Below, one piece after another: positions 1-64,000 of a stretch of DNA of 64,000 bases. The translations under genes were made by a program, and so were the position numbers. The stretch comes from Pseudonocardia endophytica. GTDB lineage: Bacteria; Actinomycetota; Actinomycetes; Mycobacteriales; Pseudonocardiaceae. The stretch lies in the NCBI RefSeq assembly GCF_004339565.1, contig NZ_SMFZ01000002.1, positions 3,162,001 to 3,226,000 of the forward strand. The letters are read 5' to 3'. Below the pieces are notes generated by a model that made no database searches, had not been told where the DNA came from, and saw nothing but the letters and a program-made list of their open reading frames with translations. The stretch's first letter is position 1. Every line of letters begins with the position of its first letter.

Positions 1-1
1 T

Positions 2-1591
2 GCCCGCGAGGGCGGCCCGCAGGACCGCCGGGAGCGACCGCGGTGGCCGGCGATCGTGCTCCGCACGCCGAAGGGCTGGACCGGGCCGGAGGAGGTCGAC
101 GGCGTCCGGGTCGCCGGTACGTTCCGCTCCCACCAGGTGCCACTGGCCGGGGTACGGGAGCGGCCGGAGCACCTCGCGCTGCTCGAGCGCTGGATGCGCT
201 CCTACCGCCCGGAGGAGCTGTTCGACGCCGAGGGCGCGCCGACCCCGGTCGTCGAGGCCGGGAACGTCCCGGCGGAGCTGCGGATGAGCGCGTCCCCGCA
301 GGCCAACGGCGGCCTGCTGACCCGTGACCTCGACCTGCCCGACGTGCGGGGGTACGCGCTCGACGTGCTCCGCCCCGGGACGGTGCGCGCGGAGTCCACC
401 CGGCAGCTCGGCGAGCTGCTGCGCGAGATCTACACCCGCAACCCGGACCGCTTCCGGTTGTTCTGTCCGGACGAGACGACCAGCAACCGGCTGGGCGCCG
501 TGTTCGAGGTCGAGAACCGGGCGTTCGCCGAGCGGACCGAGCCGGACGACGTGGCCGTCGAGCACGGCGGTCGGGTGATGGAGGTGCTCTCCGAGCACAA
601 CTGCCACGGCTGGCTGGAGGGCTACACCCTCACCGGCCGGCACGGCCTGTTCGCGACCTACGAGGCGTTCGCGATGGTCAGCGCGTCGCAGACGGTGCAG
701 CACGCGAAGTGGCTCGAGGAGGCAGGCGAGCTCGCCTGGCGGGCGCCGGTGCCCAGCCTCAACGTGCTGCTGACCTCCACCGCGTGGCGCAACGACCACA
801 ACGGCTTCTCCCACCAGGGGCCGGGCCTGATCCAGAACGTGCTCACCCAGCGCGGCACCGTGTCGCGCATCTACCTGCCGCCCGACGCCAACTGCCTGCT
901 GGCCGTGTCCGAGCGGGTGCTGCGCTCCCGGTCGCGGGTCAACCTCGTCGTGATCGACAAGCAGTCGCAGCTGCAGTGGCTCGACCTCGAGTCCGCGCGG
1001 GCGCACTGCGCCGCCGGGGCGGGTGTCTGGGACTGGGCGGGCACCGACCACGACACCGACGACCCGGACGTCGTGCTCGCCTGTGCCGGGGACGTGGTGA
1101 CGATGGAGACCGTGGCCGCGGCGGCGATCCTGGCCGAGCGGCTGCCCCGGCTGCGGGTCCGGGTGGCGAACGTCGTCGACCTGATGAGCCTGGTCCGGCC
1201 GCGCGACCATCCGCACGGGATGAGCGAGCGGCGCTTCCGCGAGGTATTCACCGACGACGTCGACGTCGTGTTCGCGTTCCACGGTTTCCCCGGCGCGGTC
1301 CACCAGCTGGTGCACGGTCGCCCGCGCGCGGACCGCTTCCACGTGCGCGGGTTCGTCGAGCAGGGCAGCACGACGACGCCGTTCGACATGGTCGTGCGCA
1401 ACGGCGCCTCCCGTTACCACCTGGTCGTGGACGCGCTGAACAACGCGCGCCGGACACCGCGTGGCGCCGGTGACCTCGTCGACTGGTGCACCGCGCAGCT
1501 GGCCCGCCACCAGGAGTACGTCGTCGAGCACCTGGAGGACATGCCGGAGGTGCGCGACTGGACGCTCGGCGACTGGGCGCACCGGTCCTGA
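2..1591 (+). CDS. xfp: Phosphoketolase, 3' part (5' end outside window)
   Basis: The reading frame is open from base 2 and encodes the last 529 residues of a thiamine-diphosphate phosphoketolase, which cleaves xylulose-5-phosphate and/or fructose-6-phosphate to acetyl phosphate plus a shorter sugar phosphate. Visible family blocks are IVLRTPKGWTGP near the left edge, MEVLSEHNCHGWLEGYTL and LLTSTAWRNDHNGFSHQGPG. Full family members are about 800 residues, so roughly a third is missing to the left. The stop overlaps the ackA start (TGATG), so the two enzymes are probably translationally coupled and form a phosphoketolase-acetate kinase shunt that yields ATP from acetyl phosphate. Confidence 0.95.
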   Translation, partial: AREGGPQDRRERPRWPAIVLRTPKGWTGPEEVDGVRVAGTFRSHQVPLAGVRERPEHLALLERWMRSYRPEELFDAEGAPTPVVEAGNVPAELRMSASPQANGGLLTRDLDLPDVRGYALDVLRPGTVRAESTRQLGELLREIYTRNPDRFRLFCPDETTSNRLGAVFEVENRAFAERTEPDDVAVEHGGRVMEVLSEHNCHGWLEGYTLTGRHGLFATYEAFAMVSASQTVQHAKWLEEAGELAWRAPVPSLNVLLTSTAWRNDHNGFSHQGPGLIQNVLTQRGTVSRIYLPPDANCLLAVSERVLRSRSRVNLVVIDKQSQLQWLDLESARAHCAAGAGVWDWAGTDHDTDDPDVVLACAGDVVTMETVAAAAILAERLPRLRVRVANVVDLMSLVRPRDHPHGMSERRFREVFTDDVDVVFAFHGFPGAVHQLVHGRPRADRFHVRGFVEQGSTTTPFDMVVRNGASRYHLVVDALNNARRTPRGAGDLVDWCTAQLARHQEYVVEHLEDMPEVRDWTLGDWAHRS

Positions 1592-2703
1592 TGCGCGTCC
1601 TGGTCGTCAACGCCGGTTCCAGCAGCCTGAAGCTGTCGCTTCTGGACGTCCAGGACGGGACGCCGGACCCGCGGCCGGTCGCGGCGCGCACCGTCGAGCG
1701 GTGGGCCGGTGAGGAGGAGCTCGCGCCGATCGAGGAGTTCCTGTCCGGTGTGGACGGTCCGGTGGACGTCGTCGGGCACCGCGTCGTGCACGGCGGCCCC
1801 ACGCTGTCCGGACCCACCGCGCTGGACGGCGGGACGCTGGACCGGCTCGCCGCGCTCACCGAACTCGCCCCGCTGCACCAGCCGCGGTCGCTGGCCGGGG
1901 TGCGGGCGGTGACGCGCCTGCTGCCCGCGGTCCCGGCGGTGGCGGCGTTCGACACCGCGTTCCACGCCACGCTGGACCCGGCCGCGTCGACCTACGCGCT
2001 GCCGCGGGAGTGGAACCGCAGGTGGGGTCTGCGCCGCTACGGCTTCCACGGGCTGTCGCACGCCTACGCGGTGCGGCGCGCCGCCGCCCTCGTCGGGCGC
2101 CCGGTGGAGGACCTGCGCGTCGTGAGCGCGCACCTCGGCGCCGGCGCGTCCCTCGCCGCGGTGGACCGCGGTCGCAGCGTGGACACGACGATGGGGTTCA
2201 CCCCGCTGGCCGGGCTGGTGATGGCGACCCGCTCGGGTTCGGTCGACCCGGGGCTGCTGCTGTGGCTGCTCGCGCGCGGCGGTGTCGGGATCGACGACCT
2301 CGCCGACGCGCTCGAGCACCGGGCCGGGCTCGCGGGGCTGACCGGCACCACCGGTGACATGCGGGACGTGCTCGCCGCGCGGGCCGCGGGCGACGCGGAC
2401 GCCGCGCTCGCGCTGGACGTGTTCGGGCACCGCCTCGCCCGGGAGGTCGCCGCCATGACGGCCGCCACCCGGGGGATCGACGTGCTCGTGGCGACCGGCG
2501 GTGTCGGCGAGCACGCGGCCCCGGTTCGTGCCGACCTCGCCGACCGGCTCGCGCACCTGGGCGTCCGGATCGACCCGGCGCGCAACGCCGACGCGCGCGG
2601 CGACGCCCGGATCTCCGCCGTGGGCGCCGAGGTCGAGACCGTGGTCGTGACCGCCCGCGAGGACCTGGAGATCGCGCGGGCGGCCGCCGCGGTCCACGCC
2701 TGA
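1591..2703 (+). CDS. ackA: Acetate kinase
   Basis: The protein has 370 residues and interconverts acetyl phosphate plus ADP with acetate plus ATP in the cytoplasm. The N-terminal phosphate-binding block NAGSSSLKL lies at residues 7-15, GFHGLSH at about 151-157, the block AHLGAGAS near 180 and TGGVGEH near 300, as expected for the ASKHA-fold acetate kinases. It is slightly shorter than the usual 395-405 residues. The ATG overlaps the last base of the xfp stop, which fixes the start. The partner gene supplies acetyl phosphate, so the pair is a substrate-level phosphorylation module. Confidence 0.95.
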   Translation: MRVLVVNAGSSSLKLSLLDVQDGTPDPRPVAARTVERWAGEEELAPIEEFLSGVDGPVDVVGHRVVHGGPTLSGPTALDGGTLDRLAALTELAPLHQPRSLAGVRAVTRLLPAVPAVAAFDTAFHATLDPAASTYALPREWNRRWGLRRYGFHGLSHAYAVRRAAALVGRPVEDLRVVSAHLGAGASLAAVDRGRSVDTTMGFTPLAGLVMATRSGSVDPGLLLWLLARGGVGIDDLADALEHRAGLAGLTGTTGDMRDVLAARAAGDADAALALDVFGHRLAREVAAMTAATRGIDVLVATGGVGEHAAPVRADLADRLAHLGVRIDPARNADARGDARISAVGAEVETVVVTAREDLEIARAAAAVHA

Positions 2704-2723
2704 CCCCGCGGTCACGACCGGCG

Positions 2724-3890
2724 TCAACGCCCCTGCCGTCGGGCGAGCGCGCGGACCAGCCTGCCCGCCGGGAGCCCCGCGAACAGGCTGACCTCCTCGA
2801 TCGGCGTGGTGTCCTCGTCGAGGAACGCCAGCGCGGTGGCCGTGCGGGTGCCGTCGAGGAGGGCGTCGACGGTGCGCTCCCACAGGCCGGGGTCGTCGCG
2901 CAGCGACCCGAGCAGGGCGCCGTCGAGCAGGCGGTGACGCCGGTCAGGGCCGGGGACGTCCAGCGGGTGGCCGTGGCGCGCGACGGACGCGGCGATCGCC
3001 GCCGCGTCGCGTTGGATGCGATCGCACGCGTAGCCGGTGGCGGCCTTGACCAGGCCACCTCGTTCGCCGACGGTCAGGACGCGTCCCCTGCGACGCCGGG
3101 TCGGGCGCGAGCGCAGCGGCAGCGTCGCCCGCTCGACCCGTTCCACCACGTGCTCCCGGCAGCCGAGGACGTCGTGCAGGTAGGCGGCGACCGCCGCGGC
3201 CGAGCGGTCCGGGTCCGGAGCGGTGGCCTCCGGTGCGAGGAACGTGGTGTGCTCGACCAGCGCGCGGCGCGGCCCGTCGGGGAGCACGTAGACGAACGAG
3301 GCCCCGTCGACCTGCGGGGTGCGGAAGTCGAGCAGGGTCGGTGTCGAGGGGTCGAACACGGGGTCCGCCGTGCGCACGTACAGCCCGTGGAAGGCCAGCC
3401 GGGCGTCGAGCGGTGGCGGGTCCGGCGGCCCGAGGACCGAGTCGAGCACCCAGTCGGCCGGCACCGCCTCACCGTCGACGTGCACCGCGACCCCGTCCGG
3501 ACGGTCCTCGATCCGCTCGACGTGCCCGGTACGGAACGCGAACCGGTCGTCGCCCGCGGTCGCGGACTCCACCAGCCCGCGCAGGTCGGCGCCGCGCATC
3601 CGCCGGTACCGGTAACCGTCGAGGTCCAGTACGCGGTCCCGTCCGCCCGCGCAGACGCGGAGCCGATCGAACCGCGCCGAGACGGCGGGGTCCAGGGTGT
3701 GCGGTCCCCGCGCCCAGAACGCCCACGCGGCGTCGTCGACCGGGCGGGAGCCGTCGTCGACGACCAGGACCGAGATCGGTCGGCGCACGCGCGCCGCGAG
3801 CTGCACGACGACGCAGCTACCGGCCAGGCCGCTGCCGGCGACGACGATCCGCACCGGACGTCCGCGGTCGGTGGTCCCGGAACGTGACAT
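2724..3890 (-). CDS. Lycopene-cyclase-like flavoprotein
   Basis: A 388-residue protein beginning MSRSGTTDRG. Residues about 12-30 form a Rossmann dinucleotide-binding motif (IVVAGSGLAGSCVVVQLA). Later blocks such as FVYVLPDG, ALVEHTTF and the C-terminal GLVKAATGYA are typical of CrtY/CrtL-type lycopene beta-cyclases, which cyclize the ends of lycopene at the membrane using reduced FAD. The upstream ORF extension to 4193 runs into the acyltransferase gene and is rejected. It lies 40 bases downstream of the acyltransferase on the same strand and is probably cotranscribed. No other carotenoid genes are in the window, so the substrate is inferred from family only. Confidence 0.75.
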   Translation of the reverse strand: MSRSGTTDRGRPVRIVVAGSGLAGSCVVVQLAARVRRPISVLVVDDGSRPVDDAAWAFWARGPHTLDPAVSARFDRLRVCAGGRDRVLDLDGYRYRRMRGADLRGLVESATAGDDRFAFRTGHVERIEDRPDGVAVHVDGEAVPADWVLDSVLGPPDPPPLDARLAFHGLYVRTADPVFDPSTPTLLDFRTPQVDGASFVYVLPDGPRRALVEHTTFLAPEATAPDPDRSAAAVAAYLHDVLGCREHVVERVERATLPLRSRPTRRRRGRVLTVGERGGLVKAATGYACDRIQRDAAAIAASVARHGHPLDVPGPDRRHRLLDGALLGSLRDDPGLWERTVDALLDGTRTATALAFLDEDTTPIEEVSLFAGLPAGRLVRALARRQGR

Positions 3891-3930
3891 GGCCGCAGCC
3901 TGCTCGCCCGCAGGCAGGCGCGACAGGGCA

Positions 3931-5313
3931 CTAGGTCCCGGCGGGTCCCGGCCGCCGCTCGTCGCCGTCCGGTCCGTCCCCTGACCGGCAGAGGGCCTCG
4001 AGCTCGGCGCCCAGGTCGGTGGCCAGCGCGTCCAGCTCGGGGCAGGCCTCGGGATCGGCGACGACCGCCAGCGCCAGCGTCCCGGCGTAGGACAGGGCCG
4101 CGACGACGACGGGGACGTTGCCCGTCGTCGACACGACGGGCACGATCTCGCGTACCCGCGCGCCCAGGAACGCGACCGGCGCCCCCGGTCCACGCAGGTC
4201 GGTCACGAACGTCGTGACCAGGCGCTGGCGGGCGAGCAGCCACGGCAGCGCGCCGGTCGCCGCGACGGCCCGGAACGCGGCGTCGAGCAGGAACGCGGAC
4301 GCCCCGCGCGGCGCCGACCGGCGTCCGGCCGTCCGCCGCGCGACCGTGGCCAGACGGGTGTGCGGAGTACCCGTGGTGGGCACCGATACGGGCTGCGCGC
4401 CGACCGCGTTGCCCAGCCGCCCGGCGTCGGTGCGGCGCCGGGACGACACCGGAACCGAGACGACGATCTCCCCGGCGCCGTCTCCGCGCCCGCCCAGCAG
4501 GTGGCCGACGGCGCCGGCCACGGCCGCGAGCACGACGTCGTTGACCGTGCCGCCGTGCCGGTGCGCCGCGGCACGCACGGCGGACAGGTCGGCGCGGACC
4601 ACCCGCAGCGCGCGCCGCGCGCCGACCGGGCCGTTCAACGACGACCGCGGCGCGCGCGGCGCACGCGCCGCGCGGAGCTCGCCCGCGGCGTCCCGGACCC
4701 TGCGCAGTCCCCGCGCCAGGTGGGTCGCGGCCCGCACGCGCGCGGCGAGCGCGTCGGCGAACAGGCGGTGTGGTGCCGGGGGTCTCCTGGGGAACGGGTC
4801 GTGCTCGTCGGGCGGGGCGTCGTCGAGCAGCCGTGCCAGCGCGGCGAGCCCTCCGACGCCGTCGGCGAGCACGTGGTGGACCACCAGGACGACCGCGCCG
4901 CGGTCCCCTGCCAGACCGGTGACCACGACGGCGCCCCATGCCGGGTGGTCGAGCGGCAGGCGGGTGCCGACGGACCGGACCGCGATGTCGAGCAGCGCGG
5001 CCTCGTCACCCGGCGGCGGGCACCGCGCCTCGGACACGTGCCGTCCGACGGCGAACCCCGGATCGTCGACCCACACCGGGCGCCCGCACAGCGGTGGCGT
5101 GCGCACGAGCCGACGACGCAGCCGCGGCACCGACCGGACCCGGTCGGCCAGCGCGCGACGCACGGCGGCGGCGTCGAGGGGGCGGTCGGTCACGAGCAAC
5201 GCGCCGACCTGCCACGGCACCGGACCGCGGTCGACCGCGAGCTGGAGCAGGTCGGAGGGACTCGCCCGGTCGATCGGATCGACCGCACCCGCACGGAGCC
5301 GCGCGCTCGACAT
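3931..5313 (-). CDS. Wax ester synthase/diacylglycerol acyltransferase (WS/DGAT)
   Basis: A 460-residue acyltransferase. The catalytic motif HHxxxDG appears as HHVLADGVGG at about residues 144-153. The C-terminal half carries family blocks such as NDVVLAAVAGAV and the FVTDLRGPGAPVAFLGA segment. Family members esterify acyl-CoA with diacylglycerol or fatty alcohols to make storage lipid at the membrane surface. The ATG start follows an Arg-rich 5' region and no better start is visible. It is the first gene of a two-gene minus-strand unit with the lycopene-cyclase-like gene, suggesting a shared lipid/isoprenoid membrane function, although actinobacterial genomes carry many WS/DGAT paralogs and this pairing may be incidental. 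Confidence 0.88.
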   Translation of the reverse strand: MSSARLRAGAVDPIDRASPSDLLQLAVDRGPVPWQVGALLVTDRPLDAAAVRRALADRVRSVPRLRRRLVRTPPLCGRPVWVDDPGFAVGRHVSEARCPPPGDEAALLDIAVRSVGTRLPLDHPAWGAVVVTGLAGDRGAVVLVVHHVLADGVGGLAALARLLDDAPPDEHDPFPRRPPAPHRLFADALAARVRAATHLARGLRRVRDAAGELRAARAPRAPRSSLNGPVGARRALRVVRADLSAVRAAAHRHGGTVNDVVLAAVAGAVGHLLGGRGDGAGEIVVSVPVSSRRRTDAGRLGNAVGAQPVSVPTTGTPHTRLATVARRTAGRRSAPRGASAFLLDAAFRAVAATGALPWLLARQRLVTTFVTDLRGPGAPVAFLGARVREIVPVVSTTGNVPVVVAALSYAGTLALAVVADPEACPELDALATDLGAELEALCRSGDGPDGDERRPGPAGT

Positions 5314-5432
5314 CTCGACCTCCCGGGACGGGTCGACCCGTGGTCGGGCCGTGCGGCCAGGATGGCGGTCCCCCGGGGACGACGGCAGCGGCGTCCGTCC
5401 GGGGCCGGCGAGGTCGAACGTCCCGGTGTTCG

Positions 5433-5451
5433 CGGGCGGGCCGTCCGCCCG
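5433..5451 (-). terminator. Hairpin after bldD
   Basis: CGGGCGG (5433-5439), loop of five bases, CCGCCCG (5445-5451), just past the bldD stop. There is no U-tract, which is usual for actinobacterial terminators. Confidence 0.5.
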
Positions 5452-5454
5452 TCC

Positions 5455-5946
5455 TCAGTCGACCCGGTGGGCCGGGCGGGCCTCCTGCGGCAGCACACCC
5501 CACTCGATGAGCTGGTCGGTCAGCTCGCCGGGGGACATGTCGTAGATGATCGCGAGCGAGCGCAGGTCCTCGGCGCGGATCGAGAGGACCTTGCCGTTGT
5601 AGTCGCCGCGCTGGCTCTGGATGGCGGCCGCGTAGCGGGCCAGCGGGCCCACCTTGTCCGCGGGGAGCTGCTGCAGCCGCTCCAGGTTGATGACGATCTT
5701 CGTGGCCGGCTCGCTCCCGGACGGGATCCGACCCTCCGGCAGCAGCTCGGCCACCGGGACGCCGTAGAAGTCGGCCAGCTCGGCCAGCTTCTGCACGGTG
5801 ACCGCACGGTCCCCGCGCTCGTAGGAGCCGACGACGACCGCCTTCCAGCGTCCACCCGACTTCTGCTCGACGCCGTGCAGCGACAGCCCCTGCTGCTGCC
5901 GGATGGCCCGGAGCTTGCCCCCCAGAGCCTTGGCGTAGTCGCCCAT
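5455..5946 (-). CDS. bldD: BldD developmental regulator (c-di-GMP-binding)
   Basis: A 163-residue XRE-family repressor, close to the 167 residues of Streptomyces BldD. Residues about 4-65 form the helix-turn-helix (MGDYAKALGGKLRAIRQQQ through SYERGDRAVTVQKLAEL). The C-terminal domain keeps the c-di-GMP signature RxD-x8-RxxD as RGDYNGKVLSIRAED around residues 112-126, so dimerization by the second messenger is likely retained. The start at MGDY is chosen because a GAAGGGA ribosome binding site precedes it. The track extension to 6165 is not supported. It diverges from the pyr operon, its usual neighbour in actinobacteria. In Streptomyces BldD represses sporulation genes and itself. Confidence 0.93.
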   Translation of the reverse strand: MGDYAKALGGKLRAIRQQQGLSLHGVEQKSGGRWKAVVVGSYERGDRAVTVQKLAELADFYGVPVAELLPEGRIPSGSEPATKIVINLERLQQLPADKVGPLARYAAAIQSQRGDYNGKVLSIRAEDLRSLAIIYDMSPGELTDQLIEWGVLPQEARPAHRVD

Positions 5947-6462
5947 GTGGCGATCCCTTCGTTCCCTCGTAACGTCCTCGACCCGGCCGGGGTTCGGTCG
6001 GTCCGCGGGGCGGCCGACCGGCAGCGGGTCACTGAGACGGCGCCGCACGGTCCGTATCCCGTGGTCGCACACCCTCACGTTCACCAATTGATACGGAGAG
6101 TAATCCTCCGGGTCCGGTCCGGCGTGGTCAAGCTGATACCCCTCCTCGGGGCGGTGACGAGGCATTTCCTACCCGAACGGGGCAACGCTCGTCCCTCGTC
6201 GGCGGTAGCGCAGGGTTCCACCTCGCAAATTCGGTCCCGGTCATGCCACCGGCGACGGAGCCGCAAGCGACCGGACCGGTGTATCGCGAACCCGGGAGCA
6301 CACGCCGCTGTCGAGCAGATCGTGATGGGACCGTGACACTCCGGCGCCTCCGGGTGGCTCGTCGGCGCCGCAGGCGTGGCGTTCGTCGCGTCGGGCGGTG
6401 CGTACGCGGTTCCGGCGCGTGAACGCCTGTAGGTTGACCGGCGTTGGAGACCGTCCTTTAAG
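5947..6462. promoter_or_regulatory. bldD/pyrR divergent intergenic region
   Basis: About 515 bases without a credible gene. Bases 6091-6103 (ATACGGAGAGTAA) match the BldD box consensus TnACnCwGnGTnA at seven of nine defined positions, consistent with bldD autoregulation. A TANNNT element, TAGGTT at 6430-6435, lies about 28 bases before the PyrR hairpin and would place a pyr transcript start near 6441. Its -35 match is poor. Both sites are pattern matches only. Confidence 0.35.
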
Positions 6463-6480
6463 CCCGTCCGGAGAGGCGGG
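6463..6480 (+). promoter_or_regulatory. PyrR-binding RNA loop of the pyr leader
   Basis: CCCGTCCGGAGAGGCGGG contains the PyrR recognition core UCCNGNGAGGY between CCC and GGG stem arms. It ends one base before the GAAGGAG ribosome binding site of pyrR (GTG at 6494). There is no room for a separate antiterminator/terminator pair, so PyrR-UMP binding probably blocks ribosome access, the translational mode described for mycobacterial pyr operons. Confidence 0.78.
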
Positions 6481-6493
6481 GAAGGAGAACCTC

Positions 6494-7138
6494 GTGGCGC
6501 AGTACCGCCGCGGGGACGCCGGCGCGCAGGTACCCGTACGGGAACTGCTGAGTGCCGCCGACGTCACCCGCACCATCGCGCGCATCGCGCACCAGATCAT
6601 CGAGAAGACGGCGTTCGGCCCGGACCGGCCGGACGACCTGGTCCTGCTCGGTGTCCCGACCCGCGGCGTGCACGTCGCGCACCGGCTGGCCGCCGCGATC
6701 CGGGACTTCACCGGCACCGCCCCGGCCGTCGGGTCCGTCGACGCCACCCTCTACCGCGACGACCTGCGGCGCGGCCCGGCCCGCGCGCTGGAGTCCACGG
6801 CCGTGCCGGAGGGCGGCGTGGACGACAAGCTCGTCGTGCTCGTCGACGACGTGCTGATGTCCGGCCGCACCACCCGCGCCGCGCTGGACGCGCTGCGCGA
6901 CGAGGGCCGGCCCCGCGCCGTGCAGCTGGCCGTCCTCGTCGACCGCGGGCATCGCGAGCTCCCGATCCGCGCCGACTACGTCGGCAAGAACGTGCCGACG
7001 TCGCGCTCGGAGCGGATCGACGTCCGCCTCACCGAGTCCGACGACTCCGACGGCGTGTTCATCGAGCGCCCGTCGGGTGCGATCGACAGCGCCGACAACG
7101 GCGACAACGCCGACGGGGCGACGGAGGTGGACGAGTGA
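6494..7138 (+). CDS. pyrR: PyrR pyr operon regulator / uracil phosphoribosyltransferase
   Basis: A 214-residue bifunctional protein starting at GTG 6494 behind GAAGGAG. The PRPP-binding loop [19 protein letters not shown] lies around residues 113-131. Further family blocks are LLGVPTRGV near residue 55 and [11 protein letters not shown] near 168. It binds pyr mRNA with UMP or UTP and represses the operon. Many members also convert uracil plus PRPP to UMP. The C-terminus has an extra acidic tail of about 35 residues (ending ADGATEVDE) not seen in the compact Bacillus protein. The stop overlaps the pyrB GTG start, so it is the first gene of the pyr operon. Confidence 0.95.
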
Positions 7139-8079
7139 GGCACCTGCTCTCCGTCGCCGACCTGGACGCGACCGAGGCGACCGCCCTGCTGGACACGGCC
7201 GACCGGCTCCGCCAGGCGCTGCTCGGCCGCGAGGTGCGCAAGCTCCCCACGCTGCGCGGCCGCACCGTGATCACGATGTTCTACGAGAACTCCACCCGTA
7301 CCCGCGTCTCGTTCGAGGTCGCCGGCAAGTGGATGAGCGCGGACACGGTGAACGTGAGCGCCTCCGGCTCGTCGGTGTCCAAGGGGGAGTCGTTGCGCGA
7401 CACAGCGTTGACGCTGTCCTCGATGGGTGCGGACTGTGTGGTCGTCCGGCACCCGGCGTCCGGGTCGGCGCACCGGCTGGCGTCCTGGATCGACCGGGAC
7501 CGGGAGACGACGGGCACGCCGACGTCGATCGTGAACGCCGGCGACGGCACGCACGAGCACCCCACCCAGGCGCTGCTGGACGCTGCGACGCTGCGCGACC
7601 GGCTCGGCGGGATCGCCGGGCGGCGGGTCGCGATCGTCGGCGACGTGCTGCACAGCCGGGTCGCCCGCTCGAACGTGCTGCTGCTCGCGACGCTCGGCGC
7701 CGAGGTGGTGCTCGTCGCACCGCCGACGCTGCTCCCGGTCGGCGTCGAGCACTGGCCGTGCCGGGTCTCGCACGAGCTGGACGCCGAGCTGCCCGCCGTG
7801 GACGCGGTGATGATGCTGCGCGTGCAGGCCGAGCGGATGCACGGCGGGTTCTTCCCGTCCGCGCGCGAGTACGCCGTGCGCTACGGCCTGTCCGAGACGC
7901 GCGCGGCGCTGCTGCCCGAGCACGCCGTCGTGATGCACCCCGGCCCGATGATCCGCGGCATGGAGATCGCGCCCGCGGTGGCCGACGCGCCGTCCTCCGC
8001 GGTCCTGCAGCAGGTGCGCACCGGTGTGCACGTGCGGATGGCCGTCCTCTACCACCTGCTCGCGGGAGCTCCCGAATGA
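7135..8079 (+). CDS. pyrB: Aspartate carbamoyltransferase catalytic chain
   Basis: A 314-residue enzyme that condenses carbamoyl phosphate with aspartate to carbamoyl aspartate, the committed step of UMP synthesis. The carbamoyl-phosphate signature STRTRVSFE is at about residues 53-61 and [10 protein letters not shown] near 141. The [10 protein letters not shown] block near the C-terminus is typical of the family. The GTG start overlaps the pyrR stop (GTGA) and the stop overlaps the pyrC ATG (ATGA). No regulatory chain (pyrI) is present, as expected for class B/C bacterial ATCases. Confidence 0.97.
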
Positions 8080-9368
8080 CCGACCTCCTGATCAAGAACG
8101 CCCGCCCGTACGGCGAGGACCCCACGGACGTCCTGGTCGTCGACGGGGTCGTCGACCGGATCGGTCCGGGGCTGGAAGCGCCCGAGGACGCCGACGTACT
8201 GGACGCCGACGGCGCCGTGCTGCTGCCCGGCTTCGTCGACCTGCACGTCCACCTGCGCGAACCGGGCGGCGAGGAGTCCGAGACGATCGAGACCGGCTCG
8301 CACGCCGCGGCGCTCGGCGGCTTCACGGCCGTGTTCGCGATGCCGAACACGGACCCGGTGGCCGACTCCGACGTCGTCGTCGAGCACGTGCACCGGCGCG
8401 GTGCCGAGATCGGGCTCGTCGACGTGCACCCGGTCGGCGCCGTGACCGTCGGGCTCGGCGGGGAGCGGCTGGCCGAGATGGGCACGATGGCCGGCTCGCG
8501 CGCCCAGGTTCGCCTGTTCTCCGACGACGGCCGCTGCGTGAACGACCCGCTGATCATGCGCCGGGCGTTGGAGTACGCCCGCGCGCTGGACGCGGTGATC
8601 GCCCAGCACGCCGAGGACCACCGGCTGACCGGCGGCGCGCAGGCGCACGAGGGCGCGGCCGCGGCCCGTCTCGGCCTGACCGGCTGGCCCGCCGCGGCGG
8701 AGGAGACCGTCGTCGCGAGGGACTGCGCGCTGGCCCGCGACGCGGGCGCCGCGCTGCACGTCTGCCACGTCAGCTCGGCCCGCACGATCGACGTGCTGCG
8801 CACCGCGAAGGCGGCCGGGGTCCGGGTGACCGCCGAGGTCACGCCGCACCACCTGCTGCTCACCGACGGGCGCCTGGCGTCCTACGACCCGGTGCACAAG
8901 GTGAACCCGCCGCTGCGCGGCGCGGACGACACCCGCGCGATGCGCGAGGCGCTGGCCGAGGGCGTGATCGACGTCGTGGCCACCGACCACGCGCCGCACG
9001 CGTCGCAGTACAAGGACACCGAGTGGGAGGTCGCCAAGCCGGGCATGCTCGGCCTGCAGACGGCACTCTCGGTGCTCGTCGAGACGATGGTCGAGCCGGG
9101 CCTGCTGGACTGGCGCGGCGTGGCCCGGGTGCTGTCCGAGCGCCCTGCCGAGATCGGCGGGCTGCCCGACCAGGGACGACCGGTCGCCGAGGGCGAGCCG
9201 GCGACGTTCGCGCTCGTCGACCCGGACGCCGTCTGGACGGTCCGCGGGGCCGCGCTGGCGAGCCGGGCGTCGAACACTCCGTACGAGGGAATGCGACTGC
9301 CCGGTGCGGTGGTCGCGACGGTTCTGCGTGGCCGAGTGACGGCGCGGGACGGGAAGGTGCAGGCATGA
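8076..9368 (+). CDS. pyrC: Dihydroorotase
   Basis: A 430-residue type I dihydroorotase that cyclizes carbamoyl aspartate to dihydroorotate. The metal-binding signature [10 protein letters not shown] lies at residues 55-64, with further zinc/active-site segments at AMPNTDP, CHVSS and VATDHAPH (near residue 302). Its ATG overlaps the pyrB stop and its TGA overlaps the carA ATG. In many bacteria PyrB and this class of PyrC form a complex; the tight coupling here is compatible with that. Confidence 0.97.
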
Positions 9369-10953
9369 CGGGGGAGACGGCGGGGGACGGCACGGCGGTC
9401 CTGGTCCTGGAGGACGGGCGGATCTTCCGCGGGGAGCCGTACGGCGCGGTCGGGGAGTCGCTCGGCGAGGCCGTGTTCACCACCGGCATGACCGGCTACC
9501 AGGAGACGCTGACCGACCCCTCGTACCACCGCCAGATCGTGCTGCAGACCGCGCCGCAGATCGGCAACACCGGCTGGAACGGCGAGGACGACGAGTCCGC
9601 GAGGATCCAGGTCGCCGGCTACGTCGTGCGGGACCCGGCACGCACGCCGTCGAACTGGCGGGCGACGGGCTCGCTGGGCGACGCGCTGCGGGCACAGGGC
9701 GTCGTCGGAGTGGCCGGGATCGACACCCGCGCCGCCGTCCGGCACCTGCGCGAGCACGGCGCCATGCGGGCGGGCGTGTTCTCCGGTCCGTCGCTGGCCG
9801 GCGGTGTCAGCGACGACGTGCTGGTCGACCGCGTGCGGCAGAGCCCGCCGATGGAGGGCGCCGACCTCTACGGCGCGGTCACCACGGCCGAGCCGTACAT
9901 CGTCCCGGCGGTGGGGGAGCGGCGGTTCGTCGTGGCCGCCCTGGACGTCGGGATCAAGTACAACACCCCGCGGATGCTGGCGGCCCGCGGCGTCGAGGTG
10001 CACGTGCTGCCCGCCGACACCCCGATCGAGAAGATCGACGAGCTGCGCCCCGACGGGTTCTTCCTGGCCAACGGCCCGGGCGACCCCGCGACGGCGGACG
10101 GCCCTGTGGCGCTGACGAAGCAGGTGCTGGAGCGCCGGATCCCGCTGTTCGGGATCTGCTTCGGCAACCAGATCCTCGGCCGGGCGCTCGGGCGCGGCAC
10201 GTACAAGCTGCGCTACGGCCACCGCGGCATCAACATCCCGGTGATCGAGCACGCCACCGGGCGGGTGGCGATCACGTCGCAGAACCACGGGTTCGCCGTG
10301 CAGGGCGACGCGGGCGAGCGCTTCCGCACGCCGTACGGCTCCGCGGTGATCACCCACACCTGCCCGAACGACGGCTGCGTCGAGGGCCTGGCCGGGGAGG
10401 ACTTCCCGGCGTTCAGCGTGCAGTACCACCCGGAGGCCGCGGCCGGTCCGCACGACGCCGCGGACCTGTTCGACCGGTTCGTGCAGCTCATGGTCGACAA
10501 CCCGGTCGGCTACGCGGGAGCGGCCGGGATCCCGCTGCCCGGGGCGACCGTCCCGGACGCCGCGCAGCAGCCGGACATCGCCCAGCCGGAACCGGCCCGG
10601 CCGGATCTGCCGCAGCACGTCCCGTCGCCCCCGTCGGTGGAGGACGCCGAGACCAGCGCGCTGCCGGTGCAGGCGCCGTCCCCTGCGTCGGGTGAGCCGG
10701 AGACCAGCGCGCTGCCGGTCGTTCCGCGCTCCGGCCCCGGTGAGCCGGACCCGCTGGACCCGCTGACCGCGCCGTTCTCCGACGTGGAGGACTCGATCGG
10801 CCGCCGGGAACCGCAGGCGGAGGTCCGTCCGGAGCCGCAGGCCGACCCACCGCCGGACACCCGCAGATCCGGGCCGGTCAGCGACCGGCCGTGGCCGCCG
10901 CCCGCCGGGTCCGGCCCGTCGTCCGACGTCGAGTCCGGAGAGGAGGGCCGCTG

Positions 10954-10954
<1 letters not shown>
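9365..10954 (+). CDS. carA: Carbamoyl-phosphate synthase small subunit with long C-terminal tail
   Basis: A 529-residue glutaminase subunit that feeds ammonia to CarB. The class I amidotransferase nucleophile motif [11 protein letters not shown] is near residues 260-270 and the catalytic His-Glu block QYHPEA near 352. The usual enzyme ends near residue 380. Here about 150 extra residues follow, rich in Pro, Ala, Glu and Asp, with the heptad ETSALPV repeated twice and no recognizable domain. The tail is in frame to a stop that overlaps the carB start, and the carB frame begins cleanly after it, so it is a real extension rather than a frameshift. A partner-binding or disordered linker role is only a guess. 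Confidence 0.95.
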
Positions 10955-14267
<3,313 letters not shown>

Positions 14268-14271
<4 letters not shown>

Positions 14272-15107
14272 CGTTCGGCGACCGGCTGGGGGACGCCGTC
14301 GCCCGGTACGGCCCGCTGTGCGTCGGGGTGGACCCGCACCCCCCGCTGCTGGCGTCGTGGGGTCTCGACGACACGCCGGACGGCCTCGCCCGGTTCGCCG
14401 ATGTCTGCCTGGCCGCGTTCGCCGGACAGGTGTCGACGGTCAAGCCGCAGTCGGCGTTCTTCGAGCGGCACGGCGCGGCCGGGATCGCCGTGCTGGAACG
14501 GCTCCTGGCCGGGCTGGCCGGGACCGGCACGCTGTCCGTGCTGGACGTCAAGCGCGGCGACATCGGCTCGACCATGGACGGCTACGCGGACGCCTACCTG
14601 AGGACCGGCGCGCCGCTCGGGGCGGACGCGGTGACGCTCACGCCGTACCTGGGGTTCGGGTCGCTGCGGCCCGGGCTGGACGCGGCCGCCTCCGCCGGAC
14701 GCGGCGTGTTCGTGCTGGCCCGCACGTCCAACCCGGAGGGCGCCGAGGTGCAGCTCGCGCGTCCGCTGGACCCGTCGGTGCCGACCGTCGCGCAGGCGGT
14801 GGTGGACGCCGCCGCGGCCGAGAACACGGGGCCGGGAGCCGGTGCCGTCGGCGTCGTGGTGGGCGCCACGGCCGACCACGGCCTGGACCTGTCCGCGCTG
14901 AACGGGCCGGTGCTCGTGCCCGGCCTGGGTGCGCAGGGCGCCGGGCCGGCGGACGTCGCCGCACGGTTCACCGGCGTGGCCGGTCCGGTCCTTCCGTCGG
15001 CCTCACGGTCGGTGCTGGCCGCCGGACCGGACCCGCAGGCGCTGCGCGGTACGGCCGCGGCGCTGAACGACCAGCTCACGGGTGCGACGGCGGGCCGCAC
15101 GCCGTGA
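14268..15107 (+). CDS. pyrF: Orotidine 5'-phosphate decarboxylase, type 2
   Basis: A 279-residue decarboxylase converting OMP to UMP. The catalytic Asp-Lys-Asp block [15 protein letters not shown] is near residues 92-106, and [10 protein letters not shown] near the start is typical of the longer type 2 (mycobacterial) PyrF rather than the about 230-residue type 1. The GTG start overlaps the carB stop. pyrD and pyrE are not in this window, so steps between dihydroorotate and OMP are encoded elsewhere. Confidence 0.95.
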
Positions 15108-15118
15108 TGTCGGGCCCA

Positions 15119-15134
15119 CGAGCCGGGCGGCTCG
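15119..15134 (+). terminator. Hairpin after pyrF
   Basis: CGAGCC (15119-15124), loop GGGC, GGCTCG (15129-15134), 11 bases past the pyrF stop. It may end the pyr transcript. Confidence 0.45.
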
Positions 15135-15436
15135 GCACGGACACGCCGGGCCGCGCCGGATGGAGGGCGGCGCTCGCCGACCGGACAGCGGTGCGCCGAC
15201 CCGACGGCGATTCGAGCCCAGCGGCGATCCGGACCGTCGCCCGGGATGATCGCTCACCGATCGGCAAACCCTGAGGTGGGACCCCCAATGGCGTCGTGCC
15301 TGGTCTGATGGGTACGTTCGCTGAGGATCCGGGGACGTCACCCGGACTCCGACGGCGCGCCCGCCGGTCCGGATCGCCGGCCGATGGCGGAGCGTGATCG
15401 TCGGAGCGAGACCAGAAACGAGACCGGAGGAGAACC
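15135..15436. promoter_or_regulatory. Presumed mihF promoter region
   Basis: About 300 bases with no credible coding frame. They must hold the mihF promoter. TACGTT at 15313-15318 fits the actinobacterial TANNNT -10 pattern but has no convincing -35. CGGAGGAG at 15425-15432 is the mihF ribosome binding site. Confidence 0.35.
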
Positions 15437-15751
15437 GTGGCCCTTCCCCAGCTGACCGAGGAACAGCGCGCCGCAGCGTTGGAGAAGGCGGCGGCCGCGC
15501 GCCGGGCCCGTGCCGAGCTGAAGGACCGCCTCAAGCGCGGCGGGACGACCCTCGGCGAGGTGCTCAAGCAGTCGGACACCGACGAGGTGCTCGGCAAGAT
15601 GAAGGTCTCCGCCCTGCTCGAGGCCATGCCCAGCGTGGGCAAGGTCCGCGCGGCGCAGATCATGGAGCGCCTCGAGATCGCCCCGAGCCGTCGCCTGCGC
15701 GGCCTGGGCGAGCGGCAGCGCAAGGCGCTGCTCGACGAGTTCGCGGCCTGA
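15437..15751 (+). CDS. mihF: Actinobacterial integration host factor (mIHF)
   Basis: A 104-residue nucleoid protein with no relation to HU/IHF of Proteobacteria. The N-terminal long helix ([16 protein letters not shown]) and the helix-two-turn-helix with [16 protein letters not shown] and [20 protein letters not shown] match the essential mycobacterial and Streptomyces mIHF. It bends DNA and supports phage-type site-specific recombination, nucleoid structure and development. GTG at 15437 is preceded by CGGAGGAG. Its place directly before gmk is conserved in actinobacteria. Confidence 0.93.
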
Positions 15752-15761
15752 TCCGTCCCGG

Positions 15762-16409
15762 ATGACCGACGCGCTCTCCCCCGACGGACCGACCGGCCGG
15801 CTGCTGGTCCTGGCCGGCCCGTCCGGCGTCGGGAAGAGCCGGGTGGTCTCCGAGCTGCGCCTGGCCGTCCCCGAGCTGCTGTTCAGCGTCTCGGCGACGA
15901 CCCGGCCCCCGCGGACCGGCGAGGTCGACGGGCGGGACTACCACTTCGTCGACCGCGACGGTTTCGACGCGCTGATCGAGCGCGGGGACCTGCTGGAGTG
16001 GGCCGAGGTGCACGGCGGCCTGCAGCGCTCCGGTACCCCGCGCCGGCCGGTGGACGAGGCCATGGCGCAGGGCCGCCCGGTGCTCGTCGAGGTCGACCTG
16101 CAGGGTGCGCGGTCGGTGAAGGCGGCCGTGCCGGAGGCGGTCACCGTGTTCCTCGCGCCGCCGTCGTTCGAGGAGCTCTCGCGGCGGCTCACCGACCGCG
16201 GGACCGAGTCGCCGGAGCAGCGGGAACGCCGTCTGCGGACCGCCGTCGAGGAGATGGCGGCCCAGGACGAGTTCGACGTCGTCGTGGTGAACGACGACGT
16301 GCAGTCCGCCGTCGGACGGTTGGTAGACTTGGTGGTCGGCCGCGGAGTTCCGGCCGTCCCCGCACCTCCCGCGCCGAGCGCGCCGTCCCGCAACCTTCCT
16401 CAGGAGTGA
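15762..16409 (+). CDS. gmk: Guanylate kinase
   Basis: A 215-residue kinase that phosphorylates GMP or dGMP to the diphosphate. The P-loop GPSGVGKS is at about residues 20-27, followed by the GMP-binding [20 protein letters not shown] block near 47-66 and the DLQGARSV segment of the LID region. A Pro/Ala-rich tail follows the normal end near residue 190. It lies 10 bases after mihF and 4 bases before rpoZ, forming the usual mihF-gmk-rpoZ-coaBC unit. Confidence 0.96.
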
Positions 16410-16413
16410 CTCA

Positions 16414-16692
16414 GTGAGCACGCCGATGACCGGCACCCCCGTGGGCCAGGCCCCCGAGGGCATCACCAACCCCCCGATCGACGACCTGCTGGGCCAGGTC
16501 AGCTCGAAGTACGCGCTGGTCATCTACGCGGCCAAGCGCGCCCGCCAGATCAACGACTACTACTCGCAGCTCGGCGAGGGCCTGCTCGAGTACGTCGGCC
16601 CGCTCGTCGAGCCGGGCCCGCGCGAGAAGCCGCTGTCGATCGCCATGCGGGAGATCCAGTCCGGCATGCTCGAGCACACCGAGGGTGAGTAG
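16414..16692 (+). CDS. rpoZ: RNA polymerase omega subunit
   Basis: A 92-residue subunit that chaperones the beta-prime subunit in RNA polymerase. The conserved core reads [19 protein letters not shown] followed by [12 protein letters not shown], and the C-terminal half is the actinobacterial type ([10 protein letters not shown]). The GTG start lies 4 bases after gmk. The 3' end overlaps coaBC by 8 bases. Confidence 0.96.
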
Positions 16693-17902
16693 TACACCTC
16701 CGCAGGTACTGCTCGGCGTCTCCGGCGGCATCGCCGCCTACAAGAGCGCCGAGCTCCTGCGTCGGCTGACCGAGTCCGGGCACGCCGTGCGCGTGCTGCC
16801 GACCGAGGCGGCGCTGGAGTTCGTCGGCGCCGCCACGTTCGAGGCGCTCTCCGGGCAGCCGGTCGCCTCCGGCGTGTTCTCCGACGTTCCGTCGGTCCAG
16901 CACGTGCGCCTCGGCAAGGAGGCGGACCTCGTCGTCGTCGCACCGGCGACCGCGGACCTGATGGCGCGTCTCGCGCACGGCCGCTCCGACGACCTCCTGA
17001 CCGCGGCGCTGCTCACCGCGCGCTGCCCGATGCTGCTGGCGCCCGCGATGCACACCGAGATGTGGGAGCACCCCGCCACCCGGGACAACGTCGCGCTGCT
17101 GCGCTCGCGCGGGACGGTCGTGCTGGAGCCGGCGTCCGGCCGCCTGACCGGCAAGGACACCGGACCCGGCCGCCTGCCGGACCCGGCCGAGATCTTCGAG
17201 TTCTCGCACCTGCTGCTGGAGCGGGCGGACGCGCTGCCGCGTGACCTGGAGGGCAGGCACGTCGTGGTCAGTGCCGGTGGCACCCGGGAGCCGCTGGACC
17301 CGGTCCGCTATCTCGGCAACCGGTCGTCGGGCCGCCAGGGGTACGCGATCGCACGGGTCGCGGCGCAGCGCGGCGCGCGCGTGACGCTCGTCGCGGGACA
17401 CACGGCCGAGCTGGCCGACCCGGCCGCCGTGCACGTCGTGCACGCGCCGACCGCGCGGGAGATGCAGGTCGCGATGCACGAGGCGGCCACCGACGCGGAC
17501 GCCGTCGTGATGGCCGCGGCGGTGGCGGACTTCCGGCCGGTCGACCTCGCCGAGAACAAGATCAAGAAGGGTGGCGGCGAGGTGCCGCCACTGCGGCTGG
17601 CGGAGAACCCGGACATCCTCGCCGGGCTCGTGCGCGAGCGTCCGGCCGGGCAGGTCGTCGTCGGGTTCGCCGCGGAGACCGGCGACGAGACCGGTGGCCC
17701 ACTGCACCACGGCCGGGAGAAGCTGCGCCGGAAGGGCTCCGACCTGCTGGTGGTGAACGCCGTCGGGGACGGCAAGGCGTTCGAGGTCAGCGACAACGCC
17801 GGGTGGCTGCTCGGCGCGGACGGCGGCGAGCAGGAGATCCCGAACGGCTCGAAGGCCCTGCTCGCGTCCCGGCTGTGGGACGCCGTCCGCGCCCGCCTGT
17901 AG
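16685..17902 (+). CDS. coaBC: Bifunctional phosphopantothenoylcysteine decarboxylase/synthetase
   Basis: A 405-residue fusion in coenzyme A synthesis. The N-terminal FMN domain CoaC (residues 1-180) begins [19 protein letters not shown] and has the PAMHTEMW active-site block. The C-terminal CoaB domain ligates cysteine to 4'-phosphopantothenate and carries [23 protein letters not shown] and the lysine motif AENKIKKG near residue 290. Start GTG at 16685 overlaps the rpoZ 3' end by 8 bases. It faces the SH3 gene tail to tail with a 3-base gap. Confidence 0.95.
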
Positions 17903-17905
17903 GGC

Positions 17906-18388
17906 CTACCGGCCGGTGAGGCCGCCGACCGCGTCTGCGCCGCCGCTGCCGGTGGCCTCGGGGGCGTCGCGGTCGCCGGTGCGACCGGAATCACTCTGAC
18001 CGGAGGAGCCCTCGCGCGCGGACGAATCCCGGTCCCGGTCCTGACCGGCCGGCGACGTGCTCCGGCGGCCGTCCGAGTCGTCGGTCGTGTTCGGCGCCGT
18101 GCGCCCCTGCGAGGCGGAGCCGGTCTTCACGTACTTCTCCGACGCCCAGCCGCCGAACTCGTCGAGCTGGACGAAGCCGTTCTTCGTGGCGCCGACCCGG
18201 GTGCTCTGGCCCTTCTCGCAGGTACCGACGACGGGAGCGGTCTTCGACGGCTCCGAGCGCACCTTCACGGTGTCGGTGCAGGTGCCGGTGCCTGCCGCGG
18301 ACGCGGTGCCGGCGACCGCGATCCCGGCGGACGTCCCGCAGACGGCGAGCGCGGTGACGGCGAGCGTGATCCGACGTCGAGTGTTCAT
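17906..18388 (-). CDS. Secreted SH3-like small protein
   Basis: A 160-residue exported protein. Residues 1-31 are a classical signal peptide: MNTRRR, a hydrophobic core, then AGTASAA as the likely cleavage region. Residues about 35-90 form a bacterial SH3-like domain with two Cys (GTCTDTVKVRSEPS and VVGTCEKGQSTRVG), a fold that often binds peptidoglycan or surface polymers. The C-terminal 70 residues are a low-complexity Ser/Asp/Gly/Arg tail. The ATG has a strong CAGGAGG site upstream; the longer form to 18520 is rejected. Function unknown; a cell-wall role is inferred from the fold only. Confidence 0.8.
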   Translation of the reverse strand: MNTRRRITLAVTALAVCGTSAGIAVAGTASAAGTGTCTDTVKVRSEPSKTAPVVGTCEKGQSTRVGATKNGFVQLDEFGGWASEKYVKTGSASQGRTAPNTTDDSDGRRSTSPAGQDRDRDSSAREGSSGQSDSGRTGDRDAPEATGSGGADAVGGLTGR

Positions 18389-18707
18389 CCGATGACCTCC
18401 TGGGTGGACCCGGCTCCGTGGCCGTGGCAACTGAGCTGACGCATCTGGCGGGATGCGTTGCTCTGTCCGGTCCAACGACTGGGGGATGCCGGGATGCGTG
18501 ATCCGTGCGGCAATCACCACATCCGGCGACCCGGGGTGACGACATCTAGGGCGATGTCACGCTGTGTGACTACTTTCTGATTCTCCATCCCGGACGGACG
18601 GCGGTTCTGCACTAGGGTTGACCGCCAGAGGTCGCGCTGATCATGAGCGCGGCCGTGTGAAGCGCGGCGATCCGGCCGCGACAGTCGAATCGGATGGAGT
18701 ACAGCGC
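18389..18707. promoter_or_regulatory. Divergent promoter region of SH3 gene and metK
   Basis: About 320 bases. TAGGGT at 18613-18618 fits the TANNNT -10 pattern for metK. A perfect short palindrome GTCAC-n5-GTGAC lies at 18556-18570 upstream of it and could be an operator. I see no SAM riboswitch core. Confidence 0.35.
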
Positions 18708-19910
18708 GTGGCGAACACGAGCCGTCGGTTGTTCACGAGCGAGTCGGTGACCGAGGGTCATCCCGACAAGATCTGCGACGCGATCAGCGACTCGGTCCTC
18801 GACGCGATGCTCGAGCAGGATCCGAGCAGCCGTGTCGCGGTCGAGACGATGGTCACGACCGGTCAGGTGCACGTGGCCGGTGAGGTGACCACCACCGCCC
18901 AGCCGGACATCAACCAGATCGTCCGCAACCGGATCCTGGAGATCGGGTACGACTCGTCGGCCAAGGGCTTCGACGGCACCACCTGTGGTGTCAACATCGC
19001 CATCGGCGCCCAGTCCCCGGACATCGCGCAGGGTGTCGACACGGCCTACGAGAAGCGCGTCGAGTCCGCCGAGGACGAGATCGCGAAGCAGGGCGCCGGT
19101 GACCAGGGCATGATGTTCGGCTACGCCTGCATGGACACGCCGGAGCTCATGCCGCTGCCGATCGCGCTGGCGCACCGGCTGTCCCGCCGCCTCACCGAGG
19201 TGCGCAAGAACGGCACGCTGCCGTACCTGCGTGCGGACGGGAAGACCCAGGTCACGATCGCCTACGAGGGCGAGAAGCCGGCCGGCATCGAGAACGTCGT
19301 CGTGTCCTCGCAGCACGCGGCGGACGTCGACCTCGACGGGATGCTGACCCCGGACATCCTCCAGCACGTCGTCACGCCGGAGGTGGAGGCGCTGGGCTGG
19401 GACCCGTCGGCGCCGAAGCTGCTGGTCAACCCGACCGGCCGGTTCGTCACCGGCGGTCCGATGGGTGACGCGGGCCTGACCGGCCGCAAGATCATCGTCG
19501 ACACGTACGGCGGCATGGGCCGTCACGGCGGTGGCGCGTTCTCCGGCAAGGACCCGTCGAAGGTGGACCGCTCGGCCGCGTACGCGATGCGCTGGGTGGC
19601 CAAGAACGCGGTCGCCGCGGGTCTCGCGCAGCGGCTCGAGGTCCAGGTCGCGTACGCGATCGGCAAGGCGGCCCCGGTCGGCCTGTTCGTCGAGACGTTC
19701 GGCACCGAGAACGTGGACCCGGCGAAGATCCAGGCCGCGATCGAGGAGGTCTTCGACCTTCGCCCGGCCGCGATCATCCGCGACCTGAAGCTCCTGCGTC
19801 CGATCTACGCCCCGACCGCCGCGTACGGCCACTTCGGCCGCACCGACGTCGAGCTGCCGTGGGAGGACACTTCGCGTGCCGACGCCCTGAAGTCGGTCGC
19901 CGGTAGCTGA
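18708..19910 (+). CDS. metK: S-adenosylmethionine synthetase
   Basis: A 400-residue enzyme that makes SAM from methionine and ATP. Signatures are [20 protein letters not shown] at residues 9-28, [12 protein letters not shown] near 125 and [19 protein letters not shown] near 277. The start GTG 18708 is chosen because the protein then begins at the normal place; the track extension to 18618 lacks a ribosome binding site. It is followed within 15 bases by a strong terminator, so it is probably a single-gene transcript. Confidence 0.97.
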
Positions 19911-19924
19911 TCTGTCCGACGCCC

Positions 19925-19956
19925 GTGGCCGGGTCCGGTTCGCCGGACCCGGCCAC
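19925..19956 (+). terminator. Perfect 14-bp hairpin after metK
   Basis: GTGGCCGGGTCCGG (19925-19938), UUCG tetraloop, CCGGACCCGGCCAC (19943-19956). The stem is a perfect 14 bp and starts 14 bases after the metK stop. No U-tract. Confidence 0.85.
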
Positions 19957-20114
19957 GCGTGTGCCCGGGCGGTGATCCCGCACCGCACGGATGTGGCGGT
20001 CGTGCGGTGGTCCGGGCGTGATCCCGGCGGCGGCGGCGTCGCGATCGCCGTGGCCGCGTCGCCGGCGGCGCGCCGAGCCCGGCGGGGACGGTCGAGCGGC
20101 CGTGCCCCGCGCCG

Positions 20115-20180
20115 GTGATCGGCGGGACGGTCCGGATGCGGGCGGATTCCCGCCTCGATCCGGACGCTTTCGCTGATCAC
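20115..20180. repeat. Palindromic intergenic repeat, divergent copy
   Basis: A 66-base imperfect palindrome with ends GTGATC and GATCAC and inner arms GTCCGGAT and ATCCGGAC. It shares its ends and the GGCGGGA/CGCTGATCAC pattern with the 64-bp family at 26740-27311. It lies in the 418-base gap between metK and priA, which otherwise holds the metK terminator, a second hairpin (CACCGCAC with GTGCGGTG near 19980-20010) and no gene. Confidence 0.6.
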
Positions 20181-20328
20181 GGGCTGCGTGCACCCGAGAA
20201 TGTCGGTGGGTCGGCGCATGCTCCGGCACGTGAGCCCCACCTGCACCGACCCACACGCCGCCCGGCCCGCCGGTCCGCGCGCCGGTCCGTGGCGGGCCGG
20301 GTCCGGGTGGTCTGGTAGACCCCGGAGC

Positions 20329-22614
20329 GTGAGCACCCCACCGGCGAGCCGGACCCGAGGCGAATGGCGGCCCGCGCCGTCGGCGCCGGTGGCCCGCGTC
20401 GTCGTCGACGTCGGGCTCGCCCACCTGGACCGTCCCTTCGACTACCGCGTACCCGCGCATCTCGACGCCGACGCCGTCCCCGGCGTGCGTGTGCGCGTGC
20501 GGTTCGCCGGGCGACTGGTCGACGGGTTCCTGCTCGACCGGGCCGAGGAGTCGGCCCACACCGGGCGCCTGGCCTGGGTGGACAAGGTCGTGTCCCCGGA
20601 GCCGGTGCTCACGCCGGAGGTCGAGCGGCTGTGCCGCTCCGTCGCGGACCGCCAGGCGGGCATGCTCACCGACGTGCTGCGGCTCGCGGTCCCGCCGCGG
20701 CACGCGCGGGTGGAGAAGGAGACGCCCCGCTCGCGGACCGAGACGCCGCCGCTGCCGGATCCCGATCCGGACGGCTGGACGTCGTACCCGCGTGGATCCG
20801 CGCTGCTGGACGCGTTGTCCGGAGGCCGGGTCGCGCACGCCGTCTGGCAGGCGCTGCCGGGGGAGACCTGGGCCGTGCGGCTCGCCGAGGCGGCCGTCGC
20901 GACGCTGAGCGCGGGGCGGAGCGCGCTGCTGGTCGTCCCGGACCAGCGCGACGTCGACGTGCTGGAGGCCGCCTGCGCCGCCCGTGTCGGTGCGGACGGG
21001 GTCGTCGCACTCAGCGCCGACCTCGGTCCCGCAGAGCGCTACCGGCGCTGGCTGGCCGTGCGCCGCGGCGCCGTCCGCGTCGTGGTCGGGACGCGGTCGG
21101 CAGCGTTCGCGCCGCTGTCCGGGCTGGGCCTGCTCGCCATCTGGGACGACGGTGACGACTCGCACACCGAACCGCGCGCCCCCTACCCGCACGTGCGGGA
21201 CGTGCTGGTGCTGCGCGCGCACCAGGCCGGTGCGGCGCTGCTCGTCGGCGGGTTCGCCAGGACGGCGGAGGCCCAGGTGCTCGTCGCGACGGGGTGGGCC
21301 AGCGAGGTGATGGCCGACCGGGCCACGGTGCGGGCGCGCTCGCCCCGGGTCACCGCGATCGGCGAGACCGACACCCAGCTCGCCAGGGACCCGACGGCCC
21401 GTGCGGCCCGCGTCCCGGCCGTCGCGTTCGAGGCCGCCCGCGCCGCGCTCGGGAGCGAACGACCGGTCCTGGTGCAGGTGCCGCGGTCCGGGTACCTGCC
21501 ATGGCTCGCGTGCGCGACGTGCCGGGAGACGGCCCGGTGCCGGCACTGCGCCGGCCCTCTCGGCCTGCCCCAGCCGTCCTCGGCGAACGGATCCGGACCG
21601 GACCGCCCGTCCTTCTCCGGCCGTGGCGCTCGGTCCACGTCGGCGGTCGAGGATCGAGCCGGCGGTCGCGGGGCCGCTCCCGACACCGTTGCGGGCGGCG
21701 CCCGACCCGGGCGAGCAGAGGCGGCCGACGCCGCGAGGCCCGGCGGTCGGGTACCCGACGGTGCGGGGCCGGTCGGCGCGGGATCCGGGCGGGGCGCGCC
21801 CGCTGATGCCGCGGCCGCCGGGCTCCCGCACTGCCGGTGGTGCGGGCGGGCCGAGCCGGCGTTCCGGTGTGCCGGGTGTGGGTCCCGGCGGCTGCGCGCC
21901 GGCGTGGTCGGTGCCGGACGGACGGCCGACGAGCTGGGCCGCGCGTTCCCGGGCGTCACGATCCGGACGTCCGGAGGTGGCGCGCCGGTGCTGGACGCGG
22001 TGCCCGCCGGTCCGTCGCTGGTGGTCGCCACGCCGGGTGCCGAACCGGCCGTCGACGGTGGCTACGGCGCCGCCCTCCTGCTGGACGGCTGGGCGATGCT
22101 GTCCCGGCCCGACCTGGCCGTGGCCGAGGAGACGCTGCGCCGCTGGATGGGCGCCGCGGCGGCCGTCGTCCCGCACGCCGACGGCGGGCGGGTCGTGGTC
22201 GTCGCGGACTCCTCGCTCCCCACGGTGCAGGCGCTCGTGCGATGGGACCCGGCCGGCCACGCGGTCGACGAGCTCGCCGCCCGCGCCGAGGTGGGGTTCC
22301 CTCCCGCGGTGCGGATGGCTGCCGTCGAGGGTGCCGCCGACGCCGTTGCCGAGACCGTCGACGCCGTGACCGCGTCCGCCGACGCGCCGGAGTCGCTGGA
22401 GCTGCTCGGCCCGGTCGAGATCGACCCGCCGGACCGGCCCGGCGAGCGCCCCCCTGGATCGGACGACCAGCTGCGCGAACGCATGCTGCTGCGCGTGCCG
22501 CGGGCCGACGGCAGGCGCCTCGCCGCCGCGCTGGCGGCGGCCCAGGCGGGCCGCAGCGCCCGCAAGGCCACCGATACGGTCCGTGTGCGGATGGATCCGA
22601 CCGGCATCGGCTGA
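20329..22614 (+). CDS. priA: Primosomal protein N' (PriA), helicase-degenerate actinobacterial form
   Basis: A 761-residue PriA homolog. The N-terminal DNA-binding domain (VDVGLAHLDRPFDYRVP) and the C-terminal domain (EVGFPPAVRMA) are conserved. The ATPase motifs are not: the expected Walker A is ALPGETWAVR and the DEEH box is IWDDGDD, so it is probably a non-helicase scaffold, as in other actinobacteria. The zinc-binding Cys pairs CATCRETARCRHC and CRWCGRAEPAFRCAGC are split by an extra low-complexity stretch of about 90 residues. GTG 20329 is chosen behind CGGAG; the longer ORF is unsupported. It begins the priA-def-fmt-rsmB replication/translation cluster. Confidence 0.88.
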   Translation: MSTPPASRTRGEWRPAPSAPVARVVVDVGLAHLDRPFDYRVPAHLDADAVPGVRVRVRFAGRLVDGFLLDRAEESAHTGRLAWVDKVVSPEPVLTPEVERLCRSVADRQAGMLTDVLRLAVPPRHARVEKETPRSRTETPPLPDPDPDGWTSYPRGSALLDALSGGRVAHAVWQALPGETWAVRLAEAAVATLSAGRSALLVVPDQRDVDVLEAACAARVGADGVVALSADLGPAERYRRWLAVRRGAVRVVVGTRSAAFAPLSGLGLLAIWDDGDDSHTEPRAPYPHVRDVLVLRAHQAGAALLVGGFARTAEAQVLVATGWASEVMADRATVRARSPRVTAIGETDTQLARDPTARAARVPAVAFEAARAALGSERPVLVQVPRSGYLPWLACATCRETARCRHCAGPLGLPQPSSANGSGPDRPSFSGRGARSTSAVEDRAGGRGAAPDTVAGGARPGRAEAADAARPGGRVPDGAGPVGAGSGRGAPADAAAAGLPHCRWCGRAEPAFRCAGCGSRRLRAGVVGAGRTADELGRAFPGVTIRTSGGGAPVLDAVPAGPSLVVATPGAEPAVDGGYGAALLLDGWAMLSRPDLAVAEETLRRWMGAAAAVVPHADGGRVVVVADSSLPTVQALVRWDPAGHAVDELAARAEVGFPPAVRMAAVEGAADAVAETVDAVTASADAPESLELLGPVEIDPPDRPGERPPGSDDQLRERMLLRVPRADGRRLAAALAAAQAGRSARKATDTVRVRMDPTGIG

Positions 22615-22711
22615 CGGGTGTTCCGCCGCCATCGGGCGGTCCGCGCCGAGGTGGCAGAATCGGACGGCGGCATCCGCACCCGGCCAACTGTGAGCAGCGA
22701 GGGAGAGACCT

Positions 22712-23260
22712 GTGGCGATCCAGCCCGTCCGGCTCTTCGGCGACCCGGTCCTGCGCACCCGTGCGACCGAGGTCGAGTCGTTCGACGCCGAGCTGCGCCG
22801 TCTCGTCTCCGACCTCATGGACACGATGCACGACGAGGGCGGTGCCGGCCTGGCCGCGCCGCAGATCGGCGTGAGCGCGCGGGTGTTCGTCTACGACGCC
22901 GACGGCTTCACCGGTCATCTGGTGAATCCGACGTGGGAGGCGGTCGGGGACGAGGACCAGCTCGGAATGGAGGGGTGCCTGTCCATCCCGGGCCTGGGAT
23001 GGGACTGCCGCCGGCGGCTGCGTGTCGTGGCCCGCGGGTTCGACATGCACGGCGAGCCACTCGTCGTCGAGGGCAGCGAGATGCTCGCCCGCGCCATCCA
23101 GCACGAGACCGACCACCTCGACGGTGTCCTGTTCGTCGACCGGCTCGACCCGGAGACCCGCAAGCAGGCGATGCGCGAGATCCGCGAGGCGGCCTGGTTC
23201 GACGAGCCGGAGCCGGTCGTGAAGGCCAGCCCGCACCCGCTGTTCGGCAAGGCCCGATGA
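22712..23260 (+). CDS. def: Peptide deformylase
   Basis: A 182-residue metalloenzyme that removes the N-formyl group from nascent proteins. All three motifs are intact: GLAAPQIG (about residues 46-53), EGCLSIPG (87-94, metal Cys) and QHETDHLDG (129-137, two metal His and catalytic Glu). GTG 22712 follows GGGAGAG. The stop overlaps the fmt ATG (ATGA). It pairs functionally with Fmt, which adds the formyl group. Confidence 0.97.
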
Positions 23261-24195
23261 GACTGGTCTTCGCCGGCACCCCGGAGCCGGCGGTGCCGTC
23301 CCTGCGGGCGCTGCTCGACTCGCCCCGCCACGACGTCGTCGCCGTGCTGACCCGGCCGGACGCCCGAGCCGGACGTGGCCGCAAGGTCGTGCGGTCGCCC
23401 GTCGCGTCGCTCGCCGACGAGGCCGAGCTGCCGGTGTGGCAGCCGCGTCGCCCGTCGGACCCGGAGTTCCTGGACGCGCTGCGCGAGGCCGCGCCGGACT
23501 GCGTGCCGGTCGTCGCCTACGGCGCGCTCGTGCCGCGCACCGCCCTGGACGTTCCGGCGAACGGCTGGGTGAACCTGCACTTCTCGGTGCTGCCCGCCTG
23601 GCGCGGTGCCGCACCGGTGCAGGCCTCGATCCGGGCGGGCGACGACGTGACCGGTGCGACGACGTTCCGCCTCGAGGAGGGCATGGACACCGGCCCGACG
23701 TTCGGCGTGGTGACCGAGACCGTCGGCCCGTCGGACACGGCGGGCGACCTGCTCGGCCGGCTCGCGATCTCCGGGGCCGGCTTGCTCACGGCCACGCTGG
23801 ACGGCATCGAGGACGGCACGGTGCAGGCCGTCCCGCAGCCGGCCGACGGGGTGTCGACGGCTCCGAAGGTCACGACCGCCGACGCGCGGGTGGACGTGAA
23901 GTCCTCGGCCGTCGTCGTCGACCGGCTGGTCCGCTCCGTCACGCCCGATCCGGGCGCCTGGGTGGAGTTCCGCGGCGAGCGGCTCGGTGTCGGTCCGGTC
24001 GCCCCGTTGCGGACCGGCACGGCGGACGTGGTGCTCGCTCCCGGCGAGCTGCGTGTGGAGCGCAAGCGGGTGCTGGCCGGGACGTCGACGGTCCCGGTGG
24101 AGCTCGGTGAGGTCCGTCCGGTCGGCAAGCGCGCCATGGCGGCCACGGACTGGGCGCGCGGCGCCCGCATCGAGGCGGGGGAGACGCTCGCGTGA
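23257..24195 (+). CDS. fmt: Methionyl-tRNA formyltransferase
   Basis: A 312-residue enzyme that formylates initiator Met-tRNA using 10-formyl-tetrahydrofolate. The family start [16 protein letters not shown], the N-H-D type catalytic region including [17 protein letters not shown] (near residue 107) and the LEEGMDTGP block are present. The C-terminal OB-like domain begins near residue 205. It is translationally coupled to def upstream, and its TGA overlaps a GTG that opens a small downstream frame. Confidence 0.96.
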
Positions 24196-24410
24196 CCGGT
24201 TCCGCGGGGCACGACGGCGGACGGATCGGCAACGCGGGGCCGGTGGCGAACGGGACCGGGCCGACGGCGGGCTCGAACGAGACGCGGCCCGACCCGGTCC
24301 GGCCGGCGTCCGGCGCGACGGCGCCGGTGGCGGGAGTGGCACGGACGACGGGGATGATCCGTCCGGTGCCGACGACCCGGCGCCGCGGGAACGGCGAGGA
24401 GACACGGTGA
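24192..24410 (+). CDS. Possible small coupled ORF between fmt and rsmB
   Basis: A 72-codon frame whose GTG overlaps the fmt stop (GTGA) and whose TGA overlaps the rsmB GTG (GTGA). Overlap at both ends is the pattern of real operon members here, but the product is Gly/Pro/Thr-rich with no domain, and it may simply be a translational bridge. I do not recognize it. Confidence 0.35.
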
Positions 24411-26593
24411 GCGAGCAGGATCCGGAGCGTCGGGAGGGCGAGGCGCCCGGCTCCGGCCGGGGCGAGAGCGATCGGCAGTCGGGCGGGGGCGCCGGCTCCG
24501 GCCGTCGTGGCGACGGCGGCCAGAACCGCGGAGCTGGTCGCGGACGGGACGCCGGACGCGGCGCGCAGGACCGACGGGGTGGATCCGGCGGGCAGGACCG
24601 ACGGGGCGGATCCGGCGGGCAGGACCGACGGGGTGGACCCGGCGGGCAGGACCGACGGGGTGGACCCGGCGGGCAGGACCGACGGGGCGGATCCGGCGGG
24701 CAGGACCGACGGGGCGGACCCGGCGGATCGGACCGCCGCGGAGGACCCGGCGGATCGGACCGCGGTGGTGCGCGCGGCGGGCCCGACCGCGGTGGTGCGC
24801 GCGACGGGGCCGACCGCCGAGGTGGACGCCCCGATGGCGACGACCGTCCCGGTCGTGCTGGTCGCGAGACCGGCCGTGGCGACGGCCGGGAGCCCGGACG
24901 AGGCGCGTCGGGCCGCGACGCGGGGCGCGGTGGTCCGCGTGGCGGCGGAACGCGGGACGGGGAACGTCCGAGCCACGACCGTTCCGGCGGCGACGTGGCC
25001 CGTGGCCGCGGGCGTCCGGACGGCGGTGGACGGAACCGCTCCGACGATCGGGGCCCTTACCGCTTCGACCGTGCCGGCGGCCGTTCCGATCGCCCCGACC
25101 GCCGTGATCGCTCTGATCGCGATGACCGGGGAGACCGTGGTGGCCGTGCCGGCGGACGGACCGGGCCCGGGCCGCGCAACGCCGGTCCGCCCCGCGGGCG
25201 GGTCGGCCCCGGCAGGCCGCCGAGCGTCGACCCCGCCCGGCAGGCGGCGTACGACCTGCTGACCGCCGTCCGGGAGCGGGACGCCTACGCGAACCTGGCG
25301 CTGCCCTCGATCCTGCGCAGGCACCGCCTGCGCGACCGGGACGCCGCGCTGGCGACCGAGCTCGGCTACGGCACGCTGCGGGCACAGGGCCTGCTCGACG
25401 CCGTCATCGACGCCTGCACCGACCGCCCGCTCAGCAAGATCGAGCACCCGCTGCTGGACGCGCTGCGGCTCGGCGCCTACCAGCTGCTGCGCACCCGGGT
25501 GCCCCCGCACGCGGCGGTGGACACGTGCGTCGAGCTCGTCCGCGGTGAGGCCGGCTCGCGGTCGGCCGGTTTCGTGAACGCCGTGCTGCGCCGGATCGGC
25601 GAGAACGACGAGGCGACCTGGCTGGACCGCCTGGCACCGGACGCGGAGCAGGACCCGGTCGGCTCGGCGGCGCTGCGGCACGCGCACCCGGTCTGGATCG
25701 CCCGCGCGTTCGCCGACGCGCTCGGCTCGACCGGGGAGGAGCTGACGGCCGCGCTCGCCGCCGACGACACCCGGCCGGTCGTGCACCTGCTGGCACGGCC
25801 CGGCGACATCTCGGCCGAGGAACTGGCGCTCACCACGGGTGGGGAGCCCGCGCCCTACTCGCCGTACGGTGTGCACCTCGAGGCCGGAGCGGGTGACATC
25901 GGCGAGCTGGAGCCGGTGGCCGAGGGCATGGCGCTCGTGCAGGACGAGGGCAGCCAGCTCGCCGCGCTCGCCCTGACCCGCGCCGAGCTCGTCGGGCCGG
26001 ACGGCGGTCGGTGGCTGGACCTGTGTGCCGGGCCGGGCGGGAAGGCCGCCCTGCTCGGCGGGTTGGCGCAGCTCTCCGGAGCGACGCTGGACGCCGTCGA
26101 GATCACCGAGCACCGCGCCGACCTCGTCCGATCCGCGGTGGCGGAGCTGCCGGTCACCGTGCACACCGCCGACGGCCGTGCCGCGCCTCTGCCCGACGAC
26201 ACGTTCGACCGCGTGCTCGTCGACGCCCCGTGCACCGGGCTCGGTGCTCTGCGTCGCCGGCCGGAGGCGCGTTGGCGGCGAGGGCCGGAGGACATCACCG
26301 CGCTCGCGACCCTGCAGCGCGAGCTGCTGCTGGCCGGCCTGCGGCACGTGCGGCCGGGCGGGGTCGTCGCCTACGTGACGTGCTCGCCGCACCTGTCCGA
26401 GACCGTCGGCGTGCTGGTCAGGGCGCTGCGCCGCGGTACGCCGCTGGCCGAGGTGGAGCGCCTGGACACACGAGCGGCGATGCCGGACGGCATTCCGGCG
26501 CTGGGGGAGGGTCCGACGGTGCAGCTGTGGCCGCACCGGCACGGCACCGACGCGATGTTCATCGCCCTCCTCCGCCGCCCGACCGAGAGCTGA
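24407..26593 (+). CDS. rsmB: 16S rRNA m5C967 methyltransferase with long RGG-rich N-terminus
   Basis: A 728-residue protein, about 270 longer than typical RsmB. Residues 1-285 are a disordered Arg/Gly/Asp-rich extension with a nine-residue tandem repeat of the type GPGGQDRRG. Residues about 285-420 are the NusB-like RNA-binding domain (AAYDLLTAVRERDAYANLAL). The SAM-dependent domain follows with WLDLCAGPGGKAALLG near 535, VDAPCTGLGALRRRPEARW near 604 (catalytic Cys) and YVTCSPH near 655 (second Cys). It methylates C967 of 16S rRNA. GTG 24407 behind GGCGAGGA fixes the long start; shortening it would leave the RGG region untranslated, but its frame is uninterrupted. Confidence 0.9.
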   Translation: MSEQDPERREGEAPGSGRGESDRQSGGGAGSGRRGDGGQNRGAGRGRDAGRGAQDRRGGSGGQDRRGGSGGQDRRGGPGGQDRRGGPGGQDRRGGSGGQDRRGGPGGSDRRGGPGGSDRGGARGGPDRGGARDGADRRGGRPDGDDRPGRAGRETGRGDGREPGRGASGRDAGRGGPRGGGTRDGERPSHDRSGGDVARGRGRPDGGGRNRSDDRGPYRFDRAGGRSDRPDRRDRSDRDDRGDRGGRAGGRTGPGPRNAGPPRGRVGPGRPPSVDPARQAAYDLLTAVRERDAYANLALPSILRRHRLRDRDAALATELGYGTLRAQGLLDAVIDACTDRPLSKIEHPLLDALRLGAYQLLRTRVPPHAAVDTCVELVRGEAGSRSAGFVNAVLRRIGENDEATWLDRLAPDAEQDPVGSAALRHAHPVWIARAFADALGSTGEELTAALAADDTRPVVHLLARPGDISAEELALTTGGEPAPYSPYGVHLEAGAGDIGELEPVAEGMALVQDEGSQLAALALTRAELVGPDGGRWLDLCAGPGGKAALLGGLAQLSGATLDAVEITEHRADLVRSAVAELPVTVHTADGRAAPLPDDTFDRVLVDAPCTGLGALRRRPEARWRRGPEDITALATLQRELLLAGLRHVRPGGVVAYVTCSPHLSETVGVLVRALRRGTPLAEVERLDTRAAMPDGIPALGEGPTVQLWPHRHGTDAMFIALLRRPTES
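24563..24780 (+). repeat. 27-bp tandem repeats coding the RsmB RGG region
   Basis: About seven near-identical 27-base units (pattern GGACCCGGCGGGCAGGACCG followed by ACGGGGT, with GGATCC/GGACCC variants) encode GxGGQDRRG. Being a multiple of three, copy-number change would keep the rsmB frame. This is coding repeat, not CRISPR: there are no spacers. Confidence 0.8.
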
Positions 26594-26739
26594 CCGTCCG
26601 CCCGACGGCCTGTGGCGCGCCGGGGCTCACCGGGGGCCGGCCCGGCCGGACCGGGGACTCGTCGAGGCCGGGCAGGCGCAGCACCCCGGACGACGGCGAC
26701 GATCAGCCCCGCCGGCGCGACGACGGCCACCCGCCGACC

Positions 26740-27311
26740 ACGATCGGCCGGAGTGGTCAGGACGTGCCACCGGTGGCGCATCCTGACCGATTGCGCTGAT
26801 CACGGCCCAGCAGGACTCCGGGCTGATCCGGTGCGCCGCCCGTGATCGCCAGGAGTGGCCGGAATGCGCCGTTGGTGGCGCACCTGGACCGGTTCTGCTG
26901 ATCATGGAGGGGTCGGGCGGGCACGGTGGTGGACCCGCACCCGCATGATCAGCGGGAGTGGTCGGAACGTGCCACTGGCGGCGCGTCCTGACCGATTCCG
27001 ATGATCATGCTCGGCCCCGGACGCTGGGCGACGCCGGGCGGGCACGGTGGTGGACCCGCGCCCGCATGATCAGCGGGAGTGGTCGGAACGTGCCACTGGT
27101 GGCGCGTCCTGACCGATTGCGCTGATCAAGGTCGGTCCCGGACGCTGGGCTAGGCTGGGCGGGCGCTGGGCGAGGCCGGGCGCAGGGGCTGCGCCGGCGC
27201 CGGCGGACGAGGACGTATCCCGCCGTGTGCGCGCCGCCCGGTTGACCATGATCGGCAGGAGTGGCGGTAACGCGCCACCGGTGGCGCCCCTGTGCCGGTT
27301 CCGCCGATCAT
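26740..27311. repeat. Cluster of five 64-bp palindromic repeats
   Basis: The 818-base gap between rsmB and rpe holds five copies of exactly 64 bases at 26740-26803, 26842-26905, 26945-27008, 27066-27129 and 27248-27311. Each begins (A/G)(C/T)GATC, ends GATCA(C/T/A) and is an imperfect palindrome: the left arm GGAGTGGTCGGAACGTGCCAC pairs approximately with TGGCGCGTCCTGACC on the right. Copies three and four sit in a larger duplicated 121-base unit that includes GGCACGGTGGTGGACCCGC. No coding frame is credible. The layout suggests a REP- or MITE-like family; no transposase is nearby. Confidence 0.8.
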
Positions 27312-27411
27312 GGACCGGTCGGAGTGGCAGCGGCGTGATGTGGGCGTGGTGTGGCACACGACTCCTTCGGGGGCACCGATCGGGGACCCGAGCGGGAAGT
27401 AGCCTGCGCGT

Positions 27412-28143
27412 GTGCAGCCGATGATCGCGCCGAGCATCCTGTCCGCGGACTTCGCCCGCCTCGCGGACGAGGCGGCGGCGGTGGCCGGTCCGGGCGGTGG
27501 CGCCGAGGGCGGGGGCGCAGACTGGCTGCACGTGGACGTCATGGACGCGCACTTCGTGCCCAACCTGACGCTCGGGCTGCCGGTCGTGGAGAGCCTGCGC
27601 GCCGCGACGGACATCCCCCTCGACTGCCATCTGATGATCGAGGACCCGGACCGGTGGGCGATCGGGTACGCCGAGGCCGGCGCGGCGAACGTCACCGTGC
27701 ACGTCGAGGCCGCGCACGAGCCGGAGGCGTTGGCGCGCAACCTGCGCGCCGCAGGTGCCCTGGCCGGGCTGTCGATCAAGCCGGGAACGCCGCTGGAGCC
27801 GTACGTCGAACTGCTCCGGCACTACGACACGCTGCTGGTGATGAGCGTCGAGCCCGGGTTCGGCGGGCAGAGCTTCATCGCCGACGTGCTGGAGAAGGTG
27901 CGCACCGCCCGCCGCCTGGTCGACACCGGCCATCTGACGCTCCTCGTCGAGATCGACGGCGGGATCAACGCGGACACGATCGAGGCGGCCGCCGAGGCCG
28001 GTGTGGACTGTTTCGTGGCCGGGTCGGCCGTCTACGGGGCCGCCGATCCGGGGCGGGCCGTCGCGGCACTGCGGGAGTCGGTGCGGCGCACCAGCCCGCA
28101 CCGGTGGGCGCCCGGAGTGGCCGGAAGCGGGGCATCGGGGTGA
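27412..28143 (+). CDS. rpe: Ribulose-phosphate 3-epimerase
   Basis: A 243-residue TIM-barrel enzyme interconverting ribulose-5- and xylulose-5-phosphate, the latter being the substrate of the phosphoketolase at the left edge. Signatures are [30 protein letters not shown] (metal and catalytic Asp), [22 protein letters not shown] and [12 protein letters not shown] Gly-rich insertion ([11 protein letters not shown]) after residue 24 is unusual. GTG 27412 and ATG 27421 are both possible starts. It is followed 64 bases later by ribE; the ribD gene often found between them is absent. Confidence 0.95.
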
Positions 28144-28207
28144 CGATCGCGGTCGTGTGGTGGTCGGACGGGACGAGTGTCGTGGGAAGCCGGGAAGGGG
28201 CGAGGGC

Positions 28208-28819
28208 GTGTTCACCGGAATCGTCGAGGAGGTCGGCGAGGTCGTCGACCTCGTCCACAATGACGACGTCGTCGCGCTGACGGTGCGCGGCGAGCGCGCG
28301 GTCGAGGTCGGGCACGGCGACTCGGTCGCGGTGAACGGCTGTTGTCTCACCGCGGTCCGCCCGCCGGGCCGTGGCGAGATGCGCGTCGAACTCGTGCCGG
28401 AGACGCTCAAACGCACGTCGCTGGGCGCGCTGCGGCCCGGGTCACGGGTGAACCTGGAACGTGCGCTGCGTGCCGACGGCCGCCTGGACGGCCACATCGT
28501 GCAGGGACACGTGGACGGCATCGCCACGCTCGTCGGCCGCACGCCGGGCGAGCGCAGCGACGAGGTCCGCTTCAGCCTCCCGGCCGAGCTGTCCCGGTAC
28601 GTGGTGGAGAAGGGCTCGATCGCCGTGGACGGCGTGTCGCTCACCGTGGCCGCGCTGCACCCGGACGGGTTCGGTGTCGCGCTGATCCCGACTACGTTGG
28701 CGGACACCACACTCGGGTCCCTGCACCCCGGTGACCCGGTGAACATCGAGGTGGATGTGATCGCGAAGTACGTGGAGCGCCTGTCGGGCGGTTATACCCG
28801 CTCTGAGCTGGAAAGATAG
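28208..28819 (+). CDS. ribE: Riboflavin synthase, with C-terminus replaced by an inserted element
   Basis: A 203-residue enzyme that dismutates two lumazines to riboflavin. The start FTGIVEEVGEVVDL and the duplicated barrels are clear: NGCCLTAV near residue 42 and VDGVSLTV near 140, each with the lumazine-site pattern. The native body ends at VIAKYVER; the last 13 residues (LSGGYTRSELER region) lie beyond the 19-bp attachment core and are supplied by element A. The displaced tail [14 protein letters not shown] survives at 58490-58536 directly before ribBA. The C-terminal helix helps trimerization in this family, so the exchange may be nearly neutral. GTG 28208 follows a GGGAAGGGG site. Confidence 0.93.
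   Translation: MFTGIVEEVGEVVDLVHNDDVVALTVRGERAVEVGHGDSVAVNGCCLTAVRPPGRGEMRVELVPETLKRTSLGALRPGSRVNLERALRADGRLDGHIVQGHVDGIATLVGRTPGERSDEVRFSLPAELSRYVVEKGSIAVDGVSLTVAALHPDGFGVALIPTTLADTTLGSLHPGDPVNIEVDVIAKYVERLSGGYTRSELER
28761..28779 (+). other. attL: 19-bp attachment core inside ribE
   Basis: TCGCGAAGTACGTGGAGCG, coding for part of VIAKYVER. Identical copies lie at 54080-54098 and 58472-58490. The sequence to its left is native ribE and to its right is element A. Confidence 0.85.
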
Positions 28820-29023
28820 CCGTCTGGACCGGACCGCTCGGTTGAGCATGCCGCTCCAGCGTTGAGTTCTAGATATCTGCGCTGCAGGGATCGTGGTCCT
28901 GCACGCGTGAACTCGTCACGCGCTCCGGGCTCGGCTAGCGCTTGGCGAGCGGGTCGACCGATCGGCCGAGTGGTCCGGCGAGTATCGAGCCGGGCTAAGT
29001 TGATCGCGAAGTCGTCACCCGCG

Positions 29024-29392
29024 TCATCGTCGCTGGGCGACGACGGCGTCGGGAGGTGTGACGCCGTGGTGGGTGAGACGCCACCGTGCCATGTCGAGTA
29101 CGTCGTCGGGGCGCTCGCCGAACAGCGGCCGCCACTGTTCTAGTAGCACCTGGTATTCGATGGTTTGGGTCGCTCGGTCGAGTGCGAGCATGCGCCGGAA
29201 CCCGGATGACGAAATCACTGGTTGCATGATCAAGCGGCAGGTGAACTCGACGGCCTCGTCTCCGGTGTGCTGCCCGATCTCGTGCAGGAAGCGGGTCGGC
29301 CGGTAGGGGGTGTCGCGGATCAGCTCGGCGCAGACGTCGAGCTGGCTCTGGCGGAACTCGTCGGCGAGGGTCATGGCAGGCGTCTCTCTCAT
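29024..29392 (-). CDS. Hypothetical protein, 122 aa
   Basis: Not recognized. The product is soluble and helical, with the block QSQLDVCAELIRDTPYRPTR followed by FLHEIGQHTGDEAVEF and a C-terminal LEQWRPLFGERPDDVLDMA. The ATG at 29392 overlaps the stop of the upstream gene (ATGA); an alternative ATG at 29374, giving MTLADEF, has its own GAGAG site and would be 116 residues. It is the gene closest to the left end of element A. Confidence 0.6.
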   Translation of the reverse strand: MRETPAMTLADEFRQSQLDVCAELIRDTPYRPTRFLHEIGQHTGDEAVEFTCRLIMQPVISSSGFRRMLALDRATQTIEYQVLLEQWRPLFGERPDDVLDMARWRLTHHGVTPPDAVVAQRR

Positions 29393-29742
29393 CGACCCGG
29401 GGCGCGGGTGTGCGGCCCGCCCGGGGTGAACAGGTCGCGGGCGTTGTAGAGGCCGGCCTGGCGCAGCTCGGCGCGGCGGGCACGTTGATAACGGCGGCGG
29501 GCAGAGCCCATCCAGTGGGCCCACCAGACCAGCGCCCATAAACCGCCGGTCAGTACGGTGAGCATGACGTGCATGGCGTGTGGGAACCGCGGCTGTCCGT
29601 GGGCGATCTGGGACTCCGCCTGGACGTTGTGCACGAATTCGGTCCAGCCGGAGACCATCGGCGGTCGATCGTCGTTGCCCAGTACCCGGGACATCTCGGC
29701 GTCGACGGTCCGCCGCTGGCGGCCGGTCAGGCGTGCGTCCAT
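29389..29742 (-). CDS. Small membrane protein, 117 aa
   Basis: Not recognized. An N-terminal soluble part (about 55 residues) is followed by one hydrophobic segment at about residues 56-78 (MHVMLTVLTGGLWALVWWAH) and a basic tail rich in Arg, predicting a single- or double-spanning inner-membrane protein with cytoplasmic Arg residues. A GAGGAG site precedes the ATG. Coupled by a 4-base overlap to the following hypothetical gene, so the two probably act together. Confidence 0.65.
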   Translation of the reverse strand: MDARLTGRQRRTVDAEMSRVLGNDDRPPMVSGWTEFVHNVQAESQIAHGQPRFPHAMHVMLTVLTGGLWALVWWAHWMGSARRRYQRARRAELRQAGLYNARDLFTPGGPHTRAPGR

Positions 29743-29881
29743 CTGCTCTCCTCGATCCGATTGGTGTCTATCGCGCGTGTCATCAGTCGAATCGCGGCCA
29801 GATGGCCGGTGTTAGCGAGGGCTGATCGGCGTAGTCAGTACTGACTATCGGAGCTGCCGCGTCGGCGGCGGTTCGGGATTC

Positions 29882-30853
29882 TCAGGTCGCGAGCGGGCGC
29901 CGTCGCAGGAACTGCGAGGTCACCAGTTGTGCTCCGGCGTCGCGCAGCCCGGCGTAGAGCGCTACATCGACCGAAGCCGGGACGACCTCCCGGCCGCGGC
30001 CGAACGAGGAGGGCAGGCCGGTGGTGGGTCCGATCGCGATGCTGCGGTGCTCGCGTCGCAATTCTCGTTCGGCCGCCACGACCTGGTGGTGGGGAGCCTG
30101 CAGCACCCAGACGGGTTCGGCGCCGCCAGCGATATGGGCCTTGAGGCGCTCGCGGTCGCCGTGGCCGTACTTGAGCAGCGGGCCGAGCTCGGGGTGGTCG
30201 AAGCCGACCACGTAGAGCAGTTGCTGACGGTCGGCCCGAGCACGGTGGGTACGCGAGCCGGGCTCGGGCTCGCACACCGCGCACTCGGCGAGCCGGCGCA
30301 CGTTCTGCAGGGTTCCGCACGCGTCATGGCGGCCCCAGACGCCGTGGCTGTGCGGGTCGTCGGTCCATCCCCACGGCAGCCCCTTCAGGTTGCCGGCAAC
30401 GAGCGTCCACCCCGCCCGGTCGTAGAACCCCAGCTCGTCTTCGACGTCGAGCGCGGAGAACAGCTGAAACGCCTCGACATCGTCGACCCATTCGTCCGGG
30501 CCGAGATTCAAACCGTCGCGCAGCATGGCGGTCCGCTCCTCGTCGAGGTGCTCTCGCAGCTCCTCGGCGAGGCCGTCGAGCACCGCGTCGTCGAGCACGG
30601 TCCGCTCATCAAGACACGAATGACAGCGAGTCCGCCAACCGGGCCGGCACGCCCGTCGAGAGCCGCACACGCGGCAGCGCCAGATCTGGATCGCCGCGCC
30701 GCCCGGGCGGTCCCCTTCCAGCTCGGTCATCTCCGAGGCCACCTCCGCACACGGGCGGCACGAGTTCTTCCACGCCACTGCAGCCGGGACGCCACCCGAC
30801 CTGTGCGTGGGAACTCCGAGACCTGTGTGGCAGTTCGCGCACTCCTTCTGCAT
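29882..30853 (-). CDS. Zinc-ribbon protein with GIY-YIG-like C-terminal region
   Basis: A 323-residue protein. The N-terminal part holds several CxxC pairs (ECANCHTG, NSCRPCAE, RCRVCGS, RCHSC, then ECAVC), predicting multiple zinc ribbons of the kind seen with recombination and DNA-binding proteins. Residues about 215-275 run LLYVVGFDHPELGPLLKYG, then an Arg-containing helix, and AERELRREH; this resembles the T5orf172/MUG113 branch of GIY-YIG nucleases, with a Tyr pair, a conserved Arg and a late Glu. The nuclease call is inference by eye. ATG with GAGGA upstream. It may be a DNA-binding or nicking component of the element. Confidence 0.6.
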   Translation of the reverse strand: MQKECANCHTGLGVPTHRSGGVPAAVAWKNSCRPCAEVASEMTELEGDRPGGAAIQIWRCRVCGSRRACRPGWRTRCHSCLDERTVLDDAVLDGLAEELREHLDEERTAMLRDGLNLGPDEWVDDVEAFQLFSALDVEDELGFYDRAGWTLVAGNLKGLPWGWTDDPHSHGVWGRHDACGTLQNVRRLAECAVCEPEPGSRTHRARADRQQLLYVVGFDHPELGPLLKYGHGDRERLKAHIAGGAEPVWVLQAPHHQVVAAERELRREHRSIAIGPTTGLPSSFGRGREVVPASVDVALYAGLRDAGAQLVTSQFLRRRPLAT

Positions 30854-30887
30854 GGTTGTCCTCGTCGCCCGGTGAGCAGTTCGTGCG

Positions 30888-31682
30888 CTACTTCTGGCAG
30901 GTGACGATCGCGTACGGGCCCTCGGAGGAGTTCTCCGAGATCACGTTCCCGGATGGTCCGATGATCTGGCAGAAGATCGTGCCGCTGCCGGAGTTCTGCG
31001 CCGAGACGTAGGCGAAGTCCATGCCGCTGATGCCCGGGGAGTCGACGGCCTTCGACCACGGCAGCCTGGCTGACGAGACCTGCGAGGTGTTCCCGCCCGA
31101 GGCGCTGTAGGTGATCATCGCGCGATTCCGGCCGGTGACCTTGTAGGTGTAGGTCGAGCTCGGCTCGACATATGGCGTGGTCGGCGCCGCGGGGGCCGCG
31201 GTGTAGACCGGGTTCGGCTGCGGCAGGGCCGGTGTGGCAGTCGTCGGGTCAAGCGTCAGCCTCACCGAGGACGTCTTGCTCCACAGGGTTCCGGGTGCCG
31301 GTGACTGCCACTCGACGGTCGAGTTCATCGCCGCATAGTTGACCGTGAAGTCGACGGCTCGAAAATCCGCGGCTCTCAACGCCGCGCTGGCCTGGTCGCC
31401 GGTCAGCCCGATCAGTGCGGGCACCGTGGAATAGCCGAACCGTGCCGGGTCGTCCGGCTCGCGGGACGCGTCAGCTGACGGCGCCGCCGAAGACTGCTGG
31501 CTGACACCCGGCTCGTTGGGAGAACCGCCTACAACCAGCACAATGCCGAGGATCACAAGCAGCGTGCAGCCAAGTGCCGCGGCGATCCACCCGAGCCGGG
31601 GCCCGCGACCGGGGCCGGTGGCGGGCGCACCCGCGACGCCACCGGTCGGTCCGGGTGAGGCAGTGTCTGGCGGCTGGATCAT
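30888..31682 (-). CDS. Membrane-anchored PASTA plus MmpS-like protein
   Basis: A 264-residue protein starting MIQPPDT behind GGAAGG; an upstream ATG at 31721 lacks a ribosome binding site. A Pro/Gly-rich cytoplasmic stretch is followed by one transmembrane helix (WIAAALGCTLLVILGIVLVV, about residues 32-52). Outside, residues about 85-145 form a PASTA domain (VPALIGLTGDQASAALRAA ... VRLTL), which in other proteins binds muropeptides or beta-lactams, and residues about 175-264 resemble the extracellular MmpS fold (YTYKVTGRNRAMITYSASGG, LPW). Fusion of the two is unusual. Possibly a surface factor carried by the element. Confidence 0.65.
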   Translation of the reverse strand: MIQPPDTASPGPTGGVAGAPATGPGRGPRLGWIAAALGCTLLVILGIVLVVGGSPNEPGVSQQSSAAPSADASREPDDPARFGYSTVPALIGLTGDQASAALRAADFRAVDFTVNYAAMNSTVEWQSPAPGTLWSKTSSVRLTLDPTTATPALPQPNPVYTAAPAAPTTPYVEPSSTYTYKVTGRNRAMITYSASGGNTSQVSSARLPWSKAVDSPGISGMDFAYVSAQNSGSGTIFCQIIGPSGNVISENSSEGPYAIVTCQK

Positions 31683-31793
31683 GGCGACACCTTCCGACGT
31701 GTGCGCGTTGTTTACGTCCATTCAGCGCATCAGCCCGCTACGCCGTTAGCGCCATTCATCACCTTTGACGAGCAAGCGCAGCGCGCACACTGT

Positions 31794-32609
31794 TCAGGTC
31801 TGGTGGATCGCTGAGCGTGCGGCGGTCATCACCGGAACGACGACATTCCGGAGATAGGCCCGGTTCAGCCCGCTCCAGCCGTCCTTGCCCCACGCGCTGG
31901 GATGCGTGAACCGAACGAGCAAGGTGGGCACGCCGCGCACGATGATCCGGGACAGGTGTGCGCCGGCGTCCTCGCGGTGCTCTACGACCGCGTTGATGGC
32001 CGTGCCGACCTCGCCCTGGGCGATGATCAGGGTCGGCTCGAGGATCTCGATCGTGTGGGCGAGGTGCCGCAGGCAGCGGTCGGACATGAAGCGGGTGCCG
32101 TGCGATTTCCGGCCGTCACCGTGAGCGGAGCAGAGCCGCACGTTGCTGGTGGCGCACGCGTCGAAGATGTGTGTTGGCTCGTCGAGGTCGAGCAGCTCGC
32201 CGAGACGGTCCGCGCCGATAGGGCGACCGAGCCCGAGACGGAGCGCGCTGGTCACGCCTTGCATGTGCGGGTTTCTCGCCATCATCGGTTTCGCGGCCGA
32301 GGCCATGATCTGCTGCCGTCGACGCTCGATGGAGATCCACTCCTCGGCCTCGCCCATCTCCATGCCAACGATCAGGATGCGAAGCGCGGTCTCGCCCTCG
32401 ACGAGATCGAAGTGCTGGCCGACATGGGGGAGCTGCGCCTCGGCGAACGCGACCCCCGCCCGTGGTGCCGCGTTCTTGGTGAACAGTGCGGATCGTCGGC
32501 ACTCGTCCCGGCTCGCGCAGACCATTCCGCCCTGCCCGAGCAGCTCCCGAGCGAAGTACTCGTTGAGGAGTTCGAGACGGGCCGCAGTCGTCTCTGGCTC
32601 GCTACGCAT
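31794..32609 (-). CDS. Uracil-DNA-glycosylase-superfamily-like protein
   Basis: A 271-residue protein that I cannot assign firmly. Residues about 75-110 (ILIVGMEMGEAEEWISIERR) and 165-235 (SDRCLRHLAHTIEILEPTLI then IAQGEVG) follow the GE-x-PG, helix and 'PLIIALG' order of the UDG fold, and HPSAW near residue 242 matches the late HPS motif that contacts DNA. The catalytic Asp/Asn equivalents are not obvious, so it may be an inactive sensor. ATG 32609 is preferred over the upstream GTG 32630, neither with a strong ribosome site. Confidence 0.5.
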   Translation of the reverse strand: MRSEPETTAARLELLNEYFARELLGQGGMVCASRDECRRSALFTKNAAPRAGVAFAEAQLPHVGQHFDLVEGETALRILIVGMEMGEAEEWISIERRRQQIMASAAKPMMARNPHMQGVTSALRLGLGRPIGADRLGELLDLDEPTHIFDACATSNVRLCSAHGDGRKSHGTRFMSDRCLRHLAHTIEILEPTLIIAQGEVGTAINAVVEHREDAGAHLSRIIVRGVPTLLVRFTHPSAWGKDGWSGLNRAYLRNVVVPVMTAARSAIHQT

Positions 32610-32707
32610 CGCAGCTTCTTGCCCGGCCACGCGCGGACAGTACCGAGCAGGCTTGCAGGGACGGCGTCGCCACCGTCGCCGGTTGCCCCCGTCGACGGCG
32701 ACCCGGC

Positions 32708-33357
32708 CTACCTCTGTGCGTCAACCAGCAGCCTATGGAGGAACAAGCCGATCGTGAGTGCCAACCGGGAGAGACGGGGTCTGCACGGTGGCCGGTTGAG
32801 CCGCTCGCCGATGGCCCGGTTGACTGTCTCATTTGACGGTTGATAACGATGCCGACCATCGCCATGGGTGCGAAGGTCAGTCGTCGGCGTACCTCCGTGA
32901 GTACTACAGAACTGGCGCGCGGCCGCCAGGTTCGGCTTCTCAATATCGCTGTAAACCCCTGTGAACGACACCGCACCGGGAGTCTCCGTGTTGATTCGGC
33001 ACCGTAGGTCGACGCCGGGGCGATCCAGCAGATCGTATGCGTCACCCGGAATAACGGTGCCTCCCTGGCAGTCGACGAAACTGCCGTCGGCTGGCTCCAT
33101 ACGTTGACGAAGAAAGTCCCAGATCCGGATTGGATCGTGCATGCGACGGTACCGCTGGTCGCCGCGGATGACGCCGCAGGCGGCGGAGCCGATGGCCTTG
33201 GAGTCGGCGGTTCCGACGATGCGGGAGCCGAGTCAACGGTATGCGGGCCATCGAAAGTTCCCGCGAGATAGAATGGGAGCCACACCGCGAATGCGGTCAG
33301 GGCGATGAACCCCAACACCCTGATTGCCCGGCTTTCCTGGTGGGTGGGTTCGCGCAT
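32708..33357 (-). pseudogene. Exported/membrane protein gene with probable frameshift
   Basis: One frame gives MREPTHQESRAIRV and a transmembrane or signal segment (GFIALTAFAVWLPFYLAGTF), a Pro/Ser-rich linker and the start of a domain (SGTVACTIQ). Near 33140 the plausible protein continues in another frame (MHDPIRIWDFLRQR ... DLLDRPGVDLRCRINTE ... AARQFC) that has no ribosome binding site of its own. The simplest reading is one small membrane-anchored protein broken by a single frameshift, real or from sequencing. Its plan (one helix, linker, Cys-containing outer domain) resembles the gene at 33574. Confidence 0.4.
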
Positions 33358-33573
33358 TCGTGTTGCCCCGATCATTACAGAGGTCGGCCTCAGGTGAGGT
33401 CGAGGCTATCGGCGGAGCATGCTTGACTGGCTGCAGGTCGGCACCGGTGACGGAGGGCGGCGCTTCGAGTGCGCCGTCGGCCGTCACTGCTCGAGAGCAG
33501 GCCTGGGTGAAGCTGGTGACAGTATCTCGCTAGGGTCATCGGTCTGAATCCGTGCGTCATCCCGGAGTGACTG

Positions 33574-34461
33574 TTGCCTTCCCAGCGCCCACCTCGATGG
33601 CCGTATGACGAAAGCCCGACGCAGCCCCTCCATGTAGTGCGTCGGCCACGGCAGGGGCCGACGGCGTGGATGGCGGTGGTGGCGATCGTCGTCCTGGGTG
33701 CGGTGGGAGTTGTCGTCATCACGCTCGCGGTAACCGCATCGAACGACAACGGTGAATCGGGCACGACGTCGCAGGCCCGCACCGGGAGGTCGCCTCTCGG
33801 TTGCACGGTGGCGGCGACCTCATCCGATCCGAGGGTAACGGCCGTGGTCCCACGTGAATGCACCTCCATCGAACTGGGCAAGCTCTACTGCTCGGCCCGG
33901 GAGCCGGTTGCGTTCCTGGGGACCGGTGGGGACTTTCGCAGCACCGGGATGCGTGGTCAGACCGTGGACAACTTCCGCGATGTCGACGGCCGGTCGTTTC
34001 AGTGGATCATCAGTGCGGCGGGCGAGCCGGTCTCGGTGACCTCCCGCCTGATGTGTAACGACGACGGACGCGTCCTCACGGTCAGCCAGAACGAGATCGA
34101 GACACTGATCGGAGTTGGCGACGATCTACCCCCGACTCTTCTGGCCAAGATCGGTTCCGAGGGTTCGACCGATGCGGCGACATCGCAGACCTCGACCCCG
34201 GCCACTGGGGTGCCAGAGACGGCAGTCGGCGGCGGGGACCCTCGCGAGTGCCGGGCTGAGCTCGAGCGCCTACTCCGTGATGTCGTCTCCGGGCGATTGA
34301 GCGGAGACGAGGCCGAGGCCCGGATTCCCGACGCGGCCGGAACGGTCGCACTCCGGACTGCGGTCGACGCCGTCGGTCGCTACCGGGGGGACGGGCTCAC
34401 CGAGGACGAGTCCGTTGCTGAAGCCGGAGGTGCGTTTACCTACCCATGTGGTGAACGCTGA
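33574..34461 (+). CDS. Membrane-anchored protein of unknown function
   Basis: A 295-residue protein with a TTG start behind CCCGGAGTGA; no ATG or GTG gives a better start. A short cytoplasmic segment is followed by a transmembrane helix at about residues 30-52 (WMAVVAIVVLGAVGVVVITL). The outer part has two pairs of Cys (GCTVAAT, RECTSIELGKLYC) in a domain of about 110 residues, a Thr/Ser linker and a helical C-terminal domain ending TYPCGER. Not recognized. It is one of few plus-strand genes in element A and diverges from the frameshifted gene before it. Confidence 0.65.
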   Translation: MPSQRPPRWPYDESPTQPLHVVRRPRQGPTAWMAVVAIVVLGAVGVVVITLAVTASNDNGESGTTSQARTGRSPLGCTVAATSSDPRVTAVVPRECTSIELGKLYCSAREPVAFLGTGGDFRSTGMRGQTVDNFRDVDGRSFQWIISAAGEPVSVTSRLMCNDDGRVLTVSQNEIETLIGVGDDLPPTLLAKIGSEGSTDAATSQTSTPATGVPETAVGGGDPRECRAELERLLRDVVSGRLSGDEAEARIPDAAGTVALRTAVDAVGRYRGDGLTEDESVAEAGGAFTYPCGER

Positions 34462-34509
34462 ACGGCGGCCGGACAAGCCCCATGTCACTCGCCGTGGCAG
34501 CCGGCCCGT

Positions 34510-34552
34510 CTCCGCCTTCGGTCCCGGCGCGTGCACGCCGGGCACAGCGGAG
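34510..34552. terminator. Bidirectional hairpin between convergent genes
   Basis: Inner stem CCCGGCG (34523-34529) with CGCCGGG (34536-34542); outer arms CTCCGC (34510-34515) with GCGGAG (34547-34552). It lies between genes ending at 34461 (+) and 34598 (-). Confidence 0.6.
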
Positions 34553-34597
34553 CGGTGGTCGACGCCGGACGACCTTGGCTTTCGGGGCGGACCGGGC

Positions 34598-35095
34598 TCA
34601 GAAGCTGAACCCGACGCCGATGCCTCCGCCGCCCTTGGGCTGCTTGACCTCGAAGTCGGTCACCCACCAGGCGTCGACAGAGTTGGCTTTGATGCGGATC
34701 ACCGGTGGGTGCAGCGACGGACCGGTCGCCGTCACGATCGTGACGTCAACCAGGTGCAGGACCGCGGCGGCAACATGCGCAGACTGCTCAACGACGCCCA
34801 TCGCGGGCTGCAGGTCTTGCAGGATGATCTGGCGCTTCTCGGCGTCCGAACCGCGGAATCGGCGAGCGTCAGGGGTGTTCCACACGGAGTTGAACAGGGA
34901 GTCGCGTGTCCCGTCGACGAACGCTGCGGCGCTTACCGGTCGGCCTTGCACCAGCCATGGTCCGGCGAGCAGGTTGATCCACTGTGGGCCTGGCTGTTCC
35001 TGTTCTGTGGCCTGGATGATCGCGGCCAGCCCAGGATCGATGCCGGATCCGTCGGTCTGGCTGTTGGTGACGTCGGCCGAGTTGCTCAGCGTCAT
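34598..35095 (-). CDS. Hypothetical protein, 165 aa
   Basis: Not recognized. A soluble protein with no signal peptide; conserved-looking blocks are WINLLAGPWLVQGRPVSAAA, RRFRGSDAEKRQIILQDLQP and a Gly-rich end (KGGGGIGVGFSF). A strong GAGGAGAGG ribosome binding site precedes ATG 35095. It lies downstream of the defence-type operon on the same strand but is separated from it by a terminator hairpin and 262 bases, so it is probably transcribed separately. Confidence 0.6.
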   Translation of the reverse strand: MTLSNSADVTNSQTDGSGIDPGLAAIIQATEQEQPGPQWINLLAGPWLVQGRPVSAAAFVDGTRDSLFNSVWNTPDARRFRGSDAEKRQIILQDLQPAMGVVEQSAHVAAAVLHLVDVTIVTATGPSLHPPVIRIKANSVDAWWVTDFEVKQPKGGGGIGVGFSF

Positions 35096-35297
35096 GCTGC
35101 CCCTCTCCTCGTTAGCGGTTCGTCCGCTTGTCGGGAGCTGGTGAGGGCTCGTTAACGATGATCCTCAGAACTGGGGAGACATGATCGCGTCGGATCTGCT
35201 GTGGCCAGCTGCCGGTCGGGCTGGTCGCGAGTGCGACACGATTGTTGATCTAGCCTGCGATACGCCGCCGGATGCCAGGCGAAGTCCCGCGTTGTTT

Positions 35298-35328
35298 GAT
35301 GCCGGCCCGTCGCGTCGTCGCCGGCATC
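35298..35328 (-). terminator. Hairpin at the end of the TerB/helicase operon
   Basis: GATGCCGGC (35298-35306) and GCCGGCATC (35320-35328) form a perfect 9-bp stem with a 13-base loop, 30 bases past the last gene of the operon. Confidence 0.6.
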
Positions 35329-35357
35329 ACAGGCGGAGCTGTGAACTGACTGCCGGG

Positions 35358-35726
35358 TCACCCGTCGCTGCGGTTCCCATGGGAGTCGAGCAGTGTCCGG
35401 ACGGTCGCGAGCAGCACACGGATCTCGATGTCGGTCGGCGGCAGCTCGTAGGCGTGGCGGTGGTAGCTCCGGCTCAGTCCCTCCCATGCCGAGCGAGCGG
35501 CTCGGGACACGTCGGCCGGCGCTAGCGTGTCAAGGACGATCAGCCGGGTCCGCATCGGCGCGCCCGGCAGGTCGGCGTCGTGCGCGAGGCAGGCCTGAGC
35601 GACGACGAGTTCCAGCGCCTGCCGGCCGAGATGTCCGGCCGAGCGGGTCCGCTGGGCCGTCGGGACGTGGACGGTGCCGTCGAGCACGTCGCCGGCCTGA
35701 TTCAGCAGCGCCTCGGCGGAGGTCAT
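35358..35726 (-). CDS. Small HEPN-like protein, last gene of the defence-type operon
   Basis: A 122-residue all-helical protein beginning MTSAEALLNQAGDVLDGT. Residues about 28-45 (AGHLGRQALELVVAQACLAH) and 78-92 (WEGLSRSYHRHAYELPP) resemble the two core helices of HEPN domains; RSYHRH fits the Rx4-6H motif of HEPN ribonucleases. Its ATG overlaps the stop of the SMC-like ATPase gene (ATGA), so the two are coupled and may form an ATPase-effector pair. The HEPN assignment is mine by pattern only; a non-catalytic dimerization helper is the alternative. Confidence 0.6.
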   Translation of the reverse strand: MTSAEALLNQAGDVLDGTVHVPTAQRTRSAGHLGRQALELVVAQACLAHDADLPGAPMRTRLIVLDTLAPADVSRAARSAWEGLSRSYHRHAYELPPTDIEIRVLLATVRTLLDSHGNRSDG

Positions 35727-37387
35727 CGGATCGTCGCGCGCAGATCGTCGACCAGCCTGCCTACGCACTCGACCGCATACTTCGGATCTGAGCGGAGCGT
35801 GTCGTGGTTCGCGCTGCCGCACACACCGAGCGCGGTCGACCAGTACGCCACCGCGCGGAGCCAGCCGTCCGTGGAGCGCTCGCGGTCTCCATGGAGGGCG
35901 AGCGCGATCCGCTGGGGCTGGTTGCGCGCGTCGGACCAGGTGGACTCGACAACCTGCCGGTCCGCGCCGCCGGCGAACGCACGGGCGTACCAGGCGTCCC
36001 GGGCGGCGGTCTCGACGGCGGACCGGCACAGTCGCGGCACGACCCGGCGGACCAACTCGTCCGGAACCGCTGGGTCACGGACGAACGCCCGGGCGTCGTC
36101 CACGTCGCGTCGGGCGGGGTCCTGCGTGTCGCCGATCTCGATGACGGAACCGGCGGCGCGGGTGACTTCGACGATCCGGGCGTCCGGGACGAGCCTGCGG
36201 ACCGCCTCCGGCAGCCGGTCGTCGTGCGAGAACACGACGACCTGACGGGTCCGGGCGTGCTCGGCCAGCACCGACACCAGGCCGTCGATCTTGCTGGGGT
36301 CCATGGCCTGGATCGGGTCGTCGAGCACGACGAACCGGAACGGGCTCCCCGGACGGGTGGCGCGCGGCAGAAACAGGGCGAGGTCGCCGACGGCGGCCCG
36401 GAGGTCCCCGGCGGCTCGGTCGACGGTCGCGCGGTCCGGCAATTCCAGGTCGGCGAGGTTCCGCAGGGAGCCCAGCGCGCCGGCGGAGGTCGCCCGGGAA
36501 CCGGTCGCGAGGGCGCGGAGCGCATCGAGATCACGGGAGTGCTTGCGCAGCAGCCGCAGCGCTTCAATCGCGCGCTCGTCCGTCGACTCCGCGAGCGCTT
36601 TCTTCACGGCCGTCGCCCCGGTCCGGGCGTCGTCGACGGGAGCCGATGTCGTCTTCTTCAGCGTGTCGAGGCGTTGTTGCGCCGTGACCAGCTGGTCGAG
36701 CCCGAGGATCGCGCACAGCGCGTCGTAGAGCTTCTTCGGCTCGGCGGTCAGCAGGCCGCTGACCTCCTCGTAGGACAGGATCGGCCGGTACAGGCCGATC
36801 GCGGTGCCCCAGCCGAGGCTGCCGAGCCCGTCCTCGCGCTTCGCGCCGGGCCGCTGTACCCAGCTGGTCAGGTCGTCGAACCGTTCGACGCCCGGTGCCC
36901 AGTCGATCCCGACAGTCGTCGTGCCGACGTCCTGCTCGCCGATCCGGATGCGGATGTGCCGCGGCCCGCGTACGTGCAGGTTTCCCCAGGCGTTCTGCCA
37001 GTCGGCGGCGCGCTCGGCCCAGCGGTAGCTCTTCCGCGTGAGGCCGACCTCCAGGGCCTCGGCGAACGTGGACTTCCCGGAACCGTTGCGACCGGCGACG
37101 ACCGTCAGGCCGGGTGCGGGGTGCAGGGTCAACGTGCGCTCGGGGCCGACCCCGCGGAAGCCGCTGACTGTGATCGACTGCAGGAAGGCGCCGACCGGCT
37201 CGGTCGAGGACCCCTTGCCCGCGGGCGCCGGCTCGGGGCAGTCGTACCGGCCGTCGGCGGCGTCGGCGAGCGCGGCGTCGCCGTCCAGTGCGGCGAGGAC
37301 GAGGTACTTGACCTCGTCCGGTGTGGAGCCGTCCTCGTCGGCGAGGGTGAGGACCACGTCGACGAGGGGATCCGGCGGGGTCGTCAT
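35723..37387 (-). CDS. SMC/RloC-like AAA ATPase, shortened and lacking the ABC signature
   Basis: A 554-residue ABC-type ATPase. Walker A GRNGSGKSTFAEALE is near residues 97-111, Walker B FVVLDDPIQAMD near 351-362 and the H-loop VVFSHDDRLPEA near 380. Between Walker A and B there are only about 245 residues, with little coiled coil, and the ABC signature (LSGGQ-type) expected just before Walker B is missing: the region reads AAVGDLALFLPRATRPG. This looks like an internal in-frame loss compared with SMC-like relatives, which would hamper ATP-sandwich dimerization. GGAGG precedes ATG 37387. It follows the helicase gene by 67 bases. Confidence 0.8.
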   Translation of the reverse strand: MTTPPDPLVDVVLTLADEDGSTPDEVKYLVLAALDGDAALADAADGRYDCPEPAPAGKGSSTEPVGAFLQSITVSGFRGVGPERTLTLHPAPGLTVVAGRNGSGKSTFAEALEVGLTRKSYRWAERAADWQNAWGNLHVRGPRHIRIRIGEQDVGTTTVGIDWAPGVERFDDLTSWVQRPGAKREDGLGSLGWGTAIGLYRPILSYEEVSGLLTAEPKKLYDALCAILGLDQLVTAQQRLDTLKKTTSAPVDDARTGATAVKKALAESTDERAIEALRLLRKHSRDLDALRALATGSRATSAGALGSLRNLADLELPDRATVDRAAGDLRAAVGDLALFLPRATRPGSPFRFVVLDDPIQAMDPSKIDGLVSVLAEHARTRQVVVFSHDDRLPEAVRRLVPDARIVEVTRAAGSVIEIGDTQDPARRDVDDARAFVRDPAVPDELVRRVVPRLCRSAVETAARDAWYARAFAGGADRQVVESTWSDARNQPQRIALALHGDRERSTDGWLRAVAYWSTALGVCGSANHDTLRSDPKYAVECVGRLVDDLRATIR

Positions 37388-37454
37388 GCGGTGTCGCCTC
37401 CGGGGGGAGCGGGGGTCTCCGTGCGGCAGGCTGCTTGTGGTCGACCGCCCGCGG

Positions 37455-40400
37455 TCACGGGCGGGGGATACCTGCTGTTCGGAACATCGGGCGCTCGGGA
37501 CGGGCCACGTTCGCCGCGTGCCGGCAGGCCGCGACCTGGGCGGCCGTGAGTCCGGTGGCCGTGGCCAGGTCGGTCAGCCTGCGTTCCTCGTCCGCGGTGA
37601 TGACGTGGTCGGCCAGGACGGTCTCGAGCAGGTCGAGGAAGGCGTCCAGGCGTGGGTCCCCGCTGGCGTCGCCTGCGAGCACGCGTCGGTCGGGCGGTGC
37701 GGTCGTGCGGAGGTGGACCTCGGCCGGATTCGACGGTGCGGGCGGCGCCGTCGGGAGGACGAGCGGTGCGACGCCGAGGTCGGCGGCGGTGGTGATGCCA
37801 CCTGCGTCGGCGCGTTTGAGGTAGACGCTGAGCAGTCGGCCCGTGGCGTCGGCGTCGGCGAGGGCGGAGTGGGCCCCCTCGTGGTGGAGTCCTTCGGAGC
37901 GGCACAGGTCGGTGAGGCGCCGGCTGGTGGCGCTGGCCAGGCGGTAGGCGAGCCGGCGGGTGCACAGGACAGGCCACTGCGGGGCGGGTCGCCCGGCCCG
38001 CGTCAGCTCTGTGTGCAGGAATCGGTGGTCGAAGTCGGCGTTGTGGGCGACGACGATCGCATCGCCCAGCTTGGCGAGCAGGTCGTCCGCGACGTCGTCG
38101 AAGGCGGGTGCCCGGGCCAGGTCGGCACTCGTCAGGCCGTGCAGGGCTGTCGGACCGGCGGACCGGCCGGGGTTCACCAGCGTGCACCAGGAGTCGAGCA
38201 GCGAACCGTCGGGGGCGAGGCGTACGACGGCGATCTCGACGATCCGGTCCGCGCCGTCGGCGTCGAACCCGGTCGTCTCGGCGTCGACGACGGCGAACGG
38301 GGTCGTCCCGAGCGTCGCCCGGCCCCTTGCCGGCACCTGCGTGGGTGCCGGGGTCGTGGCGGCGGTCGAACCCAGGTCGCGCACGGCTTGCCAGGTGTTC
38401 GGGGCGTCCAGGAACCGGGCCGCGTAGGAGTGCACCAGGAGCTCGCGGGGCAGGTACCGGTCGTGCTTGTCCAGCTCCAGCCCGGGAACCTCGGCCGCGA
38501 GCTCGAGCGCGTCCGGTGCGGGGGAGGCCGCGAGCCCGGCGAGCAGGTCCTGCAGCGACTGCGCGGACACGCCGTCGACGGTCAGCGCGACCCCGTCCTG
38601 CGCGACGGCGAGACCGTGGGTCTGCATCAGCACGGCGAGCGTGTTCATGATCTTGTCGCCGCGCCACGGCAGGACGAGCGTCTCGTTGCCACGGGACACG
38701 AACCCGGTGTGCGCGAGGCCGAGTCGCGCGAACGCCGCCCGACCCTCGCCGAGCAGCCCGGCGGCCTCGGCGTCGATCCAGCCCGGCACGTCGTCGGACA
38801 GGTAGATCCGCCGCATCCGGCGCCGGACCTCGTCGGCGACGAGCGGGCCGCCGGACCCCTCGAACCTCGGCGGGCGGGCGCCGGACGACGGGGTCACCAT
38901 CACGATCTTCTTGTCGGTCTCGACCTCGACCACCCGCCACCGGCGCCCGCCGAACAGCAGCAGGCCGTCAACGCGGATCGTGTGGTCGGCGGCGATCGTG
39001 CCCAGCGTGCGCGACCCGTGGACCACCCGCAGCTCCTCCGGGGTATGGAACGCGGTGTAGAAGCTGTAGTGGTTGACCATCCGGTCGCCGACACGCCCGG
39101 CCAGCAACAGCCCGTCGGAGCCCTGCTGCAGCAGCTCGGCGGCGCCCATGGCGCGCAGCAGGTCCACGAACATCGGCTGGTCAACCCGGCGGAAGGGACC
39201 GCGGTCGCAGAGCGTGCCGAACAGCGCCGATGCGGAGGCACCACCGCGCTGCGCGATGACCGACAGCACCTGCTGGATCAGCGTCGACAGGTGCGGATGG
39301 GCGGGATCGGGCGCCTCCAGGTATCGGTCGCCCATCAGCTGGATCATCGCGACGGTCTGGACGAGCCGGGGCCGCAGCTCGTCCAGCGGCGAGATCTGTT
39401 CCGAGATCTCGTCCTCGCCGACGTGCACCATCAGCCGCGGCACGCCACCCCGCCTACCGGAACGGCCCATCCGCTGTCGCAGGCTCGCGACGCCCGGTGG
39501 CGGGCCGATCTGGGCGACCGCGTCCACCGACCCGATGTCGACGCCCATCTCCAGGGTCGAGGTGCACACCGCCGTCGTCGGCAGGCCGTCGTCCTTCAGT
39601 CGTTGCTCGACGAACTCGCGCTCCTGCTTGGCAAGGTTGCCGTGGTGGGCGAAGAACTCGTTCGGTACCCGGTACTCGTCGGAGAGCCGGGACAGCTTGT
39701 CGGCGAAGCGCTCGACGTCCGAGCGCCGGTTCGCGAACACGAGATGGTCACGCCCGCGCATCCCGGTGAACAGCCGCTCGCTGATCGCGACGAGGTCGGA
39801 CGGCTCGTCCTCGGCGCCGGTGGTCGTCGGGTTCCGGCGCTGGTGGCCGAACACCCGCAGCCGCACGTCGCCCCGCTGGCCGGTGTCGATGTGCTGCACC
39901 TGCTCACCGGCGCCCGGCCGGAGGAACTCCCGGGCGGCCTGCGACGACGCGAGCGTCGCGGAGAGCGCAATCCGCGGGACCCGCCGCCCGAGCACCTCCT
40001 CGGCGCGGTGCAGCAGCGACTGGAGCTGCATGCCCCGCTCGGTGCCGAGGAACGCGTGCAGCTCGTCGACGACGACGTAGCGCAGGCCGCCGAGGATGCG
40101 CGCGACGTCGGGACCCGCAGTGACGAACAGCGCCTCCAACGACTCCGGGGTGATCACGACGATCCCGGCGGGGCTGCGACGGATCCGTGCCTTCGCCGAC
40201 GCCGGGACGTCGCCGTGCCATCGGTGCACCGGGATCTCGAGGTCGCGGCAGAGCAGCCCGAGCCGGTCGTACTGGTCGTTGATCAACGCCTTGAGTGGGC
40301 TGACGTAGAGCACCTCGACGCCCGCCGGGACCGGCCCGTCGTCGCGGGAGCCGGCCAGGCGCGAGCAGATCGGCAGGAACGCGGCTTCGGTCTTCCCGCC

Positions 40401-40562
40401 CGCCGTCGGCGCCGTGATGATCACGTCCGGATCCTCGGCGAGCACTGGGCCGACGGCCGCGGCCTGGACCGGCCGTAGCGAGCTCCATCCCGTCGCGTTC
40501 AGCCAGCGCTGGACGCCGAGGTGGAGCCGCATCTGCTCAGAGGCTGAAGTCGCTGAGCTCAT
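37455..40562 (-). CDS. Lhr-like DEAD/DEAH helicase fused to DEDDh 3'-5' exonuclease (Shango helicase-like)
   Basis: A 1035-residue fusion. Residues about 30-480 are a superfamily 2 helicase with TAPTAGGKTEAA (motif I), VVVDELHAF (II), LSATLA (III), STLEMGVDIG and QRMGRSGRRGG (VI). After a winged-helix-like region, residues about 760-930 are a DnaQ-type exonuclease with VDAETTGFD, AHNADFDHRF and HSALADADATG carrying the DEDDh residues. The last 60 residues (HVITADEERRLTDLA) form a small helical domain. The ATG at 40562 overlaps the ATPase gene by 26 bases; ATG 40532 is an alternative. In operon with TerB and ATPase genes, it corresponds to the helicase of Shango-type defence. Confidence 0.88.
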   Translation of the reverse strand: MSSATSASEQMRLHLGVQRWLNATGWSSLRPVQAAAVGPVLAEDPDVIITAPTAGGKTEAAFLPICSRLAGSRDDGPVPAGVEVLYVSPLKALINDQYDRLGLLCRDLEIPVHRWHGDVPASAKARIRRSPAGIVVITPESLEALFVTAGPDVARILGGLRYVVVDELHAFLGTERGMQLQSLLHRAEEVLGRRVPRIALSATLASSQAAREFLRPGAGEQVQHIDTGQRGDVRLRVFGHQRRNPTTTGAEDEPSDLVAISERLFTGMRGRDHLVFANRRSDVERFADKLSRLSDEYRVPNEFFAHHGNLAKQEREFVEQRLKDDGLPTTAVCTSTLEMGVDIGSVDAVAQIGPPPGVASLRQRMGRSGRRGGVPRLMVHVGEDEISEQISPLDELRPRLVQTVAMIQLMGDRYLEAPDPAHPHLSTLIQQVLSVIAQRGGASASALFGTLCDRGPFRRVDQPMFVDLLRAMGAAELLQQGSDGLLLAGRVGDRMVNHYSFYTAFHTPEELRVVHGSRTLGTIAADHTIRVDGLLLFGGRRWRVVEVETDKKIVMVTPSSGARPPRFEGSGGPLVADEVRRRMRRIYLSDDVPGWIDAEAAGLLGEGRAAFARLGLAHTGFVSRGNETLVLPWRGDKIMNTLAVLMQTHGLAVAQDGVALTVDGVSAQSLQDLLAGLAASPAPDALELAAEVPGLELDKHDRYLPRELLVHSYAARFLDAPNTWQAVRDLGSTAATTPAPTQVPARGRATLGTTPFAVVDAETTGFDADGADRIVEIAVVRLAPDGSLLDSWCTLVNPGRSAGPTALHGLTSADLARAPAFDDVADDLLAKLGDAIVVAHNADFDHRFLHTELTRAGRPAPQWPVLCTRRLAYRLASATSRRLTDLCRSEGLHHEGAHSALADADATGRLLSVYLKRADAGGITTAADLGVAPLVLPTAPPAPSNPAEVHLRTTAPPDRRVLAGDASGDPRLDAFLDLLETVLADHVITADEERRLTDLATATGLTAAQVAACRHAANVARPERPMFRTAGIPRP

Positions 40563-41880
40563 CGTCGTCCGCCGTCGTCGTCTGGGGGTCCGGATCGGCG
40601 AGGGCCGGGTCCGTCAGTGCCGGGTCGCTGTCGCGTTCGACGACGACGGCGCCGATCAGGTGCGTCCAGTCCGTGCCCGGGTTCTGCTCCAGGACCGCGA
40701 GCAGGTCCAGGAAGGACCGGATCGTGGTGCGCGGGGTGCGGAAATAGGTGTCGCCGATGCGCTCCGAGCAGTGCCGCATGAAAGCGACCAGTGCGTCGTC
40801 GGGGAGCAGGTAGGCGTCCGGCTGCCCGCCCGCCTGGACGTGGCGCAGGTTGCGCAGCAGCTGGAAGAAGTCCTCCTGGGTGAGGTTCGCCAGCCGCAGC
40901 ACAGGGCCGGAGAAGTCCTTCAGCCCGTCGACCGCGAACGTGTTCTCGGCCAGGCGGCTCTGCAGGGCCTGGTACGAGTACAGGCCGCGACGGGGGTCGA
41001 GGAGGAAGTCCGGCGTGCCCCCGAAGAGGAAGCCGAGGTGCTCGGCGCTGCCCTGCATGCAGTCGTTGAGGATGCGCAGGATCTGCTCGTAGTTGGAGCT
41101 GCGGGCCTGCGAGTTCGCCAGCTTGTACAGGTTGACCATCTCGTCCAGGCACACCAGCAACCCGTCGAAACCGGCCAGCTTCGCGAAGCGCGCCATCAGC
41201 TTGAGCTGGTCGTAGAACTGCGAGTCGTCGACGATCGAGCGCACCCCGAGCGCCGACCGGGCGTCGGTGCGGGTGGAGAACTCGCCACGCAGCCACCGCA
41301 CGGCGTCCGCGCGGAGTTGCTCGTTCCCCGACTCGTGCCCCCGCCAGTACGATGCGATCACGTCCGCGAAGTCGTAGCCCCCGACGAGCTCGCTCAGCCG
41401 GGAGAGCCTGCCGCGGATGACGGCCTCGGGATCGGATCCGTCCCGGCGGGCCTCGGCCATCGCCGTCCCGACGAACTTCTCGACGACGTTGGTCATCGCG
41501 CCGCCGTCCTGCTGACCGCGGGTGGCGATGTTGCGCATGAGCTCGGCGAACAGGCCGCGGGCCTGCCCGCCGGTCGCCTGCAGGCGGCGGTCGGGTGCGA
41601 GGTCCGCGTGCACGGTGAGGAGGTTGCGCTGCAGCGCGATCGACCGGACGAGCTGCAGGAAGAACGTCTTCCCGGACCCGTAGTCGCCGATCACGAACCG
41701 GCAGGCGGAGCCACCGTCCGCGACCCGCCCGATGTCCGTGATCAGGGCGGTGATCTCGTCCGGTCTGCCGACCGCGACGTGCTGCAGCCCGGCTCGCGGC
41801 ACGACGCCGGCGCGCAGCGACTGCAGGACCGCATCCCGGTCCTTCGGGCGGATACGGGTCGCCGCGGGTGCGTCGGTCAT
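40537..41880 (-). CDS. BREX-type ATP-binding protein (DUF2791/BrxD-like; Shango ATPase-like)
   Basis: A 447-residue P-loop ATPase. Walker A is FVIGDYGSGKTFFLQLVRS (about residues 62-80) and a Walker-B-like strand LLVCLDEMVNLYK near 240-252. The family, annotated as BREX-system ATP-binding or DUF2791, loads or regulates DNA-processing partners. Its ATG overlaps the stop of the TerB gene (ATGA) and its end overlaps the helicase start by 26 bases. The TerB-ATPase-helicase order is that of the three-gene Shango anti-phage system known in Escherichia coli and Pseudomonas; here two further genes follow. Confidence 0.88.
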   Translation of the reverse strand: MTDAPAATRIRPKDRDAVLQSLRAGVVPRAGLQHVAVGRPDEITALITDIGRVADGGSACRFVIGDYGSGKTFFLQLVRSIALQRNLLTVHADLAPDRRLQATGGQARGLFAELMRNIATRGQQDGGAMTNVVEKFVGTAMAEARRDGSDPEAVIRGRLSRLSELVGGYDFADVIASYWRGHESGNEQLRADAVRWLRGEFSTRTDARSALGVRSIVDDSQFYDQLKLMARFAKLAGFDGLLVCLDEMVNLYKLANSQARSSNYEQILRILNDCMQGSAEHLGFLFGGTPDFLLDPRRGLYSYQALQSRLAENTFAVDGLKDFSGPVLRLANLTQEDFFQLLRNLRHVQAGGQPDAYLLPDDALVAFMRHCSERIGDTYFRTPRTTIRSFLDLLAVLEQNPGTDWTHLIGAVVVERDSDPALTDPALADPDPQTTTADDDELSDFSL

Positions 41881-44102
41881 CGGGGGATCTCCTGCACTGC
41901 GTAGTCGTTGAGCACGAGGTCGCCCTCGTCCTCGAGGAGCGGTTCGCCGCAGATCTCGACGGCGTGGTCGTTGAGGACACCGAGCGCGCCATCGGGCAGC
42001 AGACCGTGCCGCTCGGCGAGCTCGGTGAACTCGGCGCGGCTCCAGGACGGCCGGGCGACGACCGCGAGGTGGAGCCGTCCGTGGTCGTGATCGAGGCCAG
42101 GAACCACGGCCGCGCCGTCCGCGGGATCAGTGGGCTGATCGGGATCGGTGGTCTCGCCGTCCCGTTCGGGGTCCTCCTGCCCGGAGTCGTCGGCGAAGAC
42201 CTCGGAAAGCAGCGTCGAGACCGCAGCGGTGCCCGCGGCGGACGCGGCGAGCACCGCCGGATCCAGCTCGACCACCCCGGCCGGCGCCGGGTCGGGCCGC
42301 TCCGTGGTCACCGTGGTGCCGGGCCGGGAGTGGCGCCGACGCCCGTGGCGCTCGGTGGACGTCGCGGCGCCGGTCACGGCCGCGGCCTGGCTGTGCAACC
42401 GGGAGTAGACCGCGTCCGGGTCCAGGCCGAGCAGCTTGTAGATCCTCGTGAGCGTCGCCACCTCCTCGGGTGAGATGACACCGTCCGCGGCGGCGACGGC
42501 GACCAGCACGTCGGCCATGGAGCGTCGCCGGTCGTCGGGCAGCCCGCGCAACCGCTTGGTGAGCCCGGTGAGCTTGCTGCCGGTGGCCGTGAGCCAGTGC
42601 AGGTGGGCGATCAGGCGCTCCACCTCGCCGGGGGTCAGGGACAGGGCTGTGCCGAGGTGGTCGAGCAGCACGACCTGCTCGGACGAGTCCACGGTGCCGT
42701 CGGCGCCGCTGACGGCCACCGCCAGCTGTAGCAGCGTGGTCGCGGCGAGGTACTCAGGACCCGCGCTGCGTGGCGGATCGTCGCCCGCGTCGAACAGCAC
42801 GACAGGTCCCGAGGCGAGCGCCGGGCCACCCAGGCGGATGTCCGGCTCGATCCCGATGCCGTGGCGTTCGAGCAGCTGGGCGCAGGTGACGACCTCCTTC
42901 TTGGTCATTCTCGACGACTGGGTGGTGGGCCAGAACCCGATCAGCTCGTCGCCGTCCACGACGACGCTGGCGTCGGTGCCCAGTGCCGTGCGTGCCCAGC
43001 TCAGGAACGGTGCCGCCGCTCCCGTCGAACCGGCCAGCTCGACGGGCAGCAGGGCGGCCGCCGTGAGCGTGCCCGCTTGCTCGGGATGGCGACCGAGGTG
43101 GCGGCTGTAGGCCTCGAGCTCGGTCGTGACGTCGTCGACGAGCGCCTTCAGGTCACGGGTGGCGCCGGGCTCCTCGAGCAGGTCGGGCACACCCTGCAGC
43201 TCGACGTCGGTGCCGAGCAGGCCGGAGCTGGCAGGGGAGTACCGCAGCCGCAGCGCTGGGCGGTCGAGCGGCAGCTGGAGACCGTCTCCGTGGCGTTGCC
43301 GGTAGCGGACGGCGAACAGCTCCGCGAACTCCGCCGGGCACCGGGTCTGCGGGGTGCGTGCGTAGACGGCCGGGTGGAACCACGACCACGACAGCGCCCA
43401 CTCGGCCGGGAGGGGGCGGCCCTCCGCCGCGAATCGCGCGAGCCCGAGCCGCAGCGCGTGCGGTACCCGCCACGGGTCGCCGTCGGCGTACGCCGGCGCG
43501 GTCTCGTCCGGCCCATCCCGCAGCAGAGCAACGGTGTCCAGGAAGTCCGCCGCGTACCGGTCGAGGGCATTGCCCCCGCCGTAGACGTCGAGAAGACCGC
43601 GGACCTCCTGATCAATCGCCCCGAGCTCCGCCCGGGCGTCGGGCCGCCCGCCCATCACGTCGACCAGGACGCGGCGTTCCAGGCCGTAGAAGAACAGGAA
43701 CACGTAGCCCAGCGGCACTCCGGGATGCCGGCGGCCGGTCGCGAGCCAGGTCAGGTAGGCAGCGCGGGACGCCGGCGTGATGCTGTCGTAGCTCGGCCAG
43801 TAGAAGAGGTCGTCGCCCTCCCAGTCCGGCCGCGCACGGTCGACCGGGAGCGCGGGGTCGATCAGCGATGGCTCCGTGGCGCCGCTCTGCGTGCGTAGCC
43901 GCTGCCCCACGAACACCATTCCATCGGGGAGCCGGTAGTCGAGTACGTCGACCGGAGAGCCCGGTGGAATCCAGACCGAGGTCGGCGCCGCCGATCGTGT
44001 GGGCCCAGCCGATGGGGCCGGGCGCGGCGGCGGTTCGTCGAGCCGGAACCTGTCGAGAAAGCCCAGGGCGGAACACCTCCGTACGAGTCCGGCCGGCCGC
44101 AC
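41877..44102 (-). CDS. TerB-N/TerB/TerB-C domain protein (Shango TerB-like)
   Basis: About 741 residues. The N-terminal TerB-N region includes VWIPPGSPVDVLDYRLPDGM and DDLFYWPSYDSITPASRAAY; a middle part carries EYLAATTLLQLAVAVSGADG and RRSMADVLVAVAAADGVIS, the metal-binding acidic TerB helices (GADG, AADG); the end (LGVLNDHAVEICGEPLLED) is TerB-C-like. Such proteins sit with helicases and ATPases in DNA-processing stress systems. The start is uncertain: GTG 44102 is chosen because sequence upstream is non-homologous and merges with an IS remnant; a GGAGG site lies slightly inside, before a CTG. First gene of the operon, ATGA-coupled to the ATPase gene. Confidence 0.82.
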   Translation of the reverse strand: MRPAGLVRRCSALGFLDRFRLDEPPPRPAPSAGPTRSAAPTSVWIPPGSPVDVLDYRLPDGMVFVGQRLRTQSGATEPSLIDPALPVDRARPDWEGDDLFYWPSYDSITPASRAAYLTWLATGRRHPGVPLGYVFLFFYGLERRVLVDVMGGRPDARAELGAIDQEVRGLLDVYGGGNALDRYAADFLDTVALLRDGPDETAPAYADGDPWRVPHALRLGLARFAAEGRPLPAEWALSWSWFHPAVYARTPQTRCPAEFAELFAVRYRQRHGDGLQLPLDRPALRLRYSPASSGLLGTDVELQGVPDLLEEPGATRDLKALVDDVTTELEAYSRHLGRHPEQAGTLTAAALLPVELAGSTGAAAPFLSWARTALGTDASVVVDGDELIGFWPTTQSSRMTKKEVVTCAQLLERHGIGIEPDIRLGGPALASGPVVLFDAGDDPPRSAGPEYLAATTLLQLAVAVSGADGTVDSSEQVVLLDHLGTALSLTPGEVERLIAHLHWLTATGSKLTGLTKRLRGLPDDRRRSMADVLVAVAAADGVISPEEVATLTRIYKLLGLDPDAVYSRLHSQAAAVTGAATSTERHGRRRHSRPGTTVTTERPDPAPAGVVELDPAVLAASAAGTAAVSTLLSEVFADDSGQEDPERDGETTDPDQPTDPADGAAVVPGLDHDHGRLHLAVVARPSWSRAEFTELAERHGLLPDGALGVLNDHAVEICGEPLLEDEGDLVLNDYAVQEIPR

Positions 44103-44369
44103 GCCCCACGGGCGTGGACCGCCGTCGGCACCCGACGATTGTGGAGCACGGTCGACCAGACGGTTGGGGTGCCCCTGTCGCAGCGTCGGTAGGACAGCGG
44201 GTCTACGGTGTCGCGTCCGGCGGGTGTCGTACGCGTTCGTGAGGACCTGTCCGGTCCAGCGCAACAGGGCCGCAAGGAGCAGCGATGTGCGGGACATGGA
44301 CACGACGATCGCGCCGCGTCGACGTACGCGATCTGCATCCGTCACCTGCCCCGGCGCAGCACTGCGGGT

Positions 44370-44834
44370 CCTCGATCTCTTTGAGGTTCTCGGCATCGAT
44401 CATCGCCCGCGCCGACGGCGGCCGCGTCCTCGACGCATGGAACTCGGGGCGATCTTCGCACCGGTATTTCGATACCGCACAGATCGGCTTGACCCCGAGC
44501 TCGGCTCTGTGCCTGTTGATGTAGTCGAGGACCAAGTGCTGGGGGCGGTCGAGTTCCGCCGCTAGGAAAGCTGAAACGGACTCGAGAATGACGTTCGCCC
44601 GCCGCAGCTCGCGGATCTCACGGTTGAGGTCCGCGACACGGGCCGCCTCGTCGGTCGTCGTGCCGGGCGAGTGCAGTTGTCAATCTCGATTTTCTTGACC
44701 CAACCGCGCAGCATCTCCGGGTTGATCCCCAATTGCTCCCCCGATCCGGCTAAACACATTTGTGCCCGCGCTGGCGGGTCGCCCTTCGCGTCGAGCACGA
44801 GCCGAATCGCTCGCTCCCGCAGCTCATTCTTCAC
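44370..44834 (-). pseudogene. IS3-family transposase remnant (orfA and start of orfB)
   Basis: Translating the minus strand across several frames gives the orfA pattern ELRERAIRLVLDAKGDP, GEQLGINPEMLRGWVKK and (after a one-base loss near TRP) DEAARVADLNREIRELRRAN, then the orfB start LVLDYINRHRAELGVKPIC and SRTRPPSARA. At least two frameshifts break it and the catalytic DDE part is absent. A perfect short inverted repeat TCTGATGG/CCATCAGA flanks it at 44836-44854 and could be one IS end or a hairpin. The remnant sits immediately upstream of the TerB operon and may have cut into its 5' region. The rest of 44103-44924 holds no gene. Confidence 0.8.
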
Positions 44835-44924
44835 GTCTGATGGTCTCCATCAGACCCGGGACGGGAGAATAGGCTTGCTGGGGAACGCTTGAGGACCACC
44901 ATCGCATTGATGGTCGCGGGCCGA

Positions 44925-45404
44925 TCAGGAACGAACCGCGAAAGGGCCGGCACCGGTGCCCAGATCGGCGGGCTGCCAGAGCTCGTCGGGGCCAGGCCCG
45001 GGGAGCCAGTGGTGATCCCAGCCCAGGCCGTGGGCGTCCTCGAGCACCGAAAACATCTCGGAATGCAGCGACGCCAGCGCGGTGAACATGTGTTCAGGCG
45101 ACACGCCGGCCGAAAGGTACGGCATGAGAGTGGCCGGGACCGCTGTGGTGTCCTCGATCGACCATCCGGACGCGTCCGCGTCGTCATCCTCGCCAGGCTC
45201 ATGCTCAGCGGCGAAGTTCGCGAGCAGTTCGACTACGCCGACGTCCGGGGCGTAACGCAGGCGGAACGAGGTATGGACGTCGCCGGTCTCGGCGAGCCAG
45301 TGGATCTCGGCTTCGACGGCACCGTCCCGGTCGGTGTCGAGGTTCGCGAAACCATGGGTGTCCTGGCCATAGGCGTCGATGCCGAGCCAACCACTTCGCC
45401 ACAT
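44925..45404 (-). CDS. Hypothetical protein, 159 aa
   Basis: Not recognized. ATG 45404 (MWRSGWLGIDAYGQ) follows a GGAGGA site; the longer frame to 45560 is rejected. The product is soluble and acidic, with an Asp/Glu patch (HEPGEDDDADASGW) and a C-terminal SPEHMFTALASLHSEMFSVL. It lies 34 bases beyond the end of the nuclease-alkyltransferase-like gene and shares its strand, so it could be the last gene of that operon. Confidence 0.6.
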   Translation of the reverse strand: MWRSGWLGIDAYGQDTHGFANLDTDRDGAVEAEIHWLAETGDVHTSFRLRYAPDVGVVELLANFAAEHEPGEDDDADASGWSIEDTTAVPATLMPYLSAGVSPEHMFTALASLHSEMFSVLEDAHGLGWDHHWLPGPGPDELWQPADLGTGAGPFAVRS

Positions 45405-45438
45405 CAGGGGTGTCCTCCGGTTCGTTCGTCGCTGATCG

Positions 45439-46851
45439 TCACGGCCCGGCATCGTCGAGCAGCGCGCGCAGGTGGTCAGGGCGCAGACGATCGGTCTGGG
45501 CGGCGGTCTCTCCAGGCATGGAGAGACCTTCGGCGACCAGCAGGTCAGCTGGTCTGTCAAGGCAATCGGGATCGGTCCACCGGAACCCGGCGCTCACCCG
45601 GCCGGACGCGTTCAGAACCCGCCACGCGTTCGGACAGAGGTTGCAGCGCGCGATGTGCGATCCCACCGGCACGGGGTGGCTATCGATCGCTTCGGCGAGG
45701 TCGCCGTAGCTTGTCCAGCGCCCCTCGGGCAGCGCGGTGAGGATCTCGTGGAGGTCGCTCCAGTCGCGCGATGACGGTCTGACCTCCTCGACGAGACCGA
45801 CCAGCGTGCGGCTCTGCAATGCCGCCCAGTCCTCGGGGTCAACACCATCCGGGGCGTTGCCGTCATCCAGGACCCACCAGGCAGTGCCCTGGATGCCGGT
45901 CGCCTTCTGGCCGGTCACCTCAGTGAAAACACGCTCGGCCAGTCCAGTCGCGCTGTCGAGCTCGCCGTCCGCCTCCCACCTCAGCGGCTTGGACCTGTTG
46001 TTGTGCCAGCGTGCCCATCGACGCCGGTCATCGGCCGCCACCCACGCGGCGATGTCGTCGCGGATTCGCGGAGTGGTGCCATGGCCCGGCACCATCCGCA
46101 TCCGCGTTCCGTCCGGGAGCAGCCCAGCTTCGACGATCAGGTGAACCGCGTTACGGCTCCGCGTGCGCTGTTGGACCCGCGCCGTGACGGTGCTGGTCTC
46201 CTCCCGGGCAGGAGCCAACGTGAACGTGTCCACCTCGGGGATCGGGTAGATGCGGCTGAAACCGGCCAGGATTTGGCCGCCGACGTGCCAGACGGAGACC
46301 TGAACGAGGTCAATGTCGAGGTTCATCTCCGACAGCCACACGACCGTGTGGGTCACCTGCTTCGGGAACCCGGTGGCGATCAGAACCAACCGGGGGCGTC
46401 TCAGCAGCTCGGGGTCCAGATCGTCGCCGACGTGGTCGAGCAGTCTCGATCGGGCGGCGTCCACGTCGGACTCGTTGCCGCGGCGCCGAAGGAAGTCGCG
46501 ATGAGCTTCAGCGAGGGTGTCGAGTGTGAATCGGGAGACCAATGCCGCATAGGTGATGGCCTGAAGGTGGACGTCGCGGGTCGCCGTCCCGCGCTTCAGT
46601 TCGACGACGACGAGTCGCCCGCTGCCGTCGATGGCCAGGATATCGAGCCGGTCGTGTGCGGGGGTCCCGTCCGCGTCGGCGGCCCAACTGCCGAACTCGG
46701 AGGTGATGATCAGGACGTCGTCGCCGAGGACCTGCGGGTTCTCGATCACCCATTCCTGCAGGTGCTGACGCTCCATCAGGTTGTGCTCGTGCAGGCTCGT
46801 CTCGCCGGCGGCTGTCGCGGACGTGCCGTTCACGACCAGCAGATTGTCCAT
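45439..46851 (-). CDS. PD-(D/E)XK nuclease, RAMA-like region and alkyltransferase-like (ATL) domain fusion
   Basis: A 470-residue fusion starting MDNLLVVNG behind CGGAGG. Residues about 20-130 are a NucS/DUF91-like nuclease with the motif DRLDILAIDGSGRLVVVELK (Asp, then ExK). Residues about 230-335 (HLIVEAGLLPDGTRM, LRWEADGELDSATGLAERVF, GTAWWVL) resemble RAMA/DUF4357 domains of modification-dependent enzymes. Residues about 365-440 are an MGMT-like fold (LPEGRWTSYGDLAEAI, NAWRVLNASGRVSAGF) in which the reactive PCHR Cys motif is NAWR, as in non-catalytic alkyltransferase-like proteins that flip and bind modified guanine. I infer a nuclease that senses modified bases. It follows the AddAB-like pair by 43 bases. 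Confidence 0.75.
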   Translation of the reverse strand: MDNLLVVNGTSATAAGETSLHEHNLMERQHLQEWVIENPQVLGDDVLIITSEFGSWAADADGTPAHDRLDILAIDGSGRLVVVELKRGTATRDVHLQAITYAALVSRFTLDTLAEAHRDFLRRRGNESDVDAARSRLLDHVGDDLDPELLRRPRLVLIATGFPKQVTHTVVWLSEMNLDIDLVQVSVWHVGGQILAGFSRIYPIPEVDTFTLAPAREETSTVTARVQQRTRSRNAVHLIVEAGLLPDGTRMRMVPGHGTTPRIRDDIAAWVAADDRRRWARWHNNRSKPLRWEADGELDSATGLAERVFTEVTGQKATGIQGTAWWVLDDGNAPDGVDPEDWAALQSRTLVGLVEEVRPSSRDWSDLHEILTALPEGRWTSYGDLAEAIDSHPVPVGSHIARCNLCPNAWRVLNASGRVSAGFRWTDPDCLDRPADLLVAEGLSMPGETAAQTDRLRPDHLRALLDDAGP

Positions 46852-46894
46852 GATGGCCTCCGTCGTCTCTCGCCGTGGCGGCCGCTCGTGTCGA

Positions 46895-49800
46895 TCACGA
46901 TTCCTCCACTTCGTACTCGATGGCGCCTCGTGGACGCAGGAACACCAGAACTCGTCGCACGATCTGCTCGCATACCGCATCGGCGATCGCCCGGGCGTAG
47001 ACCTCGAGCTGGGTCACGTAGGCCGCGATCGATTCGGCGCCGGTCGCCTGGTCGGTCTTGTAATCCACCAGTACGAGCCCGTCGTCGTCGCGGAACAGCA
47101 GGTCGACGTACCCCTCGACGAGTGTCCCGTCGATTTCCGTGCCGACGTAGATCTCCCGCAGCGGAGACCGTCCGGCCGCCCGCTGCACCGTCGGTGCTGC
47201 CAGCGCGGAACGGACCGCGGCGGCGATCTCGTCGATGTAACCGGGAACGTCCTCTGCGATGGCCTGGGCCTCGGCCAGCTCGTTCAGCCCCTCTCCGGTG
47301 TCCAGCGGGATTGTCTGCAGGACACCATGTACGGCCCGTCCGATCGCCGTTCCGTACCGGCCCTTCCGCCAGGCGGATAGCTCCAGGTCGCGCGGCTGTT
47401 TGGCCAGGCCATGGCGGACCAGCGAGGGCAGCTCGGCCGAAGCCCTCTCGTGCGCGATGTCGGTCGCGGACTCGGCCTCCGGCCGCTTCCCAGCGGCCAG
47501 CGCACGATGTCGCGCCTCGTCCCACACCTCCCACCGTGTGAGCGGCTCGACATGTGGTCGTCTACCCGGCAGCGGCGCGATGTCGTCGGGCCTGGTCCAG
47601 GGCACGATCGGGCAGGCGGCCGCGAGGGTCGCGGCCGCGCACTGCCTGCCGCTTCGCCGGTGCAGCGATACGACGAGCCGGCTCGTCGCGCGCGTCGCGG
47701 CGACGTAGAGCAGCCGGATCCGTTCGCACGCCTCGAGGTCCAGTTCCTCGGCGTCCGCGGCCTCGTAGCCGGCGGTGGGTCGGTCCTTGCCGAGTCGGAG
47801 CTCGTAGTTGCCGCTGGCCGGCCACAGCACTGTCGGACGCACTGTGGCCGGCCCGGACCCCAGCCCGGCGAGCACTACGAAAGGGAACTCCAGCCCCTTC
47901 GACGCGTGCACGGTCGTGATCCGCACGGCGGAGGTGTCCCGCTCGGGCAGCACGGTCTCGGTGACCCGGGCCCGGTCCTCGGCCTGCTGTGAGGCCCAGC
48001 GCAGGTACTCACGTAGCGAGCCCCGCTCGGCCTCGGACCACGCCCGTGCCTGGTCGACCACGAATCGCAGCCGCCGCCACGTCTCGCGGTAGCGGGGGCC
48101 ATCGACGGCGGCTTCGAGCACCCGACGGGCGTCCAGGACGTCGTCGAGCAGCTCCGCGGGGGTGCGGCGGGAACGTCCTCGGGACCACCGGGAGAGGACG
48201 TTCATCGCATCGGCGACCCTGCAGTCACCCTGCCCGTCGGGCGTCGGTGCGAACGGGTTCCACGACCCGCCTGCGTCGCGCCATCGCCAGAGCTCGGCGT
48301 CGGCACACCCGAACAGAGAGCTGCGCAGCGTGGAGACCACCGCGAGCTCGTCCGACGGGTCGTCCACTGCGCGCAGACAGAGCATGACCTCGCGGATCTC
48401 CGGCGCCGAGTACACGAACGTCGCCGCCTCGGTGCGGTAGGCGATCCCGGCCCGGTCCAGCTCCTCCTCCAGCCCGAGGATCGAGGCGCGGGTCGGCACC
48501 AGGATCGCGATGTCGTGAGCGCGCACGGGCCGGGTCCCGTCGCCATCCCGCACGACATCGCCGTCGCACAGTGCCGTCGTGATCAGCGAGGCGATATCTC
48601 GGGCTTCTTCGGCTCGGACAGCGTCGGCCCGGAGCTCGGCGTGCGCAGCAGCGCCGAGTACGACGACCGGATCCCCGCCCTCGGCGTCCGGTCGCGGCTC
48701 GAGCGGGACGAACGCCGGCTGGGCGCCGGCCCGCTCGCTGATCAACGCAGCGAACGTGGTGTCGACCCAGTCGATGATCGCGTGCGTCGACCGGAAGTTC
48801 GTGGTGAGGTCGACGCGGTCGTCCAGGACGTCGCGAGCGTCGAGATAGGTCGCGATGTCGGCGCGGCGGAAGCGGTAGATCGACTGCTTCGGGTCGCCGA
48901 CTACGAACACCGACCCGGGCGGGGGAGTGAGGTCACGCCAGTCGGACGCGTCCGCCTCCGCGCCGCAGGCGATGCGCAGCGCGACCTCGATCTGGATGCG
49001 GTCGGTGTCCTGGAACTCGTCGAGCAACAGCCGCGGGAAGCGCCGCTGCAACGCGGCACGGGCGTCGGCACTGTCCCGGACCAACCGCCGAGCAAGCACG
49101 AGCAGATCGTGGAACTGCAAGCGTCCCTGCGCGCGGCGCTCGTCGGCGGCCGCGAGTACCCGGGAGCCGACCCAGGCCGCCAGCCGACGAAGCACCCGAT
49201 CCACGACCTCGCCGTGGCGTGTCTCGACGTCGTCGCGCCAGGCCACGAGCTCGTCCCTGACCGCGGCGATCCCAGCCGCACCGCCCCAGTTGCCGGCCTG
49301 ACCGATCCGACCCGCTCTCGGCGCGGAACCCAGTGAGGTGAGGATCCGTGCCTCGTCGACGACGTCCGCTCGGTCCGCCCAGTCCTCCAGCTCGGCCAGA
49401 CGGACGGCAAGCTTGTCCGCATGGTTGTCGCAGCGGTCGCGTTGTGCGGCCAGCTCCCGGGCGCGCAGCCGCAGATCGTCGATCCGAGGAGGGAGCGTCG
49501 GCGGCGGGGTCGGGTCGACCCGCTCCGAGACGAGATCCCACTCGCTGTCGAACGCCCGGTAGAGCTCCCGCACGTGGGGGAGCTTCAGCCCGGCGGCGAA
49601 AGCCAGACGCAGCGTGGAGGACATCTCCGGGTCGTCGAGCAATTCGGTCTGTAGCTCGTCGAATCGTCGATCCACGGCGACCTGGGACGCCACATGATCG
49701 AGGACCTCGAGCAGCGGCGGTAACCCGGCTTCGATCGCGTGCTCGGAGAGGATCCGCCGGGCGAAGGCGTGCAGCGTGCCGATCGCGGCGCCGTCGAGCT

Positions 49801-50068
49801 CGTCGAGGGCCACGACCGCACCACGGCCGTCGAGTTCGTCGCGCAGACGGTCGCGCAGCTCGGCGGCGGCCTTCTCGGTGAACGTGATCGCGGCGATCTT
49901 CCGCATCGGCACGCCCGAGGTGACGAGCGCGGCGATCCGCTCGACCAAACTCCGCGTCTTCCCCGATCCCGCTCCGGCCTCGACGAACAGCGAGCGATCG
50001 AGATCGTCGCGAATGCGGTCCCGGTCGGTTTGGTCGACCGGCCGGGTCCGGGGCGCGCTCGAGGTCAC
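46895..50068 (-). CDS. AddA-like UvrD-family helicase-nuclease
   Basis: A 1057-residue superfamily 1A helicase with a C-terminal nuclease. Motifs in order: FVEAGAGSGKTRSLVERI (Walker A, near residue 25), LLLDEFQDTDRIQ (Walker B), VGDPKQSIYRFRRAD, ITTVHASKGLEFPFVVL and LLYVAATRAT; the C-terminal PD-(D/E)XK block is EGYVDLLF then GLVLVDYKTDQ near residue 1000. It resembles AddA, which unwinds and degrades double-strand ends together with AddB. The GTG start overlaps the AddB-like stop (GTGA). Actinobacteria normally use AdnAB for end resection, so an AddAB-type pair on a mobile element is better explained as defence or element-specific recombination. Confidence 0.85.
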   Translation of the reverse strand: MTSSAPRTRPVDQTDRDRIRDDLDRSLFVEAGAGSGKTRSLVERIAALVTSGVPMRKIAAITFTEKAAAELRDRLRDELDGRGAVVALDELDGAAIGTLHAFARRILSEHAIEAGLPPLLEVLDHVASQVAVDRRFDELQTELLDDPEMSSTLRLAFAAGLKLPHVRELYRAFDSEWDLVSERVDPTPPPTLPPRIDDLRLRARELAAQRDRCDNHADKLAVRLAELEDWADRADVVDEARILTSLGSAPRAGRIGQAGNWGGAAGIAAVRDELVAWRDDVETRHGEVVDRVLRRLAAWVGSRVLAAADERRAQGRLQFHDLLVLARRLVRDSADARAALQRRFPRLLLDEFQDTDRIQIEVALRIACGAEADASDWRDLTPPPGSVFVVGDPKQSIYRFRRADIATYLDARDVLDDRVDLTTNFRSTHAIIDWVDTTFAALISERAGAQPAFVPLEPRPDAEGGDPVVVLGAAAHAELRADAVRAEEARDIASLITTALCDGDVVRDGDGTRPVRAHDIAILVPTRASILGLEEELDRAGIAYRTEAATFVYSAPEIREVMLCLRAVDDPSDELAVVSTLRSSLFGCADAELWRWRDAGGSWNPFAPTPDGQGDCRVADAMNVLSRWSRGRSRRTPAELLDDVLDARRVLEAAVDGPRYRETWRRLRFVVDQARAWSEAERGSLREYLRWASQQAEDRARVTETVLPERDTSAVRITTVHASKGLEFPFVVLAGLGSGPATVRPTVLWPASGNYELRLGKDRPTAGYEAADAEELDLEACERIRLLYVAATRATSRLVVSLHRRSGRQCAAATLAAACPIVPWTRPDDIAPLPGRRPHVEPLTRWEVWDEARHRALAAGKRPEAESATDIAHERASAELPSLVRHGLAKQPRDLELSAWRKGRYGTAIGRAVHGVLQTIPLDTGEGLNELAEAQAIAEDVPGYIDEIAAAVRSALAAPTVQRAAGRSPLREIYVGTEIDGTLVEGYVDLLFRDDDGLVLVDYKTDQATGAESIAAYVTQLEVYARAIADAVCEQIVRRVLVFLRPRGAIEYEVEES

Positions 50069-53037
50069 GACTCCTCCCCGAACAGCAGGGTGCGTACGGC
50101 GGGTAGCTCGGCCAGGCGGTCGTCGTCGGCGAGGCGCATCCAGTCGTCGCCGTCGACACGCTCGCCGAGACCGTCCGGCTCGCAGGCCGGGCAGTCGATG
50201 CGGACGCGCCCGAGGTAGTGCTGGGCACCCGAGGGTCTTGGCGGGAATAAGCCGCCTGCGATGCCGTCCACGATCGCGCCGACGGTCGTCAGTGCGCTGG
50301 CCCGCAGCTCGTCGTCGATCTCCAGGTCGGTCCGCTCGAACCTCTCCCGACCGGTCACATACCAGTAACCGGCCCGGACCGGCTCGCCCGCCGGGTGCTC
50401 GAACTCCTCGGCCGCGACGAGCGCGTAGAGGGGGAGCTGCAGCCGGCGTCCGCCGTTCCAGGGATCCGTGTCGTCCGAACGCGGCCGGCGGCCGGTCTTG
50501 TAGTCGGTGACGACGATCCGTCCCGACGGATCGCGGTCGATGCGGTCGACGGCTCCGCGGAGCCGAACCGTCCGCCCGTCCGGCAGCGGCAGGTCGACGC
50601 CCGCGAACTCCCACTCGGTGACGACCGGTCGGAGGTCACCGCCACCGCGCAAGGCGTCGTCGTGCCCGATCCACGCCGTCAGGTCTTCCAGGATGGCCTC
50701 TTGATCGTCGCGCCAGAGGAGCGCTGCGCCGGTGAGTCCGGCTCGTTCGACCGCGGTGAACTGCTCTCGGGCGAGCTCGTCGAGCACCTCTCTCGTGTCG
50801 TCCGGCCACGGCCGCCCTGGTTCCGGGAGCCATCCCTCTTTCCCTGCCGTCGCGACCAGCTGGTGCAGTGTGCGGTGCACGATGTCACCGCGGACCAGCG
50901 GCGACAGGGTGACCACGTCCTCCGGCTGGACCGGGGCGGCCGCGCGCAACATCCGGCTCACGAAGTAGGCGAACGGGCAGCGAGCCCACCCCTCCAGCGA
51001 GGTCGCGGAGATCGACGAGACTTCCCCGGGCACCGGGAGACGTTCGGCGGACAGGTCGCCGTCGAACGGCCCAAACGTCCGCACGCTGCGTTCGGCCCGT
51101 ACCTGCGCCGCCCGCTCCCGGATCTCGTCGGACGGCGGGCTACCGGCGGCGACCGCCTTCTGCCGCCATTCCTGCGGTGTCGCCGGCTCAGCCCGTCCGA
51201 GGACCGAGCCGGCGTAGGACGGTCGTTCTTCGACTCCGGCGGCAGTCCGGTCCCAGGACGTGCTGCTGACCGAGTCATCGCCCGTCAGCGCCCGCAACGT
51301 CGGCAGCAACCAGCGGGACGGCACCCGGACGCCGCCGCCGCGCAGGTCACCGCGCGGGAAGCTGAGGGTCCGCCCGCCTCTCGGGGCCGCGGAGAGCGCC
51401 GCGAGCAGGTCCCGGTGCCTGCGGCGGGTGCGCTCGGCGATCGTCGGCAGTCCGAGCGGCTCCCGGACCCGGTCGGGTAGCAGTGGGTCGTCGACGTGCC
51501 GTCCGGGTAACAGCCCCTCCGCCATGCCGAGCACGATGACGTGGTCCACGTCCTCGCCGTACCCCTCGGACAGCGGGCCGACGTGCACTCCGGTCCCGAT
51601 CGTCCCTACCCGGTCGGTGTCCTCCGAGAGCTGCATCTCGAGCAACTCCCGTGCCATCACCGCGTCGGGCGTGCCGTCACCGAGTGCGCCGATCCCCTCG
51701 ACGGCGGCGCCGATGCGTTCGACGGCGCGTGCCTCGTCCGGGGCCAGTCGATCGAAGTCCTCCCCGGCCACGGCCGAGGCCCACAGACCTGTCAGCTCGT
51801 CGCCGAGATCGGCCCAGGTCGTCGCGTGGGCGCAGCGTTCGAGCCGGTCGCGCAGGTCGGTGACGAACGCCAGCAACGCGTCGGCGTCGTCTGCCTCTCG
51901 TCGCAGCCGATCGGCCGGAGCAGGCTCGGCGGTCTCCGCTCTCGTGCGGCGCTCGGCCGCGAACGCGGTAAGACGTTCCCATCCGCCAGGTGAGGCCCAC
52001 CGGATGACGCCGGCGGTCCGAGAGATCCGGTCCCATCGTGAGGCAGGCACCCGTTCGCCGTGGTCGCGGACGGGAGCATCGGTGAGCCAGCCGATCACCT
52101 CGTCGCGGCGGTAGCCGTGCTCGGGAAGCTGGAGCATTCGCAGCAACCCGCGTCCGAACCGTGTCTCCACCGTCGTGCGGACGCCGCGTCCGGAGTACGT
52201 CACTCCGGCCCGCGAGAGATGGTCGTGCAGAAGCCGGGCGTAGGGATCGGCTGCGGTGTGCAGCAACGCAATGCGATGGCCCGCAGTCCCGTCGCGCAGG
52301 ACGTCGACGACATCGCGTACTGCCGAGCGGACTTCTTCGTCGGGATCGGAGGCGTGCACGACGCGATCCGCGACGACCGTCGGATCCTCGGCACCGTCGA
52401 TCACGTGCAGCTCTCCGTGCGCCGCAATTACGTCCAGCAGGGCCCGTTCGGGCGCCGTCGAGTCACGCGGGAGGAATGCGACGACGTCGTCCTCGACCCG
52501 ATGCGCCGTTGCGGCCGCAGCGTCGAGCAGATCGACCTCGTCGTAGCCGTCCAGCCGAACCCGTTCGAGGAGGGCGCGGTGAACTCGTGCCGTGTCCCGT
52601 GCGACGGCCTCGTCGTCAGGGATCCGATCCGTCGCTCCAGGCGGGAGTTCCCTGAGGTCTCGATGGGCGTCGACGATCGCCCGCAGCGTTCCCACATGCT
52701 CGGCGACCGGCCCGAACACGCCGGGTTCCTCGGTCAGGAGATCGCGAACGGCTGCGGCAAGCCGGGTTCCGGTCAGTGGACGCCGGCCTTGGGCCACGAG
52801 TTCGGTGGCGGCCAGGGACTCGGCCAGGCGTCGCAGCGTGGTGATGCGTAGCGCCGCGATGCCCGGTGTGCCGTCGCCCCGGGCCAGGGCCCGCCGGGCC
52901 GCGACGCCGACGCGTTCGGACGGCACGACGACCGTGACCGGCCGCAGCGGATCGTCGCCCTTGACCTGCCGGACGACCTGTACCAGGGCTCGGTAGGCCG
53001 GTGAACCGAATGGTGCGGAGCGCAGGGTGCGCGCCAT
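50065..53037 (-). CDS. AddB-like PD-(D/E)XK nuclease / helicase-like protein
   Basis: A 990-residue protein starting MARTLRSAPFGS behind GGAGG (the GTG at 53043 would overlap that site). The N-terminal part has the helicase-like AddB/RecC architecture (VVVPSERVGVAARRAL, HVIVLGMAEGLLPGRH) without a Walker A. The C-terminal nuclease has SLEGWARCPFAYFVSRML and LRGAVDRIDRDPSGRIVVTD-YKTGR; the Cys in ARCPFAYF together with CPAC near the C-terminus probably binds an iron-sulfur cluster, as in AddB. It is the first strong gene of the operon with AddA-like and the nuclease-ATL fusion. Confidence 0.82.
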   Translation of the reverse strand: MARTLRSAPFGSPAYRALVQVVRQVKGDDPLRPVTVVVPSERVGVAARRALARGDGTPGIAALRITTLRRLAESLAATELVAQGRRPLTGTRLAAAVRDLLTEEPGVFGPVAEHVGTLRAIVDAHRDLRELPPGATDRIPDDEAVARDTARVHRALLERVRLDGYDEVDLLDAAAATAHRVEDDVVAFLPRDSTAPERALLDVIAAHGELHVIDGAEDPTVVADRVVHASDPDEEVRSAVRDVVDVLRDGTAGHRIALLHTAADPYARLLHDHLSRAGVTYSGRGVRTTVETRFGRGLLRMLQLPEHGYRRDEVIGWLTDAPVRDHGERVPASRWDRISRTAGVIRWASPGGWERLTAFAAERRTRAETAEPAPADRLRREADDADALLAFVTDLRDRLERCAHATTWADLGDELTGLWASAVAGEDFDRLAPDEARAVERIGAAVEGIGALGDGTPDAVMARELLEMQLSEDTDRVGTIGTGVHVGPLSEGYGEDVDHVIVLGMAEGLLPGRHVDDPLLPDRVREPLGLPTIAERTRRRHRDLLAALSAAPRGGRTLSFPRGDLRGGGVRVPSRWLLPTLRALTGDDSVSSTSWDRTAAGVEERPSYAGSVLGRAEPATPQEWRQKAVAAGSPPSDEIRERAAQVRAERSVRTFGPFDGDLSAERLPVPGEVSSISATSLEGWARCPFAYFVSRMLRAAAPVQPEDVVTLSPLVRGDIVHRTLHQLVATAGKEGWLPEPGRPWPDDTREVLDELAREQFTAVERAGLTGAALLWRDDQEAILEDLTAWIGHDDALRGGGDLRPVVTEWEFAGVDLPLPDGRTVRLRGAVDRIDRDPSGRIVVTDYKTGRRPRSDDTDPWNGGRRLQLPLYALVAAEEFEHPAGEPVRAGYWYVTGRERFERTDLEIDDELRASALTTVGAIVDGIAGGLFPPRPSGAQHYLGRVRIDCPACEPDGLGERVDGDDWMRLADDDRLAELPAVRTLLFGEES

Positions 53038-53129
53038 GTGCACCTCCGTGGGGAGCGGAGACCTCGGAGGTTAGAAGACTTTGCGAGCACGGCCCGCGGC
53101 GGGGCCGATCGAAGCGTCGACGGTCAGTG

Positions 53130-53534
53130 TCACCAGGCGTTGAGTGCTCGGTCGGCGCGCTCGAGGTAATCGTCGATCTCCGCCTGGTGTGCGTCCCTCC
53201 CCGGCCGCACCACGCCGTCGACCGTGCCGACGTGCGCCTCGAGCCACTCATGGCCTATTCGGACGATCACTGCGTCCCGCGTCATGACGTCGTCGGAGTC
53301 GTACAGGAGTTGGACGAGAATGTGAAAAGGCCTGCGGGTGACCACACGCATGCGCAGATGGAAGTCCTTGACGCCCGATGCGTAACCGGCGTTGTAGAAG
53401 CTGAGAACGAGCGTTGACCGACCGGATTTCTCCGGTTCGACCTTATAGATCTTGATAGGGCTCACGTACGGGAAGAAGTCGCTCGAGTACCCGGTGGCAG
53501 TCCTGCTCGGACCCGGCGGTAACCTCGGCGGCAA
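53130..53534 (-). CDS. Hypothetical protein, about 134 aa
   Basis: Not recognized. The best frame begins at TTG 53534, with GAGGG seven bases upstream. The product contains YVSPIKIYKVEPEKSG, VLSFYNAGYASGVKDFHLRM and a C-terminal DDYLERADRALNAW, a mixed alpha/beta soluble protein. The gene sits 92 bases upstream of the AddB-like gene on the same strand and may be the first gene of that operon. It could be a 5'-truncated remnant. Confidence 0.45.
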   Translation of the reverse strand: MPPRLPPGPSRTATGYSSDFFPYVSPIKIYKVEPEKSGRSTLVLSFYNAGYASGVKDFHLRMRVVTRRPFHILVQLLYDSDDVMTRDAVIVRIGHEWLEAHVGTVDGVVRPGRDAHQAEIDDYLERADRALNAW

Positions 53535-53930
53535 CGGAGCACCCTCACATCTGCGATCGCGCCAGTGTGGTCCGGTTGCGTGGGACGCCTTAGCTCGAAT
53601 CCAGGTCTGCCTTCAACCCGGCGTGGTGGGCCAGGCGGGCGACCCACTCGGCGGCGATGGCGAACAGGGAGCCTGACCCGGTTCTCCGGACACCTGCCCA
53701 CCTTCCGCCCGATGGAGGGCCGCGGTGCGGGCGTCACGGTCGGACTGCGGTCCGCGTCTGCGCGCGGAAGGGCGCCACGGCCTTGTTGGGGCGGATCGAC
53801 GAACACGGCGCTGGGAAGGATGGCGCCCTGAACGTGTTGTGCCGGAGGCGTGGCCGATCGGTGCGGGGGTCGGGTGGTTGACTGGCCCGGCGGCGTCGTT
53901 TCGGTTGAAAGATGGTCGGGGAGTCACGCG
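53535..53930. other. No gene seen
   Basis: About 400 bases before the right arm of element A. The open frames here have no ribosome binding sites, domains or coding bias that I can defend. Confidence 0.5.
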
Positions 53931-54098
53931 TCATGTCACATCCCGTGTGGGAGCGGGGTGCGTCATGATGGAAGGATCTCGGCGAGGAGAGGGTGCGCAG
54001 GTGAAGGATATTGCAGGTCACGCCGCTCGGCGGCGACCAGCGAAGAGCCTGCTGAGCATGCCGTTGAGGTCGCCCCTAGTCGCGAAGTACGTGGAGCG
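53931..54098. repeat. Right-end arm of element A
   Basis: About 168 bases ending in the attachment core. They align over their whole length with 58324-58490, more than 80 percent identical by eye, with small gaps. Differences in the 105 bases next to the core fall equally on all three codon positions, so the arm looks like a recombination site rather than a gene. It contains CGCCG-n5-CGGCG. Confidence 0.75.
54080..54098 (+). other. Middle attachment core between elements A and B
   Basis: TCGCGAAGTACGTGGAGCG, identical to the copies in ribE and at 58472. It is followed in the ribE frame by codons for MTADYR and TAG at 54118-54120, a third version of the ribE tail. Confidence 0.85.
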
Positions 54099-54267
54099 GA
54101 TGACCGCTGACTATAGATAGCCTGAGCTGCGAGAATGCTGTCTCGGTGGAGTTCGGTCGACAAGCAAGCCGCTCCGGGTCACGATATGAGCCGTGGCTCG
54201 TCGGACCACGATCACTCGGCGAACTCGGTGAAGCTCTTCTCTTCGTACGCCGAACGTTGCGAGCCTG

Positions 54268-55038
54268 TCAGGATTCGTTGGTTCTCGAGCGTCCCCACCA
54301 CGCGACCGCTCCGGCGGTGAGTACGACGGCGATCGAGGGCACCAGGACCACTTGTGGCGCGGTGAAGAGGTACTCGCGCCCCTCGGCGACCATCGCGCCC
54401 CACTCCGCCGTCGGCGGCTGCACCCCGAGACCGAGGAACGACAGCCCGGAGATCGTCAGCAGCGTCGCCGCGAACCGGACGCGCGCGTGCGCGGCGAGCG
54501 GAGCGGCGATGTTGGGTCCGACGTGGCGCACGAGAACGCGGACCGGACCCGCGCCGAGACTGACGGCCCCGGACACGTAGTCGCGGCCCGACTCGACGAG
54601 CGCGAGGAGGTAGGTCTGGCGGGCGAACGGGGTCCAGCCGATCAGCGACACGGCGATCAGCACCGAGGCGATCCCCGGGCCGAGTACGACAGCCGCCAGG
54701 AGCCCGAACAGCACGACCGGTATGGCGGCGAGGACGTCGACGACCCGAATGAGTGCCTGGCCGACGACCCCGGTCGCCGCCGCCAGCAGGCCTACCGCGA
54801 CTCCCGTGAGTCCGGTGACCAGCACGGTCAGCAGGCTCAGCCCGATGGTCAGCCGTCCGCCGTCGACCACACGGGCCAGGAGATCCCGGCCCAGCTGGTC
54901 GGTGCCCAGGGGATGAGCTGCCGACGGACCGGCCAGCAGCGCGGCGAAGTCGGCGGCGTCCGGATCCGGGAGCAGGAGCGGGCCGACGAGCAGGACGACC
55001 GTTGCCGCCCCGAGCACAGCCGCAGGCGCGTGCTTCAC
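54268..55038 (-). CDS. Peptide/nickel-type ABC permease (DppC/OppC-like)
   Basis: A 256-residue inner-membrane permease with about five or six helices. The N-terminal block HPLGTDQLGRDLLARV is diagnostic of the DppC/NikC side of the heterodimer, and the C-terminal GLGVQPPTAEWGAMV block is the cytoplasmic coupling region. The segment around SLIGWTPFARQTYLLALVE includes the binding-protein-dependent transport loop. The ATG overlaps the stop of the partner permease (ATGA). No ATP-binding genes follow before the element end, so the importer must borrow ATPases from elsewhere or be defective. Confidence 0.85.
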   Translation of the reverse strand: MKHAPAAVLGAATVVLLVGPLLLPDPDAADFAALLAGPSAAHPLGTDQLGRDLLARVVDGGRLTIGLSLLTVLVTGLTGVAVGLLAAATGVVGQALIRVVDVLAAIPVVLFGLLAAVVLGPGIASVLIAVSLIGWTPFARQTYLLALVESGRDYVSGAVSLGAGPVRVLVRHVGPNIAAPLAAHARVRFAATLLTISGLSFLGLGVQPPTAEWGAMVAEGREYLFTAPQVVLVPSIAVVLTAGAVAWWGRSRTNES

Positions 55039-55973
55039 GAGCGCGACCGCAGGATCGGGTCGACCGCGATCCCCGCGACCTCGACCAGAACTCCGGCTGT
55101 CGCCGCGACGGCGAGGACCAGCATCGTCCCGCCCTGGACGACGGGCAGGTCCTGGGCCAGCACGGCGTCGTGGAGCAGGCGCCCCAGTCCGGGGATCCCG
55201 AACAGGACCTCGACGACGACCGACCCGCCGAGCAGGCCGGCGACGAACATGCCGGACAGGGCGGTCACCGACGTCGTCGCCAGCCGTGCGCCGTGGCGCC
55301 AGAGCACGAGATGGCTGGACAGTCCCTTCGCGCGGGCCTGGAGCACGTGTGGACGCCCGAGTATGTCGGCGGTCTCTGCCCGGACGAGCTGGGCCGCCAG
55401 CGCGGCCGGGTAGGCGGCGAGCGTGAGGACCGGCAGGACGACGTGTTGCGGCCCGCCCCAGCCGACTGCGGGAAGCAGGCCGGCGCCGACCGCGAACACC
55501 AGCACCAGCCAGGGCGCGAGCACGAATTCCGGCACGGAGACGCCGGCGATCGTCGCGGCCCCGAGCACCCGGTCGAGAGGACCTCCCGGCCGGCGGGCGG
55601 CGTACACCCCGGCGGGGATCGCGACCGTGGCGGCTACCAGCACCGCGAGTACGGCGAGCAGGCCGGAGACCGCCGCGGCGTCCGTGATCTGATCGGCGAC
55701 GGGTGTCCGGGCGACGTATCCGTATCCGAGGTCGCCGTGCAGCACTGACCGGAGCCAGCGCAGGTACTGCTCGACCGGCGAACGGTCCAGGCCCAGCTCG
55801 GTCCGGACCAGCGCCTCGGCGGCCGGGTCCGGCACCGCGTCCGCGCTGCGCGCCCGCAGCACGGCGCGCGCCGGGTCGACGCCGACGAGCCGGGGCAGCG
55901 CGAACACCAGAACGGACGCCAGCAGCAGGATGACCGGGACCGGTACGAGCCGGCGCAGCAGGAGTGCGCCCAC
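55035..55973 (-). CDS. Peptide/nickel-type ABC permease (DppB/OppB-like)
   Basis: A 312-residue permease. The GTG start at 55973 gives a product beginning with GALLLRRLVPVPVILLLASV, the typical first helix; the much longer open frame upstream is a shadow of the binding-protein gene. The FGIPGLGRLLHDAVLAQDLP segment is the conserved EAA-type loop of DppB. It lies 5 bases after the binding-protein gene and overlaps the next permease by 4 bases, so SBP-DppB-DppC are cotranscribed. Confidence 0.85.
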   Translation of the reverse strand: MGALLLRRLVPVPVILLLASVLVFALPRLVGVDPARAVLRARSADAVPDPAAEALVRTELGLDRSPVEQYLRWLRSVLHGDLGYGYVARTPVADQITDAAAVSGLLAVLAVLVAATVAIPAGVYAARRPGGPLDRVLGAATIAGVSVPEFVLAPWLVLVFAVGAGLLPAVGWGGPQHVVLPVLTLAAYPAALAAQLVRAETADILGRPHVLQARAKGLSSHLVLWRHGARLATTSVTALSGMFVAGLLGGSVVVEVLFGIPGLGRLLHDAVLAQDLPVVQGGTMLVLAVAATAGVLVEVAGIAVDPILRSRS

Positions 55974-55978
55974 GGGGG

Positions 55979-57514
55979 TCAGGCCGTCGGTCTCAGCTGC
56001 GGCAGCACCGGGCGGATCTGCAGCGGGTCGGGCACGAACCCGGTCGCTCCGCGCAGCACGGCCGTGTTCAGCGGGTGTACCACCATCACCCCGACGGCGT
56101 CGGCGGTGAGCATCCGGGCCGCCTCGGCGAACAATGTCTGGCGCGCCGCCGTGTCGGCGGTCCCGTTCAGCCGGGCGATCAGCGCGTCGTAGGCCGGGCT
56201 GCAGTACTGGTCGATCGCGTAGCTGCCACCGCAGGTGTAGTCGGAGGTCAGGGTGCTGGCCGCGTCCGGGAAGTCGGACAGGTAGCTGCGCGAGTTGAGG
56301 AACATGTCGTACTCGCCGGCGAGCACCTGCGGCTCCTGCGCGTCGTAGTTGCCGACGGTGACCTCCACGCGGACGCCCGCCGCGCCGAGCATCGCTTGGA
56401 TCGCGTTCGCCAGCGCCGGGAGCTCCGGGCGGTTCGGGAACGTCCACAGCCGCACTGTGAGCGGGTTCTGCGGCCCGTAGCCGGCCTCGGCCAGCAGTGC
56501 CTTCGCCCGCTCGACGTCCGCACCCGGGGGAGGGGTGCGCTCGCCCCACGGTACGGCCGCGCCGAACAGATCGGCGGCCGGTGCGGCCCCGCCGCCGAGC
56601 ACCTGTCCGGCCAGGACCGGGCGGTCGATCGCCGCCGTGACGGCCTGGCGTACCCGCAGGTCGGAGAACGGGCGGGCGGACTGGTTGAGCTGCAACGGGA
56701 CCGTGCGTGCGTTCGGGTACTCGACGACCTCGGCGCCCGCGGAGCGGACCTGCTCGACCTGGGCCTGGGGAAGTCCCTCGGCGAACTGGACGTCGCCGGA
56801 CTGTACCGCGAGCGCGCGGGCCTGCGGGTCGGTGACGTAGCGCACGGTCACCCGGGCCGCTCCGGCACGCGTGCCCCAGTAGCGGTCGTTGCGCACGAGG
56901 ACGGCGGAGTCGGTGCCGTTCACCTGGTCCAGCACATAGGGGCCGGTAGCGGTGCGCCGTACCTCTGGTGCCCCGCCTCCGGCGTACGCGCCGGGCGACA
57001 GTATCCCGAGGTTGCCGCTGGACAGGCGCAGCGGCATCACCGGGTCCGGCGCCGCTGTGGTGATCCGGACGGCGTCCGGGCCGTCCGCGTCGATCGTGAA
57101 TCCGATGCCGCGGATCGACCGTGGCGGGGCGGACACCGACGCGACGTAACGCAGGGCGGCGACGACCGCGGACGGAGTGAGCGGGGTGCCGTCGTGGAAC
57201 ACGACGCCGGGGCGCAGCGTGAACCGCCAGCTACGGCCCTGCTGCGTCCACGCCGTCGCGAGCGAGGGGATCGGCCGGACCTGGTCGTCCACGCTGGTCA
57301 GAGTCTCGGCGACTCCGAGCGACTGGAGCCGTGCGCCGTCGTCGGCGTCGAATGCATAGGCCGCTCGCGGTGGGAACTGCAGCGCCACCGCCAGTTCGCC
57401 GTCGGGGTCGGGTGTGCCGCCTCCCGATCCGCCCGCCCCACAGCCCGACAGCACCAGGGCCGCCGCCACGAACGCCACCACCGCACGCTTGCTCACGACG
57501 AGCGATGAGATCAC
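55979..57514 (-). CDS. Solute-binding lipoprotein, SBP_bac_5 family
   Basis: A 511-residue lipoprotein. The N-terminal signal ends in the lipobox LSGC (AAALVLSGCGAGG), so it is anchored outside the membrane by a diacylglyceryl Cys. The family block GRSWRFTLRPGVVFHDGTPL near residues 93-112 and DLRVRQAVTAAIDR near 265 are typical of oligopeptide or nickel binding proteins. GTG 57514 is the assigned start; no ribosome binding site is obvious and GTG 57496 is an alternative. Ligand cannot be deduced from sequence. Confidence 0.85.
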   Translation of the reverse strand: MISSLVVSKRAVVAFVAAALVLSGCGAGGSGGGTPDPDGELAVALQFPPRAAYAFDADDGARLQSLGVAETLTSVDDQVRPIPSLATAWTQQGRSWRFTLRPGVVFHDGTPLTPSAVVAALRYVASVSAPPRSIRGIGFTIDADGPDAVRITTAAPDPVMPLRLSSGNLGILSPGAYAGGGAPEVRRTATGPYVLDQVNGTDSAVLVRNDRYWGTRAGAARVTVRYVTDPQARALAVQSGDVQFAEGLPQAQVEQVRSAGAEVVEYPNARTVPLQLNQSARPFSDLRVRQAVTAAIDRPVLAGQVLGGGAAPAADLFGAAVPWGERTPPPGADVERAKALLAEAGYGPQNPLTVRLWTFPNRPELPALANAIQAMLGAAGVRVEVTVGNYDAQEPQVLAGEYDMFLNSRSYLSDFPDAASTLTSDYTCGGSYAIDQYCSPAYDALIARLNGTADTAARQTLFAEAARMLTADAVGVMVVHPLNTAVLRGATGFVPDPLQIRPVLPQLRPTA

Positions 57515-57528
57515 CTGATCGACTGTTC

Positions 57529-57735
57529 ATGCATACATTCGTGATGTACGCCCCGTTTCGGGCGCGCAATGACCGGCCGCTGATGGACGCGATCCTGCGC
57601 GACAAGGTCCGGATCGCGGAGGCGGTCAACGCCACGGTGATCACCCTCCACGACGCGCCGCAGGGGTACGCCCAGTTCGCCTCCGGGGCGGCGAGGAAGT
57701 TCGTGAGCGATCCGCACCGGCTGATCGGCGCCTGA
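57529..57735 (+). pseudogene. C-terminal fragment of a zinc-type alcohol dehydrogenase
   Basis: A 68-codon frame whose end (RPLMDAILRDKVRIAEAVN, DAPQGYAQFASGAARKFVSD) matches the last 55 or so residues of medium-chain zinc alcohol/formaldehyde dehydrogenases, which run 'LDEAPQGYREFDQGAARKFVLDPHG'. The catalytic and cofactor domains are missing. It is a truncated relic at the 5' edge of the importer genes. Confidence 0.7.
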
Positions 57736-58323
57736 TCCGCTGGAGACCGGCCGGTCGAGCACCGGGACCGACGTCGCTCGTCGTTCCCGGCGCTCGCCGT
57801 CGGGCAGTTGCGACAAGGAAACGTGCCGGCGCACGAGTCGAGGTCTGCGCTTCGCCATCGCCGCTTGTTGCGGTGCAGAACCTCCGCGAGATGAACCGTC
57901 AGGCGTTCGATCTTGACGGCTTCCGTACGGTCCCGTGCCGGACGTCAGCCCTGGAGTGGCGGGTGGTGTGCTGGCCCCATACCGCCCCGCGGGTGATCAC
58001 CGCTGCCGTGACGGCCCCGCATCGCCGTGCCAGAAGGGCGTCGGCGTGGCGTGGATGGCTTGTGTGACAGACCATTGCCGGATGGCGACCCGTTCGGGTG
58101 CACGCGCCGGGGCGACCGGGAGGCGTGGCGGTGGTTCCGTCTGGCGGGGGTGGATCTCCCATGGACTCCGGGGATCGGGTGGTGGCTACGGTGTGCGCCA
58201 TGTTCCCGAGGACGGACCGGGTGGTACCTGGCTCTGGTCGCTCGGATGTCGGGGCGTCACCCGGTGGTTGTGACGACACGGTCGGAGTTGTGCCGGGGCG
58301 GGACACGGTGGACGGTCGGCGTG
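57736..58323. other. No gene seen
   Basis: About 590 bases of G+C-rich sequence with overlapping open frames but no domains or ribosome binding sites. I searched it for a recombinase fragment and saw none. Confidence 0.5.
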
Positions 58324-58490
58324 TCATGTCACATCCGCGGTGGGCGCGGGGTGAGTCATGATGGCGGGAGATCTCCGACGGGGAGGGTGCAGGTGAAGGA
58401 CGTTGCAGGTCGCGCCGCTTGGCGGCGACCAGCGAATAGCCTGGTGAGCATGCCGTTCAGGTGGCCCCTAGTCGCGAAGTACGTGGAGCG
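58324..58490. repeat. Right-end arm of element B
   Basis: Counterpart of 53931-54098. Shared blocks include TCATGTCACATCC, CAGGTGAAGGA, TTGCAGGTC, GGCGGCGACCAGCGAA, AGCATGCCGTT and CCCCTAG directly before the core. Confidence 0.75.
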
Positions 58491-58536
58491 GACGACCGCC
58501 GGATACCGGCCGGAGACCGAAGGAGACGGCCGGTGA
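58471..58536 (+). pseudogene. Displaced native 3' end of ribE
   Basis: Twenty-two codons, [21 protein letters not shown] and a stop at 58534-58536, continuing the ribE frame interrupted at 28779. The stop overlaps the ribBA GTG, showing that ribE and ribBA were once directly coupled. Confidence 0.85.
58472..58490 (+). other. attR: attachment core before ribBA
   Basis: TCGCGAAGTACGTGGAGCG, third exact copy. Element B arm on its left, native ribE tail on its right. Confidence 0.85.
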
Positions 58537-59888
58537 GCAACGGACGGAACAAGCTGCCGAACACGTCGCACATCACGATGGACCCGGCCGAACGGGCCGA
58601 GCGGTTCGCGATGATCGAGAAAGCGATCGCGGACATCGCGGAGGGCAAGCCCGTCGTCGTGATGGACGACGAGGACCGGGAGAACGAGGGCGACCTGATC
58701 TTCGCGGCCGCACGCGCGACCCCGGAGCTGGTGTCGTTCACGGTGCGCTACACGTCGGGCTACGTCTGCGTGGCGCTCACCGAGCCGGACTGTGCCCGCC
58801 TCGACCTCCCCCCGATGCACCACACGAACGCCGACTCGTTCCGCACCGCGTTCACGGTGACCGTGGACGCCAAGAACGGGATCACCACCGGCATCTCGGC
58901 CGCCGACCGGGCACACACGATCCGGCTGCTGGCCGACCCGGGCACCGTCGCGAACGACCTGGTCCGCCCCGGCCACGTGCTGCCGCTGCAGGCCCGCGAG
59001 GGTGGCGTGCTGCGCAGGCCGGGGCACACCGAGGCGGCCGTCGACCTGGCCCGGATGGCCGGACTCCCGCCGGCCGGCGCGCTCTGCGAGATCGTCTCCG
59101 AGAAGAACGACGGCGACATGGCCCGCGGCGAGGAGCTCGGCGTGTTCGCCGCCGACCACGACCTCACGCTGATCACGATCGCCGACCTGATCGCCTACCG
59201 GCGGCGCTACGAGAAGCACGTCGAGCGGGTCGCGTCCGCCCGGATCCCGACGGCGCACGGCGACTTCCTGGCCCACGGCTACGACTCCCTGCTCGACGGC
59301 ATCGAGCACATCGCGATGGTCGTCGGCGACGTCGGCACCCCGGAGGGCGACGGCGAGGACGTCCTGGTCCGGGTGCACTCGGAGTGCCTCACCGGGGACG
59401 TGCTGGGGTCGCTGCGCTGCGACTGCGGGCCGCAGCTGGACGCCGCGCTCGAGGCGGTGGCCAAGGAGGGCCGGGGTGTCGTGCTGTACATGCGCGGGCA
59501 CGAGGGCCGGGGGATCGGCCTGCTGCACAAGCTGCAGGCCTACCAGCTGCAGGAGGCCGGCGCGGACACGGTGGACGCCAACCTGGCGATGGGCCTGCCG
59601 GCGGACGCCAGGGACTACGGCATCGGCGCGCAGATCCTGTCCGACCTCGGCGTGCGCTCGATGCGCCTGCTGACGAACAACCCGGAGAAGCGGGCCGGCC
59701 TGGAGGGCTACGGGCTCACCGTCACCGGCCGGGTACCGATGCCGGTGCGTGCGACGCCGCAGAACCTCCGCTACCTCAAGACCAAGCGGGACCGGATGGG
59801 ACACGACCTGCCCGAGTTGGGCGGTGCCGTCGCGACCCCTCCGTCCCCGCCGGCCGCGGGTCCCCACGCGGGCGAGCCGACCGGCTGA
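58533..59888 (+). CDS. ribBA: Bifunctional DHBP synthase / GTP cyclohydrolase II
   Basis: A 451-residue fusion that starts both branches of riboflavin synthesis. Residues about 15-225 are 3,4-dihydroxy-2-butanone-4-phosphate synthase ([19 protein letters not shown] near 39, [13 protein letters not shown]). Residues about 230-430 are GTP cyclohydrolase II with zinc Cys in [17 protein letters not shown] near 281-297 and the [12 protein letters not shown] block. GTG 58533 overlaps the displaced ribE stop and has GAAGGAGA upstream. Because 29.7 kb now separates it from ribE, it must be expressed from a promoter inside element B or read-through. Confidence 0.96.
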
Positions 59889-59943
59889 GATCGGCGGCCA
59901 CCCCACCGGTGCGTCACGGGCGGCCGGCGGAGAGAATCGACCC

Positions 59944-61084
<1,141 letters not shown>

Positions 61085-61091
61085 TGGCCGC

Positions 61092-61841
61092 TCAGCGCCC
61101 GGGCAGCACACGGTCCCGTCCCGCGCCGTCGAGCCGGGTTCCGCCGATGTCCGCCCGGTCCGCGGCGGCCGCCCCACGCGCGTAGCCGGAGCCGGACACC
61201 GTGGGCCGGCGCGCGCGTCGTAACGAACCGAACTCCTCGGCGTAGGCGCGGTCGACCTGGTCGGCCCGGTCGGCCAGCACCAGCGCGGCCGACGTGCGCG
61301 CTCCGCCGGGGGCCGCGGCGTCGTGCTCCGCGGCGGCCCGTTCGGCGGCCGCCCGCAGGCGGTCGTGGATCCGGACGGCGAACCCGTAGAGCCACGACCG
61401 GCGGTACGCGGCGACCGACTCGCCCGGATCCGGCGGGCGTAGCGCCGCGAGCGGACGGGCCACCTGCAGCAGCAGCGAGGTGTAGAGCAGCTCCACCCGC
61501 TCCCGGTCCGACGCGTGCCCGAAGACGGTCACCGCGCCCACCCGCCCGCCCCTGGCGTCGTGCATCACCCACCGGCAGCCGGACGCCGCGGCCGTCCAGC
61601 CCAGCAGCCGCGCCTTCCCGCCGCTGTACGGGTCCTCGATCGTGATCCGCAGCGCGCCGATCGGATCGGCACGTGCCGGACCCGCGGATCCCGCGGCGAG
61701 CACCGCGTCGTCGATGCCGTGCCGGGCCATCAGCTCGACGGCCTTCGCGGTGTAGATCTCGGCCTCGTCCGGCGTGCCGGCCCGCTCTGCCTTCGCGAGC
61801 AGCTTGCGGACCCGGTCCAGGCGCGCGTCGGTGGGGAGCAT
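61092..61841 (-). CDS. DUF2786-domain protein, probably SOS-linked
   Basis: A 249-residue protein of unknown function. Residues 8-42 (RVRKLLAKAERAGTPDEAE, KAVELMARHGID) are the DUF2786 helical domain; the rest includes LLYTSLLLQVARPLAAL and an Ala-rich C-terminal half. ATG 61841 follows GGAGG. A LexA-type palindrome 14 bases upstream of the ATG strongly suggests DNA-damage control. Not an enzyme I can name. Confidence 0.75.
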   Translation of the reverse strand: MLPTDARLDRVRKLLAKAERAGTPDEAEIYTAKAVELMARHGIDDAVLAAGSAGPARADPIGALRITIEDPYSGGKARLLGWTAAASGCRWVMHDARGGRVGAVTVFGHASDRERVELLYTSLLLQVARPLAALRPPDPGESVAAYRRSWLYGFAVRIHDRLRAAAERAAAEHDAAAPGGARTSAALVLADRADQVDRAYAEEFGSLRRARRPTVSGSGYARGAAAADRADIGGTRLDGAGRDRVLPGR

Positions 61842-61854
61842 CTCGAGCCTCCTT

Positions 61855-61868
61855 CGAACTCATGTTCG
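61855..61868. promoter_or_regulatory. LexA (SOS) box
   Basis: CGAACTCATGTTCG, a perfect CGAAC-n4-GTTCG palindrome matching the actinobacterial SOS box. It lies in the 144-base divergent region between the DUF2786 gene and uvrC and could control either or both. A uvrC -10-like TACTCT lies at 61970-61975. Confidence 0.75.
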
Positions 61869-61985
61869 GTCGAGCGGATGTGTACCCCGGCCCACCGACA
61901 GTTCCTTACACCGTCGTGATCGTCGGGCCCGCGCCCCGGGTGCGGCGACAACCTGTCGGTGCCCGGATCTACTCTGGGAGTCACC

Positions 61986-64000
61986 ATGCCCGACCCGAGC
62001 TCCTACCGTCCGGCGACCGGCACCATCCCGGAGTCGCCGGGCGTCTACCGCTTCTCCGACCCGCGGGGCCGGGTCATCTACGTGGGCAAGGCCAAGAGCC
62101 TGCGCCAGCGGCTGAACTCGTACTTCGCGGACCTGTCCGGCCTGCACCCGCGCACCCGCCGGATGGTGACCACGGCCGCGAAGGTCGAGTGGACCGTCGT
62201 CGGCACCGAGGTCGAGGCGCTCCAGCTCGAGTACAACTGGATCAAGGAGTACGACCCGCGGTTCAACGTCCGGTACCGGGACGACAAGTCCTACCCGGTG
62301 CTCGCCGTGACGATGAACGAGGAGTACCCGCGCCTCTACGTCTACCGGGGTCCGCGGCGCAAGGGCGTCCGCTACTTCGGGCCGTACGCGCACGCCTGGG
62401 CCATCCGGGAGACGCTCGACCTGCTGCTGCGGGTGTTCCCCGCGCGGACGTGCAGTGCGGGTGTGTTCAAGCGGCACGGGCAGATCGGGCGACCGTGCCT
62501 GCTCGGCTACATCGACAAGTGCTCCGCACCCTGCGTCGGCAACGTCACCGCCGAGCGGCACCGCGAGATCGTCGAGGACTTCTCGGAGTTCCTGTCCGGC
62601 CGGACCGACGCGATGATCCGCAGGCTCGAGCGGGACATGGCCGACGCGTCGGAGAACCTGGAGTTCGAGCGGGCCGCCCGCCTGCGGGACGACCTCGGGG
62701 CCCTGCGCCGCGCCGTCGAGAAGCAGACCGTGGTGCTCGGCGACGGGACCGACGCCGACGTCGTCGCGTTCGCCGAGGACGAGCTGGAGGCCGCCGTCCA
62801 GGTGTTCCACGTGCGTGGCGGCCGGGTCCGCGGCCAGCGCGGCTGGGTGATCGACAAGGTGGAGCCGACCGACACGGCGCAGCTGGTCGAGCGGTTCGTC
62901 AGCCAGTTCTACGGCGAGCAGGCGGCGCTGGCCGAGGCGGCCGACGACGCCACCCAGCCGGTGCCCAAGGAGATCCTCGTCCCGGTCCTGCCGGACGACG
63001 CCGCGTCGCAGGAGCGCTGGCTGTCCGGCCTGCGGGGCTCCCGGGTCCAGCTGCGCGTCCCGCAGCGTGGTGACAAGCGGGCGCTCGCCGAGACCGTCGA
63101 ACGCAACGCGAAGGAGGCGTTCGCCCAGCACAAGCTGCGCCGGGCAGGCGATCTCACGGCCCGGTCGGCCGCCCTGCAGGAGATCCAGGACAACCTCGGG
63201 CTGGACAGCGCACCGCTGCGGATCGAGTGCATCGACATCAGCCACGTGCAGGGCACGAACGTGGTCGCCTCGCTCGTCGTGTTCGAGGACGGGCTGGCCC
63301 GCAAGTCCGAGTACCGCCGGTTCGAGATCAAGGACGCGGCGGAGCAGGGCGACGTCGCGTCGATCGCCGAGGTCGTGCGCCGCCGGTTCCGCCGGTACCT
63401 CGCCGAGACGGCGGGCGAGACGCTGGACACGGGCGGATCGGGCGAGGTGGACCCGACGCAGGAGGCCGAGCCCGCGATCCGCACCGGCATCGACCCGGAG
63501 ACCGGGCGCCCGAAGAAGTTCGCCTACCCGCCGAACCTGCTGGTCGTCGACGGCGCGAAGCCGCAGGTCGACGCCGCGGCGGCGGAGCTGGCCGCGCTCG
63601 GGATCACCGACGTGGCGGTGTGCGGCCTGGCCAAGCGCCTGGAGGAGGTCTGGCTGCCGGACGACGAGGATCCGGTGATCCTGTCCCGCTCGAGCGAGGG
63701 CCTGTACCTCCTGCAACGGGTGCGCGACGAGGCGCACCGGTTCGCGATCACCTATCACCGCCAGCGTCGTTCCAAGGGTATGACCACCTCGGCGCTGGAC
63801 GACGTGCCCGGCCTCGGCCCGGCGCGCAAGCAGGCCCTGCTCAAGCACTTCGGGTCGGTGCGCAAGCTGCGCGCGGCGGGCCTCGACGAGATCAGCGAGG
63901 TGCCCGGGTTCGGGCGGCGCACGGCGGAGTCGGTGCTCGCGGCACTGCACGGTGGCGCGGGCGCGGACCAGGAGACGGTCGGCACGGAGGGACGGCGATG
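61986..64000 (+). CDS. uvrC: Excinuclease ABC subunit C (stop codon cut by window edge)
   Basis: 671 residues, essentially complete; the last two bases TG are the start of the stop codon. UvrC makes both incisions around UvrB-marked lesions. The GIY-YIG domain is at the N-terminus ([20 protein letters not shown]), the UVR motif near residue 210-245 ([13 protein letters not shown]), the RNase-H-like second nuclease region around [20 protein letters not shown] and [10 protein letters not shown], and tandem helix-hairpin-helix at the end ([20 protein letters not shown]). GGAG lies 5 bases before ATG 61986. An ATG overlaps its end at 63998, presumably opening the next gene. Confidence 0.96.

Follow-up and report, generated by a model that had tools for sequence, protein, structure and literature searches.

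Introduction

Protein-coding genes host many islands, which reconstitute the gene that they have entered (PMC12884075, in part). Among the described systems closest to the present locus, CIMEs lack integration and transfer genes, keep attL and attR, and accrete in tandem (PMC5704250, in part). The island PAISt of Streptomyces turgidiscabies occupies the 3′ end of the protein-coding gene bacA and consists of two modules, with direct repeats at both ends and one more between them; its counterparts in other species reportedly became fixed through erosion of intSt and the sites (PMC4057263, in part). The dusA-specific IMEs and ICE SXT in prfC enter coding genes at their 5′ ends, carry int, and supply a new promoter and a restored frame (PMC8409611, in part). 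We found no literature linking riboflavin synthase (ribE) to an attachment site among the results viewed, which for the longer lists were a part, and PMC10654092 makes no mention of riboflavin, ribE or ribC.

The locus described here lies in a 64-kb stretch of the Pseudonocardia endophytica genome, hereafter the window. It resembles CIME tandems in that attL and attR are kept and the array sits on one target gene end, but differs in its target, ribE, and in having no ICE or IME partner, and cis-mobilization would here be a prediction from sequence. With PAISt it shares an actinobacterial host, the 3′ end of a protein-coding gene and the arrangement of two modules and three repeats. PAISt differs in having a tyrosine recombinase, demonstrated excision, an 8-bp palindromic core and other cargo, and its eroded homologues resemble the ribE islands. 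Entry into a coding gene is likewise shared with the dusA IMEs and SXT. These, however, use 5′ ends and encode int, whereas ribE was entered at its 3′ end, and here it is the next gene, ribBA, that would need a promoter, for which a candidate is suggested by sequence. We consider it probable (about 0.78) that two tandem islands of 25.3 and 4.4 kb inserted site-specifically at the 3′ end of ribE, keeping the frame, replacing the tail on the left and displacing the original tail to ribBA, and that they brought a defence island and a transporter set of the clade.

Three exact core repeats delimit two units

In the window, ribE (28208..28819, + strand; Lum_binding 1.6e-50; the GTG start at 28208 was our choice) and ribBA (58533..59888, +; DHBP_synthase 1.1e-82, GTP_cyclohydro2 6.3e-73) are parted by the insertion, with 29.8 kb between the ribE match and the ribBA start. 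A first-pass annotation had claimed three exact copies of a 19-bp repeat, with ribE to the left of the first and ribBA to the right of the third, and both claims were confirmed. All copies of TCGCGAAGTACGTGGAGCG are on the + strand: copy 1 (28761..28779) is attL of unit 1, copy 2 (54080..54098) the junction of units 1 and 2, and copy 3 (58472..58490) attR of unit 2, with the original ribE tail after it. Unit 1 (28780..54079, ~25.3 kb) thus lies between cores 1 and 2, and unit 2 (54099..58471, ~4.4 kb) between cores 2 and 3. The whole window holds no fourth copy at ≤3 mismatches, and three matches to the core were reached in 0 of 100 shuffles. Exact copies in the 7.57-Mb genome are confined to these three; one further core-like site has 2 mismatches, and a reversed control pattern also gave one match at ≤2.

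The core encodes KYVER, which is conserved in ribE of the relatives. Each copy is followed in the ribE frame by a tail and a stop, as had been proposed: LSGGYTRSELER-stop after copy 1, which replaces the C-terminal tail of ribE; MTADYR-stop after copy 2, where a short reading frame runs across the core (54058..54120, +); and after copy 3 a tail ending in TGA at 58534-58536, overlapping the ribBA GTG at 58533. The target is a protein gene rather than a tRNA gene, again as claimed, and the ARAGORN tRNA count in the 64-kb window is zero.

The ribE-ribBA junction is empty in 60 of 61 relatives

We located ribE and ribBA in related genomes by protein search and found each gene in 148 of 149 genomes. 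These include 61 relatives of the same genus, 59 of which have both genes on a single contig. In 58 of the 59, only 42-174 bp separate the ribE and ribBA matches; the lone occupied relative (G014) has 1023 bp. In the two relatives with split loci (G044 and G040) the contigs end inside ribBA, and ribE reads straight into ribBA as judged by eye. Thus, 60 of the 61 relatives of the genus have an unoccupied junction. Deleting 28780-58490 in silico yields a ribE that ends like the KYVER[LM]TAGY tails of the relatives. This junction comparison across Pseudonocardia had been proposed beforehand, and relatives with the same gene content and no repeats would have spoken against insertion; no relative has such content between ribE and ribBA.

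The gap comparison took in just 14 genomes from outside the genus. Gaps of ~650-850 bp between ribE and ribBA occur in 7 genomes of other families. A 7.1-kb gap in one genome of another family (G066) was judged unrelated; no 12-mer of the junction is directly repeated there, and the gap contains two long ORFs.

A different insert occupies the same point in Pseudonocardia humida

The occupied relative, matched by sequence to Pseudonocardia humida and taken to be that species, has another insert, of 0.9 kb, at exactly this point. This insert is bounded by two copies of CGAAGTACGTGGAGCGG (contig C32, locus positions 7249 and 8194). It encodes an excisionase-like HTH ORF (TIGR01764, 30.2 bits at a cut-off of 28.8; phrog_66, 7.9e-10), and no integrase-like ORF was found in it. 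The empty sites, together with this unrelated insert at the identical point, support the proposed site-specific tandem insertion at the 3′ end of ribE.

Over 91 bases that include the core, the P. humida right arm is 73% identical to that of unit 1, and the ATG-to-core distance is 25 nt in the right arms of units 1 and 2 and of P. humida alike. The smallest stretch that all borders share, those of the P. humida insert included, is ~16 bp. A scan of 84,980 species with the arm-plus-core pattern returned a single locus, in P. humida S2-4, so that outside the P. endophytica genome right arm plus core was seen in one species only; this genome or its close kin may be missing from some of the collections scanned. 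Within the family, at ≤3 mismatches, the pattern was present in 4 of 390 genomes, namely our own (two sites), P. humida and two others, whose matches have 3 mismatches without the core as such and look like chance. A short arm pattern was too loose, as its control matched equally often. Arm and core gave 0 matches in IMG/VR and no match in INPHARED, and the five PLSDB records (10-15% of the query, E 0.2-0.7) were at chance level. Relatives of the excisionase have a match in 15 of 62 genus genomes; in eight neighbourhoods examined, an integrase-like ORF was present in two, and only short weak matches to the ribE core or arm were found nearby.

No recombinase was found within the units

Six-frame searches of the P. 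endophytica genome with PF00589 gave 10 matches, none of them between the cores, and with PF00239 three matches, all on contig 1, which is the other contig. A home-made profile built from 9 integrases had no match at E ≤ 1 among six-frame stretches of ≥40 aa from the window. Among the 40 ORFs scanned with Pfam, we found no recombinase, no relaxase or transfer ATPase, and no FtsK-like transfer or replication genes of the kind that define actinomycete ICEs (AICEs). PHROGs matches, which concerned 8 window ORFs, were only to families of unknown function and gave no phage structural or packaging genes. A recombinase inside the units was rejected by these searches taken together.

Candidate helper integrases from P. 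endophytica and P. humida were also considered, and none was tied to ribE. Their non-Xer integrases include related pairs, at 61% over 253 aa and 76% over 100 aa (one of them a short ORF); this comparison used 14 of 16 extractions, some others being apparently in the wrong frame.

Of what is expected from an integrative island, the locus has direct repeats of the target end and an empty site, and no recombinase of its own was found. It agrees with a CIME in that attL and attR are kept and integration and transfer genes are missing among the 40 ORFs, and no ICE or IME partner for cis-mobilization is present here. The earlier label of integrative elements holds as regards insertion at the site but is not supported in the autonomous sense, as no tyrosine or serine recombinase was found in the region. 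From their sequences, the units appear best described as decayed or cis-mobilizable islands, rather than autonomous elements.

Three inserts in two species without a recombinase, yet with a common arm and core, could also be integrase-less satellites that are active through a recombinase encoded elsewhere, on a helper element or plasmid, and the excisionase-like gene kept beside the arm in P. humida would suit such a life. No helper with arm and core turned up in the 84,980 species or in the viral collections, the plasmid matches were at chance level, and decay accounts for the same facts. We regard satellites as possible but somewhat unlikely.

The two units have related right arms

The left flanks of copies 2 and 3 have ~180 bp in common and are 86-87% alike overall (53927-53985 against 58320-58378, 80%; 53997-54107 against 58389-58499, 92%). 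This shared flank identifies 53927..54079 (+) and 58320..58471 (+) as the right arms of two units, the first being common to unit 2 and partly to the P. humida insert. Judging from their degree of identity, the right arms are related but are not a fresh duplication. The left arm of unit 1 (28780..28865, +) consists of a degenerate ribE 3′ end, followed by TGAGCATGCCG at 28843; the same motif is present in both right arms (54053 and 58445). In alignment, the left ends of units 1 and 2 resemble each other more loosely than the right arms do.

The common orientation of the units and their related right arms would also fit the single arrival of one composite island with an internal core, and whole tandems can move together (PMC5704250, in part). 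Against a single arrival, the arms differ by ~14% and the cargo is different; in addition, the divergence of unit 2 from its orthologues is about that of metE (78% against 81-82% at the DNA level), as for genes native to the clade. We therefore think it unlikely that the array arrived in one piece.

The cargo of unit 2 is a clade-native transporter set

Unit 2 encodes, all on the - strand, an ABC permease (54268..55038; BPD_transp_1 1.1e-19), a second ABC permease (55035..56549; BPD_transp_1 4.2e-26), whose true start is probably near 55990, and a solute-binding protein (55979..57514; SBP_bac_5 3.3e-73). At E ≤ 1e-80, a match is found in 35 of 62 genus genomes. The set lies elsewhere in 16 relatives, with 74-83% orthologues of the solute-binding protein, either on a contig other than that of ribE or more than 1.6 Mb away, and in three genomes (G001, G041 and G043) the set adjoins metE. 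The metE locus of P. endophytica, like that of one relative (G036), is without the set. We detected no ABC ATPase signature, either within unit 2 or immediately after the set in G001 and G043, so the unit 2 set is not obviously truncated. We read unit 2 as transporter genes of this clade that were either relocated or acquired.

The location of the set in these relatives, and its lack at the metE locus here, would also be expected if an intrachromosomal rearrangement had moved a native transporter set between pre-existing cores. Such a simple rearrangement leaves unexplained that both the right arm and the left end of unit 2 resemble those of unit 1, and we hold it to be quite improbable. Within the reading of two tandem islands, unit 2, with its clade-native genes, may nonetheless have formed by homologous exchange or rearrangement at pre-existing repeats.

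Unit 1 carries a predicted defence island

A Shango system is encoded in unit 1 on the - strand, with all three members present by the PADLOC models: an SngA-type TerB protein (41877..44396; SngA 6.4e-83, TerB_N 9.9e-56), an SngB-type ATPase (BrxC/D; 40537..41880; SngB 3.1e-175, BrxC_BrxD 9.5e-149) and an SngC-type helicase (37455..40562; SngC 1.2e-256). As in Shango, SngA, SngB and SngC follow in order on one strand; the SngC protein differs in having an additional DnaQ-type exonuclease domain at its C-terminal end (residues 758-910; RNase_T 1.1e-22). The Shango genes adjoin an AAA/SMC-type ATPase gene (35723..37387, -; SMC_N 3.8e-11). Further - strand genes encode a candidate defence protein, PDC-S11 (45439..46980; 5.4e-54), with a NucS-like nuclease stretch (25.6 bits, cut-off 216), a UvrD-type helicase with a PD-(D/E)XK domain (46895..50614; UvrD-helicase 2.8e-47, PDDEXK_1 1.6e-8), whose true start probably lies inside this ORF, and a PD-(D/E)XK nuclease protein (50065..53043; PDDEXK_1 2.7e-35). 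An IS transposase helix-turn-helix remnant (44562..44834, -) was recognized from HTH_Tnp_1 (18.3 bits, cut-off 24.1) and a DNA match to an IS gene of one relative (G050). The remaining content comprises small ORFs of unknown function; the AlphaFold mean pLDDT of the proteins at 29882-30853 and 31794-32630 is 36.8 and 33.6, respectively.

Five of the 62 genus genomes, our own included, encode SngB. G050, whose ribE site is empty, has a Shango stretch of 77% DNA identity to unit 1, adjoining a homologue of the ATPase gene and a tyrosine integrase. Thus, the same cassette travels at another address too. Judging from these gene families, unit 1 would be a working defence island composed of Shango and nuclease/helicase genes.

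Consequences of the insertion for ribE and ribBA

For the tail of ribE we compared loci from 29 of the 61 relatives. After KYVE[RK], their tails mostly continue as [LM]TAGY, beyond which they vary, so change is tolerated in the distal part of the ribE tail. Over the 20 nt that follow the core, copies 1 and 2 each agree with the best relative at 13 positions, a score that 1.1% of 10,000 random unit-1 stretches reach. The P. humida tail scores 12/20 against 12 relatives (2.2% of 5000 random stretches are as good) and is without the GY residues; these similarity tests were made post hoc. All three tails preserve both frame and stop. The claim that the elements re-tail ribE is thereby weakly supported: frame and stop are kept, and the tails after copies 1 and 2, at ~0.01 each against random island DNA, suggest a likeness weakly above chance.

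On the right-hand side, 26 of 29 relatives have a ribE stop that overlaps an RTG, an arrangement consistent with coupled translation of ribBA. Each of the three right arms has an ATG that shares the frame of the KYVER codons; at copy 3 and in P. humida, the frame opened by this ATG closes on the ribBA start. At copy 3 this short reading frame (58450..58536, +) continues into the displaced ribE tail in the same frame, and its stop overlaps the ribBA start. A possible -10 box, TAGCCT (58437..58442, +), lies 7 nt before the ATG at 58450, as in a leaderless arrangement. This TANNNT spacing recurs in P. humida and is absent at copy 2, where no gene follows; at a distance of 6-8 nt, TANNNT precedes 3 of the 791 ATGs in the window, 58450 included. 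A leaderless promoter and ATG before ribBA are a suggestive reading of the sequence. No sigma-70 site was found in 57900-58600, and Rfam had no match over 18000-64000, so an FMN riboswitch was not seen.

We also considered a bolder reading, in which a recombinase-less element family, moved by an unseen helper recombinase, would repair both sides of a coupled operon: the left end would re-tail ribE, and the right end would bring a leaderless promoter and an in-frame ATG, giving a peptide whose end coincides with the ribBA start and which sustains translation of ribBA. The 25-nt ATG spacing in three arms from two species, the 26 of 29 overlaps and TANNNT in two of three arms speak for it. Against it stand the lack of codon-position bias in the right-arm ORF (unit 1 and unit 2 differ at 2/2/2 sites by codon position, with 0 synonymous and 6 non-synonymous changes in 23 codons), the recurrence of TGAGCATGCCG, the motif holding the ATG, in the left arm with no gene after it, and the missing sigma-70 site. 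Two-sided repair is thus a tentative and rather doubtful proposal.

Discussion

The sequences themselves show three cores, an empty site in relatives, another insert at the same point in P. humida, shared right arms and a kept frame. It is hardly credible that the repeats arose by chance or as conserved sequence derived from ribE, without any mobile past: the core does encode the conserved KYVER, but two of the copies are found outside ribE, at distances of 25 and 30 kb, no further exact copy exists in 7.57 Mb, and the site is empty in nearly all relatives.

For two tandem islands at the ribE end, we propose that the attP of each would have carried a copy of the ribE end codons, by which the ribE frame would be kept, a new short tail left and the original tail pushed to ribBA. 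A short shared core flanked by conserved arms, including TGAGCATGCCG, suggests that a tyrosine recombinase did the insertion. This enzyme would have been lost from both units or would act from elsewhere, and the units may still be movable in cis or trans.

We regard the units as decayed mobile islands of a known kind, with ribE as their unusual address. A riboflavin synthase gene in a coupled metabolic operon thereby joins the protein-coding addresses of islands, and a defence system is stored at this address without an integrase of its own. If the right end truly restores ribBA expression, a single insertion would have two neighbouring genes repaired by the element; and if a helper exists, the locus would serve as a readily accessible actinomycete model of integrase-less satellites.

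Additional gene content of the island and of related loci

The ribE-ribBA gap of a genome from another family (G066, locus L060) measures 7.1 kb; two long ORFs lie in this gap, in which the junction sequence is not repeated. In the same-genus relative G050, the ribE site is empty, although the Shango stretch is present elsewhere: at L125:8290-19212, a site other than ribE, a tyrosine integrase adjoins this stretch together with the neighboring ATPase gene. Unit 2 of the island carries two permeases and a solute-binding protein without ATPase genes (54268-57514), and the same transporter set adjoins metE in three same-genus relatives (G001, G041 and G043).

Within unit 1, the SngC helicase of the Shango defense system is fused to a DnaQ-type exonuclease (37455-40562), giving ~1035 aa compared to 720 in the PADLOC profile. 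A transposase HTH remnant (44562-44834) lies upstream of the Shango genes. A helicase-nuclease and a nuclease form a gene pair (46895-53043) that adjoins the PDC-S11 candidate; this pair resembles AddAB-type pairs and may constitute another defense system.
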